64,000 bases of DNA from assembly GCA_009760855.2 (NCBI GenBank), contig WPIO01000125.1, positions 916,001 to 980,000 of the forward strand, read 5' to 3'. A program made the translations under genes and the position numbers. Numbering within the stretch: position 1 is the first letter of the stretch; each line of letters opens with the position of its first letter. Positions 1 through 64,000 of the stretch are shown piece after piece. The notes under the pieces were generated by a model. That model was not told where the DNA came from. It worked only from the letters and a program-made list of their open reading frames with translations, and did not search any database. The stretch comes from Cristatella mucedo (taxonomy: Eukaryota; Bryozoa; Phylactolaemata; Cristatellidae).

Positions 1-149
1 ATGCTCGCATCCCCATAGTTAAGGAAATCATCTACGACGTTGGACCTATGGTAAGCAATCAAAGCATGTCCTAATGATCCACTTGTAGCTCAGTGGATGT
101 TTGCTTATGCTTTTTGAGGCATCGTCAGCCCAATTACGCCTATCTTATT

Positions 150-845
150 ATAATACTGATAATAATATACTTGATATAGCTCAGAGAGCTCAATCTCTTT
201 CTAGGTGCTTTGCATTTGTTGCAAAGAAAGCATGATTGAATGGTTAGGAGTAGCATGCTCAATAAACAACCAGAATGACATGGTAGGGGTGACATGCACA
301 GGGTCAGCATGCAAGTGTGGTTAGTGGCAGCATGCAACAGTGCCAGCACGGATAAGCACATAAAGGACGAATCACTGGGACCCACTAAATGCTGTCCTAA
401 ATAGGTGTTTTAAGTTCTTTTTAAATGTGGTCAAGTCAGGGGATGTCGGGATGCAAGTCGGGAGTGAGTTCCCGGCTTTGGGAGCATACGAACTAAAGGC
501 ACGGTCTCCAAACGATTTGAGGTTTGTACGAGGTATAGGTAAAAAGTTAGATTCCGAAAAGCTGTTAGTACTATGCTTAGCCTGGTGGGGGGGGGGTAGA
601 TCTGATAGGTAGGTTGGAGCCTAAAAATGAAGTGACCTAAAAGTGAGCAACAAAACCTTGAAGTCGATCCGTTGCTTGACTGGTAGTGCAGGTTGGCGAG
701 AAGTGGTGTGATGTGGAAACTGCTGCGCTCACAACAGGCAAGCTCAGCTGCAGAATTTTGCACCAGCTGTAAGCGCCTAATTGCACATGCTGGTAGACCA
801 GCAAGCAGTGAGTTACAGAAGTCAAGACGGGGTGTCCCAAATGCA
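150..845 (-). mobile_element. CR1/L2-like LINE (family A), 5'-truncated
   Basis: The reverse strand holds the C-terminal end of a reverse-transcriptase ORF (LLAGLPACAIRRLQLVQNSA) followed by the family 3' UTR. It ends in the stem-loop tail and AT-rich trinucleotides near 150. The ORF is broken by stops and frameshifts, so this is a dead fragment. It abuts a second copy in the opposite orientation at about 846. Confidence 0.8.
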
Positions 846-1178
846 TGCTCCCAAAGCCTGGAGCTCACTCCCGACTTGCGTCCCGACATCCCCCGACTTG
901 ACCACATTAAAAAAAAAACTAAAAACGCACATGTTAATGATAGCATTTAGTTGGTCCCTGTGATTCGTCCTATATGTGCTTAAGCATGCTGCCACTAACC
1001 ACACTTGCATGCTGACCCTGTCCATGTAACTTTTAACCATGTTATGCTTGTTGACATTGAGCATGCTATCGTTAACTGTTCTATCATGCTACTTTGCAGT
1101 AAACGTAAAGTGACTAGAAATAGATAGTTTTCCGAGGGAGCTGTATACTTGTATTATTATTATTATTATTATTATTAG
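846..1178 (+). mobile_element. LINE family A 3' UTR fragment
   Basis: The segment begins in the LINE C-terminal coding end (SLELTPDLRPDIP frame), continues through the 3' UTR with its GCATGCTGCCACTAACCA repeats, and ends in a degenerate stem-loop and (ATT)n at about 1155-1177. It is head-to-head with the preceding copy, giving two 3' tails pointing outwards. Confidence 0.75.
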
Positions 1179-1185
1179 CTAAAAA

Positions 1186-3140
1186 CCAGCTGAACTGTTC
1201 ATCTCGATAGGCTTTTCGAAGCCTTCATCAGCACTTTTTTGTCTGCTGAATTGATGGAAATGCCATTTCTGGTTGGTGCTGTTGACTTTCTTATGCAGCT
1301 TTTTTCCGAAATAAAATGCTCTGGCTCACCCTTGTTCACGTGGTCGGAAGATATAGCAACAGGTGTATCCATCACAGTGTTGCGATGCTGGTAACCAGAG
1401 CTGAGACCAGTGGCGCATACCCTGCAAACTTCGTGCGTTCTTGAATTCAATAATTTCTTTTCCTTACATGTGCAAGTAACGAATAGAGAGGTTCCAACAT
1501 GCCTTCGTGGTCAAGGCCGATGATCTGCCGGCGTGATGTAGAATACGTGATTTGGCGTTGATTCTTGCATGTCTTGCATCGTGGCACTGGTGTGGTGTCG
1601 GTCAGCAGCAGGACGACGTGCCTCATGCTTGCATCTGCCCTGAAATTCTCTTCTATGCCTAGCCAGAGCTTACCTTGCTACCTGCCTTTTGCTTGAGGAG
1701 TGGGTATGTGTAGGTTTTGATTGAAGCTTGTTTACTTGGTGCATTTCGCTTTGCTTGGTGCTCTGTGGTGCTAGTTCAGTTAATGGCTGTTCTTGTAATA
1801 TGCTAATGACAGAGTAGATAGATGTCGGCTATCATGGTATGCTTGCAATGTTGCCTATAGCAAGAAACTTGTCTGCTATATCTCGGTCTGGTTCATCGAT
1901 CTGGCAACGTATCTTTCCTAACGTACGTTTAAGCAAATCAGGCCTGCTTTGCTCTGGCCAGTCAAGTTTAGGTCTCGCCTGTGATCCCCTTCCTCTTTAT
2001 GTGTTAGCCAGCACTTGAGCGTGTTTGAAATTGGGAAACCCGTACTTTGTTCTGTAGACGAAGAAGGCCGACCCGGGGGCAGATAACGATCCTACGAAAG
2101 GCCTGACGGCAAAGCAGCTACGAGAGCAATTGAAAAATAGAAAGCAAGACGTCCGAAGCAAGAACGTACCTTTAAATCAGAAGTATGCGCTGCTGGAGAA
2201 GCTGTGACCAACCAACCATATATCTCCCCAGCAGATATGACCTTGCCTGTGTGGGGCTGGCTAAGGCAGCTTGAATGCATTGATAAATGTTAGAAGTCTG
2301 CCTATGCTGTATTGTTTAAACCATTTTCTCAATTTGAGGTCACCTTTTGAGCAAGGTATTTTTGGCCTGTCAAGTGTCAGTGGTAGCTTGCCACTGAATC
2401 GTCTGTTCGAACAACATTTTTATTTTATATCGCCAGCTGTCTCACCCGGGCTGCTATGTTTTAGCACGACTTGGAAATTAATTTCTCATTGTTCATTAAC
2501 TGTTACTAGAATGTTATCAGGCGGTGATTACTTGCACCGTGTCTCATCATGCATATGCATGGTTGTGCTAACTGTCAGACCATCAAGGGATGCATCAAGT
2601 TAGTGCATGCTGCTTAGTTTGTGATCTTTATGCTATATCAGGTTGCTGCATGCTGAAACAACTACTGCCAGCTTGGATGTCCCAAGTTATTGCTTATGCT
2701 TCCTTTTTTCTAAGCCAACCCAACCCGTGTGCCCTAGCTATTTTTTGAAAGAAATATACTTATTTATCCCGAAGCATTTTGCTTAATCAGCTGTAGCATT
2801 GTTGATACACTTTTTTGCAGCATATGGTTGAAATGGTGGGTGTTTAGGGCAGAACATACAAACAGCAGCATTCAGTGGCTTATTGACAGGCAGGAGTCGA
2901 GTAGTCCTTTTTTACTGCCTACATAAGTGAATCTGCTTGCTGACAATGCCTTGGTATTTTTGTGTTTTCATTTGAGCAAGGTGGATGCTTCAAGGGATTG
3001 GGCATCCCAAAGTATATGTAATAGCAAACTTGATAGTCTAATGAGAAAAATGCAAATATACCTTAACTAATTTTTAATGTAAATAGTGGTATTTATCTTG
3101 AGCCATCTTGGCCCTGCAGGGTAAGCTTAAATCGGATTCC
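1186..3140. other. No gene recognised; weak Penelope-like trace
   Basis: At 1199-1450 the minus strand has an 83-codon frame ending in a DNA segment with CTGATGA plus a short hairpin, vaguely like the 3' region of Penelope-like elements. This is a weak resemblance. From about 1450 to 3140 I see only unique AT-moderate DNA without convincing coding sequence. Confidence 0.2.
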
Positions 3141-3142
3141 GT

Positions 3143-3285
3143 TTAAACCAGTCTGGCTCAATAGGTAAGGCGGTTGCTTTTCACGATCGAGGTCTTGGAT
3201 TCGAAATCTGCGTTGAGTGATTCGTGCGTAAAGGCTCTTTTGTCGCTATACAAAAGAGGCTGTTAAATCAGCTAGTACTTTTTCG
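3143..3285 (+). mobile_element. tRNA-derived SINE (SINE-B)
   Basis: The head has an A-box-like GGCTCAATAGGTAAGG and a B-box-like TTGGATTCGAAATC. The tail reads GCTATACAAAAGAGGCTG and TTAAATCAGCTAGTA, shared with copies near 22.0, 34.5 and 53.2 kb. It is a typical Pol III SINE remnant. Confidence 0.7.
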
Positions 3286-3289
3286 CTTT

Positions 3290-3840
3290 CGAACATCTGC
3301 CTAATCCCTTAACGATCATGCCTAGATATTGACCTAAAATAAAGGCATGCGTCAAATTAACCATGTCGCAACGTTTTTTGCCTGAATTCACCTGTATAGT
3401 GAAATACGACGATGAAACAATGGGGAAATACTAGATACCATAGGGTCTTTATAAGTATGTGCAAGCTACTCCTTGAGATCAGGGCCAGATCCGATCTGGA
3501 CCTATGTCAAATCAAGGTCCTTCATGCTTGATAATCAAATGCCTTGTTCAACGGAGAAGCTACGGTCAAATAAGTAATCAAGCTAAACTGAAATCAAGCC
3601 AACATTCTTTCACGAGATTAGACCTTGGGGCTTGGACAGAGCCAGCTTGCTTCTGTTGCTGAAGATTGGTCATGTTAATCTGGCAAGCTCTCAACTACTG
3701 TCGAACAGGTGGAGCTAGTTAGGGATAATTGTCGGATCAGTGGTCATGCCATCATTTCTGAAACATCAGCAAGAGTTAAAAGCACACGTTCTCAACATTG
3801 GTTTCTCGGTTACTAATGGAGAAGCAAACCATGTACCCGT
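3290..3840. other. No feature seen
   Basis: Unique sequence downstream of the receptor gene. No coding exon, repeat or RNA gene was recognised. Confidence 0.3.
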
Positions 3841-3847
3841 GAGAACA

Positions 3848-3853
3848 TTTATT
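3848..3853 (-). other. Candidate polyadenylation signal AATAAA for the receptor gene
   Basis: The reverse strand reads AATAAA about 365 nt after the receptor stop codon at 4216. It is the first canonical hexamer I noticed there. Single hexamers are common by chance, so this is only a candidate. Confidence 0.35.
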
Positions 3854-4215
3854 TCACTGAATTGAAAGGACTGTTCATTACAGACAGTAGTCCGTGTATA
3901 CTAATTTGCTGGGCAACTGGCATAAAGTAAAAAATTGCTAATGCAGAGACGAGTTTTTCGGCTACTAAAGAATCAAGGTTGACTACAGTCGGCCTGGCTT
4001 CAAGAAACTTATTTGTGACCTCGTTCTTCAGTTTTCGGATCGAGCATTGTCTGCAGGTAATGCTGAGCTGACATCGATGACTGTACCGGTGACTGTACTG
4101 TGACGGTGCCGGTACTTCTTTCAGACTCCCTTACTGACAGCCAGAGCTGTGATTGCATGTTGTAGGTTCGTTGCTGCAATCTAAAACCGGGCGATAGTCA
4201 GTGGCTTAGATGCGG

Positions 4216-4644
4216 CTAAGCCTCAGTATGCTGAAGGGCATCACTAATGCTGATATAGTCTGTGAGGGGTGTCACTTCGTCTAAGCAGGCCGAGCAGCGA
4301 AAACCGGTTGTAGGCAGTGCAGTGTACTCAAGTCCTTCGTTGACACGAATGTAGTCAGATGGCAACGAGGAGGATTGGACGTTCGATACAGCATCCATCG
4401 TCGTGCAGTCAAGAAAGCTTTGAAAAGTGTGGTCTTCGCCAGAAAGAGAAGCATGGTCTGTGCCGTTGCATTTGTCTGAGAACGGGCTCGAACTCGTACA
4501 GCCACCGAGCACCCGCGACCTGTCACCCGAGCCGACACTATCACATCCCTGGCTGTCTGAGGCAAGTACGAGCAGCAGCAGTGATGCCTCATTTGGCAGG
4601 TATGTCAAAGCGGACTCGTCATCAATCAGTGGTGTTCCATAGTT
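4216..4644 (-). CDS. Receptor exon 16 (last): cytoplasmic tail with ITIM/ITSM-like tyrosines
   Basis: The acceptor is a pyrimidine-rich stretch ending GACTAG at 4645, entered in phase 0, and the reading runs 142 codons to TAG at 4216-4218. The product is Ser/Asp-rich and hydrophilic with no further membrane helix. Tyr98 (SDYIRV) and Tyr107 (LEYTAL) fit the ITIM pattern [ILVS]xYxx[ILV]; Tyr130 (TDYISI) fits the ITSM pattern TxYxx[VI]. Tyr2 (NYGTPL) and Tyr15 (TYLPN) are further candidate phosphosites. No YxxQ STAT3-type site is present. Such motifs recruit SH2 phosphatases or adaptors in immune and cytokine receptors (family knowledge); here this is inferred from motif only. Confidence 0.75.
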   Translation of the reverse strand, partial: NYGTPLIDDESALTYLPNEASLLLLVLASDSQGCDSVGSGDRSRVLGGCTSSSPFSDKCNGTDHASLSGEDHTFQSFLDCTTMDAVSNVQSSSLPSDYIRVNEGLEYTALPTTGFRCSACLDEVTPLTDYISISDALQHTEA

Positions 4645-4750
4645 CTAGTCAGATTAAAATGAGAAAGGCTGTACATATTGCCGACCAAGTAATAAAGTCG
4701 CATAGCCTAGGGTGCACACAGCGATCATATACCTGAATTTCGTTACCCAC

Positions 4751-4886
4751 CTGGCTTAGTATGAATTCTGATGGGCTAGTTCCCAATTCAGCTTGGGTTT
4801 GACCACCGAAGGTTGTATATACTTGTCCAGCTACGTCAGCACTGCTTTCGCTTTCTTGATGCTGACAGTCAGTTTGAAGAGGGGTG
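4751..4886 (-). CDS. Receptor exon 15: cytoplasmic tail
   Basis: A short exon of one base plus 45 codons, bounded by a pyrimidine-rich acceptor ending CTATAG and the donor CCAG|GTGGGT. It enters in phase 2 and leaves in phase 0, exactly matching exon 14 and exon 16. The peptide is acidic and Gln/Ser-rich with one tyrosine in VYTTF. It is too short to be noticed as an open frame alone; phase and splice sites make the case. The 106-nt intron to exon 16 is short. Confidence 0.7.
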
Positions 4887-5689
4887 CTATAGAATCATGA
4901 GAAATTGAATTCATACGTCACGCTCGTGGCACTGTGGGAAGCACGCCAGGCTGACGCCCCAGCATTTTACAACTATGCTATGCATTGAAAAAATACTGGA
5001 GGCCAATTGCCAAGGTAGATCACTTGACTTCCCATTGTGGTGACTTACCTACCGACTTTTGCTACTTTTTTATGTTAGCTTAGCCGGCGGTGATCAGCAA
5101 CGTTATTCAATAGCTTAAGACTAACTAGGTCGACAGTTGCAACTGGTCTCCACTTTCAATCGAGCCAAGAATTCGGTTTGGATGGTGGTTAGCGATTTTT
5201 ATAAGTCACTGTCATAAGGCCTGCCTGCCTACCTTCAGAGGTTGGGTGCGCTTTGGTTGGACTCTCAAGGCTTCTGGCCCAGACAGCCATCGGCTTGTCC
5301 AGACATAAAAATGTTGAGGGGTGATCCCTGTCCCTGGCTGCTTTAGTACGGCACCATAGTCCAACCAGATGAACATTGGTAGTAATGATAAATATTAATA
5401 GTAAGGTAGTATTTTAGCACCATAGGAGAACTGGAGCTGTTGATGATACTTCACTTCGCCCGATCAAGAAGCAAGTAAATTTACTAATGATCGTAACCAG
5501 CGAAATTGCAAAGCACATACACACAAAAGATCATTCACAAAAACTGGGCATATGCTGTGAGGAAGAGGTGGATATATTGCATCACTTCACACTTCAAATG
5601 TCGATAAGTCAGGGGCTGTAGTGATAAAGTCAGCATATTACAGGCTTTAGGATTATGGGAATTGATTGATTGATTATGGGAATTAGGAT

Positions 5690-5785
5690 GACTGATCGCA
5701 TGGTCTCCAAAAGGTTTGAGGTTGTTTAGACACAGCTCCACAGGCAGACTTGAGTGTGGAGCTGACTTCGTCAACTAGCAAAATA
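5690..5785 (-). mobile_element. Degenerate LINE family A scrap
   Basis: On the reverse strand this short stretch matches pieces of the family A 3' coding end (TCTCCAAAAGGTTTGAGGTT and GGCAGACTTGAGTGTGGAGC read on the plus strand). It lies inside the 2.9-kb intron between exons 14 and 15. Confidence 0.45.
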
Positions 5786-6289
5786 GTCATATTGTAGCAA
5801 GCTTTAAAGTACCCAGATACATTTAGTTATCATAGGGCATTGGAAAAGTCCTATTGCTATTATTATTATTACTATTATATTAAAACATGGTTCCCAGGTC
5901 TCTGCAGAGGCTATTGGAAAAGTGCTAACTGAGCTCACAGGATGGCAAGCCTTTTCATTTCCTGAGTGACGCTAGATTTAACCATAACTCATAGGTTAGT
6001 ACTGTCATGATTTACTTTGTGACAGCTGCAGTCGATATTGGTATGCAAGCAGCAAGGAAAAAAGAGTTTGAGGCATTGAAGGCAGGGAAGCATCAGCATG
6101 CATTTAGAGCTGAGTGCCGTCTGTCTGTATTGACATGACATCTAAGATGAAATCAAGCACAGGCTGGGGATCCAGTAGAGAAGGTTGACATGTTTTATGC
6201 CGGCGCCACACGTACGGCAGTGCTGTGTTGGTGCAGCGATGAGCTTTTTAAGCCGTAACTATGATTTACTTGCTCAGTCTATGTTAATT

Positions 6290-7400
6290 TAAGTGCTCAA
6301 CGAGCCTATTGAGCCGCTTTCTATGCCTGGTAGGCCCTCCATAGAAGCCTGCAAGCTACTAGCAAATGGCTGCTATTGTACACCAAGTCCTTCCTGAGCT
6401 CTTATCCACGTGCCTTGGCGTCACTGGCACTGCATTGCAATGGTTTTAGGTCCCATCTCGGTGGAAATTGCAGAGCAGTAATGTTTATGGGCAATAGTTA
6501 TTCGAGGTGCCTTTATATTATGCAGCACATCACAGATCTGTGGTTGGTTAACTTGTCTAAACTTTGTATACTCTCCCTCCTGCCGATGTAATCCCCCAAA
6601 AAAGACGTAGCTTTAATTTTTATATAGATGACACAATTGTAATTGAGCTTTGATCCTTCCTGTTGTTCAGCATGTCGAACTCTTTAAAATCACACACACA
6701 CAACTTGTATAGCAGACATTTGCACTTAGAGAGCAGCAAACTTTTTCAAATTGAATGATGATTAAACCAACTTGCTAGTTGTGGGGAAACCTAACACTAT
6801 TCGAAAATTGGAACATCTAACCATCAAAACTGGCTCTGGCAGTTAATTTCCTCTAGCCTCTGCACGCAATCTGGGCGCCCTGTTATGAAATGACCTTTCA
6901 CTTGATAGCGCCATTAGCTCCTGATTCAAGTCTGCCTTATTTCAGCTAGGTAACATTCAAAATTTGGGCCTGCTTAGACAGTTATACTCGACAGTGACAT
7001 CGACCTCAGGGCTTTGTCACTCACGTTTTGATTCCATCATTTTTTTGCTCCTGTATATCTATCGGAATTGCTTTTCAATCAGGCTAGGTACCATGCAAAC
7101 TGCTCTTCTGCCTCAAGTCTTATAGCTGGGGCCTCTAAGCAACCTCAAGTCGTTTGGAGACCATGTTTTCAGTATTAATGGTCCTAAAGCCCGGAACTCA
7201 CTTTCAATTGACACAACGACATTCCCAGGCATGACGACTTTAAAAAAGGGAGCTAAAAAACCCACCTGCTCCTCTAGCATTTTCTCCATCGGTCCAAAGA
7301 ACTGTCTTTTTGTACTCATGCATGCTGACACTCTTCACGTTATCACTAACCAATTGATGTGTTTTCTCTCCAGCATATATAAAGTGCATAGAATATAATT
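6290..7400 (+). mobile_element. Old LINE family A copy
   Basis: Decayed matches run colinearly: the LGITGTALQW region near 6415, the YADD region (now a frame reading like YIDDTIV) near 6625, the ACLD region near 6980, the C-terminal end at 7130-7270, and a short tail near 7395. Many stops and frameshifts show great age. It is antisense within the receptor intron 14. Confidence 0.6.
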
Positions 7401-7427
7401 AGGTGACGATGCAACACAAATGTCCGA

Positions 7428-7555
7428 TTGCTGGTTTGGCCCAATCGTTAAGGTGCCTCACCCCGACTACGGTAGGGGTGGGCTCGAGCCCTGGGGCTTA
7501 TTTGAAGTGCCTGAATAGTGATAAAGTTCTCTTATATATAATTATCCTAACCATC
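7428..7555 (+). mobile_element. tRNA-derived SINE-A
   Basis: The head GCTGGTTTGGCCCAATCGTT and B-box-like GGGCTCGAGCCCTGG match SINE-A copies at 28.35, 47.55 and 62.26 kb. The tail is diverged (GAAGTGCCTGAATAGTGATA). It sits just beyond the end of the LINE copy. Confidence 0.65.
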
Positions 7556-7791
7556 CGGCTTTCAGCGAGCAGGAGGGCTGAAGGGGACATTCCGACCAGC
7601 TCTGGCAGCTTCGAAGTGGCTCTCCAGGGGTGAAGGAACTAATGCCTGCCAGCTCCCTGACCCTCTTTATAAACCTGTTAGGCAGGGAGGGTTCGGAAAT
7701 AAGAAATAGAGCATTCAATATATAGAGTGGACCCGGGGTAGCTGATAGAGTCAGGGTTGGAGACACAGCAGCAGCAGAGCTGCACTCTTAC

Positions 7792-7939
7792 CAGCCATAC
7801 ACGTGGTGCACCTCGTGGGATGCATTCGGCTGCATGCTGCTGCTGTCTTGACTAGCAAAGGCGCTGTCTTTTGACGACCATCTCCGAAGACTGTTTGACT
7901 GCAGTTCAGCAGGTATCAGCGCAAACTCCGGGCACAAGC
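7792..7939 (-). CDS. Receptor exon 14: cytoplasmic region
   Basis: The acceptor TTCTCTTGTAG is followed by two bases completing a codon, 48 codons, then two bases before the donor G|GTAAGAG. The frame would hit a stop (TAA) inside the donor itself, so without splicing it would end after a Trp codon. The strong donor, with phase 2 matching exon 15, argues it continues. The product is Ser-rich and hydrophilic with LRRW basic-aromatic and HVYG segments, consistent with a cytosolic tail. A splice variant ending at this read-through stop would lack the tyrosine motifs of exon 16. Confidence 0.7.
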
Positions 7940-8175
7940 CTACAAGAGAACACACCAACTTGTTTAGGGCGAGTGTGCACAGTAGCTGTGGGCTGACGTC
8001 ACAAGTAAGTTGAGCAGAAGAAGACCGCTCGTGGCAGCAGTCGGTAGCAGACGAATTGCACACAATTACAAACATGCCATGATGGCTAAAGATAGACTCA
8101 AGCTACTTGTAATAATGACCACGTGCTTTTGAAAAACATCGTGGCAATAGTCAGGTTGCAAAAGAAAGCGCTCAC

Positions 8176-8742
8176 GTTTCTGATTTGCCTCCGATGGCGA
8201 TAGGTATTGTCGAAGGAACGACACGGGAGCCAGATTGCTGTGGCGTGTGTGGTTGCTTGGTGCTGCAATCTTGATTTTCGGTATCGTCAGGTTGCCTCGC
8301 CACGTTTTGCGATAAGTGCGGACTTTGCGGACACATCCTATCAGGCCGACGACCATGAGCAGTCCCGAAATCGCTCCGCCCAAGGCCACGCCGCTTTTCG
8401 CCGCAGTCGTCAGCCCAGGGGTTCGCAGCCTCACCTCGACGGGCCCGACAAGCCGAGGTCGCGGCAGCCCGTCATCGACAGTCCACGTCAGCGACGCGTA
8501 GTAGGTTTCTGCTTCGGCCACGTTGCTCGTAAAGCAATGACTCGTGGCGCTGCCGTCGAGACGTCGCTGCTCTAGGAGAAGTGACCGATCGCTCGACCAC
8601 AGGCTGACGTTGAGCGACACGACGAGGCCCAGAGCTGCTGCGACCCCGCACGACTGCGACATCGGCAGCCATTTCATGCACACCTGCTGACTGTCGGCGT
8701 ACGTCGGAGTGACCTTGGGCAGCGCCTGGCCGGCTGCGACCG
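8176..8742 (-). CDS. Receptor exon 13: last FN3 domain, transmembrane helix, Box1-like segment
   Basis: Acceptor AAATTTCAG, phase 1 in and out, 188 whole codons, donor AAAC|GTGAGC. Residues 8-109 read as an FN3 domain (VCMKWLP near the B strand, YYASLTW in the middle, PVEVRLRTPG at the end). Residues 116-137 are a clean hydrophobic helix (SGVALGGAISGLLMVVGLIG), followed by basic RKVRTYRK. Next comes WRGNLTIPKIKI: a Trp seven residues before a Pro with hydrophobics, resembling the juxtamembrane Box1 that binds JAK kinases in class I receptors. That similarity is suggestive only. The exon is GC-rich and unusually long compared with the others. Confidence 0.78.
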
Positions 8743-9023
8743 CTGAAATTTCACGCCGAGTCGTCGCAGCACGAGCGTGCACGCGCACGAGCGGCAGCCG
8801 GCAAGAGAAGAGAGGCACGCACGCGACGGCACCGAGAAGACGGACGAAGCAGAGGAAGCGAGCTGGGGCACGGCGCACGCTTGCTTGCTTGCAGGCGGGC
8901 GGGCGGTAAGCCGGAGATGGCCGCCAGGCGGGCCGGCCGCTAGGCACTGACACTGTTGCAGTGCAGCACTGCCGGACCGACTGGTGAAGCTGGAGTGTAA
9001 GCCTCAGCTGCCAAGCTGCCTAC

Positions 9024-9279
9024 CGTCGTCATCTTGTCGCAGAAAGCGGCAGTCAACTTCAAGTAGTCTGCTCATGGTGGTGCCGCCTCGCACGCGCTCC
9101 TCTGGCGGTGGCGGCGGTGATGAGACGATGGCCACGGCCAGAGCGCCGTCGCGGCACAGGCCGCCGTCGTTGCCGGCGCTCTGCAGCTTGGTGCTGCTCC
9201 ACGCAAACCGCTCCAGCGGCAGCCAGCCGCCGGCCTTGGCCATCAGCCACGGCCGCCTCATCGTGACAACAGAGTGCTC
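9024..9279 (-). CDS. Receptor exon 12: second half of FN3 domain 5
   Basis: Acceptor GGATTTCAG, phase 0 start, 85 codons plus one base, donor ACG|GTAGGC (phase 1). The segment LCRDGALAVAIVSSPPPPP resembles the F-G strands of an FN3 domain (alternating hydrophobics then a proline-rich edge). FAWSSTKLQ and GGWLPLERF supply aromatic core positions. The GC content is high and all frames are open for long stretches, so the splice sites decide the frame. The donor is identical to those of exons 2 and 8. Confidence 0.65.
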
Positions 9280-9434
9280 CTGAAATCCCAGCCCGACCCG
9301 ACACGACGCAAGCTTGCGGTTTCGCGGCTGCGCGAGCAAAAGGTCCCAGCGATGGCCGCGGGAGGCGGCGGCGTGATGCAGATGCGTGCGTGCGCAAGCC
9401 ACAGCCTTGGCGGCCGCGGCAGTGCCCGACTCAC

Positions 9435-9586
9435 TTGGCACCTGTCGGCTTTGCTGGAGCAGTGGAGCAGCATTGCTTCGATTGGCTGCTGCTGATCGGC
9501 GATCGGCTCGAGGAACCAGCTGACGTTGCACGGCTTGCCGGCAGCCGGCTCCCGACTCAGCATGGCGCCTCGAGGAAGCAGGGCGC
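9435..9586 (-). CDS. Receptor exon 11: first half of FN3 domain 5
   Basis: Acceptor with a pyrimidine run ending GTCGCAG, phase 1 start, 50 codons, donor CCAA|GTGAGT at phase 0. The core PCNVSWFLEPIADQQQPIEA fits FN3 strands B and C (Cys/Val/Trp, then Pro-Ile). Two further cysteines follow (LLHC, DRCQ). An upstream GC-rich frame at about 9700-9882 also looks FN3-like after the acceptor CATCTCAG, but I found no good donor joining it, so I left it out of the model. Confidence 0.6.
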
Positions 9587-9899
9587 CTGCGACGGCAACA
9601 GAGTCGCACGTCGGCGGATCTTCAGGGCGCGCCAGCGGCAGCGATGTGGGCAACAGTTGTGACACGCCCCCCCAGTCACAGCAGCGAGCCGCGAGCACAG
9701 TGAGGCCACGGCAAAGGCAAGCTCGGAGAGGGGCCCTCCCTCCGAGTCACTGCCCGGAGGCGGCGCCAGAACGCGCTCTCGAAGGTTCGAACGGATTTCT
9801 GGAAGTTGGCCACTAACTAATCTGGCCGAGAGCTTGAGCCGGCACTCTGGTGCCTCGAGCTGCCTGGCCTGCACTGTGCCTTCTGAGATGAGCTGCTAA

Positions 9900-11695
9900 A
9901 ATCGCGACCTGGCTAGAAGAGTCAACAGCCTCAAGCCAACAACTCCTAGACCGTGCTGCACGTAGCTCCTTGATCAGCAGCTTGATCGGCAAAAGTCACC
10001 GTCAGTTCCGACTATTCTAGAGCAGCTTGCATTCTTCTGCTACTCTACATTCTAGTAGAGGCAGCGGTTCCACCAGCCGAACGGCAAGAGCAAGATGTCG
10101 ATGAGGGAGAGAGCCACGTGCCGAGAATCGGCAGCAGCGAATGGCTGGCATGCTCAACTGGCCCAGGTTAAACTCGCAGTGAGCAGGCACCACTGGCCTG
10201 GTGGATGCTACTACAATGGCAGCTATTGCAAGGCTTTTAGCCAGAGCCCTGCCAGCTCTCATGTTCACTATTCCCTTTCGTCTGTTCAAATAATGTAGCG
10301 CAACCATTGAGGAGCTAGTGTTTGCCTGCAGTGTCAGAGCAGGTGGATCGGATTAAAGCAGTATTGATGATAGAGTGCAACAGGACAAGCAGGATATGCT
10401 CGAGGAGTTCCTTGGAAAATTGATGCACAAAAAGCTTTTAGAAATGTAAAATATGCCCATATTTTGTTTTTAACAGCAGTGGCTGCAGAAACCGAAGTTT
10501 AGGACCAAAACGATAGGTGCAATTATGTTATTCATGTTTGTTATCGTGTGCGCATAGGTAGAGAGCCCAAATCGAAAGAGGAATTGGGACATGCTGATAG
10601 AGACAATACAGGCTGCTTGGTCGGACGTCAGCTGGATGCCAGTAGAAGAGTTCTACATTGCCCACACTTTTGGGGCACCGCATGCATGGCCGGTCTCTTT
10701 TAGATGGCAGCCTGTAAAGAAATGTATAATTCTGTCACAAATGTCCTAGATTTGAATACAAACCAAGGTGAACGGATTATGAAAATTCAGTTAATAGGTA
10801 AAGAGTAATAAGAATATCCAACAAGCTTTGGCAAGCTTCTAGGAAATGTGCAGAATTTTCGGCTGATATGCATGTGCACATAGATTTGCTTATGCACCCA
10901 CATGCATGTGCATATGTATGTGGGTGCACACTCACACAAAACTCACACACTCACAAACAAACACACACGCACACGCATACACATGCTACACTAACACATT
11001 TGGCCAATTTTTAATATGTATTTCTATTCCGATCCCAAACGACATTTCTTTTACGCAAATATGTTTCAACAGGTATCCTGCAACAGTTATATGCAAGACT
11101 GACAAAGTATCAAAGTAATGGCACAAGGAAATTGTCTTCATAGGATCTTCAAAGTCAAGATCTATGTAACAAAACCCAGGAAATGATCTTGTTATATACC
11201 ACTTGAACTGTTTACTGCACTGCCTTGGTTGCTGGAAAATAAACCTGTCAGTTCCACTGGTCTAGCATCTTCTGCCACATATGAATGTGGTTGAAATTGG
11301 GTCAGTATATATCGGGAGTTACTTCTTGCTTGTGCGTACTCATCATAAATTATGCAAAGCTTTAAGACCATTCTTGATTAACTGGCTGATCTCATGCCAA
11401 CTTGGAAAGCAGGAGCATCACCTAATACTGAGAACTTGAACCACAAGCCGACATAAAAACACGGTAATCTAAATGATCTCTGCCTGCACATGCACGCTCT
11501 TTCTCCCGGTGCTTGGAGTGCTGTGTGCGAAAAAGCAGGATTATTCAAACGGCTGGTACAAATGGTGCCAGCTTCGGCGGCCGATGCCACTTGTACAGCA
11601 CCTGCAGCTTGCCCCCCCCCCCTGCGTGCTAAGCGATTGATTGGCTCATTAAAAATAAGGCAGAATGACTTCCAGGACATCGCTGGTGACTATAA
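9900..11695. other. Intron sequence, little recognised
   Basis: Part of the 2.3-kb intron between exons 10 and 11. It contains a near-palindrome and CA-rich run at 10896-10985. No coding exon or interspersed repeat was identified in the remainder. Confidence 0.3.
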
Positions 11696-11699
11696 AGGT

Positions 11700-11860
11700 C
11701 CCCTTGAGTCTAAGCCTAGGAGTAAGGTGCATATACTTCACAGCCCAGATCGTGGGTTCCAGCCCTACAGCCGGCAGTTCTTTATTGATCAATACAAGCA
11801 AGAGCCGCCAGGGCTCTTCTGCTGCTAGATACTGTACGTGAGGTTTCTAAATCAGCTGAC
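11700..11860 (+). mobile_element. tRNA-like SINE-B (diverged)
   Basis: The B-box-like GATCGTGGGTTCCAGCCCTA, the TTCTTTATTGATCAATACAAG stretch in two pieces, and a tail AATCAGCTGA match other SINE-B copies at 19.1, 52.7 and 56.2 kb. It lies just inside the intron after exon 10. Confidence 0.5.
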
Positions 11861-11891
11861 CCTTCAAGTGTGCAGCGCCGTGCTACGGTAC

Positions 11892-12213
11892 CTGACTGGG
11901 CATCGTCCGGTGGAATGATGCAGGCACTCCAATTAGCCAGTGGCGGCAAGCCCTTGCTAGTGCCGCCAGCCACGGCTACCTGCAGCTCCTCGTTGCTGTG
12001 TCTGAACAGCTCGGCAGTTCGCGCAGCTGCCGAGAAGTTTAGCGTTTCCTTCTCAGTGCCCGGTCCCCTCATCAATTGCACTTGATAGAACCGGAGCTGG
12101 CCATTGGCCTGCCTCCTCGGCACATCCTTAAAAATGGCAGCTGGCATCAGGTTCAAGCCTGCTGAGCATGACAAGGGTTGGTAGTTGTCACATATGCCAA
12201 CAGGCACAAACGA
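11892..12213 (-). CDS. Receptor exon 10: second half of FN3 domain 4
   Basis: Acceptor TTTTTGTTTAG, phase 0 start, 107 codons plus one base, donor GTCAG|GTACCG (phase 1). This is the clearest FN3 half: NGQLRFYQVQL is the NGxxxxYxV C-strand pattern, ELQVAVAGGTSKGLPPLANW the F-G strands, followed by SACIIPP. The LANWSA segment is where class I cytokine receptors carry WSXWS; only a single WS is present, so it is degenerate or absent. Potential N-glycosylation sites occur (LNFSA, ANWSA). Confidence 0.78.
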
Positions 12214-12229
12214 CTAAACAAAAAGCAGG

Positions 12230-13430
12230 CATTCAGCATACCACTTGCAGTGCAGCCTTTCTACAAAAAAAAGAGTATGCCTCACTAGCTACGTCGTCGT
12301 GTCAATGTCAAGAAAACTGTCATAACTTGCATGGGCCTCACGGCTGAAGCTTCCCAGGTATTGCATAATTAACAAATTGCCACTGATAATGCTACGAGCG
12401 TTTTCATCCTGTCGAGTGATGGGAAGCAGCAACCACCAAGCAGCCGTTGCCCGTGTTACCGATAACCGAGAGCTGCTGTCAGTCTGAGCAGGTAGAGACA
12501 GCAGGCAAGGCGCAGGTCGACCTCAGGTTACACCTGCACCCTGGGCGGCACACCACTTTAGCCTTCCTATGAGACACTCTAGGTCAATGTCAAGATTTGG
12601 CCTCATCCGTGGCAACCTTGGCAAAGTCGTGTGCATGCCACCGATGCCGGAACACACCGGGCCACCTGCTTCTAACAGCAACGTCAGTCACCTAGTGCAA
12701 TGCTCGTGGCACAAGGGAGATCATGATTCATAGGTAAGCCACAGCAGAACAGAGCTGCAGCAAGCCTTCTGTAGCCAACCACCGTCAAGCCAGGGCCAGT
12801 GATTACGCTGCCCCACACAAACCTGCCGTGGAGTGAGTGCCGGCGACCAGCTGACATCAAAAGATTGCACAGATTATCTGCTAGGCCACGACCAGTTTGC
12901 TTGACTTGCAGGTCACTGAGCAGGCCAGAGGATTAGAAAGGTTAGATGTTAGAAGGCTAGAGCCACCACAGAACAAAAATCACTAAGAAAAGCCAGAGAT
13001 CTGGACAAGGAAACTGGTCACTGCAGCCCTGCTTATCACCCAATCATTCTTTGGCATGCCATCTCTTGTACGCTCTTTAGTAAGATTTTGCAGATGATTA
13101 ATTGATGTAAATCGTTAATCTCTTACGTTAAAACTATCCAAGTTTCTTGATCGAGTTTAGTCATTAACCACAAACTATTAGAGGGGCACAAACTTTAGGA
13201 GGGTGGAGCCAAGAGCCTATGTACACCTGGGGGGTGCTCAACCTGCTTGGACAGTCCAGAAAATACTGCCCTTCCCGAGTGGCAACCCTCGAGTGTTTCT
13301 ATGATTGACTGTCTGTCGGGATTAAGGTTTCTCTCTCATGCCAAAATCCTGGCTGCTGCGCTTGCTTAAACCCAGCTCCGGCGATTGCCTTAAGGCATCT
13401 TTAAGTGTCTACAATCTGAATGAATCGGTT
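12230..13430. other. Intron sequence, nothing recognised
   Basis: Most of the 1.66-kb intron between exons 9 and 10. No coding exon, tRNA or clear repeat was seen. Confidence 0.3.
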
Positions 13431-13484
13431 AGTGGTTGTGGAAATTGTGGTGTATGGAACTAGCAGCTCTGACTGATGCAAGCG

Positions 13485-13565
13485 TTGGGCATACTGTGCA
13501 TGCTGCCACTAACCATATTTGCATGCTGACCCTGTGCGTGTCACCTCTAACTTATGCTTTGAGCG
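13485..13565 (+). mobile_element. LINE family A 3' UTR scrap
   Basis: A short match to the family A 3' UTR (CATGCTGCCACTAACCATAT and the CTGACCCTG segment) without the terminal stem-loop. Confidence 0.55.
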
Positions 13566-13869
13566 ATTTGCCAGATGAGCAAGTTTGGGGACATAAGCCA
13601 AGAGGTTGGGGTAACCGCAGACACCCACCGGGGAGTCTTCACGACTGCCAGCCTTCTTTGCCTTGGTTCTGATCCCCTGAGTCACTTGTCAAAGCAGCTC
13701 TCAAGCTCTGGACTACCGACCTTAGACGATCGCAGGCGATCTCGAACGCCAATCGAGCGCGGAGCCGCCGCCAGTCAGCATGGGCAGTGCGAGCCTCTGC
13801 GTGGGCAGACGGCGCTGAGAAGCGCAGCCATCGTCGGACGGTGGCAGAGCGGAAGCAACCGAGGCTCAC

Positions 13870-14090
13870 CTTCCAGAAGATCCTGACGATCTGGCAAGAG
13901 CGCATCCCCGTTGTTGCTGCTGCTTGTCTACACGATCGACAGGCTGCCACCGACTGCTGGTCGCAGTCGAGCACCTGGTAGAAGCGATGGATCTCAGGCC
14001 CTGTTCGGGGTGCTGTCAATAGGGATGAACACAGCTCGTAATCGACAGTGCTGGGGAGTAGCTCTCTCGGCCCGCTGCTTGCTTGCACAG
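13870..14090 (-). CDS. Receptor exon 9: first half of FN3 domain 4
   Basis: The acceptor CACCGGCAG has a weak pyrimidine tract, but an in-frame TGA lies just upstream, so the exon must start near here. It enters in phase 1, has 73 codons and ends at the strong donor AAG|GTGAGC in phase 0, matching exon 10. The peptide has several cysteines (DYELCSS, LDCDQQ, CRSC, SCQIVRIFW). The last segment runs directly into exon 10. The exact 5' boundary is the least certain in the model. Confidence 0.55.
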
Positions 14091-14245
14091 CTGCCGGTGG
14101 TCACGTGGCTGTCACGTGCCAGCCGATCTTGGTTCGAAGGCAGACGGTGGCTCTCGGGAGCAGCTGCAGCATCGCCAGCGCGTAGTCTGCTACGCCTCCT
14201 GCAGCAGCGGCGCCTACAGTAGCAGACGCCAAAGCCTGTGCCTAC

Positions 14246-14462
14246 CGTCTTCTTCGGTGAGCACGTGAAACTCGTGCACGGGCTGCAGCTGTAGCAGCCT
14301 TCCCGGCAGTGGCGTGGCCACCGGCAGCAGTGAAGCCGGCTCGCCAGAGAGCAGGCGCTGCTGAAGCGCCACCGAGTAGTGCTCGGCCGGCACTAAGCCT
14401 CCTAGTACCACCGAACAGTTGCCACTACTCATGCACGGGTCACACAGAAGGGTGACGCTTGT
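14246..14462 (-). CDS. Receptor exon 8: second half of FN3 domain 3
   Basis: Acceptor CGTTTGCAG, phase 0 start, 72 codons plus one base, donor ACG|GTAGGC (phase 1). GGLVPAEHYSVALQQ is a textbook FN3 E-F turn (L-x-P-x-x-x-Y-x-V), and ASLLPVATPLPG is the G strand and linker. A CDPC pair and NCS glycosylation site precede it. It continues exon 7 without a gap. Confidence 0.78.
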
Positions 14463-14734
14463 CTGCAAACGAAAAGGCCATTGCGCACATCTGCCAACCG
14501 GTTGAGCTAGGTGCACAGCACGTTGTGCAGATGGGTTGGGTGGGTTGTGATTCCCCTCTCCCTCAGTGGCGCAACCCACAACTACTTAGCATCAGCGCTC
14601 ATCCAAGGAAGCTTCGCCTAAGCATAACTGCTCTAACTTCCAAATGCGCATGAAAAGAAGGGCAACAGTGTCTCAACCACCCCCCCCCCCATTAATACGC
14701 TGGAGTTGTGGGAATTTTGCAACTGTCCCGCGGA

Positions 14735-14900
14735 GCCTTTAATTCTTAGCCCAGTGGTTATGTGCTAGCACCTAACGACTCAGGCAGTGGGTTCGAGTAA
14801 TGCTGGTAGAAATCTCTTATTATCCACACCAAGCAGTGGCAATAGACAGCAAGGCTCTTCTGCGGGTAGTTAAAAGGATGGGCAGTTGGATCAGCCGATC
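14735..14900 (+). mobile_element. tRNA-like SINE-B (diverged)
   Basis: The TTAGCCCAGTGGTTATG A-box-like start, the GTGGGTTCGAG B-box and a downstream AAGGCTCTTCTGC segment are shared with SINE-B copies elsewhere. The 3' tail is degenerate. Confidence 0.5.
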
Positions 14901-15508
14901 TTTACTTTACGGCTGGGGGGCACCGATGGTGAAGTGGATGACTACCACAGAGTAGCCGTAGAGTAGAGTTGTAGCAGGGCCTGCTCAGCCAGCTCAGCTG
15001 CAGCACGGCATCTCTAGCCTGCCTTGCTCCTTTGCCTCCCACCACGGTGAGTTGACACGGAGGACTTGTAGTTAAGGTATTTTCATTTTTTATTATTATT
15101 GCACATTTCTACCATCGGCACACCTGCGTGTATTGGTGCTGTGCCTATGACTCATTAGCTACACTTTGAGATGCCAGCTCTACCAGCATTTGCTAGCGCC
15201 ACCTGAGTCTGTGGTGTAGGACTTTAGTGGCTGAGTGCGACTGCAGTTCGTCTGTAGCAGTACGTAGCACAGCTGCTTGCTAGAGAGTAATCCGTCGATG
15301 CCCAATGCAGGAAGTATTTGGATGGTAGGATGACTAAGCACAGTCTCCATAGCATAGACTGTAATGTGAGTAGACGCAATGCACTTGTGGTAGAAATAAA
15401 GGACCATTAGTAAATCTGCACTGGATGCCAGCATCTCGACCCTGGCCGCAAATGACCACGGTCCTAATAAAATATAGATTGGTGCAAAGAGATACTAAAA
15501 GGCCTTAC

Positions 15509-15666
15509 CACAGATCCGGCATCCAGTGAAGCAGTGACATTGACTACCGCCATGTAGGTTCGGTGCTGCATGCATTGCCTGACGAGGAGGCCGGCGTGCA
15601 GTGTCAAGACAAAACCAGTGCCGTTGCTAAAGGGCAACCACGAAAGTGTATCCATCGGCAAAGTGA
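15509..15666 (-). CDS. Receptor exon 7: first half of FN3 domain 3
   Basis: Acceptor TTTCTTTGTTTGCAG and donor GTG|GTAAGG are both near consensus. Two bases complete a codon, followed by 52 codons, ending in phase 0. TLSWLPFSNGTGFVLTLHAG is an FN3 B-C hairpin (Trp plus NGTG turn), and TYMAVVNVTA supplies the next strands. NGT and NVT are potential glycosylation sites. Joined to exon 8 it makes one complete FN3 module of about 105 residues. Confidence 0.8.
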
Positions 15667-16229
15667 CTGCAAACAAAGAAATCCTTCCGGTCGGTACACC
15701 TTTGCTTCACTGCTGCTTACACTTTCATACACTGGCAGATTTGACAACACGATAGCATTCTGCCGAAAGTTTAGTGCAAAGAAAAGCCGTGACTCTGAAA
15801 AAGGAACATGGAAGTAATAGCTGGTGGCACACACAACGCTAGTGTTAATTTAGGGTGCAAGTATTGACACTTTTTTGGACAGCGTAGGACACAGTATATA
15901 TGGGGTTCAAATCAGCCATGCCTAAAAATCTCGACAGTAGACTGCATGTATTATGAGCATCTTAAGAACATGATGCATCATCTACCATACCTGTTTAGCG
16001 GTTCAAAAGGCATAATGAGACAATCAATGACAATGGTCGGCAGACTTGGATTTTAGCAGGACCATGAAGAAGTGAGTATGACCCCCATCCCCCGACCTTC
16101 CCAAGTCAGCTAATATACTCGAGCATCTGATGCAAGAGAAAGTACATTTACGATACTGCTATGACTACCCGCATGGTGCTATTACATTATTGCGAAAAAG
16201 GTTGCCCACGGCTTTTGTTTGCAGCACAT

Positions 16230-16315
16230 AATAAAAATAATAATAATGCACTTGATAAAGCACTCTCAGAGAACTCAATCTCTTTCTAGGCGCTTTACAT
16301 TCAAGGCTGCAAGCA
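16230..16315 (-). mobile_element. LINE family A 3' tail (very short insertion)
   Basis: The reverse strand carries only the terminal stem-loop (CTTTCTAGGCGCTTTAC on the plus strand) with (ATT)n, about 85 bp. It is an extremely 5'-truncated insertion inside the intron between exons 6 and 7. Confidence 0.75.
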
Positions 16316-16879
16316 AGACAAGGCACCTATGGTGGTTTTAGCATTAAAACAGCTCCACTTTCCGGGATATTAAAAGAAGCAGCTAAACTCTTTTAGTTCA
16401 GATTAATGTTGCCCTGACATTTCGGCGATGACTCGTGGGGAAATACCTGCCCTACAAAAGGTGACTGGCGATAGACTGGGAAGGTCACTCTATAACAGGC
16501 TTCCCAAGCTCATCATCTGAATTGGATGTTTCCTATAGGCAGACCGACGATTCGAAGACAGGCGAATGACTCACAAAGGTCTGAAACTGCAGTTTAAGAT
16601 GACCCAGAAGGGATGGGCACCCCATCGGCCTCCTCTGCAATTTTTTGACCATGTAGGTCACGGTTCAGCAACTCTGAAGACAGCCTGGTTAAGCCCAGGA
16701 TTGATGCTAGACCCAGATGTAAAAGTGTCAACTGATTGGCTAACTTCCAAAGCCTGATGAACTGGCATATTTCAGCAGAAGCAGTTGGGATAATGTCTAC
16801 ATTTAGCAAGCACAAGCAGCACAATAGAAATGATACAGGCTTTATGTTCATGGACTATGGGTACGACTACAGTCAGAGG

Positions 16880-16882
<3 letters not shown>

Positions 16883-16962
<80 letters not shown>
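16883..16962. repeat. (TA)n microsatellite
   Basis: About 40 uninterrupted TA units, immediately followed by a LINE family A fragment. Confidence 0.97.
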
Positions 16963-16964
<2 letters not shown>

Positions 16965-17485
16965 CATCTCGCCGACTTCAATATTCTGTCACTCACGTTT
17001 AGGTCACTGCATTCTTTGGCTCCAGCCTACCTATCATAGCTACTCTCCCACCGGGATAGGCATCGTACCACCTGGTTTTTCTGAATCTAATCGCTTACGA
17101 ACCTCAAATCCTTTGGAGACCGTGCCTTTAGTTCGTCTACTCTCAAAGTCCGGAACTCACTTGCGACTGGCGTCACGACATCCCTTGACTTCACCACATT
17201 TAAAAAGAAGCTAAAAATTCATCTACTTCTCATAGCATTTGGTGGGTCCACGTGATTAGTCCTTTGTGTGCTTATAGTTGCTGACACTGTGCATGCTGCC
17301 ACTAACCATATTTGCATGCTGACCCTGTGCATGTCACCTCAAACTATGTTATGCTTGTTGTCATTGAGCATTCTACCACTAAGCATTCGATCATAATTCC
17401 TTTGCAGTAAATGTAAAGTGCCTAGAAGGAGATTGAGTTCTCTGAGGGTGTTATAGTAAATGTATTGTTATTATTATTATTAGCT
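16963..17485 (+). mobile_element. LINE family A 3' fragment
   Basis: It begins in the coding end (SLTFRSLHSLAPAYLS), covers the whole 3' UTR, and closes with the stem-loop and (ATT)n at about 17463-17483. Confidence 0.8.
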
Positions 17486-17559
17486 CATTTACAACATAAT
17501 TACTGACTTTCAAATTTGAAAGGCAGCAGACGTCAGTAATTAAACGATAATAAACTTAT

Positions 17560-18480
17560 GTCAAATTTAAGTGATACATGTGAATGATATCTTACCAGTT
17601 ATGGAAAATCTAGCATCCCTCAGAAATTGGAAAGCCCAATCCTTAAAATGGGCTCAACCAGCATTACTCTCTAGCATCTGCTCGAAATCTGGTTGTGCCA
17701 TTTCAAATTCATCACTAGGTTGCAACATTAGTTCCATAGTAACTTCTGCCTACTTTCTGCTAAAAGCCATTGCAAAAAGTCGGGCTTGCTTCGATAGAGT
17801 GCATTCGATACTGCAGCCAAGCTGGTCAATGCGTTTGTGATACTCCGATTAAATATCTGGCTACTCGCTATTCGAACGTCTGTCTGTCTGTGCAATTAGA
17901 TGTCTACAGCTGGTACAAGACTCTTCAGCTAGGCTTTCCTGTCGTGATCTTTGCAACTCTCATATATTAACCACACTGTTCACTGAACTGCACTGGTTCC
18001 CCATTATGTAGGCACCGACTTCAATATTCTGTCACTCGCTTGTAGGTCCTTTCTATCTCGGGCATCAGCCTTCCTACAGCAAGAACTTCCCCCGTGAGGC
18101 ACGTGTTATTGTGACGCCCGCTCTTCTGACTCCAGCCGTCTAGCTGTCTCTAAACAACCGCAAGTCCTTCGAAGACCACGCCTTCAGCTCGTATGCTCCC
18201 AAAGCCTGCAACTCAATGCCGACTGAATACTCGATACCGAAACGACATACGATAGCTTGATACATTTTAGAAGAAGATAGAGACCCAACATTTCTAACCC
18301 AGCGTTTTCTCAGTCCATGTGAACTGTTGAACATGTGTGAACGTGTGAACTGTTCAATGTGAGCTAATGCTTGCTGGTGCTGTGCATAACAGGTCAAATC
18401 AATTGATGGGGTTCCTTCCCAGCATACTAGAAAGGTCTAGAAAGAGACTTGGTTTTCTTAGGGTGCTCTACAGATGTGTT
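17560..18480 (+). mobile_element. LINE family A fragment, diverged
   Basis: Colinear matches to the region after the YADD box (NLASLRNWKAQSLKWAQPAL, then KSRACFD) through the C-terminal end, with frameshifts. It ends near AGAGACTTGGTTTTCTTAGG, a degenerate version of the terminal stem-loop. Confidence 0.65.
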
Positions 18481-18634
18481 TTCGCACAATTATTCTCAGG
18501 CTGATGCCATTTACCTGCTACAGGATTCGGTATCAGTAGTTTCACTTTCGGTGTGCATATTCAAGTCGTGCCGACGTTTCGGATTATACAAGATTCCAAT
18601 AATATATTGATTCACAAACACAAATTATGCTTAC

Positions 18635-18837
18635 GTGAATCGAGAACTCGCAGAATTTGAAAAGCGGTGACAGTGCGTCCGGAGAGTCTCTCAAAGAGCA
18701 CGACTTTAAAACGGATGCTGTCGGATGAAATTATGGTCAAGGAATCTCGATTAAAAGAAAAAGTAAGTGGCTCAGGTGCATAGTTTTGTGGATCACTATC
18801 AGTTAATGTCCACAAAAGTTCCTCTTCAACTTCAAGG
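18635..18837 (-). CDS. Receptor exon 6: second half of FN3 domain 2
   Basis: Acceptor TTTCTGATTTTTCAG, donor CAC|GTAAGC, both strong. One base, 67 codons, one base: phase 2 in, phase 1 out, matching exons 5 and 7. The peptide LLWTLTDSDPQNYAPEPLTF, then SDSIRFKVVLFERLSGRTVT, reads as beta-strands of an FN3 domain ending near VLDS. It is AT-richer than the exons near 9 kb. Confidence 0.75.
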
Positions 18838-19139
18838 CTGAAAAATCAGAAAAGCAACGTCAAAAGCAGTAACGACAGCAGCAGCGGTAGCAGTAGCAGC
18901 AGCGGTCAAATACTAAGCACTCTGAACGTCAAAAAAATAGAAGTATGAACTACTTCGAGTTTGGGTGCTGCACTGGATATTAAAGATCCAGCAAAAATTT
19001 TAGTCTGTGCTCACGTATGGCAAAAGATGGCTGCTTCTTTTCCAAGTAGTTGCGAGCATCTTATAGCTTCCTCAGTCGTGTACTACCTGCAGGCACGTGT
19101 GCATGAGCACAATTGTTCCTAGCATGCAAACGCAGGTGA

Positions 19140-19290
19140 GAGAGGGTCTTGCTCTTCACGACCTAGGTCGTGGGTCGAGTCCTGCAGTGGGCAATCCTTT
19201 AATACCCACCCACTGCAAGTGGTACTATTCGCCGGTAAGGCTTCTCTGTGGCTATGTAAATGAGGCTGTTCAATCAACTAGCCATGATAT
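19140..19290 (+). mobile_element. tRNA-like SINE-B
   Basis: The promoter-like CTCTTCACGACCTAGGTCGT and GGGTCGAGTCCTGCAGTGG, and the tail AATGAGGCTGTTCAATCA, match copies at 52.7 and 56.2 kb. Confidence 0.65.
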
Positions 19291-19516
19291 ATATGGCTGT
19301 TCTGACCTAAACTGTGAGGTGTGGGCATCATTGGCTGCCGTGTTCTGCTGCCGTCGTTATACCTGCATGCCTTGGTGCTGCTTTGCCGACTCGTCAGCCG
19401 AACTTTGATTCTTCTTTAGTTCTATCTGCATTGGTCTCGAAGCCTAGATATTGACTCGATGCCGAAGTAGCATCGGATGCATTCGTAACAACGAACACGT
19501 GCATGCACTAACCTGG

Positions 19517-19569
19517 ACACACACACACACACACACATGTATGTATGCACACACGTGCACGAACACATG

Positions 19570-19601
<32 letters not shown>

Positions 19602-19604
19602 TGC
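19517..19604. repeat. (CA)n microsatellite, interrupted
   Basis: Two CA runs (about 19517-19537 and 19568-19598) separated by mixed sequence. Cys/Val-rich frames here are artefacts of the repeat. Confidence 0.95.
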
Positions 19605-19733
19605 ACACGAGAGTCCTCTTGCACATACAAGTAGCCGAAACACATGCTCATGTGCATGCAGGCATTCGCAAAAGTCGCCAGCAGCTCTTTCGGCTAGCAG
19701 ATCAAGCAGTCAGAAAGAGCCGTCGTCGCTCAC

Positions 19734-19893
19734 CTAGTTCCAGCCGTGGCGTACACGCTGTAGTTGACAGCTGTGTTGAAGCGCGTGTGCGCCGATCGGG
19801 TCAAGTTGCATTCGACAGTGGCTTGGCCGCCAGTCGAGGACGTCCATTTAACGGTTGCAATGCAGCTGAGTGGCTCCTCGACCAGGCTAGGTC
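19734..19893 (-). CDS. Receptor exon 5: first half of FN3 domain 2
   Basis: Acceptor GTCTCTCGCTTCAG, donor ACTAG|GTGAGC. Two bases, 52 codons, two bases: phase 1 in, phase 2 out. CIATVKW is the B strand with its core Trp, ECNLT the C' strand with a glycosylation site, and AVNYSVYATAG the following strand. It is separated from exon 4 by an intron of just 40 nt. Reading straight through would change frame and stop, so the micro-intron is needed. Confidence 0.75.
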
Positions 19894-19933
19894 CTGAAGC
19901 GAGAGACCTGCAGCCGTCTAGCTCCGCTCTCAC

Positions 19934-20144
19934 CCTGAGCAGCTGCATCGCCGGTGCCGATGCGCGAGAGTCGCCAGCCCGGCCAGCCACCCCCCCCCCC
20001 CTGCAACCGCCTGCGCTGCACAGGGACTCCGGTGAAGTGAGCCTGATTTGCCAGCCGCACAGCCACGAGCTTGCCTGTCATGTCGAAGGTGGCCGAATTA
20101 TCCAGCTCCAAAAGGGGGATTATGTCACTATACAAGGATGGACA
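19934..20144 (-). CDS. Receptor exon 4: second half of FN3 domain 1
   Basis: Acceptor GACCGTACCAG directly after an in-frame TGA, phase 0, 70 codons plus one base, donor CAGG|GTGAGA. KLVAVRLANQAHFTGVPVQ resembles the last FN3 strands (V-x-V-x-A-N-x-x-G). After it comes a 12-base G run encoding Gly residues, then a low-complexity linker. The homopolymer is a likely site of length error, so residue number here may be off by frame; the donor phase nevertheless agrees with exon 5. Confidence 0.6.
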
Positions 20145-20159
20145 CTGGTACGGTCAAAT

Positions 20160-20527
20160 TGCGACTAGTCGATCAACACCAAAGAGTACAGGTCACCTAC
20201 TCTCCGAGGAAGGTAGTGAAGAGTTGGATTTTTAAAATGCTTCTCGGTCGGGCCGGTCTCGTGCTACCACTAGGCTAGAAAACACTATCCTAAAGCTGGA
20301 GGCGATAAAGGACCGTTCTGCTTCGGCACAAGCTCGCACTAAATGTCTGCAAGCCTCGTTTGGTACCGTCAGAAGGCGATTAGATGGAGGCCGGTCTGCA
20401 TTCTCGAATCGCTAAGGCCGTTGACATTGGGCCAAGGCTCGGATCAGCTGAACTGCTGAAGATGTGGGTAGATTTGTATGGTGTGACAGAAGCTAACTCA
20501 TGCTCTTTTCAGACTAAGAAAAGGTAG
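20160..20527 (+). pseudogene. Possible decayed ORF, part 1 (unrecognised)
   Basis: Plus-strand frames at about 20277-20415 (LENTILKLEAIKDRSASAQA) and about 20397-20527 (KAVDIGPRLGSAELLKMWVD) read like protein but lie in different frames with stops at their ends. With the next segment they look like one frameshifted ORF inside the receptor intron 3. No family was recognised. Confidence 0.25.
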
Positions 20528-20529
20528 CT

Positions 20530-20964
20530 TTGTGTGCATCGGCGACCCAACGAAGCCCGATGAACCAAATACTTTCAGCGAACTGTCAAATTTTGGAGAA
20601 GAGTGTAATGGTATCGAGGTGCTTCAGCAAAAATAGCGCCGGTGGCCTGCATTGCAAACCAGACACCATAATCCAAGGCCGTTATTTAGACCTTCAAAAC
20701 GTTGTACATTCAAGTGTGATGGCATTTCGTGTACTGGATTATTTTTTCATTACGACAAAGACACAAAACACACCACTGGCAAAGTTAAGTATTTTTTTAA
20801 CAATTTATTCGAGAGTGGCTCCCTCATTCGGCGGTTATGGACTGGCCAAGTCAGTCTCCAATCGAATCGCAAATTTGTGGGATGAAGCCAAGCAACAGCT
20901 ACTGCAACAGGCCGTCCTTATCACACCAGCTGATGCACTTTTTGAACATTTGCAACAAATCTAG
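20530..20964 (+). pseudogene. Possible decayed ORF, part 2 (144 codons, unrecognised)
   Basis: An open frame on the strand opposite the receptor, ending in a helical-looking segment (RIANLWDEAKQQLLQQAVLI). A second frame overlapping its start (20535-20634) also reads protein-like (CIGDPTKPDEPNTFSELSNF). Two adjacent good frames suggest a frameshifted remnant of a mobile-element protein rather than a living gene. No domain was recognised. Confidence 0.3.
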
Positions 20965-21826
20965 GGCAGTATATCGGCCGAAATTTGCACGTGTTTGATC
21001 AGCTTCATGTCTGGGCAGGTCCAGCAGGTCGTTGGAAATAGGGGAGGTGCAATGTCGTTGTCACTTAAAAATTAAGCACGAGACAAGATAATTGTTGGAG
21101 CATGTTTCTTTTTCTTATTGCATCCAGTGCTCATAGTCGTGGTAACAGTAACATTAAATATTTTTTCTAAATTCAGGCCAGCAGGCAGCCACAATGGAGG
21201 CTGTCTCAGCTGTCAAAATACTTTTGCAAGTGAGTGTATATAATGTAAAAACCTACTAGGAGTGTGGGCATGCATACTAGAGTCATGTAGATATGCGCAC
21301 GTCAATGTGCAATCATACTAGCAAGAATACTACATGACACTGCTTCTTTGATGATCCCTGACTGAGTGATCTATCCTAGAACTCAAAACAAGGCTGAAAG
21401 ATCACGTGATGAACTGAGATTCTCTTCCCATGACCGTTGTAGACAAGGAGGTGGTGGTAGCAGAAGAACAACAATGGCATGCATAGCAGTGCCGGCATGC
21501 TTTCACAGTAGAGGAATTTAAGTATATGCTTTGCTTGTATATGAGTTACATGTATATGAGTTGTAAAGAGCATATGTGTATCCATGGCTTTGTATTACAG
21601 CCTCTGCTCAATAATTAAACCGGTATCAACTTTGCACTATGCAGTAGCGATGCATCGAGTATCGTGTGCAAGTTGTGCTTCCAAGTGATTATTGAGTTCA
21701 GCAGTAGTAAGGAAATGTAAGCAACTAACTTACTTACTCGCATGCAGCACGTCGGAGAATTAGTTCATATCTGTAGACATCTAGTGAAAACAGGCCTTGC
21801 TATTTGTTTAAAAAGACGATTTTAGT

Positions 21827-21982
21827 GATAATAAATAAATAAATAAAATTCAGTTGTATAGTGCCAAGAGAACTTAAATTTATTCATGCGCTTCGCATGT
21901 GCCTCAGGGCTCGAGCCCACGACCTCAGCCAGAACTTGGTCGGGATGAGCACCTTAATCGCTGAACCAATCCAGCTCGGCAA
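21827..21982 (-). mobile_element. tRNA-derived SINE-A
   Basis: The reverse strand has the GAGCTGGATTGGTTCAGCG head, GGGCTCGAGCCC B-box region and a tail AACTTAAATTTATTCATGCG on the plus strand, followed outward by (ATAA)n. It is directly next to a SINE-B copy. Confidence 0.75.
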
Positions 21983-21985
21983 AAT

Positions 21986-22165
21986 AAATACTAGCTGATT
22001 CAACAGCCTCTTTTGTACAGCGACAGAAGAGCCTTTACGGCTTTCTCCACCGCTTGCAACAGCAATAAAGGATCGCCCACCTCAGGATTCGAACCCACGA
22101 CCTCGGGACCGAGGTCGTGATGAGCAACCACCTTACCTAGTGCGCCATCGCGTCTCACCATAATA
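21986..22165 (-). mobile_element. tRNA-derived SINE-B
   Basis: On the plus strand it reads TACTAGCTGATTCAACAGCC, then AGGATTCGAACCCACGACCT, ending CGCCATCGCGTCTCACCA. This is the best preserved SINE-B promoter region in the window. Confidence 0.75.
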
Positions 22166-22432
22166 TTAAAACGATACAATATCTGTGTAGTACACCAAGA
22201 GAAATAAATTTCCCTCAAGGCACTTTCAATTTGCTCCATGGCAGTCAATCCAAGCACACTTTTTAAAATTCATTCGGTGCTCCCCGAGCATTCATTAGGC
22301 ATAAAGCTACACCAACATAGAGTCTCGGTTTGATGCCATCCGAATGCACTGCTACCACTCAGCACTGCTAGTGAAGCTTATATCGGAGCTTCAGCTAGTG
22401 TTCCTTCGTATATTTCTGCTTACCAGCCTTAC

Positions 22433-22509
22433 CGCCTCAAAGCTCAAACCTACAATTCGTGTGTTCCCAGTCTGTGTGCAAGTCAATTTTATGTGCAAGT
22501 GAACTGTTG
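22433..22509 (-). CDS. Receptor exon 3: first half of FN3 domain 1
   Basis: A small exon: acceptor CATTATGCAG (or six bases further at GCAACAG; both keep phase 1), 25 codons, donor GCG|GTAAGG at phase 0. The peptide HLHIKLTCTQTGNTRIVGLS has the LTC strand typical of the start of an FN3 or cytokine-receptor domain and runs in frame into exon 4. The short length leaves some doubt. Confidence 0.55.
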
Positions 22510-23214
22510 CTGCATAATGCAGTCGGAGCATAATGAATAACTGTCGGGCTTTCGGTCGCAACTTGTGAAGACGATCGAAGGGGTGCACATATGACCGACA
22601 GCAAGCAACTCCCACGACTGAAAGGCCTCGAAAACTATAGCTTGCGACACAGCCGCCAAAAATAAACCATAGTTTGAGGCTGAGTCAAAAATAAATAATA
22701 GTCTGAGGCTTAGCCGGATTGCTTTGCAAATTAAAAGGGGAAGCAGATTATCTACATAAAACAGCCGTGAGAGTCTCCTTGGGTCAAGTAGGTCTCTGAT
22801 TCTGATAAAGTGCCTTTTAATGGTCCATTACCTGTGTACTTTATGGGTGACCACGACATTCAATTTCGCTTGAGTTTGGCACATACTTACCTGAAAAACC
22901 TCGATACTTGCTAGCAGACTTCGATCGCCGTCTGAACCGAGCTGCTTGATGAGCCCAACGAACAGCATGAAACCAGCATGCATTACGCATCACGTTTTTC
23001 TAATGCTTCTGTCTTATCGCCAGTACCATGAAAATGTTTTTGTGTGTACCGGCTAATACTTTTGTTTTCGCAAGGTGCCACACTTACAGGCCAATCCCCA
23101 TGCTGCTCGAAAATGCGTTGCTCATTTACGATTCGCGAGTGGAACAGCACAATTACCTAGTCAGCATGCCTGCGTTGGCTACTGTGGTTAAAGAGCAGAT
23201 GTCCCATAGCCTAC

Positions 23215-23547
23215 CGTTGTTGACGTAAATCACGTAGGCACTTTGATCTTGTGAAAGTACCGGCCAATCGGTCTGACCCCGAAGTCGGCAATAAAGGTAC
23301 ATTGTTTGGTCTGCCATGCTTCCGTTGAGAGGCCACGTTAACTTGATCTTAACGCGGTCGACGATGGACACGAAATGTGGAGTTGCTGCTGCCGAGTACT
23401 CCTCCTCTGAGGAGCCGAGAGTGAAGTACAGCATGCTGCTGTCAAAGCCTACCGGAGCTGCACAATAAGCCTCTATTACCGAGCCTGGCCGTTGGAATGC
23501 TGCGTAGTCAGTCACGTGTGTGCTGTTCCCAAACGACAAGCCTGCAG
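23215..23547 (-). CDS. Receptor exon 2: Ig-like domain
   Basis: Acceptor CTTCTGTCCAG (alternative six bases on), donor AACG|GTAGGC, 110 codons with phase 1 at both ends: a symmetric single-domain exon. Cys28 (VIEAYC) and Cys86 (YLYCRL) are 58 residues apart with Trp71 between, as in Ig folds. GSVIEAYC is the B strand, VDRVKIKLTWPL and MYLYCRL the E-F strands. NST and NGS are glycosylation sites. In gp130 a single Ig-like domain likewise precedes the FN3 array (family knowledge). Confidence 0.75.
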
Positions 23548-23791
23548 CTGGACAGAAGGCACGACTGGGTTAGCTCGGTGGCGTCTGCTGACATCCACTA
23601 CTGCTGACGGCAGAAATGCACAGGAAAACGTTCGAAGCACATGCATCCATAAAAATGCAACTATGAAAATGCCTACCATTCTCTACTTATGCAAATTTGT
23701 CTTGAGACAATTTTTTCTGTCCCAGTCTATTTTGTAAGTCGAGGGGGTGCTGCCTGTATATGTGCACACGTGCGCGAGCACGCGCCCGCGC

Positions 23792-23792
<1 letters not shown>

Positions 23793-23834
<42 letters not shown>
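23793..23834. repeat. (GT)n microsatellite
   Basis: About 20 GT units, with GC-rich GCGC sequence on its left side. Confidence 0.95.
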
Positions 23835-23835
<1 letters not shown>

Positions 23836-24019
23836 TATAAATAATAACAAAGTACATGAATTGTATGTGCTACGTTTCTAGTGCAGATAACTCGACAGGG
23901 AAGGGGGCTTGCTGAACCAACGAGATGGCTTACAGCAATCAAACCCATGAGTTCATTGTGAACTCTTGGTAACTTCTGTATTGGTCTAGGCCTAGCAGGT
24001 TGTCGTCGTTGCAATCAAT

Positions 24020-25180
24020 GACACATAAGTACTAATGATAGGGATGCAAAGCTCTTGGAGCAGCAAGCGATCGCTTTGGTGAGTAACCATTCTGGCCAGC
24101 AACAAGCTGCAGAGGCATATGCTAATCTCTCAAAAATGTATCAGACTTGGTGCAGCCACAATCTAGTTCATACTGTACCATCTATCTATCCATCTATCGT
24201 CTATCCTCTCGACAATAGAGGGTGAATGGTGCTGACCTAAACGCTCGCGCCACAGGTTTGGGCTCAGAAGTGACCTCCCGGTTTGACCAAGATATTTTAC
24301 CATGGTAGGTGCACCGCAACCCAGAAGGAGGGCGCCGATAGCGACCGCCAAGCTCCTGAGAGGTTTATATGACCTATGACCTATATCACCACAATCAGGC
24401 AAGCCCCGGCTTCGTGCTGCCTTTCCACGGGGTTCCGACGGATCGATGGATGCACGTTCAGAACATAGCTGCAGAAGCATCTTACCGAGTGTGTCGAGTG
24501 CACCTCATGTCTTTGTATAATAAGTAACTCCACTATTATGTATAAACCGACTCGTTAGATTTAAGACCTCAATGCTATGGCCATTCACACTTCATGCTCT
24601 CAAGCCTCATGGAGCTACTGACCCCAACACCACCGGTTACAACGAGCAGCAGCTCAGTTTTTCGGCATCAAGTTCGAAGATTCAATCTAGCAACAAAGTG
24701 AGGGAGTCACGAAACTAGCACAATTACAAAAAGCCGACTGGACTGTTCAGTGGCAGAACACTCTTCTAAAGAAATAATAGGTGACACACTTTGGGTCATA
24801 GATATAAGCTACCATCTCGATTCGGACCTTTCTCAGCTGGTTTTTTATAAGGCCTACTCGAGTTTCGAATCTAAATCTCCTTATAAGGACCTGCTGGGCT
24901 TTGACGCTTGCTATGAAACCGTAAACGTTGAGATAACCTTGAGCTACTACATAATACTGTACTTTAGGATTTGTATACCAATGTTAGATGCAGATGGAGT
25001 GCACCATCAATTAGCATTGCTCCCGCAGAGTCAATAGCACAAAAAACAGCCTGCTTTGGCATATGAGTATGCCTCGGATTTCGGATCAAACTTGGAAGCT
25101 TATGGAAGATACTTGTAGCTTTGAAATGAAACGAAGACTTTTGATTATTCGAGAGAAGGGGCTGCCGAAACAACGTCAGC
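24020..25180. other. Intron sequence, nothing certain
   Basis: Part of the intron between receptor exons 1 and 2. Short open frames on both strands (24750-25037 plus, 24964-25182 minus) have no splice or domain support. A (CTAT)n patch lies at about 24179-24205. Confidence 0.3.
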
Positions 25181-25472
25181 AACTAAAACTTGCTGTGAGC
25201 AGGCGATGCACTTGTTAGCAGTAGGCAACTGCATACCCCAGGTGTCTTTGGTGAGCCATGCATTGCCGTATTAATGAAAGAAATAACCTTTTGGCTTTTC
25301 TGACCTGCATGACCTTCTAGGAATTTCATCACATCGGCCTTTAGGATCCCTGGTGGTAAGAATGTACTGGTCCAAAGTAGGTCAAGAAAGTGATCATCAA
25401 AGCTGTTTTCACACAGAATGCACTGAAAATCAGCTTGGGTAAAGTAACAACTTGAGGTCATGGCACACTTAC

Positions 25473-25556
25473 CGGTTGTCTTCTCATAACTGGCACGCCA
25501 CTCTTGACCGTCGAGCCCTATTTGTTCGTTCACGAAAAGTTCTACTATTGCCCGCA
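25473..25556 (-). CDS. Receptor exon 1 of the assembled chain: N-terminal segment
   Basis: Acceptor ATTCTAG, donor ACCG|GTAAGT (full consensus), 27 codons with phase 1 at both ends, joining exon 2. The peptide (AIVELFVNEQIGLDGQEWRA) looks like extracellular strand sequence. The frame stays open past the donor for another 80 codons, but the perfect donor favours splicing. An upstream exon must exist because this one opens with a split codon. Confidence 0.55.
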
Positions 25557-25925
25557 CTAGAATTTGATCTCAAACTTGGTGTATTATATAGTGGGTGAGT
25601 TGCTAGAAGTTCGCCTCTAGCTGGAGGGATCATAGGCCCAAGGTTTCTCCGACGATATGACGTATCCTTCTATATCTAAGCACTACGACATGCATTGGGC
25701 ATTAGTGGAGTGTCAGCAGGCCCGGCCTTCACCTTGCCTCTATAAGAAAGAGCCGCCAAGCTTCTTGCCATTTGATGTGCCTCTCCACGATTGGCTGCTT
25801 AAACAAGTTAAAAAATGTGTCATTTGCATGGCTTCCTACCCACGACCCTAGCAGCTAAAGGCGAGCACCATATTCCAAGTCCAGACCGGGACCTAGCAAG
25901 ATACCAAAGCCAGACACTTCGTTGG

Positions 25926-26050
<125 letters not shown>

Positions 26051-26231
26051 TAACATTTCCTAAAACATAAAAGGAGTAGCATATAAGGAGTAGCATATAA
26101 GCAAACTTGATATATGTTGAGGCACTGCACGAAAGCTAGGAGAAAAGCTATTGAATAATTAGTTTTAATAACATGCACAATTGAAGCTTGCATAAGCACC
26201 CAACAAATTATTCATATGATTAGCAAACGCA

Positions 26232-26267
<36 letters not shown>

Positions 26268-26332
26268 ATATATATATATATATATATAAAGTTTTCTTAT
26301 ATGCTACTCCTTTTATGTTTTAGGAAATGTTA
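26051..26332. repeat. Perfect 37-bp inverted repeat with (TA)n in the loop
   Basis: The left arm 26051-26087 and right arm 26296-26332 are exact reverse complements. The left arm is followed by a 14-bp tandem copy of its own end (GAGTAGCATATAAG). The loop of about 208 bp contains unique AT-rich DNA and a (TA)n tract at 26234-26288. No transposase frame is present; a small non-autonomous foldback element or a replication-slippage inversion are both possible. Confidence 0.8.
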
Positions 26333-26529
26333 CTCCCAGCCTTTGACTTTGCACTCTGTTTACTGATCCATGCGTTGGATTTTTGAGACCCTCACAATGC
26401 AGAGCTGCCGTGGTACCCTCTGACTGGGCGTGGCTGACTCCAAGCCTGCTCGATGAGGAATGCAGGTTAAGGCAAACGGACAAATATAACCAGACCAGTT
26501 CATTCACTGGGGAGAGCAAAAATAACACC

Positions 26530-26656
26530 TCATGCAAATAATGACTTTTGCAGATCCAGATACTACTTGACCCGTGCTCATGATACAGCTCGCCATCCGT
26601 CAAAGCAATTGGTCGAGATGACTGTCTAGCTTTCAGTGGCTCAGCATTGCAGAGCA
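26530..26656 (-). CDS. Candidate upstream receptor exon (low confidence)
   Basis: After the possible acceptor TGTCTAG (phase 1), the frame reads LCNAEPLKARQSSRPIALTD and then IWICKSH, with two cysteines in Ig-like context. No good phase-1 donor was found (GTAGTA near 26560 is possible). It would lie between the signal-peptide candidate and exon 1. Another strong acceptor (TATTTACAG, exon start 26909) lies further upstream without a resolved exon. Confidence 0.22.
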
Positions 26657-27084
26657 CTAGACACGAATGTCACGGTCACGAATCCCCGCTAGGTATGCTT
26701 ACCTAGCGAAGTTGAAAACGTGGCCGCACTCACGAGAAGCAGTGCTGCATAAAAAGACTCCATGCTCGGAGGAACCTGCTCAGGCTAACGCTTGTACAAT
26801 TAGTGGCTCTATAGCCACTTTGCACAGCACGGTCGAGGCCAAACTGGTCCAAGTCTCGAATAAATGCTACTTTCTGACGTTGGCGTCTTCTTCAACTGTA
26901 CCAGCTGAGCTGTAAATACAAATACATTAGCATAATACATAATACATAATACATAAGCATTTATGTAAATATTTCTCTCGAGCATACAACTTTCGCAGCT
27001 CAGATTTGTGCAAAGCAGAAAGGCTTTGCAATGGAAGGGGTTACAGAACATCGTTTCAATGTTGAGAGGTACTGCTCTCTTGGG

Positions 27085-27412
27085 GCTTGTCTGCTTTGGA
27101 TTCCAAGGTACGACATCCCTGACTAGACCAAATTTAAAAAGAAATTAAAAAACGCACCTATTTAGGACAGCATTTAGTCGGTCCCTGTGATTCGTCATCT
27201 ATGTGCTTATGCATGCTGACACTGTTGCATGCTGTCACTAACCACACTTGCATGGTGACCCTGTGCATGTCATCCCTAACCATGGTATTCATGTTTTTAT
27301 CTAGCATGATACCTCTCACCATTCGATCGCATCTCTCTTTGCAGCAAATGTAAAGCGCCTAGAAAGAGATTGAGTTCTCTGAGGACGTTTTTATCAAGTG
27401 CATTATTATTAT
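27085..27412 (+). mobile_element. LINE family A 3' UTR fragment
   Basis: A 5'-truncated copy from the last coding segment through the 3' UTR to a well preserved stem-loop (AAAGCGCCTAGAAAGAGATT then TTCTCTGAGGACG) and ATTATTATT at about 27400-27410. Confidence 0.85.
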
Positions 27413-27643
27413 GTATAACAACAATAAGTACAAGCATGGGAGCCGATTGAGCAGTCGGAGCGACACCTGTCGGAGTGTCACTAAGCATGCCCAGCCAAAA
27501 AGAGCGGCACCAGCACGGCCATTGTTTTGGACAATGCAGATTACACCAACTGTCTCTAAGTGCCACATTCGGGTGGATACAGCTGTCTGCTACCCCGGCG
27601 ACCCTTTGTACCTTGGCCTTGGCGGCCGATACATTTGCAGTAC

Positions 27644-27707
27644 CGGTAGAGAGATAATTTATCCACAAAGTGAACAAGAAGGGAAACAACAAATGCAGTC
27701 TAGTCAT
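27644..27707 (-). CDS. Candidate signal-peptide exon of the receptor (low confidence)
   Basis: ATG at 27707-27705 begins a basic residue then a long hydrophobic core (TRLHLLFPFLFTLWINYLST), a good signal-peptide profile. A possible donor CCG|GTACTG would leave phase 1, which fits the phase-1 entry of the downstream exons. A second in-frame ATG lies further upstream, and the plus strand is also open here. The link to the receptor is inferred from orientation and phase. Confidence 0.28.
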
Positions 27708-27849
27708 AGAAAAGCAGAGATTAGCTACTTTGATTATTGTGAGCTGAACAATGATGAAGTCCATCAAACTAAGGAGAAGCAAATTGTGAACCCTAGCCAG
27801 TCAATGATCATTCTATTGGGTAGGTAGAAAGACACTTTCCTTTGAAAAC

Positions 27850-28350
27850 ACACCCGAATCTACCGAGGAAGTCGGCGAGAGTAAGGACTACCTGATCTGA
27901 CAGACTGGGAGGTACATTGCCCGTCTCTTACCCAAGAGGTCTTTGCTTCGCCACCGACAGAATTTCCGGGTACATTAAAGTACCACCGTTGCTGACGCAC
28001 GAAGGTCATGTAGCGGTCGCCAAAGTTCGTCGACAACTAGAGGGACCAATTGGTCTTTGGCTGGGTACGTGGTGGATGCCGAACTTCCCAATCGAATTAA
28101 AGGTATCATTTATCGCAGCAGGCGTCCCTTATTGTTGCAATAAAGGATTGACTCTTGAAGTGGGTGATGGCTGCTACGACTCGTCTTCCTGTGAACGAGC
28201 ACGTTGAATCAACGGACCTTTACCCTTACATTTACTTAACTGACTGTGCTGCAGCAATGGGCCAGTGGCTCTTAGCCGTAGGATGAACGACACATGTTAT
28301 CCTTCGCAATGGATTTAGCAGTCACCAACCTGCACGGCCAGTGTTCCATC
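27850..28350. other. No gene established
   Basis: Several short plus-strand frames (27917-28207) read partly protein-like, but stops and frame changes prevent a gene call. Confidence 0.2.
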
Positions 28351-28353
28351 GCC

Positions 28354-28505
28354 GAGCTGGTTTGATCCAGCGGTTTAAGGTGCTCGCCCCGACCAAGGCC
28401 TGGCTGAGATCATGGGCTCGAGCCCCGAGGCAAATGTGAAGCGCCTGAATAGAGATTAAGTTCTCTTGGGCGCTATACAAGTGAATTATATTTATATTTA
28501 TATTT
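28354..28505 (+). mobile_element. tRNA-derived SINE-A, well preserved
   Basis: GAGCTGGTTTGATCCAGCGG carries the A-box, GGGCTCGAGCCCCGAGG the B-box. The tail AAGCGCCTGAATAGAGATTA and TTCTCTTGGGCGCTATAC mirrors the LINE family A 3' stem-loop, ending in (ATTT)n-like sequence. Confidence 0.85.
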
Positions 28506-28509
28506 ACAT

Positions 28510-29290
28510 CTCGCAGTCAGATTCATCGCGGCAATACTATTGGTTGGATGACTCCTTTGGTATTTTGCACTTTCCCACAGCAAAACGTTAGCACGTGAAT
28601 GCAGCATTGGTACTACCACGGTACTTTCAAAACTAATGTTTGATTGCCAATTTCAGGAGAATCATTTTGAAGCTTTGCACCTGCTCGGACGGAAATCTAT
28701 AAAGCCTTGCTTAAAAAACCTGACAAGCCAGTTTCTGGAGAGTCTGAAGCTATAGGCTTGCAGCCACGGAGAAGAATTTGTGACCATCCAAAATTAAACT
28801 GGTAACCCAAAATGTAGTTGTCATAGACTGGTACCGAACGGGCGTCCGACACTCCTCTTTAGACCTGTCTTAAAAGTTTGCACCGCCATCTTTTCCAAAA
28901 AAATACGATCGTCCCTACAAAAAACGTAGTAGATCCCTATCTAGGAACCGGCTCATAGCGTATGCCCCAGATGCCTGTTTGAAACTTCATATGAATCAGC
29001 TGCCACCCTCTGGAGAAACATCGCCAAGTTTTGCCGACGGCTCAGCTCTCGACAAAATGTGGCTTATGTTTATGCATTGGCCATTTTGTGGCTCTTTATT
29101 GTCTGCTTATGGTCAAGCCACTGAATTATGACCTGTGGCTTGGATGACCGCCCTTAGATGTCCGTCTACCTCAGCCTCAAGAGCAGGTCTCTAAGCCTCA
29201 CATTCAGGTGATCTTACCCGGATTTAAGATAGCTTCTGGGTAGGGGCTACCGTGGGAGGAGGCTACCTAAAAGGGCCACCCGGAAGGGTT
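28510..29290. other. Unrecognised, possibly decayed coding sequence
   Basis: Fragments of plus-strand frames around 28900-29110 (NQLPPSGETSPSFADGSALD) look protein-like but are broken. I cannot name a family. Confidence 0.2.
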
Positions 29291-29299
29291 AGCTACCAT

Positions 29300-29725
29300 G
29301 GATAATAATAATAATAATAATATGATAAGTAACACATTTGCATAACACCCTCAGAGAACTTATTCTCTTTCTAGGCAATTTACTTATGCTGTAAAGAAAA
29401 GCATGACCAAATGGTAGCATGCTCAATGTAAACAAGCAAAGCATGGTTAGAGTTGACATGCACAGGATCAACATGCAAATATGGTTAGTGGAACATGCAT
29501 GGTGTCAGCATACGAAAGCAGACGCAGGAAGAATCACATAGATCACTGAATGCTGTGAGAAATAGGTGCATTTTAGCTTCTTTTTTAAATGTCGTCAGTT
29601 CAGGGGAAGTCGTGAAGTTAGTCGGGAGTGGTGTGTTCCAGGCTTTGGGAGCATGCTAGCTAAAGACACGGCCTCCAATGGATTTGAGACTCCTACGAGG
29701 TGTAGCTAAACGATTTCATTAAGAA
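29300..29725 (-). mobile_element. LINE family A 3' fragment
   Basis: Starts (3' end) with (ATT)n on the reverse strand at 29302, then the stem-loop and 3' UTR, extending into the last coding segment near 29650-29720. Confidence 0.8.
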
Positions 29726-29751
29726 AAGCAGGTGGTACGCTGACTAGCCAG

Positions 29752-29825
29752 GTGGTGGAGTAGTTCTGAATAGAGACACGAGCTCTCTTAGGGCGCTATA
29801 CAAATAAATTAGATCTTTTTATATT
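29752..29825 (+). mobile_element. SINE-A tail fragment
   Basis: Only the 3' tail is present: TGAATAGAGACACGAGCTCT, then CTTAGGGCGCTATACAAAT. It abuts the LINE fragment. Confidence 0.5.
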
Positions 29826-30204
29826 AGGTACTATGGTGCAAGCATATAATCACTTCGTTATTGCCTTGTAAATGAATGCATACTTGGATGCCGCAGCCCC
29901 CAGCAGGACTCGGGAAGCTGGTATGTTCAGCAGGAAGCCTAGACGGAGAAAGATAAGCAGTTAGGAACGCATGCCCCCCCCCAGTTGTTCTTGTCGTATT
30001 CAGAGCCACCCAGAGCACGCTCTAGCATTGGAGCATATAGTTATTAAGTCCGCTAAAAAAACGAGGGTCAGTCTTTAAATTTGCTTTTAGTGTTTTCTCT
30101 CAATGTTTAATAAACTCCTAATAATATTCTACTAATACCTAATTTTTCATGATTCCCTTGGTCTTTACACCGCGATCGAAGCCTGGCTGAAATAGACTAG
30201 TTGC

Positions 30205-30207
30205 CCG

Positions 30208-30260
<53 letters not shown>

Positions 30261-30400
30261 CATTAGTGTAGCGCTTTAAGAGAGCTTCTTCTCTATCCAA
30301 ACGCTTTACATGCGCCGCACGGTTCGAGCCCACGACCATGGTCATTAAAGGCAAAATACTAACCCATGGGCCAAACCAGGATGGAACCGATGCCATGTCT
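30205..30400 (-). mobile_element. SINE-A ending in (TA)n
   Basis: The reverse strand reads the TGGTTTGGCCCATGGGTTAG head, GGGCTCGAACCG B-box and AAGCGTTTGGATAGAGAAGA tail. The tail runs straight into (TA)n at 30210-30258. Confidence 0.7.
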
Positions 30401-30419
30401 ACAGCTTCACTTCCTGTGA

Positions 30420-32390
30420 TAACCAGAGGTCGATTGTAACATTCCTAATTATATATTCCCCGAAGTTGTATGCTGACATATCCTACTATCAATAAACTAT
30501 CGACATCTTAAGTGATGCTTATATCTTCCTCAAGCAGTATTTAGCGAAACATTGATCGAAAATTGTCAGTGAATCCCGAAACTACAAGAGCCTGATGTCC
30601 AAAAGTATCTTTCTTTCCACTTCTGCTGAATCCATTATCTGACCTTTCCTCACGGCTAGAATGCTAAAACACCCGCTTCCAGATATTCTAGACAATGCTG
30701 TTCCTCTAACTAAGCACAATGAATACCCTTACGCAGATGAACTTTTGTATTGCATCTCCGTCTGTAACTCCACAAAGTCATACAGACTATGTGCGTGTTA
30801 CGCAGGAGAGTTTTGTATAGCGCACTCACAGCCTAAGCGGCTTTTGGTACGCATTCGGTAGCCAACTGACTGCGTCTCACGAAACAAAGAGAAAGTGGGA
30901 AGCATAGCAGAGTCAGGATGGTTGTTGAGGTAATGAGTAGCATGGATGTAGCAGCTCAGAACGGCTGAAAGGATGTGCCATAGTCGTCAGCAGGAGAATA
31001 ATTGTCGTTGGGTAAGAACAGAGGTAGTGATTTCCAGTCTAGGACATGCAGAGCTTATGACATACTGAAGTCATTGTAATAGCCAAAAATACTAACCGGT
31101 GGAGTTAAAAGCAACAAAAGATCAGGATTTACCATCAATCGATGGGCGTATGAGGATTATTGCAAGGAATTAAAGGAATTAAGGAATCATATCCAAGGCC
31201 AACTGTAGCCTCTATAAAAAAAAACGTAGGGAATCGCAAAAGCACAATAAAACAATGCTGCTGTCAACCGCCAAACGTCTCCTTAACCAGACTCGGATAG
31301 AATCGTACCCAGCGATTCTTGAGGAAATTTAGCAGATTGTTTTCTAGCATCTTCAGCAAAAAGAAGATAGACAAAATTACTCCATCCCCGAGGGTAAATA
31401 TTGCCTGGAGTCTTCAATTTTCCTTACATGCTCAAAGTCAATATCCGCCGTCAAGTCTGCCCCTGCTGCCCTTATTTCAAAGTGAATCTGCCCGTCTGAG
31501 AAGAATACTGTCCCTTTAGACCTCCTACTGTTCTCCTTCTGAAATGCCTAGATTTAGTCCTGCCTTTTTTGAGTCCTTTTTTTATCGCCTGTCTTCTCGC
31601 CTAAGCATCATGGCCACTCTGATAGTACTATAGCTTAGGTCCAACAAGTACTTCAATGGGAGCTTTCAGAGAGCATATCAACTTCCTACGGCCACACTGA
31701 GAGCATTTATTGTACGGAGTGAAGCAAAGACACGTTTTGGATCAACCTCTGTCACAATTTATGCTCTTCCTCTTGACAATGCAATCTATGCACTTTAGGG
31801 AGTTTCATAGAGTGTCCATGGCATTCCAGCAGCTCTTTGCACTAAAACTACCTTTGAAATTTCGGAGCAAATCTATTTCCTCCCTAGTTTCACATCGTTT
31901 GACCATCCGAAAACAGTTGTTACCGCTTTGATTAATCAGCAAATTGAGTGCAAGGTACACGTGTTTGCATTGCCGTCAAATGTAAAGAAAAAAATTGATT
32001 AAGTTGAAAGCATCTCTGTTACAAAATTAGTTTTTCTTTTCGCTCGATACCAGCAATACTGCTCCTTCCACCATATCTTAGGCCCGCTGTTGCTGGCTCG
32101 ACTGTGACATTGCTGCAGTATAGTGAGCAAGTCGTTTGGCTGTTTCTACTTCCGTTTCTCGGGCATGCTTAGAGGGACGTGATAGCCTTTAGCATCCGGA
32201 AATGGATTTGTGTATGGTGAGTTTTACGTTTTCGCTTCTGCCCTTTGTCTTTACCAGGTTCTTTTTAATTAGCAGTGTACCAGCTTTATCTGACGGAAAC
32301 AGTACCAACATTCTTCACTGGATCAGCTGCGATTCTCTTTTTCACATTTTCTTATGCCAATTGACTGGCTGAAACCTCGTAGTCATTATT
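30420..32390. other. No gene recognised
   Basis: About 2 kb of mostly unique sequence. Short frames at 30661, 31319 and 31710 on the plus strand have no domain or splice support. Confidence 0.25.
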
Positions 32391-32399
32391 ATTATTCAG

Positions 32400-33310
32400 G
32401 AGCGATGCTCGCAGCCGTCACGAGGAAGGGGCGGCGCTTAACGAGCCAACGACAGTTGCTAGAGGTGGGGCTGCTTGCTCGCATGAATGCAAGCGTGCAG
32501 GGCTGTCGCTGCTATTAGCACGCACAGCAGCGCTCTCTGGAGAGTCGCATTGCTCAGGGCTACGAGTGAGTAGCGCCCTGAGTGGCTTCCCTGGACCGCT
32601 GCTGCACCTCGGGGCTCCTCACGACGCTCTGCAATCGCTTTCATCCCCACCTCCCATGCGGGTTCAGCAGCCACTGATTATCGAGGCAAGACAACGCTAG
32701 TCGAGCGAGCCGTTAGAGCACTACTGGCCGAGCAGGGGGGGGGGGTATCGATAAATGAGGCAACCCAGGCCTATGCCCACCGTATAATGCATCAACTAAT
32801 GATTCGTTTTAGAGTGGCAATATTAGGAGAGCCCGCTGCCCTGCATCGCGTTAAGCATAAGCTGATGCGTTTCGAAGCATCCGATACGGTATGAAGGCGC
32901 CGGCATGTTCAGCTCTCCTAAGGCACAAACCAATTCGCTGATTTCCGCTAGCTCTGATGCAGTGTGTGAACAGAAGGCAGACTTCGATCGAGGATCGTGA
33001 AGGAGAAGATCCGGGATAATCGCGAAGCGCGAACCTCGGGGGTCGCGCCAGAAGGAAGTGGCTTCTACCATCGCTGGAGCCGAAATGCCTACTCTTTAGC
33101 TGGCAGCTTCGCAATCCAACAAAACTTCAAATCTTGCGGTTGGTAGCTTGCTCTGCAGTCTGAGAGAACTGCTGCGGTGGGTTCGAGAAGCAGCAGACGA
33201 AACGAGCTTGTGTCGGACACCGATCAGGGCAGCACCAGCCTACGCAGGCTACTTGAGCCACGGGTCTTCACACGCTCATTGCGGTTAGAGCTCGCCCACC
33301 CATAGGAGCC
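32400..33310 (-). other. GC-rich unique island with possible ORF
   Basis: The base composition rises sharply here. On the minus strand 33071-32823 an ATG-started frame of 82 codons (MVEATSFWRDPRGSRFAIIP, later EISELVCALGELN) reads like protein and begins after an in-frame stop, so it would be a complete small ORF or a single exon. No family was recognised; another frame on the same strand is also open, as expected in GC-rich DNA. Confidence 0.25.
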
Positions 33311-33389
33311 GGTGAAAGCCTATCAATCAACCGGACAGGCCAGATCCACAGCCCAATTAACAGGTCAGCGGCTATGTGAGAAGACCCAT

Positions 33390-33529
33390 TCTCCCCCCTC
33401 CCTTCCTCCCTCCCTTCCTCCCTCCCTTCCTCCCTCCCTCCCTCCCTTCCTTCCTCCGTCCCTTCTTCCCTTCCTTCCTCCGTCCCTTCTTCCCTTCCTT
33501 CCTCCCTCCCTCCCCTCCCTCCATCCCCT

Positions 33530-33623
<94 letters not shown>

Positions 33624-33650
33624 TTGCTCGATCTCCCTATCTCTCTCTAG
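33390..33650. repeat. Polypyrimidine block: (CCCTTCCTC)-like then (CT)n
   Basis: About 145 bp of CCTT/CCCTCC variants followed by about 85 bp of pure CT. All long open frames here are repeat artefacts. Confidence 0.95.
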
Positions 33651-33879
33651 GGAGGTGTCAATATGTCGTTTGTTAGCCATCAAGCATGGTCTTCAGCATC
33701 ACATACGATCTGTCGTTCCGGAATTATTCAAGTTCACCCCATCGATAAGAATTTCTGCATACAGGTATCTCTATGTCGGGGTAGTGATGATGGTTGTAGA
33801 AGTAAACAAGAGCTTACGCAAGCAGATCGGGATCAATATATTAGCAAGACGAAGTTATCTTGAGAGTTACATGCATTAC

Positions 33880-34486
33880 AAATCCCCAGGTCCTTCTCGG
33901 GCGTCCCTCATCACGTCTGTGCACCACTGGCACTGCACTCCAATAGTTTAAGTCCTATCTCAGAGGGAGACTGCAGAGTATTAATGCGTCAAAAAAGATT
34001 ACCCGATGAATTATTGGAGTATGGGGCACCTCGTGGCACCGTCCTTGGTCTGCTTCTCTTCACAGTTTGTACTCTCCCTCATGCCGATACGATCGCCGAA
34101 TACAATCTAGGATTTCAATTATATGCACATGACACTCAATTATACCTTTGCTGTGATCTCCTCCAGCTCTCCAGTTCGACGAACTCCCTTTAATCCTTTG
34201 CTGCATGTATCGCTGACATCAACACATGGATGGCATCATTTTTTCTCAAATTAAATTACGTTAAAACCAATGTACTGGTCATGGGCAAACCAAGCGAGGC
34301 TCAGACATTGGAAAGCCTAACGCTCAAAATCGGCTCCACCAGCATAACCCCTCTTGCATCTGCGAAGAATGTAGGTGTTTTGTTCCAAAGTAAACTTGCA
34401 CTAGACTACCACACCAGCTCCACAGCGAAGTCTGCCTACTTTCAGCTACATAACATCGCTAAAATTCGTGCTTGCTTAGACAGTTA
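33880..34486 (+). mobile_element. LINE family A, 5' part interrupted by a SINE
   Basis: Reverse-transcriptase segments in order: the TSVHHWHCTPIV scrap, the APRGTVLGLLLFTVCTLPHA turn, AHDTQLYLCC (degenerate YADD box), FLKLNYVKTNVLVMGKPSEA, and the KIRACLDS end, where a SINE-B is inserted. Confidence 0.85.
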
Positions 34487-34662
34487 AATAAATAAATACT
34501 AGCTGATTTAACAGCCTCTTTTGTATAGCGCAGAAGAGCTTTGACGGCTATCATCGCCGCTTGCAGTCGCAGTAAAGGATCGGCTACCACAGGATTCGAA
34601 CGCACGACCTCGGGGTTGACGTCGTGAAAAGCAACCACCTTACCTAGTGAGCCAGTTATGCT
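34487..34662 (-). mobile_element. SINE-B inserted into the LINE, with target-site duplication
   Basis: Flanked by CAGTTA on both sides (34480s and 34650s), splitting a LINE sequence that resumes exactly in place. Includes AATAAATAAATACTAGCTGA tail and AGGATTCGAACGCACGACCT B-box region. Confidence 0.85.
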
Positions 34663-35365
34663 ACATCCAAATTGGTCCACGCATTTGTGACATCCTGTCT
34701 TGACTCTTGCAACTCACTACTTGCTGGTCTGTCAGCCTATGTAATCGGACACTTACAGTTGGTGCAAAACTCCACAGCTAGGTTTGTCCGTCGTGAGTGT
34801 CGCAGTTGTCATATTATATCACTCCTTGCTGACCTGCACTGGCTCCTAATCTAGTAGCTCATTGACTTCCAGGTTCTGTCACTCACTTTTAGGTCCCGTC
34901 ATTCTCTTGCTCCAGCTTACCTATTAGACTATTCCCCCAGCAGGCCAGGCATTGCACCACCTGCTTTTCTGAATAAAATCGTTTAGCTACATCTCGTGCG
35001 AACCACAAATCTTTTGGAGACCATGTCTTACTTCGTATGCTCTCAAAGCCAGGAACTCACTCCTGACTGACGTCACGACATTCCCTGACTTGAAAAATTA
35101 AAAAAAAGCTAAAAACGTACCTATTGATTACAGCATTTACTGGGTCCTTCTGACTCATTCTTTGTGTGCTTATGCATGCTAACGCTGTGCATGCTGCCAC
35201 TAACCGTGCTTGCATGCTGACCCTGTGCATGTTGCCTGTAACCATATTTGTTGACATTATGCATGCTACCGCTAACCATATCATCATACTTCCTTTACAG
35301 CATACCTAAAGTGCCTAAAAAAAGCTTTGACTTCTCTGAGAGTGCAATGCAAATGTATTATTATT
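34663..35365 (+). mobile_element. LINE family A, 3' part after the SINE
   Basis: Resumes at KLVHAFVTSCLDSCNSLLAG and continues to the 3' UTR, stem-loop (AAAGTGCCTAAAAAAAGCTT) and ATTATTATT at about 35357. Confidence 0.85.
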
Positions 35366-35454
35366 ACACCTTTACACTACTATTATTATGATAAAATGGA
35401 GAACCGCAAGCGTGATATTGTAACGAGGTAGTCATACAACTGTGTGCATATATA

Positions 35455-35630
35455 ATTACAAGAAGCTAAAAACGCACATATTTATCATAACATTTAGTGG
35501 GTTCATGTGAGTAGTCCTTTTTGTGCTTATGAGTGCTTACACTGTACATGCTGCCACTAACCATATTTGCACGGTGACCCTGTGCATGTCACCTCTAACC
35601 ATTTATGCTTGTTGTTCATTGACCATAAAA
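35455..35630 (+). mobile_element. LINE family A 3' UTR fragment
   Basis: Matches the 3' UTR but ends before its own stem-loop, replaced by an inverted copy beginning at 35631. Confidence 0.7.
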
Positions 35631-35838
35631 ATAATAATAATAATTCACTTGATAAAGCGCCCTCAGAGAACTCAATCTCTCTCTAGGCGCTTTACATTTG
35701 CTGTAAAGTGAAATGCAATTGAATGGTAAGTAAAATCATGCTTGAAAAACAAACGAGATGAATAATATGGTTAGGGGTGACATGCACAGGGTCAGCATGC
35801 AAATGTGGTTAGTGGCAGCATGCACAGTGTCAGCACGC
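35631..35838 (-). mobile_element. LINE family A 3' tail, inverted
   Basis: The plus strand reads AATAATAATAATAATTCACT, then the stem-loop complement and the 3' UTR complement, stopping at GTCAGCACGCAA. Confidence 0.8.
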
Positions 35839-35945
35839 AATGCTACCGCTAACCGTTCGATCGTGCTTCTTTTGCAGTAAATGTAAAATGCCTGGAAAGA
35901 GATAGAGTTCTCCAAGGGCACTATAAAAAAATGAATTAATATAAT
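35839..35945 (+). mobile_element. LINE family A 3' tail
   Basis: Begins GCTACCGCTAACCGTTCGAT and ends in stem-loop AAAATGCCTGGAAAGAGATA and an AT-rich tail. It is head-to-head with the preceding inverted copy. Confidence 0.8.
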
Positions 35946-36485
35946 CGTACTTAAGAAGCTTGAACTCCCATCGGCTGCAGGTCCTCGCTCGAGCTTCGAC
36001 GGGCACTCAGATTTCGAGGGCCACATAAGTTGTTTACTATCTACATGTCATCACGACGTGTCAGCCTACCGTTGCTGCAGGATAAATGGGGAGTACTATG
36101 CAAAATCGGTGCCCATCGGTGCCCATCGGTGCCCGGGCTGTCCCGGTGGCTCCCCCCATGGTATCGGGAAGTGGAGGTCTGGGTTCGAACTTGCAGTTGG
36201 CGGTAAAATTTTTCACAGGTCATTTGAAGCTTACCAGAAGCGTACGGTCCATTACGTCCAAGTGGCTATTGGGTATAGACATAAAACCTAAATAATGCTC
36301 CAAATGCAGTAAAGTAGCCATTAGGTCGACGCAGTGAGCGACATCCCTAGGGAATGATACAATAAGAATGACCCTTTACCCGATACCGGTGCATGAGTTT
36401 AGCAACTGCCAAAATTTCGCTATCTTCACTGGTAATCTCAGTCTTGAAAAGAAGTAGTGACATCCACGATTGGTGACAGTGGAAC

Positions 36486-36486
<1 letters not shown>

Positions 36487-36541
<55 letters not shown>
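36487..36541. repeat. (GA)n microsatellite
   Basis: About 27 GA units. Confidence 0.97.
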
Positions 36542-36543
<2 letters not shown>

Positions 36544-36689
36544 ACAATAATTTGTCTCGTCCCTCGTGCCTTCAGCTATTTCGACCTGCTCGACGGTTGC
36601 CGCTGTAAAGCCATTGGCTGACATGTGGAAACACTAAGTCCTCTGGGATGATGCCACGCATCGTAGTTATTCCGATAAGCGGTGCTTAG

Positions 36690-36882
36690 GCATTGCATGC
36701 TGACCCTGTGCATGTCACCCTTAACCATGTTATTCATTTTGTTTGTTTATCAAGCATGATATTACTCACCATTCAATTGCATTTCCCTTCGCAGCAAATG
36801 TAAAGCGCCTAGAGAGAGAGAGAGAGAGATTGAGTTCTCTGAGGGCGCTTTATCAAGTGCATTATTACTATTATTATTAGGC
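36690..36882 (+). mobile_element. LINE family A 3' tail
   Basis: 3' UTR end, stem-loop expanded by extra GA units (GCCTAGAGAGAGAGAGAGAG) and ATTATT tail. The GA expansion sits in one arm of the stem-loop. Confidence 0.8.
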
Positions 36883-37110
36883 CTCATACAGGTGTGTCGA
36901 ATGCGAATTGCTACCGATACGTCAACATCGCTACACACGATATCGTCAGCTCAAGTGAGCTTATATAGTTACTTTCTCATGTTGCTGGTGGTGTTGCCTT
37001 ACTTACTGAGTGAATGACGCCTCACATGTGCAAGAAACTGCTGCAACCAAGGAAGATAGAAATAAAAGCCGCCACTGTATCTAGGTTACCGGTTGCCCAA
37101 GCCAACGCTC

Positions 37111-37690
<580 letters not shown>

Positions 37691-37699
37691 TGACCTACC

Positions 37700-39320
37700 G
37701 AGCCCCCGATTTCTCTAGTTTCCACAGATGGCCTGAGGGGCTTTTTTTGCAATGGCCACTTACCTGTACGAACCGAGATCCGAGTTCGCACGCAGCAAAT
37801 TAGTCTCACCAAAGGACTCCTAACTTGTAAGTGCCCGGAGAGCGTCAGAGGAACTATTAACTTCAAAGTGTTTGTACGGGTCGCGATCTTCAAACGGTTA
37901 GCGAGAGATTGGCCTGTCGGACTTGCGAGTGACTGGCGGCGTGGAGGCCTCCACTTTTTCTAACGAGTGCAGGTCGACAGGGCGCCATTACAGCTGCCAT
38001 TCTAGCACGCGTGCGTTTGTAGTGGCTATTCGGTGCCGAGCGCGAGCCATCATGCCTACCTGTTTTGGTGGTAATGGCATATGGTAAACGCCCGTGAGAA
38101 AGCTGCTTTTCCTACAAGCACCTGGTCCGTTAGGCCTGTAGCCAGGCGATAGAGGGGCGGGATGCCGCCTGGAAAAGCTGAGCGACTGGGCCGATCAGTG
38201 ACAGGTTCGGAGAGCAGCGCCTGGTGCCGGCGATGTTTCTAGCGACGCGTTACTCGCCATAGAGAGAGCCACCGAGCGCCACAGCCCGGCTGAGTCGGTT
38301 TGTGAAATTCCAGTCGGACGTGGGTGAACTTCGTAGCAAAGGTTTTTACCCGTTCGCGCTCACCACGACAGTGTGGCAGTCAAGGACTAATATAAATTAC
38401 AGTGCTTACCGGGCCTTCTTTCCTTAGCTTAGCTCGCCCCGTATTTAGCGGACGGTCCGTCCGCCATGCGCCCGACTTATTCTGATTTCGACAGTCCTTT
38501 AGGTCTCAAATCTCGGGAGTGCGGCATTGCATGCTAATCGCTTCAAGCCAGATTAACTGGCAGCTTGAAAGGCGGGATTCGCGTAATTAAACGTTCACCT
38601 GTAGAGAACCTTCCTTCTGCGGCCGCCAGGCGTCGCAGTCAAACCCTTCCGCTGGCGGCACGAGTACTTAGTATGCACACCTCTTCAAAATCACAGAAAG
38701 TAACGCCACTGGTCAAACCCGAAAATACAACGACAGCGAAACCCCGCCCTTACTCATGGACTCGTGGTCGGTTTGTGATAAGTTATTTGAAAGACTTACT
38801 TCTGCCGGTCAGTAAACGTGTTAATGGTATATTGCATCGCGTAAAGGTGAACGCAAATAACTAGCGACCTTCGTAATGATTATTCGCGGGTAAGAAGTAA
38901 TACGTTTCGCCCTTAGTGTACAGTGGCCCATCAGTGGGCCCGTGGCCTAGGACTAGTCTAATGGAGGCGTGATGTGCGTGGCTTCATCGCTAAATCGCTT
39001 ATTCACCTTGCCGATAGCGGCCGCCTTCCTGCTACGGCTCCTTCCGTAAATATAGCCACGGGCAATTCTGGACGCCATAGTATTACGGTAGGTATACACA
39101 ATAGTGTATTTCCTGTACCAAATAAAGGGCCAGGACATCGTAATAGCAAGCTTGCTCCCTGTAGACGTTAATTAGTTCGAAAGACCGTCATAGATACGGG
39201 TCTGCGGAAATTAGACGTGCGGTGCTATCACGTGAGCATAAAGGGCAAAGTGAAAGAGCAAGCGCCGATCGGATCTTAATTCGGGTTTGTCTTGCAAAGA
39301 AATCGAAGAAGGAGGCACTT
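37700..39320. other. GC-rich unique island, no gene established
   Basis: Unique sequence with no microsatellite or LINE match. A plus-strand frame 38565-38864 (99 codons, basic, LPSAAARRRSQTLPLAARVL) is the longest. No domain or convincing splice sites were found. Confidence 0.25.
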
Positions 39321-39559
39321 GGAGCTAAATGCAAATGCTGACCTGGCCCCAGCAGCTATGCACTCTGCCCCCTGTCTGGGCTACTAGCAAGCACAGGCGG
39401 GCAGAGGGGGCAGATGCTATCCTTAGGCTTTCGCGCGATCAGGTGCTCATGCTGGTGGCTACGAAGGTTCTATCAAAGACTGACGGTACGCTTTTTTCGT
39501 ATCAAGATACCGAAAACCACATGTGAGTGTCCACAGCAAGTGCATGCGTGTGTGCAGGC

Positions 39560-39612
39560 CTCTGTGTGTGTGTGTGTGTGTGCTTGCGAGCGCGTTCGTA
39601 TGTGTGTGTACG
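39560..39612. repeat. Short (GT)n tract
   Basis: About ten GT units followed by mixed GT-rich sequence. Confidence 0.85.
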
Positions 39613-40187
39613 TGTTCGCGAGCACGGCGTGTGAACGCTTGAGTATGTTAATGTCCGCGGTTGTCTTCTTACCATGCTCACCATCCGCTGCTACGTGCTG
39701 GCTGGAGCGATCAGGGTGATCTCACTTCATCCTTTCCTGGAATGCACAACGGATCCTACAGACAGGGGCCATTCTGTTGTCAGCAAATACCAGCAGCTGT
39801 GGCTGCAGGCTTCCTGGCACGGGCTCACACGGTGGTGGATGGATGAGCGACCTTGCCAAGGAGGTGGCTTCCTCACCCTCCCCCCCAGGACCAGAGCAAG
39901 CTTGGGCCGATTTTTCTCTCGGGTCTTCTCGACACTACGGAGCGACTTTACTAAACCTTGTTGGGCTGTGGCAGGCTCCGGCGGGTTTCTCCCGAGCACC
40001 ATCTCTAGGGGCCAGTGAGCGTGCGCCATGGCGCCAAGGGAGCGCTCATACCGGGGCACCGATCGAAACAGCTTGGCACTCGACAGCCGAGCGAAACGGC
40101 TCTACACTGGACAGCCGAGCGAAACGGCTTAGCGCTCGACCGCCGAGGCGGGCGTCAGTATACCAGCATTTGTCAATCCGAAAGTCT

Positions 40188-41020
40188 TCAGTTGCTGCAG
40201 TTAAGCCAGTAAAGCCACCGGACCGCTAACGCGACAGTACCGGCCTCTATGGGTAGACCAGTTTCCACGCGTGGGAGCTGGGTGGTTCGGCCTCCGCAGC
40301 TGACACTGACATTCTGCGCTGCTATTCTGCGGAATGTCCGTCGGTGATCGGTGAAGTTGGCCGGCTCGCCGGTCTGGAACATGCCCAATACACTCAGCAC
40401 ACTGCTAATTAAGGCCCAAAGCTGGTGGCATCGCACACCGCCAATTACAGCACCGCCAAGGTATCCAGAGGCAGCCGTCGACCTATTTAAGTTTGAAATG
40501 ACTGGCTTTTGTGCTCCAGCACTCATCCAGGATCAACGGTTACGGCGGGCAACGTACGTGCTGTAGCTGCTATGGGCAGACAGCCAGGCGACGCGATTGG
40601 CTACTCGGCTTCACACCGCAGGCCTCGCCCCCCAGATACAGATACTGCAGCGTCTTAGGTGTCAGCAAGGCAGACGCGGCTGCCCTTCACGCAGGATGCT
40701 GTACGTGCTTCCAGACAGCAGCCGCGACATAGTTTGACACTCGATGGCACCTCAGGCTGCCTCTCAGACTGCTTAACCAAGCCAGGAGGGCACAAGCTTA
40801 GTGGCCGCGCCGCATAACCCTTCAGCCCTTCAGCCCCAGCGCTGAATACGCAGGTAAGTCGGGCAAGCTTCGCGCACCGATAGACGATCGAGCCTACCTG
40901 CACCGCGGCGCTTTCCATCTCCTCCCCGCTCGTACGAGTACTGCTACAGCCCAAGGGTGTCGGTAATGTATTGGGGCACATGCCAATCCGTATCCGTGCG
41001 GCTGGGGGGGGGGGTGCCAA
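40188..41020 (-). other. GC-rich island with possible membrane-protein exons
   Basis: On the reverse strand 40526-40188 the frame has a hydrophobic stretch (QLWALISSVLSVLGMF) followed by GEPANFTDHRRTFRRIAAQN and QNVSVSC, with glycosylation sites, suggesting a membrane helix then an extracellular loop. Upstream, about 40985-40900, a frame starting MCPNTLPTPLGCSSTRTSGE ends at a good donor GTGCAG|GTAGGC. I could not join the two in phase, so this is only a candidate locus. Confidence 0.25.
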
Positions 41021-41284
41021 GCGAGGGTCAGAGGCCTCCTAGAATTGTGTCATTGGCTGCTAGCTACAATGGGTGGAGTTGTCAGCACGCAACTCGGTCA
41101 GTTGCGATAAATCAAGAGTGAGCGGCGTAGTGCTACCCATCGCCGCCCGCTGCAGCTCGAGAGCCAGGAGCCGGGAGTCCGGGAGTGGATATTAGGCCCT
41201 CCACTCGCCTGTGACGTCAGCTCCCCCTGGTCCACTCTAGTGTACCCCTCCGGACTGACAACCACTCAAGCAGTTTGAGTGCAA

Positions 41285-41480
41285 TAATAATGATAATGAT
41301 AATAGCAATAATACGTTTGCTATAGCGCCCTCAGAGAACCTAATCTCTTTCTTGGCACTTTACATTTGCTGCAAAGGATGCATGATCGAATGGTTAGTAG
41401 TAGCATGCTCAACGACAACGAGCATAATGCGGTTGGAAGCTACATGCACATGGTCAGAGTGCAAATAAAGGAATTACAAC
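41285..41480 (-). mobile_element. LINE family A 3' tail
   Basis: ATA-rich tail, stem-loop complement (TAGCGCCCTCAGAGAACCTA) and part of the 3' UTR complement. Confidence 0.8.
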
Positions 41481-41494
41481 ACAGGTAAATAAAT

Positions 41495-41680
41495 TAATAA
41501 ATAGAATTCGTCTAGTATAGCATACATATGTAAATAGTATACCGTCATAAGAGAACTTAATCTCTATTCATGCGCTTCACATAAGCCACGGGGCTCGAGC
41601 CCACGACCTCGGCCAGACCGTAGTCGGGGGGGGGGGCGAGCACCGTAACCATTGGGCCAAACCAGCGCTAGTCGGTAATC
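41495..41680 (-). mobile_element. SINE-A
   Basis: Reverse-strand SINE-A: tail complement AAGAGAACTTAATCTCTATT, B-box region GGGGCTCGAGCCCACGACCT, a G-run of nine, and head complement TTGGGCCAAACCAGC. Confidence 0.75.
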
Positions 41681-42206
41681 GGATTTTGGAGTGCCTATGC
41701 AGGTCGCAGTGTCAGTGCATTTGTACGGTATTCTGAAACTGCTTTCAAAAGGTTTGTTTCGATTTGCCAGCGTTCCGAAGTTCTTACAGGGTTACAGCTG
41801 CCGGGATAAGGTGAGCTGAAGCCACTGACCTGAACGATTCATGCGGAACCATACTCTTCGGAGTTTGATTCGGCAGATACAAAGTCGCAAACGGCGCGTC
41901 TATCACATACATATTCACATACATCGGAACAGATATCGGAATATCTGTTCCGATGGCTGTCCTCCAAATTTCAGACGTTGAATTGCCTGACTTGCAGACT
42001 AGGTGATGCATCAACCACACCACCATTCTTTCGTCTTCCTAAAATCTTCACCCTCAGGGATCGCCGATCGTACTTAACCTATCTCATGCCTTAGGCCCCC
42101 CGAAGAGATGTGTTCCGGTAGTCCGAGAAAAGCGTATCCTTAAATAAGGACTCCAGAAGTAAGTCTTAACAAGAACACTTTCGGGGTTATATATATACTT
42201 ATGGGT

Positions 42207-44260
42207 AATAATAATGCACTTGATAAAGCGCCCTTAGACAACCCAGTCTCTCTCTAGGTGCTTTATATTTGCTGCTAAGGGAAAAGCGATTGAATGGTGA
42301 GTAATATCATGCTTGATAAACAATATGAATAACACGGTTAGGGGTGAAATGCACAGGGTCAGCATGCAAGTGTGATTAGTGGCAGCATGCACAGTGTCAG
42401 CACGCAAAAGCACATGAAAGATGAATCACAGGGACCCACTAAATGCAGTCCTAAATAGGTGTGTTTGTAAGTTCTTTTTAAATGTGGTCAAGTCAGGGGA
42501 TATCGTAAAGCAAGTCGGGAGTGAGTTCAGGCTAAGGGACCAGATGAACTAAAGGCACGGTCTCCAAAGGATTTGAGATTTGTACGAGGTATAGGTAAAC
42601 AGTTAGTTTCCGAAAACCGGTCGGTACGATGCTTGGCCTGCTGGGGGAGTAGATCTGAGAGATAGGCTGGAGCCAAAGAATGAAGTGACCTAAAAGTGAG
42701 CGATAAAACCTTGGAGTCGATCCGTTGCTTGACTGATAGTCCGTGCCGGTTGGCGAGAAGTGGTGTGATGTGGCAACTGCGACGCTCACGACAGACAAGC
42801 CTAGCCCCGGAGTTTTGCATCAGCTGTAATCGCCTTATTGCGCATGCCGGTAGGCCAGCAAGCAGTGAGTTACGGCAGTCAAGATGGGATGTCACAAATG
42901 CATGGACCAACTTAGACGTAGTATCCTTATCTAAACAAGCCCGAATTTTAGCAATGTTATGTATCTGAAAGTAGGCAGACTTCATTGTGGAGCTGATGTG
43001 GTCGTCGAACACAAGGTCACTTTGGAACATGACGCCTAGATTTCGACCTGATTTAACAGAAGATATGCTGGCAAAGCCAATTTTGAGCGTTTGCCTTTCC
43101 AATTTCTGAATCCCACTAGTTTTGTCCATAAATAATAAATTAGTTTTATCATCATTTAGTTTAAGAAACAATGCCACCATCCATGTGCGGATGTGATCAA
43201 TGCATGCAGCAAGGGAGTTGAGATAATTTGACATGCTCGAAGGCTGGGAGGGATCAAAGCCAAAGTACAACTGAGGGTCATCCGCATAGAAGTGAAAGTC
43301 TAGATTGTGCTTGGCAATCATTCCGGCAAGAAGGAGAGTATAAACCGTGAAAAGAACCGGACCTACCGCAGAGCCCTAATGTACCCCATATTTCAGAGGT
43401 GCCTCGAATGATCTTCGTCCATTTACGTCAATACTCTGGAGTCTCCCAGTGAGATAGGACCTGGACCATTGCAGAGCAGTGCCAGTGATGCCTAGGCGAG
43501 ATGAGAGGCTCTCTAAAAGAACATGGCGATCGATGGTATCAAAAGCTGCCGAAAGATCAAGCAAAACAAGCAGAGACACTCTACCCATGTCTGCATTCCT
43601 AAGTCGTTGTACACCCTAAGCAATGCTGATTCTATGGAGTGATTAGCTCTACAGCCAGACTGGAACTTACAAGCAAGGCTCAAAGTTTCAATATATGAGT
43701 TCAGCTGGTCTGCCACGACTCGTTCCATTGTCTTTGATAGGAATGGTAGAAGGGAGACTGGGTGGTAGTTGCTCAAGTTTTCTTGGTCTAGTGTCGTTTT
43801 CTTGAGAAGTGGCCCGACTACAGCTTATTCGAAAGGTGCTGGGACACGACCTGAGGCTAATGACATATTAATGACGTTAGTTATGCATGGCAGCAGCAGA
43901 TCAATGCAACGTAGGAGCAGGAACGTGAGAATAGGGTCCAAAGGACTTGTTGTCTTCTTTGATTGGAATATGAACGTCATGACGAGATCACTAGTGACCT
44001 GCTTAAATGTAGACATTGAGGTTCAGCCAGGAATCGGGGTAACAGCATTCTAGGGGGTGCTGCCATCGTAGGGATGGACTCCCTGATCTTATCAGTCTTC
44101 TGCACAAAGAATCGAGAGAAGCGATCGGCTAGATAGTCACAAGGATCATCAGGTAAGGAGCTAATCTGGGAGTGGTTGAGGAGATGGTTGACCTATCGGT
44201 GTTATCATATGCCATTTCTGTTAATGCAGAGGAGGCGGGCCCTTGAAAGCGCTTTTGACA
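42207..44260 (-). mobile_element. LINE family A, longest copy: reverse-transcriptase half and 3' UTR
   Basis: Reading on the minus strand: LADRFSRFF-like start near 44130, the VSLLPFLSKTMERVVADQLN block (43770-43690), LVLLDLSAAFDTIDRHVLLE (43580-43510), the GSVLGPV turn with a stop (43380), HFYADDPQLYFG (43300), LNDDKTNLLFM, and an unbroken 264-codon frame to 42527, then the 3' UTR and stem-loop at 42210-42260. Order and motifs fit CR1/L2-clade non-LTR elements. Frameshifts near 43376 and 43513 and the lack of an endonuclease domain make it inactive. Confidence 0.9.
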
Positions 44261-44387
44261 GGTCTTCAGGTCGTTGCTTCTGCCCATCTTCAGATGGTCT
44301 CAACGAAAAAACAGAAATGTGCATGACTCCTTCAGACAGCCGTCCAAATAATAACGGCACCCGAATCGGCACCAAATTGGTCGCTAT

Positions 44388-44404
44388 AGACACACACAGA
44401 CACA

Positions 44405-44488
<84 letters not shown>
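44388..44488. repeat. (CA)n microsatellite
   Basis: About 48 CA units. Val/Cys and Thr/His frames here are artefacts. Confidence 0.97.
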
Positions 44489-44490
<2 letters not shown>

Positions 44491-44899
44491 CATTCATTTC
44501 ACTCAGTACATTGGAATTCGGTTTGAGTACAGTAGCGTAGCGCCAGTTTGGCTTAATTTTAGAGCTCATAGGAACTGCACATGCCGGCTAGAAAGCACTA
44601 CTGTCCACGAGCAGTGAGCAAGAGGGTGCGGCAGTTGCGGTAGGATCACGTGGGGAGCTCTTTCGCAAAGCGGGGAGGCTCAAGAACCAACTGGCATTTC
44701 TGCCTGTCACATTGGCCTGCGCTAGCTCCGCCGTAGCTCAGGAGCGGCTGATCGATATCGCCTGGCCTGTCAACCTCAGCCATAACTCAGTTCAAGAGAA
44801 TTGTCTGGAACCTTTTCGGCATTCGAGCTGGACGTAGTTGCTCATCGGTTGTCGAGTGACGGCAGTATTAATTCCTTACCGCGGCGATCCACGGCGCCA

Positions 44900-45660
44900 A
44901 GCCCAATACCGCTAAGCTCTTAACCTATTGTGCCGGCTAGCTATCTAAAAAATAAGGCGACGCTTGCCCAAGGTAGTCGCCACCACCGCCAGCCGCCCGA
45001 GAGCTGCCTGGCTCATTTCTGTTAGAACGAGGAAGGTGGGACGGGTATTCGAGCCAGCGGTCGACAGTCACTGCAGAGCGAGAGGCGGGAGCGTCAGGAG
45101 GAGAATTCGGCCGGATGCCGCCGAATACATTCGAATAGCGCTCTCGGGGCTCGCATTTTTCGGGTGTGTGCGACTGTGTGACTGCGGTCCCGGCTCGGGA
45201 ATTGGCTCTGCGAAGTAGTATTAGGGCTACCAGCCTCCGTCGAGGAGACGTGAGCAGGATTTGTTTTCATTTGGCGAAACAGCCCTCAATTTAGCTGCCT
45301 ACGCAAAAGGTAGAAGCGGATGCCTGCTCCGGTCAGGTGAACTGTCAAAGGGGGCATCAGCTTTCTTGTCAGAGGCAGCTGCCTGCCAGAATAAACGTCA
45401 CTGGTCACGTGCTTTGCGGTTCTGGCGCTTGTCCAGCTGGGCAGACGCGGGCCTTCCTTCAATCCATGTGTGCGGCACCCCAGCATAGACGCAGGTGGTC
45501 GAAGTAGTGGGAGGTATTTTTCCTCCCCCTCCCCCCCCCCCGCTGTGGACGTTTGTCTCGCTGAGAGCTTGCGAATAGTGAGGCGATAAGAACCGAACTA
45601 GACGCGAAGCGAAAGTGTGCGCCTGCGAATAAAGTTCGGTAAAATCCCCTATTGGCGACA
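44900..45660. other. GC-rich island, no gene established
   Basis: High GC with many CpG and a C-run of eleven near 45530. It may be a promoter-type CpG island for the candidate short gene starting at 45663, but this is inference from composition and position only. Confidence 0.25.
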
Positions 45661-45662
45661 CA

Positions 45663-45707
45663 ATGACCCGATCCAGCACGAACGCTGACGAACTTGCGAT
45701 CCTCAAG
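45663..45707 (+). CDS. Candidate first exon of a short gene (low confidence)
   Basis: ATG followed by 14 codons (MTRSSTNADELAILK) and a donor AAG|GTAGTA in phase 0, compatible with the terminal exon at 46064. Without splicing the frame continues 52 more codons to a stop. It lies at the edge of the GC-rich island. Confidence 0.25.
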
Positions 45708-46063
45708 GTAGTATCTTGCCGGAGGAGCTCTAGGCTGGACGACCTTGTTGCTCTCTCGAGCTCCGAACCGCCAGCCAGGAGTAGGCCACGCGTTAAGCAG
45801 CGCTGGATCCCGCTCATCATCATCTTGCAGGCATTCGGCAAACGCTACCCACGAGAAAATTTCTAAAACCGATGATTTAAATCCTCGTGCTTAGCGTCAA
45901 ACGAAAGATAATCTCGATTGCCCAATCGTTAAAGTTCGGGACCAATAGCACAAAAGACATTTTCTTTCTCGAGGAGGATTTATTTTCTTCCGACTCTCAG
46001 CTCTACCGCTGGCCGCTACGTTTTTCTAAGCTACTGTCCGATAAGAAGAGCTACTGCTGCTAG

Positions 46064-46207
46064 TCCTCGAGCATGCATGACGACTACTCGGGAGGCAATC
46101 GTCTCAAAGCTCAGTCAATTGTTGGCAAGCCGTTCATGAGCACCGCAACGCACAAATACGGCGACGATAGCGAAGCAGACAGTGACAGCAATCAAGCAAG
46201 CCCATAG
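46064..46207 (+). CDS. Candidate terminal exon with acidic C-terminus
   Basis: After an acceptor CTGCTGCTAG and an in-frame stop that forbids upstream extension, 47 codons run to TAG. The peptide is Ser-rich then hydrophilic and ends in a run of acidic and Ser residues (THKYGDDSEADSDSNQASP), unlike random translation. No family was recognised. It would join the 45663 exon in phase 0 across a 356-nt intron, giving about 62 residues. Confidence 0.38.
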   Translation, partial: SSSMHDDYSGGNRLKAQSIVGKPFMSTATHKYGDDSEADSDSNQASP

Positions 46208-46814
46208 CTTATATAAAAGTCTATATTCTTAACTTCAAGATGTATCTGAATTATTAACTGGTGGGCTGCCTGTGAACAGCATTAGCTATAATTTACTACT
46301 CACTGACTATCCTTTACAATGGACGTGTATATAGTCTAAACTATAGATTTAACAAATCAGATTTCTAATAATAGCAATCTAGGAAAGGAGACTGATCTCT
46401 ATCTAGCTCTGTCAAAATCTGGCTTAGCATGCCAATATTTATCCATCACGTTTTTTCAGATAAGGCTGCAAAGGCTTTGACGGTGCTCCTTTAGTGCTCA
46501 AACTAGTACTCCCTTTCCAATCTTCAATGTGTGTTTGTCAGACCTTACGTGACGGCCAGATCTGGAGTGATAACAATGGCCAGCTCGAAGATAATCTCCC
46601 AGTGTCACTGAAAATATTTGCACACATCTTACATAGATGTTGAGCTGCTCCCGCGGTGCTGTCATCCTTAAACGCACTGTATTTCAGTAATCTCTGCTCT
46701 ATTTTCGGGCGACATGCTCATCTAATACATTGTCGCCTTTGCCTGCTTCGCTGAGCTGGTAGTCGTCATCGCGATCACAGAAGCCGTCGAAATCGGGGTC
46801 ACTGGATCGTCGGT

Positions 46815-46915
46815 GTAGCTGGTTTGGCCCAGTAGTTTAGGTACTCGCCCTGACCAAGGTCTGGCTGAGGTCGTGCGATCGAACCCTGCGGCATATGTGA
46901 AGCGCCTGACACCTG
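46815..46915 (+). mobile_element. SINE-A, truncated
   Basis: GTAGCTGGTTTGGCCCAGTA head, GTCGTGCGATCGAACCCTGC B-box region, and the beginning of the tail (GTGAAGCGCCTGA), which then stops. Confidence 0.75.
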
Positions 46916-47164
46916 CTTGTAGCTATCACCTGTTTGTAGCTGCAAAGCATATCGCACGAAACCTCCACTTGCACCTGCAGTGCATTGACAGCTGTCGACA
47001 GCGAAGTGGGCGTTAGAGTGGCAAACACGCCGATTTTTTTTTTTATATCTAAGACGAACTCCTTACTACAGCAGCGCACACTTGGGAGATAACCAGCACC
47101 AGGTAAGCGACCAGATAACCAGGTAAGCGACTGACAGACTTCACGAGGACTAAGAGCTAATTGC

Positions 47165-47545
47165 TTCCACAGCTAGCCATCACGTCTGATCCCTATCTAA
47201 GATTGGGAACTTTCTTCCACGGTGGCTTGCAAAGAATTAAACTTGCTCCTTAGTTCTGTCTCGGCTAGATTACTGCAATTATCTTTTGGCTAGGCTACCA
47301 AAGAAAGTCATAAGACCACTACACCGTTATGTGAATATGGCTGCAAGGCTAGTTTGCTAATCCCAGAGTTTTGACTATGGCCTCCTTTACTAAAAGAGCT
47401 AGGATGGCTGCCGGTTGATCGACGAATACAGAGCAAAGTACTTACGCTGACTCACAAGGCCAAGGCCACGGCTTAGCTCCTTCCTACCGATCTGAACTGC
47501 TGCACCAGTTTCGTTCTCTTCGTGCTCTCAGGCCCTGTGTGAGTA
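47165..47545 (+). mobile_element. LINE family B, part before a nested SINE
   Basis: Decayed C-terminal LINE coding (LSRLDYCNYLLARLPKKVIR, then NMAARLV) related to but distinct from family A. It is interrupted by the SINE-A at 47550. Confidence 0.65.
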
Positions 47546-47549
47546 ATTT

Positions 47550-47676
47550 CCGAGCTGGTTTGGTCCAGCGGTTAAGGTGCTCGCCCCGACCAAGGTCTGG
47601 CTGCGGTCGTGAGATCGAGCCCCGAGGCATGTGAAGCGCCTGAATAGAGTTCTCTTGGGGTGCTATGCAAAAAATT
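47550..47676 (+). mobile_element. SINE-A nested in LINE family B
   Basis: A well preserved head (GAGCTGGTTTGGTCCAGCGG), B-box region and shortened tail stem-loop, with its 3' end running into a (TA)n array. Confidence 0.85.
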
Positions 47677-47698
47677 ATATATATATATATATATATAT

Positions 47699-47773
<75 letters not shown>

Positions 47774-47823
47774 TATATATATATATATATATATATCTAT
47801 ATATATATATATATATATATATA
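47677..47823. repeat. (TA)n microsatellite with TAGA/TATC units
   Basis: About 145 bp of TA repeat continuing the SINE-A tail. Confidence 0.97.
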
Positions 47824-48005
47824 ATACATTAGTTGTGCCCTTGCTTCGCTTGAAGACTTTTGCCGATAGAAGCTCTTGCTCTGCAGTTAACAGATTAAGG
47901 AGCTCTCTTCTACAATTCGTACGCAACGACGTCATCTCTTCTGCTGCTGACTGTGGCACATCTTTTCGAGTCGTCCTGAGCACCTACTTTGTATTGTTTT
48001 GCAAT
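47824..48005 (+). mobile_element. LINE family B, part after the nested SINE
   Basis: An open frame [20 protein letters not shown] then ending at a Phe-rich C-terminus, matching the position where L2-like ORFs end, before an A-rich tail. Confidence 0.6.
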
Positions 48006-48424
48006 TAAAAAAAAATTAATATTGTCCTGTTTGTTTTGAAAATATAAATATGTTTATTGTTTGCTTTAAAAATGTACAATAGAATAATAACAACATTAGG
48101 GTTACAAGGCCTGCTTAGACGGCTTTTAACTTAAAGGGTTTTTTCAAACGGCGGCCATGGTATTCCAGCAGCTTTACTTCGCTGTTCTACGCCCGAATTA
48201 ATGTCTAGCACTAAGGTGTTTCACAACTTTCGCTTGACGTAGCTGAGTTGGCGTATTGAAAACTTGCCCAATTAGTGCGAAGAGTGAGTGCTATCGCTTT
48301 GATTAAGTGGCGCGAATTAATGGTAGACTTTAAATGCACAGCTAGTATATTTTTATAATGAATAATAAATCCGGCATGAGAGGAGGCGGAAAGGAAAAGG
48401 CTTTCTCACCAGCAACCATGCGCT

Positions 48425-49006
48425 GAAGAGACTGAGGCGAAAGCGATGAGCGCAAGCGATGAGCGCAAGCGATAAGCGCAAGCGATAAGCGATAATCGCA
48501 AGCAATAATTGCAAGCGATAGAAGCGATGAGCGCAAGCGATACGCGAAAGCGATACGCGAAAGCGATAAGCGCAAGCGACAATCCCAGCGATAATCCCAG
48601 CGATAATCCCAAGCGATAATTACAAGCGATAATCGCAAGAGATAATCGCAAGCGATAATCGTAAGCGATGGGCGCAAGCGATAGGCGCAAGCGATAGGCG
48701 CAAGCAATTATCGAAAGCGATTAATCGTAAGCGATTAATCGTAAGCGATAATCGCAAGCGATAAGCGCAAGCGATAATCGCAAGCGATAATCGCAAGCGA
48801 TTAACGCAAGCGATAAGCGCAAGCGATAATCGCAAGCGATAATCGCAAGCGATAATCGCAAGCGATATCGCAAGCGATATCGCAAGCGATAATCGCAAGC
48901 GATAATCGCAAGCGATAATCGCAAGCGATAATCGCAAGCGAAGCATATGTGGTAAGTGATAGGCGACAAGCGATAAGCGGAAGCATAAGCGAAAGCATGA
49001 GCGATA
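48425..49006. repeat. 13-bp minisatellite, AAGCGATAATCGC and variants
   Basis: About 580 bp of tandem 13-mers; GATAATCGC and GATAAGCGC variants alternate. Each unit holds GCGAT and its reverse complement ATCGC. As 13 is not a multiple of 3, all reverse-strand frames stay open with a 13-residue period; these frames are not genes. It ends directly at a LINE fragment. Confidence 0.95.
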
Positions 49007-49007
49007 A

Positions 49008-49758
49008 GCATGCTAACTGGCCTACCGGGACGTGCAATCAGGCGATTACAACTGGTGCAAAACTGCGAAGCTAGGCTTGTCTGTCGTGAGCGTCGCAGTT
49101 GTCACACCACACCACTTCTCGCCGACCTGCACTGGCTACCAGCCAAGCAACGGATCGACTTCAAGGTCTTGTCGCTCACTTTTAGGTCACTTTATTCTTT
49201 GGCTCCAGCCTATCTCTTAGATCTACTCCCCCACCAGGCCAAGCATCGTACTACCCGGTTTTCGGAAACTAACTGTTTAGCAAATGTAAAGCGCCTAGAA
49301 AGAGATTGAGTTCTCTGAGGGCGCTTTATCAAGTGCAATATTATTATTATTATTATTATATTATTACCTATACCTCGTACAAAAATCCTTTGGAGACCAT
49401 GCATTTAGTTCGCATGCTTCCAAAGCCTGGAACTCACTCCCGACTTGCGTCACAACATCCCTTCACTTGACCACATTTAAAAAGAACTTACAAACACACC
49501 TATTTAGGACAGCATTTAGTGGGTCCCTGTGATTCGTCCTTGATGTGCTTATGCGTGCTGACACTGTGCATGCTGCCACTTACCACATTTGCATGCTGAC
49601 CCTGTGCATGTCACCCCTAACCATGTTATTCATGTTGTTTATCAAGCATGATATTACTAACCATTCAACCGAGCTTCCCTTTGCAGCAAATGTAAAGCCC
49701 CTAGAAAGAGATTGAGTTCTCTGAGGGCGCTTTATCAAGTGCATTATTAATATTATAT
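49008..49758 (+). mobile_element. LINE family A 3' fragment with a second LINE tail inserted
   Basis: The coding end (RRLQLVQNCEARLVCRERRS) is intact to the ENCL end near 49275. A 90-bp terminal stem-loop plus (ATT)n of another copy is inserted at 49279-49368, then the host element resumes (CTATACCTCGTACAAAAATC) and ends with its own stem-loop and ATTATT near 49752. Confidence 0.88.
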
Positions 49759-49759
49759 T

Positions 49760-49880
49760 TATAAGCATAAGCATAAGCGATAAGCATAAGCGATAAGAAT
49801 AAGCGATAAGAATAAACAATAAGCATAAGCGGAAGCATAAGCATTAAGCATAAGCGGAAGCACATGCGGAACGATTATGC
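49760..49880. repeat. Degenerate (AAGCATAAGCGAT) minisatellite
   Basis: AAGCATAAGCGATAAGCATA units, a variant of the 48.4-kb minisatellite, lying just beyond the LINE. Confidence 0.8.
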
Positions 49881-49921
49881 GAAGCTAAAGACGAAATTCT
49901 CAGAGCCGCATGGTTCGATAG

Positions 49922-50039
49922 GCTGACCGACATCTAAATGCATCTCCCCTGGAGGACAGGCTTAGGCGAACACTTCCAGGTACACCGAGTGCTGCTGAAG
50001 AGGTGCAGTGGCCTGACTCGTGGGCGTGCCCTCCTCAGA
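49922..50039 (+). CDS. Candidate upstream exon of the 51-kb gene (low confidence)
   Basis: After an in-frame stop and AG, 39 codons plus one base end at donor CAGA|GTAAGG in phase 1. The peptide (LEDRLRRTLPGTPSAAEEVQ, then WPDSWACPPQ) looks coding. Phase agrees with the exon at 51353, 1.3 kb downstream, but the acceptor is weak. Confidence 0.3.
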
Positions 50040-50339
50040 GTAAGGTTTCCAGTTACTTGGCAAAAACCGGTGCTGCGCCCTCACGCTCGTTTTTTAAGAG
50101 GGTGATATTTTTGTTCATCCTGAGAAGTTATGCATCTAAAATTAGGCTTCTTGGCGATGTGCTGCCTGCTTCAAAAGAAGCGGTCACGGCTCGACTTTGA
50201 ATGTTCATGCTTTGACAGACTTTGCAGTAAAGATTGCCCAGAAAACTACTCGTCACCGATTAAGAGCCCTAGTCACGTTAGATTCGAACAAGATTCCCTT
50301 GGACTGGCCAACTGCTAAGCTTACGTGTCAAATGGGCTA

Positions 50340-51340
50340 AGCAATTTGGAGATGCTTAAGGTTAAAAGCAGATAGAGCGCAAGTGTTCGTCGGTTTGACC
50401 AAAAATAAGCGTCAATCAGTGGGGGGGGAGTAAGTTTTCATGCCTACGTCAGTTAGAGTAAAGCAGTCACACAAATATGTTTAAGCAAGACCACCAGATA
50501 GCTTTGCACTAATGCTAAGTTCTTCTAGCGAACTCATCGCAGCCGCGGGAAAGCAACTAATTTTCGACGCTAAGACAGCTCGTTATTTTCTTAGACGATA
50601 AACTGACGGACATAAATGTTTTAATGTTGTTGCTTTACATTTTTTTTAAAGTATGTAAGGACATTGTTGCATATACTAGGTCAAAATGCTACAGGATTCA
50701 ATTTGGCTAGGGTGATTTTGAACATTCTGAGAGAGGCAGATCTTGACACCCTTAATCGGCTTGGCCACAGCCAAGATTGCACTGCCACTACGAGTTGCTG
50801 TAGTATTGCTGTGACTCCGACGGCAGCAGCACCAGTGGAGTTTCACAGAGACACAGCACGGACGTGAATGGTACACAAGACTCAATCTTTATTCCCTCAA
50901 CGGGTTCATATACGAGCAGGCTGACTCCCCACAGATGGGGAGTGCATCTGTGGCGGGCCACATTCTTACATCGAAGGCCAGACGCTGAGCCGAGTCAATT
51001 GTCCAACCACCTGCTGCAGGCAGGGCATGCATTAGTGGCCGAGACTGCTGTGCTAATTACAGTAACAGAAGCAGCGGGCTCACACAGCATTGCCCCAACA
51101 TCTGCGTTCGAAAAATGATTGCAGCCGGGTGGCCACTATCTCTATATATACACACTGCAGCAGCGAGTCGCTCAGTTGACCGCTGTGTCAATTGTGGTGC
51201 CTTGGCCACTGCACTGCTCTCCTTGGCACAATTCAGACATGATTGGGCTTGCTTGCTCGAAACAGCCAAAGAGACAACGCAGCTGAAATCTGAGCCCCGA
51301 ATTTCTAGACGCAGCTATTGCTATTGCTATGCAAGACGCC
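50340..51340. other. No feature established
   Basis: Unique sequence. A plus-strand frame at 50664-50867 (ARVILNILREADLDTLNRLG) looks mildly protein-like but has no splice support. Confidence 0.25.
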
Positions 51341-51352
51341 CCTAATTGCTAG

Positions 51353-51616
51353 GGGCCGCTTTCTCGAATTTGCGAAATATCACGCCACTAGCGAGACGCG
51401 AAGCGATTTTAAGTTTCAATGGATTGTGTCGTTTCACCATTCGAGTTATTAAGCTGCTAAAATTCAGCATGAATAGGAGACTAAATGTACCGCCGCCTCC
51501 GAACTGCCCTTTCGCCGATTCCCTTTCATGCAAAATGAGACGAATTCTCAGGGCTTTCCCCACTCTTGCACCTAACAAAGGCATGAAGTCCGCAAGCATT
51601 GGCATATCTAAGGCAG
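51353..51616 (+). CDS. Internal exon of an unrecognised plus-strand gene
   Basis: Acceptor CCTAATTGCTAG, donor GGCAG|GTGAGT (near-perfect), 264 nt with phase 1 at both ends. The peptide is basic (ITPLARREAILSFNGLCRFT, NRRLNVPPPPNCPFADS, LRAFPTLAPNKGMKSASIGI) with no low complexity. I do not recognise the family. It joins the next exon in phase. Confidence 0.55.
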
Positions 51617-51807
51617 GTGAGTCAATATATCTTATTTCTAGAGGCCCTTAGCTCTTGGTTAGGTGACTTCGAGAAAGCATCTCTGATGTTTAGCTTGGAG
51701 TTCGACATTTCAGTTGATTGCCAGTATCTGAAACAGATCCTTTGCCTCACTGCTCAGTAGACCGGTCAGTGAAAAGACGTTGTAATTACGACTGACGTTT
51801 ATTTCAG

Positions 51808-51968
51808 ACTGTCTATTTGCACGTAAAATATTGATCAACTGCAGCAAAAATCATAGGAACGTTCGAAATCCGGCGGCGGTGGTGCACCAACTTATGCTCT
51901 ACCACTTCCAAAATAAGCTATTAAAACATCCGGAGATGCTTTCCGTCAATTTTTTGAGGCAGGCTATG
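51808..51968 (+). CDS. Next exon of the unrecognised plus-strand gene
   Basis: Acceptor GTTTATTTCAG, phase 1 entry matching the previous exon across a 191-nt intron. 53 codons follow (KILINCSKNHRNVRNPAAVV, then HQLMLYHFQNKLLKHPEMLS). Two donors are possible: ATG|GTACGT at 51969 (phase 0) or GGA|GTGAGT at 51982 (phase 1). Downstream exons were not found; LINE sequence begins at about 52.3 kb. Confidence 0.55.
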
Positions 51969-52289
51969 GTACGTCTATGGAGTGAGTCTGGCGAGTGCGC
52001 CGAAGTAGTGCTGCATTGATGCAAGTTGAGTCTCTGGACTTCCTTCATGCATTACCAAGAGTCAATCGATGGTTGCACTCGTGTCATGCTTGCTGCCACA
52101 ATTTTCAGATAAATAATGAGGCTTCTATTTTCCATCGCATGTATTCAATAAAACCAAATTAGAGAAAACTAAACGGAGGCTCAAGTGATGCCCCCTAGCA
52201 CCACAGGCTGATGAGCCCATCAGCTCAATCGACATGTCTATATACTGTCTACTTCCTAATGTTGCAAATATTTGGCCGGGCTTACATTA

Positions 52290-52715
52290 GGGTACCACAG
52301 CCAATCTGGTCCAAGTTTTGCTGACATCTCATTTATACCTCTATGATCCACTATTAGTAGGTCTTCTGAACCCTGTGAAAAAATGCTTACAACCGGGGTA
52401 AAATCTGCAGCTAAGCTTGTCTGTCGTGAAAGTTACAACTGTCGAATTGCACCAATTCTCACCAACCATCGCCTGCTATTTATCAGGCATTGGATCGACT
52501 ACAAGTTCCCATCACTCAGCTCTTAGCCCCCTTATTCACTTACACTGGCATACCGTCTGAAATACTCTACAGACACATCGTGTCATCCAAACCCAGCACT
52601 CCAACCATTTATCCGTGCATGCAACCGAACTCAAGACTGTGCCATCATCTCGTATGCCTTCAAAGCGTGAAACTGACCAATGACTGACATCACGACCGGC
52701 ATCCCCTGCATTCGT
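52290..52715 (+). mobile_element. LINE family A fragment, diverged
   Basis: Old copy of the C-terminal coding end (AKLVCRESYNCRIAPILTNH-like frame) with many substitutions, ending before the 3' UTR. Confidence 0.6.
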
Positions 52716-52880
52716 CCCCTGGTCTTAGCCCAGGGGTAAGGTGTTCGCTCTTCATGACCCCGGTCGTGGGTTTGAGTCCTGCATTGGTCAATTCTGTATT
52801 GACCACTTCAAGCAACGATGATAGCCGTGAAGGCTTCTCTGTCTCTGCATAAATGAGGCAGTTAAATCAGCTTTCCTTTT
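52716..52880 (+). mobile_element. SINE-B
   Basis: GGTCTTAGCCCAGGGGTAAG head, GTCGTGGGTTTGAGTCCTGC B-box region, tail AATGAGGCAGTTAAATCAGC. Confidence 0.75.
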
Positions 52881-53135
52881 TTTATTTATGACAATTAATC
52901 TTGGTCCTCACGACATTTGCGTATCAGTGTGAATAGTACTTTATATCCATATGCCTACTGAAGTAAGTGTATGTTATTACAAATCGATTAACATCTATCA
53001 GCTCTAGCTTATGCAAAGAGCTCAGAAAAAGGTTTAGCTATCTCAGGGTAATAATTAAGTAATAATAATAATAATGTCTTTTGTGTTTTTCTACAAGAGA
53101 ACCCAATCTCGACCCAAACGTTTTACAACTCTTTT

Positions 53136-53312
53136 GTTTTACTAGCTGATTGAACACCCTCTTTTTGTATATTAGCAGAAGAGCCTTGACGGCTATCATC
53201 ACCACTTGAAGCGGCAATACAGGATCACCCACCTCGGGATTTGAACCCACGACATCGGGCCGAGGTCATGAAGAGCAACGGCCTTATCTAGTGTGCCATC
53301 ACGGCTCAACTC
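53136..53312 (-). mobile_element. SINE-B
   Basis: Plus-strand complement: CTAGCTGATTGAACACCCTC, then GGGATTTGAACCCACGACAT, then TAGTGTGCCATCACGGCTCA. Confidence 0.75.
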
Positions 53313-53429
53313 TTTGCTAGAGAGTGGGTAGCCAAGAATAATGGCATACAAGGTATAATGAGTAGAAACCATGCAAATGGACACAAGTAAAACGCTTAAA
53401 CAAGCATGCCACATACATATTTTAAATAT

Positions 53430-53595
53430 AGATACATATAAGTCATTTGTAAATCGCCCTAAGAGAACTTAATCTCTATTCAGATTCTTCACATATGTTA
53501 CGGGGCTAGAGCCTACTACCTTAGTCATCAAATACATTCATCCTTGGCCCTTGGTTCGAGGCGAGCAATATCACAGGGCCAAACTAGCGTTTAAT
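53430..53595 (-). mobile_element. SINE-A, diverged
   Basis: Plus-strand complement: AAGAGAACTTAATCTCTATT tail, GGGGCTAGAGCCTACTACCT B-box region, GGGCCAAACTAGCG head. Confidence 0.65.
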
Positions 53596-54059
53596 CATCC
53601 TTATAATTACTTTTGTCGCCGTAGCTGTGTGACAACACTACAAGTAAGGGCGAAAGATCATTGCAATCAATGACTGGCATTCGAATGCAATGGGAAGTCA
53701 TTGCATGTGGCCTATTATGAGACATAAAAGTGGCCTTTACTATGCTTCGCGGGAACTAGCTCTCGAAGCCAGCGTTTCTTTTAAGATTCCAGAGTGAGAG
53801 TGCTGTGGTCACGTCCATTTCGCTACTTCTCAAGCTTGAACAGTTGTGCCTACCAGTCGGCAGTTTGGAACCTATCTAGGTCTGTAAAACCCAACAAAAT
53901 TGCTGTATTTGAGCCACTTTAAAAATGCAGGATCGATAATTACGCACTCAATCTCTCCGATTCTTCTGTTTATGATCGCTTGCGTAATCATCTTAAACCT
54001 GTTCGTTTCACGAGGACCATTGATCTGAAGGGCGGTGATAAAAGAAACTTCAGCTTATA

Positions 54060-55290
54060 ATGATAATAATATCAATAATAGCAATGAATATAATGACATG
54101 ATAATATGATTGTATAGCACCATCAGATAACTTGATATCTTACAAGACACTTCATATGTGCTGTACAAGATGCATGAGAATACGGCTAGTGGTAATGTGC
54201 TTGCCCAGTGTCAGCAAGCATAAGCACACCCAATTCCCAAGATCAATACCCAAGGACCCAGCAGATGCTTCAAAGAAGCAGGCGTATTTTAGCTTCTATT
54301 TAACTGTCGTCAAGTCGGAGGATGTCAGAACGTCAGTTGAGAGTGAGATCCAGCCATTTTTGGATGCATGCGAACTTAAGGCACGGTCAAAGATTTGAGG
54401 TTGGTTCGCGGCACCGCTGAGTGACTTGAGTCGGCAGAGTGAGTGTAATGTTGCCTAACCTGATTGGGAAGTAGCTCTGACAGGTAGACTGGAGCAAGAG
54501 AATGAAGGTACCAAAAAGTGATTAAAAATACCTAGAAGTCGATGTGCTGTTTGCATGAGAGCCAGTGCAGGTCTGCGAGAAAAGGTGTAATGTGGCAACC
54601 ACGACACTCACGACAGCCAAGCCTAACTGCAATGCTTTGCACCAACTGCAGGTGCCTGATTCCACAAGCCGGAAGAAATGCAAGGAGGGAGATACAAAAG
54701 TCGAAGGGGTATGTCAACAATGTTTGGATGTAGTATCCTTACCTAAGAAGGGCCACATTTTTTTCACTTTTACCTAGCTGAAAATAGGCAGACTTGACTG
54801 TGAAGCTGACATGGGGGTCTAGTGAAAGGTTACTTTGGAACCAGATTTCTCCCAGATTTCTCGAAGATTCCACAAGAGATATGCTGTCCAAGCTCATTCT
54901 AAGGGATAGGCTTTCGATTTTGGAGTAGTTGGTTTTATCATCATTCGATTTGAGAGGCTGTTACCATCAAAGTGCAAATGTCATCAAGGGAATTGAGAAT
55001 TTGACGTACTGGAAGGCTAGGACGGATCAAAGCGCAGGAGCAGCTGAGTGTCATCTGCATTGCAATAGAAACCTAGATTGTACTTTGTGATTAAATCGGC
55101 AAGAGGAAGAGTATACATTGGGATAAGCACTGGGCAAAGCACATACCCCTAGAGTACTTCGTATTTTTAGATGGTCGTCCGGTGATTGTTGCCCGTTAAC
55201 ACCAATGGTCTGGAGTCTCCTACCAAGATACGATCTGAACTATTTCAGAACCGTCGCAATGGTGCTTAGGCGAGATGCGAGGCGCTCGAG
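54060..55290 (-). mobile_element. LINE family A, long decayed copy
   Basis: From the 3' side (54065, AT-rich) through the 3' UTR and coding end to the reverse-transcriptase region near 55080-55200 (complement of the YADD and turn segments). Numerous indels. Confidence 0.75.
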
Positions 55291-55299
55291 AAGGCGATG

Positions 55300-56200
55300 T
55301 CAACTCCGCCAATCTTACCCATAATGATGAGGCTGACCTTGTTGCCAATTTGAAAAAGGCGAATAGGACACAAGATGTCCAGTTGGTGCTGGATAAAAAC
55401 GGTGGCACGGGTAGATCGCAGCGAAGGAAAGCTCGAGTCTGATGGATGAAAGGTCGCTTGTTAGAGGATTGCTCAGAAAGAGTGAGATGCACTCGGCAGG
55501 AGTGAGTCGCTTAGGTTGCCAGCAGCGTTTGTACCCACGCATCTAACATTCTTTGAGACGCTGTAGAAAATGCACACAGCAACCCCCCTCGACAATTACT
55601 AAAGGCTACCGACGGTCGTCCAGTCATCACCGGCGGTCCAAGGCTGCGAACGGTTAGGTCTGACTACCTCTTGTACTCGTCACCTTAGCCAGACAAGTAT
55701 CCCGACAGAATCCCCTCTCTTGAATGACCGCTGCTAGTGAAATACATAGAAAATAATGAAAAATGAAAAAATATTGAAATAATGAAATAAAATAATGAAA
55801 TACATAGAAAGAGGCCCCGAAACAGGATGGGGAGGAAGAGCAATCGGCAGCAAAAGCAAGTGGGAGAGACTTTCGAGGTTTTAAGGGTCTAACTGAACTG
55901 GACTGGGGGCGACTGGCTGGCTGCGACCGCCGATTGAGAGCTTTCCCCTGCATCCACACGAGGCGACCGGGTCAATTAAGGTTAGGTAACATAATCCCTG
56001 GGTCGTGCCTTGAAACGCCCAGTAACGTGAAGTTACGCCCTCGAAAGGTACATGTCCAAATCGAGCCCTACAGTCACTGGCTCGAGGGCTAGCTTTAGAG
56101 TCTACTTGTCTAAAATCATCACATCATGAACGGCCATATCGTATAAACGCATTACTGCCAGGAGGTGTGCATATTGGTCCAGACATGAGTAACGTAGCCC
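55300..56200. other. Nothing recognised
   Basis: Unique sequence with a short AAAATAATGAAAT-type simple repeat at 55740-55810. Confidence 0.3.
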
Positions 56201-56209
56201 ATCTCTTGC

Positions 56210-56375
56210 CCCCGAGTCTTAGCCCGCGGTAAGGTGCTCGCTCTGCACGACCCAGGTTGTAGATTCGAGCCCTGCAGTGGGCAATCCTGTATTGCCCACT
56301 GCAAGCGGTGGGGATATCCTTTAATGCTCTTCTGCCGCTATCTAAATGAGGCTGTTATATCAGCTAACATTTTCA
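56210..56375 (+). mobile_element. SINE-B
   Basis: GAGTCTTAGCCCGCGGTAAG head, TGTAGATTCGAGCCCTGCAG B-box region, GGCTGTTATATCAGCTAAC tail. Confidence 0.75.
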
Positions 56376-56949
56376 ATAGCGCAAGTAGCCAAACTGGTGC
56401 TGCGTCTAGCGACGACAGCAACTCGAGAGATTTTTTACCCTTTCCGCGATAGCAAACTGGTCACAACATGGAAATAGATATACGGAAACACACTCCCTTT
56501 AACCTTGTTGAAGCTTACCGCGTGCCAGATGCACTGCAGGCAGCCATTCCCGAGGCAAACTTCTAAGAATGGAGGATCCTCTTTGGGTGGCTGCAGCCGG
56601 CGGACTAAGATCGTATTCAATTACTTTTATGAGGCCAACGCTCCTTGCATGATCATCAACTTTCCAACTTACTCTGGTGTTCATCATGCTCTTTGATGAT
56701 CTTGACCAAGTTCCCTTGATCTTGATAGTTGGAGAGATAGTAACGTAAGTTCTGGATTCTGTAAATGCCGCTAAGGACACATATGGTCAAGCCAGGTCCC
56801 GAGGTCTCAGAAATTCTATGGAGACTGCGACTGCTGAGCTAAACAGTATGAGCTCTGGCTGGTCTTGCTGCTTCGGGGCTTGTTGCGTGTTGTTCCAGAT
56901 GGGGAAGTTGTGAGGCGAGAGTTCGCCTCGGTTATTTCTCAGGGCCTGC

Positions 56950-57700
56950 TTAGATAAGAGTTTGACAGCCTAACTAGTTCAGGCGCTTGTGACATCGCAT
57001 CTCTAATGTTATTGCCACTCTTTTTTAAGGACAGCCGGCCTGCGCGCTTAATCTACCGAAACTTGTGCAAAACTCGGCGGCTTTTCCGATGTGTCAATAA
57101 CGGCATAGCTGCAGTAACATACCACTTTTGCTGAGCTTCGCTGGCTCTCCATCAAGCATCGAATCAATTTCAAGATTTAGGTCAGGCTAGCAAGTCAACT
57201 CTCTCATTTGTAGTAACCTACCTGTCTGACCTCCTTGCTTCTCCAGTCACGTGTTCTAGAAAAACCTGCTTCTCAGAATCTGGTCATCTCACCGTCCCTA
57301 CCACAGTATTGAAATCTTGGTAATCGAGCCGTTAGTTCGCATGCACTGAAAGCCTGGGACTTACTTACAGCAGCAGTCACCTTCTGCAATCACTTTGTCG
57401 CTTTTAAGTCTTAGCTAGAAAAGCATCTGTTTCGTTCAGATTTACATTTGCTCCAGTGAACTTGCATGCTTGATTCCAGTGTATTTTGCATTCGCATCCT
57501 TGTATGATTCAGTGCACGTTACTCGCCGGAATTCTCATTAAGCGATAGCTATATGTATCTTCATGTTTGCTTCAGCATGCTTACCTAAGTATGATGTGTG
57601 CTTGCTTTTATAGGCTTAGTACCATATGTGTAACTTAGCCTTAGGTACTGATTATCTTGCAGCTAATTAAAAAGTGCCTATATACAACCTACTAATATTA
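56950..57700 (+). mobile_element. LINE family B fragment
   Basis: Decayed coding end (the RWLSIKHRINFKI-like frame near 57150, AWDLLTAAVTFCNHF-like near 57360) and 3' region ending near TATTATCATTA at 57690. It resembles the 47.2-kb element in sequence order rather than family A. Confidence 0.5.
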
Positions 57701-58400
57701 TCATTAATGACCACACACCGATCAGAAGCTACCTTGGTTTACTGCCAGGGCTTATTGGATGCGTCCTATAGATAATGGTCAGACCCGCCTGCACTATGTT
57801 CCAGCTCTCTATTTCTTTTACAGCTTGCAGTCATGCAGGCCAGCGTTGGACTGCCCGGATGTGAGTAATTCGGTCATTAGAGGCAGAGCCTTGAAGCCCA
57901 CGAAATGAAGACGATCTTTCCGTTGAATACCACCTTACATAATGTAGCATTCACACGGAGTGGTGATGCTACCTGGGGATGTTAAGGTGCTGCTATCTCA
58001 TGCTGAACACTCACAAAAGCGACTATGAAAAATACCCCTGAGTCAGCTGTACTCATAGCTTTGTTGAGTAGAACTGCAATATGCCAAGTTCGCGCCTAGA
58101 AATCTCGAAAATTTAAGGGTTTCCTGTAAAATAGTCACTGTCACGTGTGGCTTTCTGCTGTCACGTTTTGGGTTACCTTATGCCCACTAATAGATCAGAA
58201 GATTTGGAATCCCTATGTTGGCGTGGCAGCGTTGAAGTGCTCAGCAAAGCCTTGGTAGGCCTAAGAACGGCAGTTTTCTCAATCATCAGGAACATTCCAA
58301 TAGACATCACGGTAAATACACACATACACACACTCACACCTGTATACATACATACATATATAATACCATATATAATTATATACCATATATAAATATATAC

Positions 58401-58553
<153 letters not shown>

Positions 58554-58589
58554 GCATGTATGTAGATACACCTGCTGCATAAACGTATT

Positions 58590-58795
58590 TTATGTAAATG
58601 CACCTGTTTAATACAGCATTGGTTGGTCTTTGAGATTCATCTTTCGTGTGCATGTACCTGCTTACACTGTGCCTGCTGCTTGTGGATGTTACTGCCAATC
58701 ATCTGGTAATGCTTTCTATACAGCAACTGCAAAGTGCCTAGAAAGAGATTCAGCTATTGAGGGTGCTATATGAATGTATTTTCATTATTATCACT
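58590..58795 (+). mobile_element. LINE family A 3' tail
   Basis: 3' UTR scrap and stem-loop AAAGTGCCTAGAAAGAGATT with ATTATTATC tail. Confidence 0.75.
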
Positions 58796-59227
58796 ATGTA
58801 TTGTTGCCTGGTATGACCAAACAGCCGTAAGCAGAAACTTTGACAGTTATTATGGCCCGAAAAATATTTTAATAATGTTTACACTCAATAAACAAAACCG
58901 GCCAAGCTAGATGATTTACGCTGTGCTCCTTCATATGCTAGGCAACCGTCAACCCTTCAACTAATAATCAGGTGCCACAAGTCTGAAGCAGCGAACAGCC
59001 AGGCTGTTATGAGTACATATAGATACGTATTCGACCGTTGTTTCGGGAGTGTCAAGTCGCCGTCCAAGCAATAAAGAGTTAATATTTTATGCGAAATTTC
59101 ACAAAGATTAGGACTGCATACTTGATGCTACAGACGCTTCTGACGGTGGACCATAGGCCCAGAGCCGAAACGACTCATCTGGTGACAGGATAGTCTTGCT
59201 GGTGGCTGTGACAATGAACCACCCAGG

Positions 59228-60705
59228 TTTAATAATAATAATAATAACACATGCTCTAGCATCCTCAGATAAATCAATCTCTTTCTAGACACTTTACATT
59301 TGCTGGAAAGAAAGCGCGATTGAATGGTTAGTAGTAGCATGCTCAATAAACAACAGGAATAACATGGTTAGGGGTGACATGCACATGACATGGTCAGCAT
59401 GCAAGTGTGGTTAGTGGCAGCATGCAGTGTCAACAGGCATCCGCACATAAAAGACAAATCACAGGGATCCACTAAATGCTGTCATAAATAGGTGCGTTTT
59501 TAATATCTTTTATATATGGTCAAGTCAGGGGATGTCGTGAAGCAAGTCGGGAGTGAGATCCAGGCTTTGGGAGCATACGAGCTAAAGGCCGGGTCTCCAA
59601 AAGATTTTAGGTTAGTACGAGGTATTGGTAAACTCTTGGATTCCAAAAAGCAGATGGTACTATGCTTGGCCTGGTGGGGGGGAGTAGATCCGTCAGATAG
59701 GCTGCAACCAAAGAATGAAGGGACCTAAAAGTGAGCGATAAAACCTTGAAGTCAATCTGTTGCTTGATAGGTAGCCAGTGCAGGTCGGCGAGAAGTGGTG
59801 TGATGTGGCAACTGCGACGCTCACGACAGACAAGCCTAGCTGCAGAGTTTTGTACCAGCTGGAAGGCTTCTGATTTCGCATGCCGGTAGGCCAGTAAGCA
59901 ATGAGTTACCGAAGTCAAGACGGGATGTCACAAATGCATGGACCAACTTAGATGTTGTATCCCTGCCTAAACAAGCCTGAATTTTTAATGTTACGTAGCT
60001 GAAAGTAGGCAGACTTGATTGTGGAGCTGATGTAGCCGTCTAATGAAAGGTCACTTTGGAAGATGACATCTAGATTTCGTGCAGATTCAACAGAAGACAT
60101 GCGGGCAAAGCAAATGTTGAGCGATAGCCTTTCCAAATTCTGAATCACACTTGGTTTTCCCATAACTAGTAAGTTGGTTTTACCATCATTCAATTTAGGA
60201 AAATGTACTGCCATCCATGTACGGATGTCATCAATGCATGCAGCAAGGGAGTTAAGAGAATTTGACGTGCTCGAAGGTTCGGAGGGATTAACGCATAACT
60301 GAAAAGCATATAACTGATTGTCATCCGCATAGAAATGAAAGCCTAGATTGTGCTTGGCTATTGCATCGGCAAGAGGAAGAGTATGAACCGTGAAAATAAC
60401 AGGACCAAGCACGGAGCCCTGAGGTACCCTATATTGCAGAGGTTCCTCTGATGATCTTTGTCCATTCACATCAATACTCGGGAATATTCCGGTGAGATGG
60501 AACCTGAACCATTGCAATGCAGTGCCGGTAATGCCCACGCGAGATTAAACGCTCTCAAGAAGAACTGGGTGATCGATAGTATCAATAGCTGCCGAAAGAT
60601 CGAGAAAAACAAGCGGAGATATTCGACCCAGGTCTGCATTCTTAAGTAGGTTGTTGCACTGTCTAGTTCTGTGGGAAATCTGTCTATTTGCACATGCTTA
60701 CGATG
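59228..60705 (-). mobile_element. LINE family A, second longest copy
   Basis: Minus-strand reading: YLRMQTWVEYLRLF start near 60650, MGITGTALQWFRFHLTG (60538), GSVLGPVIFTVHTLPLA, HFYADDNQLY (60325), LNDGKTNLLVMGKPS (60170), AYFQLRNI, then after a frameshift SAARLVCRERRSCHITPLLA (59830) to the 3' UTR and (ATT)n at 59230. The catalytic YADD is intact; frameshifts inactivate it. Confidence 0.9.
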
Positions 60706-61254
60706 CATGTGAGTTTGAATGCAGAAGTTCGAGCACTTACTTGTAAAGGGGAGAGTGACAATAAGAGCTGTAGAGATAGATAGCTTTCGGTATTTCGTGA
60801 GGGCTAAAGTCTAATAGGTGGCGTGTGAGGGCTAAAGTCTAGTGCCGGTCTATGAAATATACTATTTAATCCACACGTTGGTGTCATCGGTTCGGCAGCA
60901 GCTAGCATAAGAGACGACCGGCAGGGCACTAAATCCTTGGCAGCAGCTAGAGCCTCCCCGAAATCCAGGGTTTGTCCGGACTTCGGGCTATCCGAGGCCG
61001 AAGCCAGCAGTAGCCGTGCTATGATAATGACAGCTGCTTAAAAAGTCCTAAACAGCCCACTCCAGAAAGGTTTCTTGGGGCATATATTAAAGCCTCGCTG
61101 AGGACATTGAGAAAATGAAAGCAATCGATTGCTTTCACTACAGGTTTCAGCCAAGTCTACCGGACCAAGTCAAATTGTGTCTAGCCAGCACTCTGACAAG
61201 TCCATCTCATATTACAGCCGCAAAAGCCTTGATAGTAATGTCATAAAGCACCGC

Positions 61255-61535
61255 TTAAAATCGTAAGACTTCAAGAGGTCAGAGAGGCAGAATGGCATGT
61301 CGTCAAAATGCAACGTTCCAAGCAAAGATTTCTCAAAGAAATTCTGTGATCGAGTTCCTTAGCCATCCTCAACCCTTTCTTAATTTATTTTTATCGTCTG
61401 CAGAGATTAAGAGTATGCAACTTGCTCGTCCTCACGAAATTGTACGAAACCTTGTTAATTCTTTCCCTTCAATGCGTATATAATTTTCTACATACAAAAA
61501 CACGCGGCTTCTTCTTGGTAATGATATCCTTATAA
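61255..61535 (+). repeat. Dispersed repeat, unit 1 (possible LINE ORF piece)
   Basis: Shares order and much sequence with 63698-63980, starting AAGACTTCAAGAGGTCAGAG. Translation conserves a VRNLV block (HEIVRNLVNSFPSMR) between the copies, implying a once-coding ancestor. Confidence 0.65.
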
Positions 61536-61634
61536 ATAATAAGCATGTGACGAGATACGAAGCTATTACAAACCTCGGCATTCTGGAGCTTCTCAAAACA
61601 ACTTGACAGTTCTTTGATAGGAAACTATAAAATA

Positions 61635-62060
61635 ATAATAACAATAATAATGCACTCGATAAAGCGCCCTCAGAGAACTCAATCTCTTTCTAGGTGCTTC
61701 ACATTTTCAGCAAAGGGAAGCGCGGTTGAATGGTGATATATCATGGTAATATCATGCTTGATAAACATGAATAACATGGTTAGGGGTGACATGCACAGGG
61801 TCAGTATGCAAATGCGGTTAGTGGCAGCATGCAGTGTCAGCACGAATAAGCACATGAAGGACGAATCAAAGGGACCCACTAAATGCTGTCCTAAAAAGGT
61901 GTATTTATAAGTTCTTTTCAAATGTGGTCAAGTCAGGGGATGTTGTGACGCAAGTCGGGAGGGAGTTTCAGGCTTTGGGAGCATACGAACTACATGCACG
62001 GTCTCCAAAAGATTTGAGGTTTGTACGAGGTATTAGTAAACTGTATAGATGTGTCGCTAG
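61635..62060 (-). mobile_element. LINE family A 3' fragment
   Basis: AATAATAATAACAATAATAA tail, stem-loop complement, 3' UTR complement and end of the coding region to about 62045. Confidence 0.85.
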
Positions 62061-62257
62061 CAAGAACCAAAGCATGCTTGCACGGGGTCCTTCTACGATG
62101 AAACAATGTACCTTGTTATTTGAAGCTTGTATACAAGTCCAAATACAGGAAATGTTGCTGCAAGATATTCTAAGCGAAAATCGAGCTACATGAAAACTTG
62201 GTTAATCCCCAAAGTTGACGATGATTGCCAGCAATACTTCCGCAAATTTTGTTCGCG

Positions 62258-62410
62258 ATCTGGTTTGGTCCAGCGGTTAAGGTGCTCGCCCCGATCAAGG
62301 CCTGGCTGAGGTCGTCGGCTCGAGCCCCCAGGCATATGTAAAGTGCCTGAATAGAGATTATCTCTTGGGGCGATATAGGAATGAATTATATATATATATA
62401 TATATATTTA
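62258..62410 (+). mobile_element. SINE-A ending in (TA)n
   Basis: GATCTGGTTTGGTCCAGCGG head, GTCGTCGGCTCGAGCCCCCA B-box region, tail TGAATAGAGATTATCTCTTG then (TA)n at 62388-62407. Confidence 0.85.
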
Positions 62411-62419
62411 AACTAATTT

Positions 62420-63300
62420 AAACTAACGATGATTTCAATTTTAACGATATAACTATATTATTTTATAGATATCTTTATGTTTGGGAGCAGCCAGCATAAA
62501 AATACGGGTACGCAATGACAATTTATTAACGCGTACTGCAGAGAAACATGATACCATACATTCTTCGATGACTACGGCTGATGGTTTACATGGCTTTTGT
62601 GCTAATCTAGTTCCCGCAAGCATGAACAAGTATCAAATAATGCCCTGTTCTGGCGTCAGGGTGGTTCATAACAGATGTCTAGCAGCCGGCTAGGGCGTCG
62701 AAGCAACCGAGTACAAACTGATTTCGGCTCCTCTGGAGGATTAATTATCTCGCCTATATCCCAGGGGTTAGCCTCGGCATTGCAGATATAAAAGCCCCTT
62801 TGATTGGGATAAATAATAGATCCCGTGGTCAGCCCAGCCAGGAGATGGTCAGTTCCGTGGCTGACGAGCTGATCCGGTGCAGGTGCTCGTGCTCCCCGTT
62901 GCTTCAAAAACATACGGCTTGAGTAATAGGCGACGGGCACCATACAACGTCAAAGTGCGGTCAGAGAGGGTTCATACTATTCACACCGTGGCAAGTGGAT
63001 CGCTCCGCCGTGAATTTTACTAGTACCGAGTAGATGGGGGAATTGCAGCCACCTGTCCACATTTTGAAGGCATTGAGCGAAGCAGCCGGGCCCTCCAGCA
63101 TTGATTGTTGTCGCTTTAAACGCGTGTCTCGTGCACCGCGCACAGGCAGTCATTATTGCAATTTAGATCTCCTGTTTTTTCCTTTATGTGCCATCAAGTC
63201 CCTCGCTTACACTTCCTTCCGCTGCTCTCACTTTTGGTCTTCTCTCTCTCTCTCTGGCGCTCTCCTCTCTTTCCCCTGTTTCTTCCTTTGCACTGCTCTT
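62420..63300. other. Nothing established
   Basis: Unique sequence. Short frames on both strands, without domains or convincing splice sites. A small CT-rich patch lies at 63240-63290. Confidence 0.3.
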
Positions 63301-63334
63301 GAGTGAGTGGATCGATTAAACTTATCACCTTTCC

Positions 63335-63682
63335 TTCACACTTTGCATTTAATAGAACTTGAGCAACTTCCGCCAAGTCTCACTCAATCTTTCCTATCAG
63401 AGACGCTTGAAGGAGTTCTGGCAGACCAGCTTAACTCTCACATTGAAACTTCAAACCTTGAAAATAAGTTCCAGTCTAGTTTTAGAGCTAATCACTCCAC
63501 AGAGTCAGCATTGCTCATTGCTTCGGGTGCATAACGACCTTAAAAGGAATGCTCGCTTAGGTACAGTCTCTCCGCTTCTTCTTTCTGATCACTCGGCAAC
63601 GTTCGATCGCCAAGTCCTACTCGAGCGCCTCTCATCTCACCAGGGCAAATCGGCGAACCAGCTGCGAAAAATCTGTCGGTGA
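63335..63682 (+). mobile_element. LINE reverse-transcriptase fragment
   Basis: Reads FLSETLEGVLADQLNSHIET, then FRANHSTESALL, then (after a frameshift) SDHSATFDRQVLLERLSSHQ, the region before the YADD box in family A. It stops abruptly before that box. Confidence 0.8.
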
Positions 63683-63697
63683 TGCCGTAAGCCTGTC

Positions 63698-63980
63698 TTA
63701 AAATTCTAAGACTTCAAAAGGTCAGAGAGGTAAGACGTGTCCTCGAAACATCATGCTCCAAACAACAGTTTGCCGAAGTGATTCCGTGATCAAGTTCCAA
63801 GCCATTTACAACTGTTTCCCAACTTTTTAATTAGTCTTAACTTCCGCTGGAATTAAAAGTACAAAAACTTGCACCTCGGGAAAGTGTACGAAATCTCGTC
63901 CAGTCTTACCCTGCACAGCGTATGTCATTTATTACCTGCAAAAGAACATGTGGTCTATTCGTGTTAATGAAATTATTTCA
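63698..63980 (+). repeat. Dispersed repeat, unit 2
   Basis: Second copy of the 61255-61535 repeat, starting AAGACTTCAAAAGGTCAGAG and containing LAPRESVRNLVQSYPAQR in translation. Directly follows the LINE fragment and runs to near the window end. Confidence 0.65.
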
Positions 63981-64000
63981 AATAATTAGCACGGGCATGA

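What the first reader, a model, noticed from the sequence alone, without database searches (positions are those of the whole stretch)
4216..25556. Undescribed Ig + six-FN3 single-pass receptor with cytokine-receptor-like gene architecture
Sixteen exons, 15 of 15 junctions in phase, phase-1 introns at every domain border and phase-0/2 introns inside FN3 domains. This is the pattern known from vertebrate class I cytokine receptor genes. Domain order (Ig, FN3 array, TM, Trp/Pro juxtamembrane, Tyr tail) and size (1,223+ residues) recall gp130, LIFR and Domeless. Several exons are below 60 codons and invisible to ORF scans.
Basis: partly seen in the sequence, partly recalled or inferred. Interest (0 to 1): 0.88.

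Follow-up and report, generated by a model that had tools for sequence, protein, structure and literature searches.

The report
Divergent gp130-like receptor gene, motif-less
A 14-exon gene of an unidentified animal is predicted to make a single-pass cell-surface receptor whose domain order and some intron positions resemble the vertebrate cytokine receptor gp130; it likely signals in a similar way although two hallmark cytokine-receptor motifs are missing.

Summary
The gene is real, but the exon list needed correction. An intronless relative, P0001 (1,103 aa; the only hit in a 5.77-billion-protein database), agrees at 712 of 1,032 aligned residues and fixes the model: 14 minus-strand exons, 26,763 to 4,216, 13 GT-AG introns, 1,071 aa. 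Three in-phase draft exons are absent from P0001, so the layout is Ig-like + FIVE FN3-type domains + TM + tyrosine tail, as in gp130. For kinship: the third FN3 domain's best PDB hits are gp130 D4 (P0001's copy, E 0.0036) and LIFR (the window's copy, E 0.016); a profile match to gp130 beats 300 of 300 shuffles (hhalign probability only 33%); both introns in that aligned block share gp130's columns (one known from a single bat prediction); phases over FN3-1/FN3-2 are 1-2-1-0-1, published for interferon-receptor genes. Against membership: no WSXWS, no CX9-10CXW signature, no Pfam match; the other domains score at chance against their gp130 counterparts; contactin-3 ranks third in one list. Fold prediction failed (pLDDT 31 and 50). 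Organism unidentified. Verdict: likely works like a gp130-type cytokine receptor; not filed as a class I member; new variant of a known kind.

The parts
26703..26763 (-). exon 1: start codon and signal peptide (20 aa), ends phase 1
   Evidence: hydrophobic stretch at residues 6-24, strong donor GTAAGC, joins exon 2 in phase; P0001 covers only its last 6 residues, 3 identical, so this is the least supported exon
23215..23547 (-). exon 2: first extracellular domain, Ig-like by position and cysteine spacing
   Evidence: 78 of 111 residues identical to P0001; profile hits in PDB are 4 of 4 antibody V domains, E 0.57-0.95; fold not settled
19734..19893 (-). exon 3: first half of FN3-1 (position 1 of the cytokine-binding pair), phase 1 to 2
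   Evidence: 39 of 53 identical to P0001
18635..18837 (-). exon 4: second half of FN3-1, phase 2 to 1
   Evidence: 44 of 68 identical
15509..15666 (-). exon 5: first half of FN3-2, phase 1 to 0
   Evidence: 30 of 51 aligned identical
14246..14462 (-). exon 6: second half of FN3-2, ends LTEED in the column of gp130 TYED, phase 0 to 1
   Evidence: 45 of 70 aligned identical; its end lies in the hhalign block with gp130 D3
13870..14012 (-). exon 7: first half of FN3-3, ends ..IVRIFWK, phase 1 to 0
   Evidence: 34 of 45 aligned identical; aligns to gp130 D4
11892..12126 (-). exon 8: second half of FN3-3 (DVPRRQANGQLRFYQV.. to WSAC), phase 0 to 1
   Evidence: 57 of 78 identical; gp130 D4 and LIFR matches
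9435..9586 (-). exon 9: first half of FN3-4, phase 1 to 0
   Evidence: 33 of 50 aligned identical
9024..9279 (-). exon 10: second half of FN3-4, phase 0 to 1
   Evidence: 47 of 77 aligned identical
8176..8742 (-). exon 11: FN3-5, transmembrane helix (residues 759-777) and box-1-like juxtamembrane YRKTWRGNLTIPKIK
   Evidence: 143 of 185 aligned identical, the highest share of any exon; strongest hydropathy peak of both proteins, 2.21 and 2.49; a weaker peak of the window protein (1.70 at residue 671) lies inside FN3-5 and is not listed for P0001
7792..7939 (-). exon 12: cytoplasmic tail, Ser-rich WSSKDSAFASQD
   Evidence: 31 of 46 aligned identical
4733..4886 (-). exon 13: cytoplasmic tail
   Evidence: 34 of 52 identical
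4216..4644 (-). exon 14: rest of the tail to the TAG stop, with four of the six tail tyrosines shared with P0001
   Evidence: 94 of 140 aligned identical; shared tyrosines 931, 944, 1027, 1059

Best explanation
The minus-strand gene at 4,216-26,763 is predicted to encode a 1,071-residue single-pass receptor laid out like gp130, and it is likely a divergent gp130-type cytokine receptor that would signal through a bound JAK-type kinase. Shown: 13 of the 14 exons match an intronless relative in phase through extracellular region, TM and tail; FN3-3 has gp130 D4 and LIFR as its best solved matches; two introns and the phase series agree. Inferred: the fold of the other domains; ligand binding by the FN3-1/FN3-2 pair (D2-D3 position); ligand-driven dimerisation with FN3-3 to FN3-5 as the spacer (D4-D6 position); docking of a JAK FERM domain on the box-1-like stretch YRKTWRGNLTIPKIK; phosphorylation of the conserved tail tyrosines and recruitment of SH2 proteins such as STAT. 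No kinase or phosphatase domain is recognised in the tail, so an associated kinase would be needed.
For: P0001, the only relative found, 712 of 1,032 aligned residues identical, 1,103 residues on a 4,004-base contig. FN3-3 of P0001 alone vs 177,635 distinct PDB sequences: 12 hits with E <= 10, 9 gp130 (best E 0.0036), LIFR (0.086), contactin-3 (0.3), RPTP-delta (1.0). FN3-3 of the window: 11 hits, LIFR first (E 0.016, 80 of 124 residues), 9 gp130, contactin-3 third (0.19). Two-sequence profile: 11 of 13 hits gp130, LIFR or OSMR, E 0.073-1.3. hhalign vs 107 of the 120 returned gp130 sequences: score 42.7, E 4.4e-4; 0 of 300 shuffles reach it, best 29.0. FN3-3 vs D4 z 10.8; D4 is the third FN3 domain of gp130 as FN3-3 is here. 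Introns: LTEED|A at gp130 TYED|R and IFWK|D at gp130 VWK|T are the same alignment columns. Phases 1-2-1-0-1 over FN3-1/FN3-2, published for interferon-receptor genes (PMC8863823, passages).
Against: Sequence similarity to gp130 rests on about 33 residues of one domain, and hhalign itself gives the match a probability of only 33.5%. The other five extracellular domains and the TM stretch pair with their gp130 counterparts at chance level (z -0.6 to 1.6), while some misplaced pairs score: FN3-3/D6 z 7.3, FN3-3/D1 6.0 (7 columns), TM/D4 3.8, FN3-2/D1 3.3 (20 shuffles each). The three-alignment collinearity test of the shuffle run failed on the real pair. Contactin-3 stands above eight of nine gp130 entries in the window's own list. 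The class I four-cysteine signature and WSXWS are absent. gp130 introns inside D1, D5 and D6 and around the TM have no counterpart here. Pfam finds neither Ig/FN3 nor the gp130-specific families. Both fold models are unusable. JAK, STAT and ligand genes of this organism could not be looked for.
Confidence: 0.62

Rival explanations
1. It is an Ig/FN3 adhesion or guidance receptor (contactin, RPTP, DCC type) whose tail signals by recruited kinases, and the gp130 resemblance is only the general FN3 B-C strand pattern.
For: Contactin-3 is third in the window's FN3-3 list (E 0.19, ahead of eight of nine gp130 entries) and contactin-3 and RPTP-delta close the list of P0001; only one domain is recognisable; Ig-first, FN3-after order is common in adhesion receptors (recalled).
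Against: In three FN3-3 searches of the PDB the best hit is gp130 or LIFR each time; the phase series 1-2-1-0-1 and the two coincident introns. The absence of Pfam Ig/FN3 matches counts against both readings alike.
Confidence: 0.22
2. It is a cytokine receptor of class II (interferon-receptor) descent or an outgroup to both classes, with the gp130-like domain number reached separately.
For: No WSXWS and no CXW; the 1-2-1-0-1 phases are documented in the passages I read for class II genes.
Against: Six-unit extracellular layout, and gp130/LIFR rather than class II chains among the PDB hits of FN3-3.
Confidence: 0.12
3. It is a decaying or mispredicted gene.
For: Exon 1 is weakly supported; three in-phase draft exons proved false.
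Against: 13 of 13 introns GT-AG, no internal stop, and conservation with P0001 through extracellular region, TM and tail.
Confidence: 0.03

Closest known systems
gp130 (IL6ST) of vertebrates
   Same: Ig-like + five FN3-type units + TM + kinase-less tyrosine tail; FN3-3 matches D4; introns at the TYED|R and VWK|T columns; phase 1 at the D2/D3, D3/D4 and D5/D6 borders; a Trp-bearing basic stretch shortly after the TM
   Different: no WSXWS in FN3-2, no CX9-10CXW in FN3-1; no introns inside the Ig-like domain or FN3-5, the FN3-4 intron lies elsewhere, FN3-5/TM/juxtamembrane share one exon; the box-1-like stretch has one proline (IPKI) where gp130 has PDP
LIFR / OSMR
   Same: an FN3 domain of LIFR is the best hit of the window's own FN3-3, over 80 of 124 residues; OSMR appears in the profile list
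   Different: LIFR carries an additional N-terminal cytokine module (recalled); not seen here
Domeless and Ciona gp130-like
   Same: invertebrate receptors of gp130-like topology; Ciona gp130-like also keeps a gp130-like splice structure (PMC1963337 section 5)
   Different: the Domeless CHD is encoded by a single exon (same source), here four exons; no sequence of either was compared here
CRLF3
   Same: ancient class I receptor, reported from Cnidaria onward and not found in Porifera, Placozoa or Ctenophora (PMC6797617, passages)
   Different: 442 residues with WSXWS (same passages); this gene is far longer and lacks WSXWS

Membership tests
Class I cytokine receptors (gp130 group) | CX(9-10)CXWX(26-32)CX(10-15)C in the first FN3 fold of the CHD (PMC1963337, passages) | tested here: not met
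   FN3-1 reads LSC-X17-CNL in the window and LNC-X17-CDL in P0001; no Trp after the second Cys; no further Cys in FN3-1 of the window, one in P0001
Class I cytokine receptors (gp130 group) | WSXWS at the end of the second FN3 fold | tested here: not met
   the aligned stretch is LLQLQPVHEFHVLTEED; a lone W-S-x-C lies one domain later (NWSAC; GWSTC in P0001)
Class I cytokine receptors (gp130 group) | Ig-like + two CHD FN3 + three FN3 + TM order (gp130 layout) | tested here: inconclusive
   six extracellular units by exon structure and P0001; FN3 identity shown by sequence only for FN3-3; other domains by pattern and position
Class I cytokine receptors (gp130 group) | sequence kinship with gp130/LIFR | tested here: met
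   confined to the end of FN3-2 and FN3-3; hhalign probability 33.5%
Class I cytokine receptors (gp130 group) | two-exon FN3 folds of the CHD with conserved intron phases | tested here: met
   1-2-1-0-1; series documented in passages for class II, recalled for class I; gp130 border introns phase 1
Class I cytokine receptors (gp130 group) | Box 1 / Box 2 for JAK docking | tested here: inconclusive
   YRKTWRGNLTIPKI is identical in both species but has one Pro; alignment to gp130 box 1 within the null (score 22.7); box 2 not recognised by eye
Class I cytokine receptors (gp130 group) | JAK binding and STAT activation on ligand | not testable with these tools
   needs experiment
Ig/FN3 adhesion receptors (contactin, RPTP, DCC) | Ig/FN3 domains recognisable as such, with family-specific tail or anchor | tested here: inconclusive
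   no Pfam family up to E 10 for the draft protein or P0001, which also misses gp130 families; no phosphatase domain; contactin-3 follows LIFR and one gp130 entry in one list and ten gp130/LIFR entries in the other

The most novel reading that the evidence does not exclude
This is the missing upstream receptor of an early-branching animal (for example a sponge): a gp130-ground-plan receptor that predates the WSXWS and four-cysteine signatures by which cytokine receptors are recognised, so that the gp130 layout, its intron phases and tyrosine tail arose before the vertebrate motifs and before bilaterians.
Probability: 0.27. Interest if true: 0.86.

Novelty: new variant of a known kind. Interest (0 to 1): 0.6.

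Why it matters
One survey read in passages places JAK and STAT in sponges but IL6R only from molluscs on and gp130 only in vertebrates (PMC13203501); another lists JAK as emerging in chordates (PMC8662651, passages), and a third suggests that JAK and cytokine receptors joined in Bilateria (PMC6797617, passages). The age of the receptor is thus open. A receptor with gp130's layout and introns but no Pfam match, no WSXWS and no CXW would escape domain and motif searches. If the kinship holds, gene architecture and not the motifs is the older signature, and intron phase plus position gives a practical way to find further hidden cytokine receptors.

Tried and rejected
Draft 17-exon model: rejected after P0001, because three in-phase exons are absent there. 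Pfam scans of the joined draft protein, of P0001 and of six single domains of P0001: nothing credible (one chance hit, E 0.18). PDB search of the joined draft extracellular part plus TM and of the two-sequence full-length profile: 0 hits. PDB search of the other domain profiles: FN3-5 gave 3 hits, CpcN (E 6e-7 but no stretch significant alone) and two others (E 0.6, 1.1); FN3-1 avidin only, E 0.27; FN3-4 none; first domain 4 of 4 antibody V domains at E 0.57-0.95 (antibodies are very common in the PDB). FN3-2+FN3-3 together: 3 of 4 hits gp130, E 0.81-1.3.

Collinearity: with five alternative alignments the three best run in order (D3-D4, D6-TM, D1-D2 junction). The three-alignment version that I then wrote for the shuffle run was not collinear for the real pair (0 of 150 global and 6 of 150 local shuffles were), and the second and third scores lie within the null; I do not count them. 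gp130 isoform P0033 suggests a border at 358 rather than 352 in D4; the junction there does not look like a clean splice, so the VWK|T intron rests on one bat prediction, P0116.

Organism: no Rfam family at gathering score and no tRNA gene; the LINE reverse transcriptase and its 3' tail found nothing in genome contigs or viral contigs; of ten other ORFs one gave a reverse-transcriptase hit, below Pfam's cut-off. Nine paper searches (titles and abstracts listed) showed no report of this gene; 'Calcarea' with 'cytokine receptor' returned 0 papers. PMC3296744 and PMC6997183 were seen in passages and are not relied on.
Full report
What is there. The gene lies on the minus strand. By hand I first built a chain of 17 in-phase exons; 16 of them span the coordinates of the finding. 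A search with that draft in a database of 5.77 billion proteins returned one relative, P0001: 1,103 residues on a 4,004-base contig, hence without introns and transcript-like (only the 7,992 candidates sharing most words were scored). A second search with the TM-and-tail part (residues 760-1071) returned P0001 alone among 3,763 candidates.

P0001 corrects the draft. Three draft exons have no counterpart in it, two start further downstream, and the first extracellular exon is joined directly to 19,893. The corrected gene has 14 exons, 13 GT-AG introns of 88 to 3,321 bases, and encodes 1,071 residues, 712 of 1,032 aligned positions identical to P0001. Identity is 59-77% in exons 2-14, highest in exon 11 (FN3-5, TM, juxtamembrane). 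Exon 1, a signal peptide at 26,763-26,703, fits in phase but is only touched by the first six residues of P0001 (3 identical), so it is likely rather than shown.

Anatomy. Signal peptide; one domain in a single exon (Ig-like by cysteine placement; its profile finds only antibody V domains in the PDB, 4 of 4, but weakly); four FN3-type domains of two exons each; a fifth in one exon with the TM helix (residues 759-777, the strongest hydropathy peak) and the juxtamembrane stretch; a tail with a Ser-rich block. Nine tyrosines follow the TM, the juxtamembrane one included, and seven of them are shared with P0001. The six borders from signal peptide/Ig to FN3-4/FN3-5 are all phase 1; the inner introns of FN3-1 to FN3-4 are phase 2, 0, 0, 0. 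Pfam recognises no domain, catalytic or other, up to E 10.

Kinship. FN3-3 alone was compared with all 177,635 distinct PDB sequences. From P0001, 10 of 12 hits are gp130 or LIFR, best E 0.0036; the other two are contactin-3 (0.3) and RPTP-delta (1.0). From the window, 10 of 11 are LIFR or gp130, LIFR first at E 0.016; contactin-3 is third at 0.19, above eight of the nine gp130 entries. As a two-sequence profile, 11 of 13 are gp130, LIFR or OSMR, E 0.073-1.3. The gp130 entries are many copies of few proteins, so the independent hits are gp130, LIFR and OSMR. The matched gp130 part is D4, its third FN3 domain, as FN3-3 is here.

Profile against profile: the pair window + P0001 against 107 gp130 sequences gives score 42.7, E 4.4e-4, hhalign probability 33.5%, over 95 columns from the end of FN3-2 into FN3-3, on D3-D4. 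Of 300 column shuffles none reaches it; the best is 29.0, the means 19.8 and 20.1, sd 3.1; the reversed profile scores 22.2. Domain by domain only FN3-3 stands out: D4 z 10.8, D6 z 7.3, D1 z 6.0 (over 7 columns). The like-placed pairs of the other domains are at chance (Ig/D1 0.9, FN3-1/D2 1.6, FN3-2/D3 -0.5, FN3-4/D5 -0.1, FN3-5/D6 -0.6, TM 1.6), and two misplaced pairs score 3.3 and 3.8 (20 shuffles each). So the sequence case rests on one segment, and the three-alignment collinearity test of the shuffle run failed.

Introns as separate evidence. gp130 exon borders were read from deletions and insertions among 120 gp130 database sequences. A D3-skipping form (P0105) leaves a hybrid glycine, which fits phase 1 introns at D2/D3 and D3/D4, the latter at TYED|R. 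A bat prediction (P0116) carries an insertion exactly at VWK|T in D4. In the hhalign alignment these are the columns of the window's exon 6/7 border (LTEED|A, phase 1) and exon 7/8 border (IFWK|D, phase 0): both introns of the aligned block coincide. The D4/D5 border (IPACDFQ|A; 35 of 120 sequences lack the exon that starts there) lies, by eye, close to the window's IPPDDAQS|G. Published splice variants put introns after c.1552 and c.1699 of human IL6ST (PMC10746620, passages), which by my arithmetic are phase 1 at codons 518 and 567: the first is a domain border as here, the second, inside D6, is missing here. Introns inside D1, inside D5 (483) and around the TM also differ. Across FN3-1/FN3-2 the phases are 1-2-1-0-1; PMC8863823 (passages) gives 1-2-1-0-1-0 for most IFN-upsilon-R1 genes, conserved with other interferon receptors. 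[quoted passage not shown]

What is missing. The class I signature CX(9-10)CXW..C..C and WSXWS (as defined in PMC1963337, passages) are absent: FN3-1 reads C-X17-C-N/D-L, and the WSXWS position reads LLQLQPVHEFHVLTEED. A W-S-x-C lies at the end of FN3-3. Box 1 is arguable: YRKTWRGNLTIPKI is identical in both species, but has one proline. AlphaFold2 failed, likely for want of relatives.

How it likely works. In gp130, D2-D3 engage the cytokine, D4-D6 are needed for the conformational change and box 1/2 bind JAKs (PMC10746620, passages). By analogy FN3-1/FN3-2 would bind a ligand, FN3-3 to FN3-5 act as spacer, and the Trp/Pro stretch hold a JAK-type kinase that phosphorylates the conserved tyrosines. 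All of this is inferred from layout; none was tested.

Novelty. Only one relative was found in a database whose listings show nr, UniRef and EukProt entries, though the search needs shared 5-residue words and would miss distant ones. PMC13203501 (passages) reports JAK and STAT from Porifera on, IL6R from Mollusca, gp130 only in vertebrates; PMC8662651 (passages) lists JAK as emerging in chordates; PMC6797617 (passages) finds CRLF3 from Cnidaria on; PMC1963337 reports a Ciona gp130-like gene. The organism of this window could not be named, so its bearing on the age of cytokine receptors stays open; the lack of named relatives hints at a poorly sampled phylum. I rate it a new variant of a known kind.

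Noticed in passing
window 25473-25556, 22891-22931, 19991-20144 (-): Three open stretches with splice-like ends that join the real exons in perfect phase yet are absent from the intronless relative P0001: phase agreement alone does not prove an exon.
   Followed up: yes
window 42533-43375 (-), 59951-60544 (-): Reverse-transcriptase fragments of an L2/CR1-like LINE (RVT_1 E 1.2e-5 for the first, below Pfam's cut-off; the second and the clade name by eye).
   Followed up: partly
11 places from 183 to 61696, both strands: Copies of a LINE-like 3' tail CGCCTAGAAAGAGATTGAGTTCTCT, 11 within 3 mismatches, none expected by chance.
   Followed up: partly
window 2058-2207 (+): Looks like the last coding exon of another gene (..LTAKQLREQLKNRKQDVRSKNVPLNQKYALLEKL, stop TGA); Pfam gives only a sub-threshold dynein coiled-coil hit, E 0.021.
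   Followed up: partly
window 20518-20964 (+), inside intron 2: Reads like a degraded Tc1/mariner-type transposase (by eye, not tested).
   Followed up: no
window about 37100-37700: Very long CT/GA low-complexity tract, open in several frames; AT tracts near 16.9 and 25.9-26.3 kb.
   Followed up: no
C terminus, window 4219-4227, and end of P0001: Both proteins end in [T/S]-[E/D]-A, possibly a weak PDZ-binding end; P0001 has 57 extra residues in the tail.
   Followed up: no
donors at 23214, 14245, 9023: Three of 13 introns start GTAGGC after ACG, all at domain borders in phase 1, which might mean that domains were duplicated together with their splice site.
   Followed up: no
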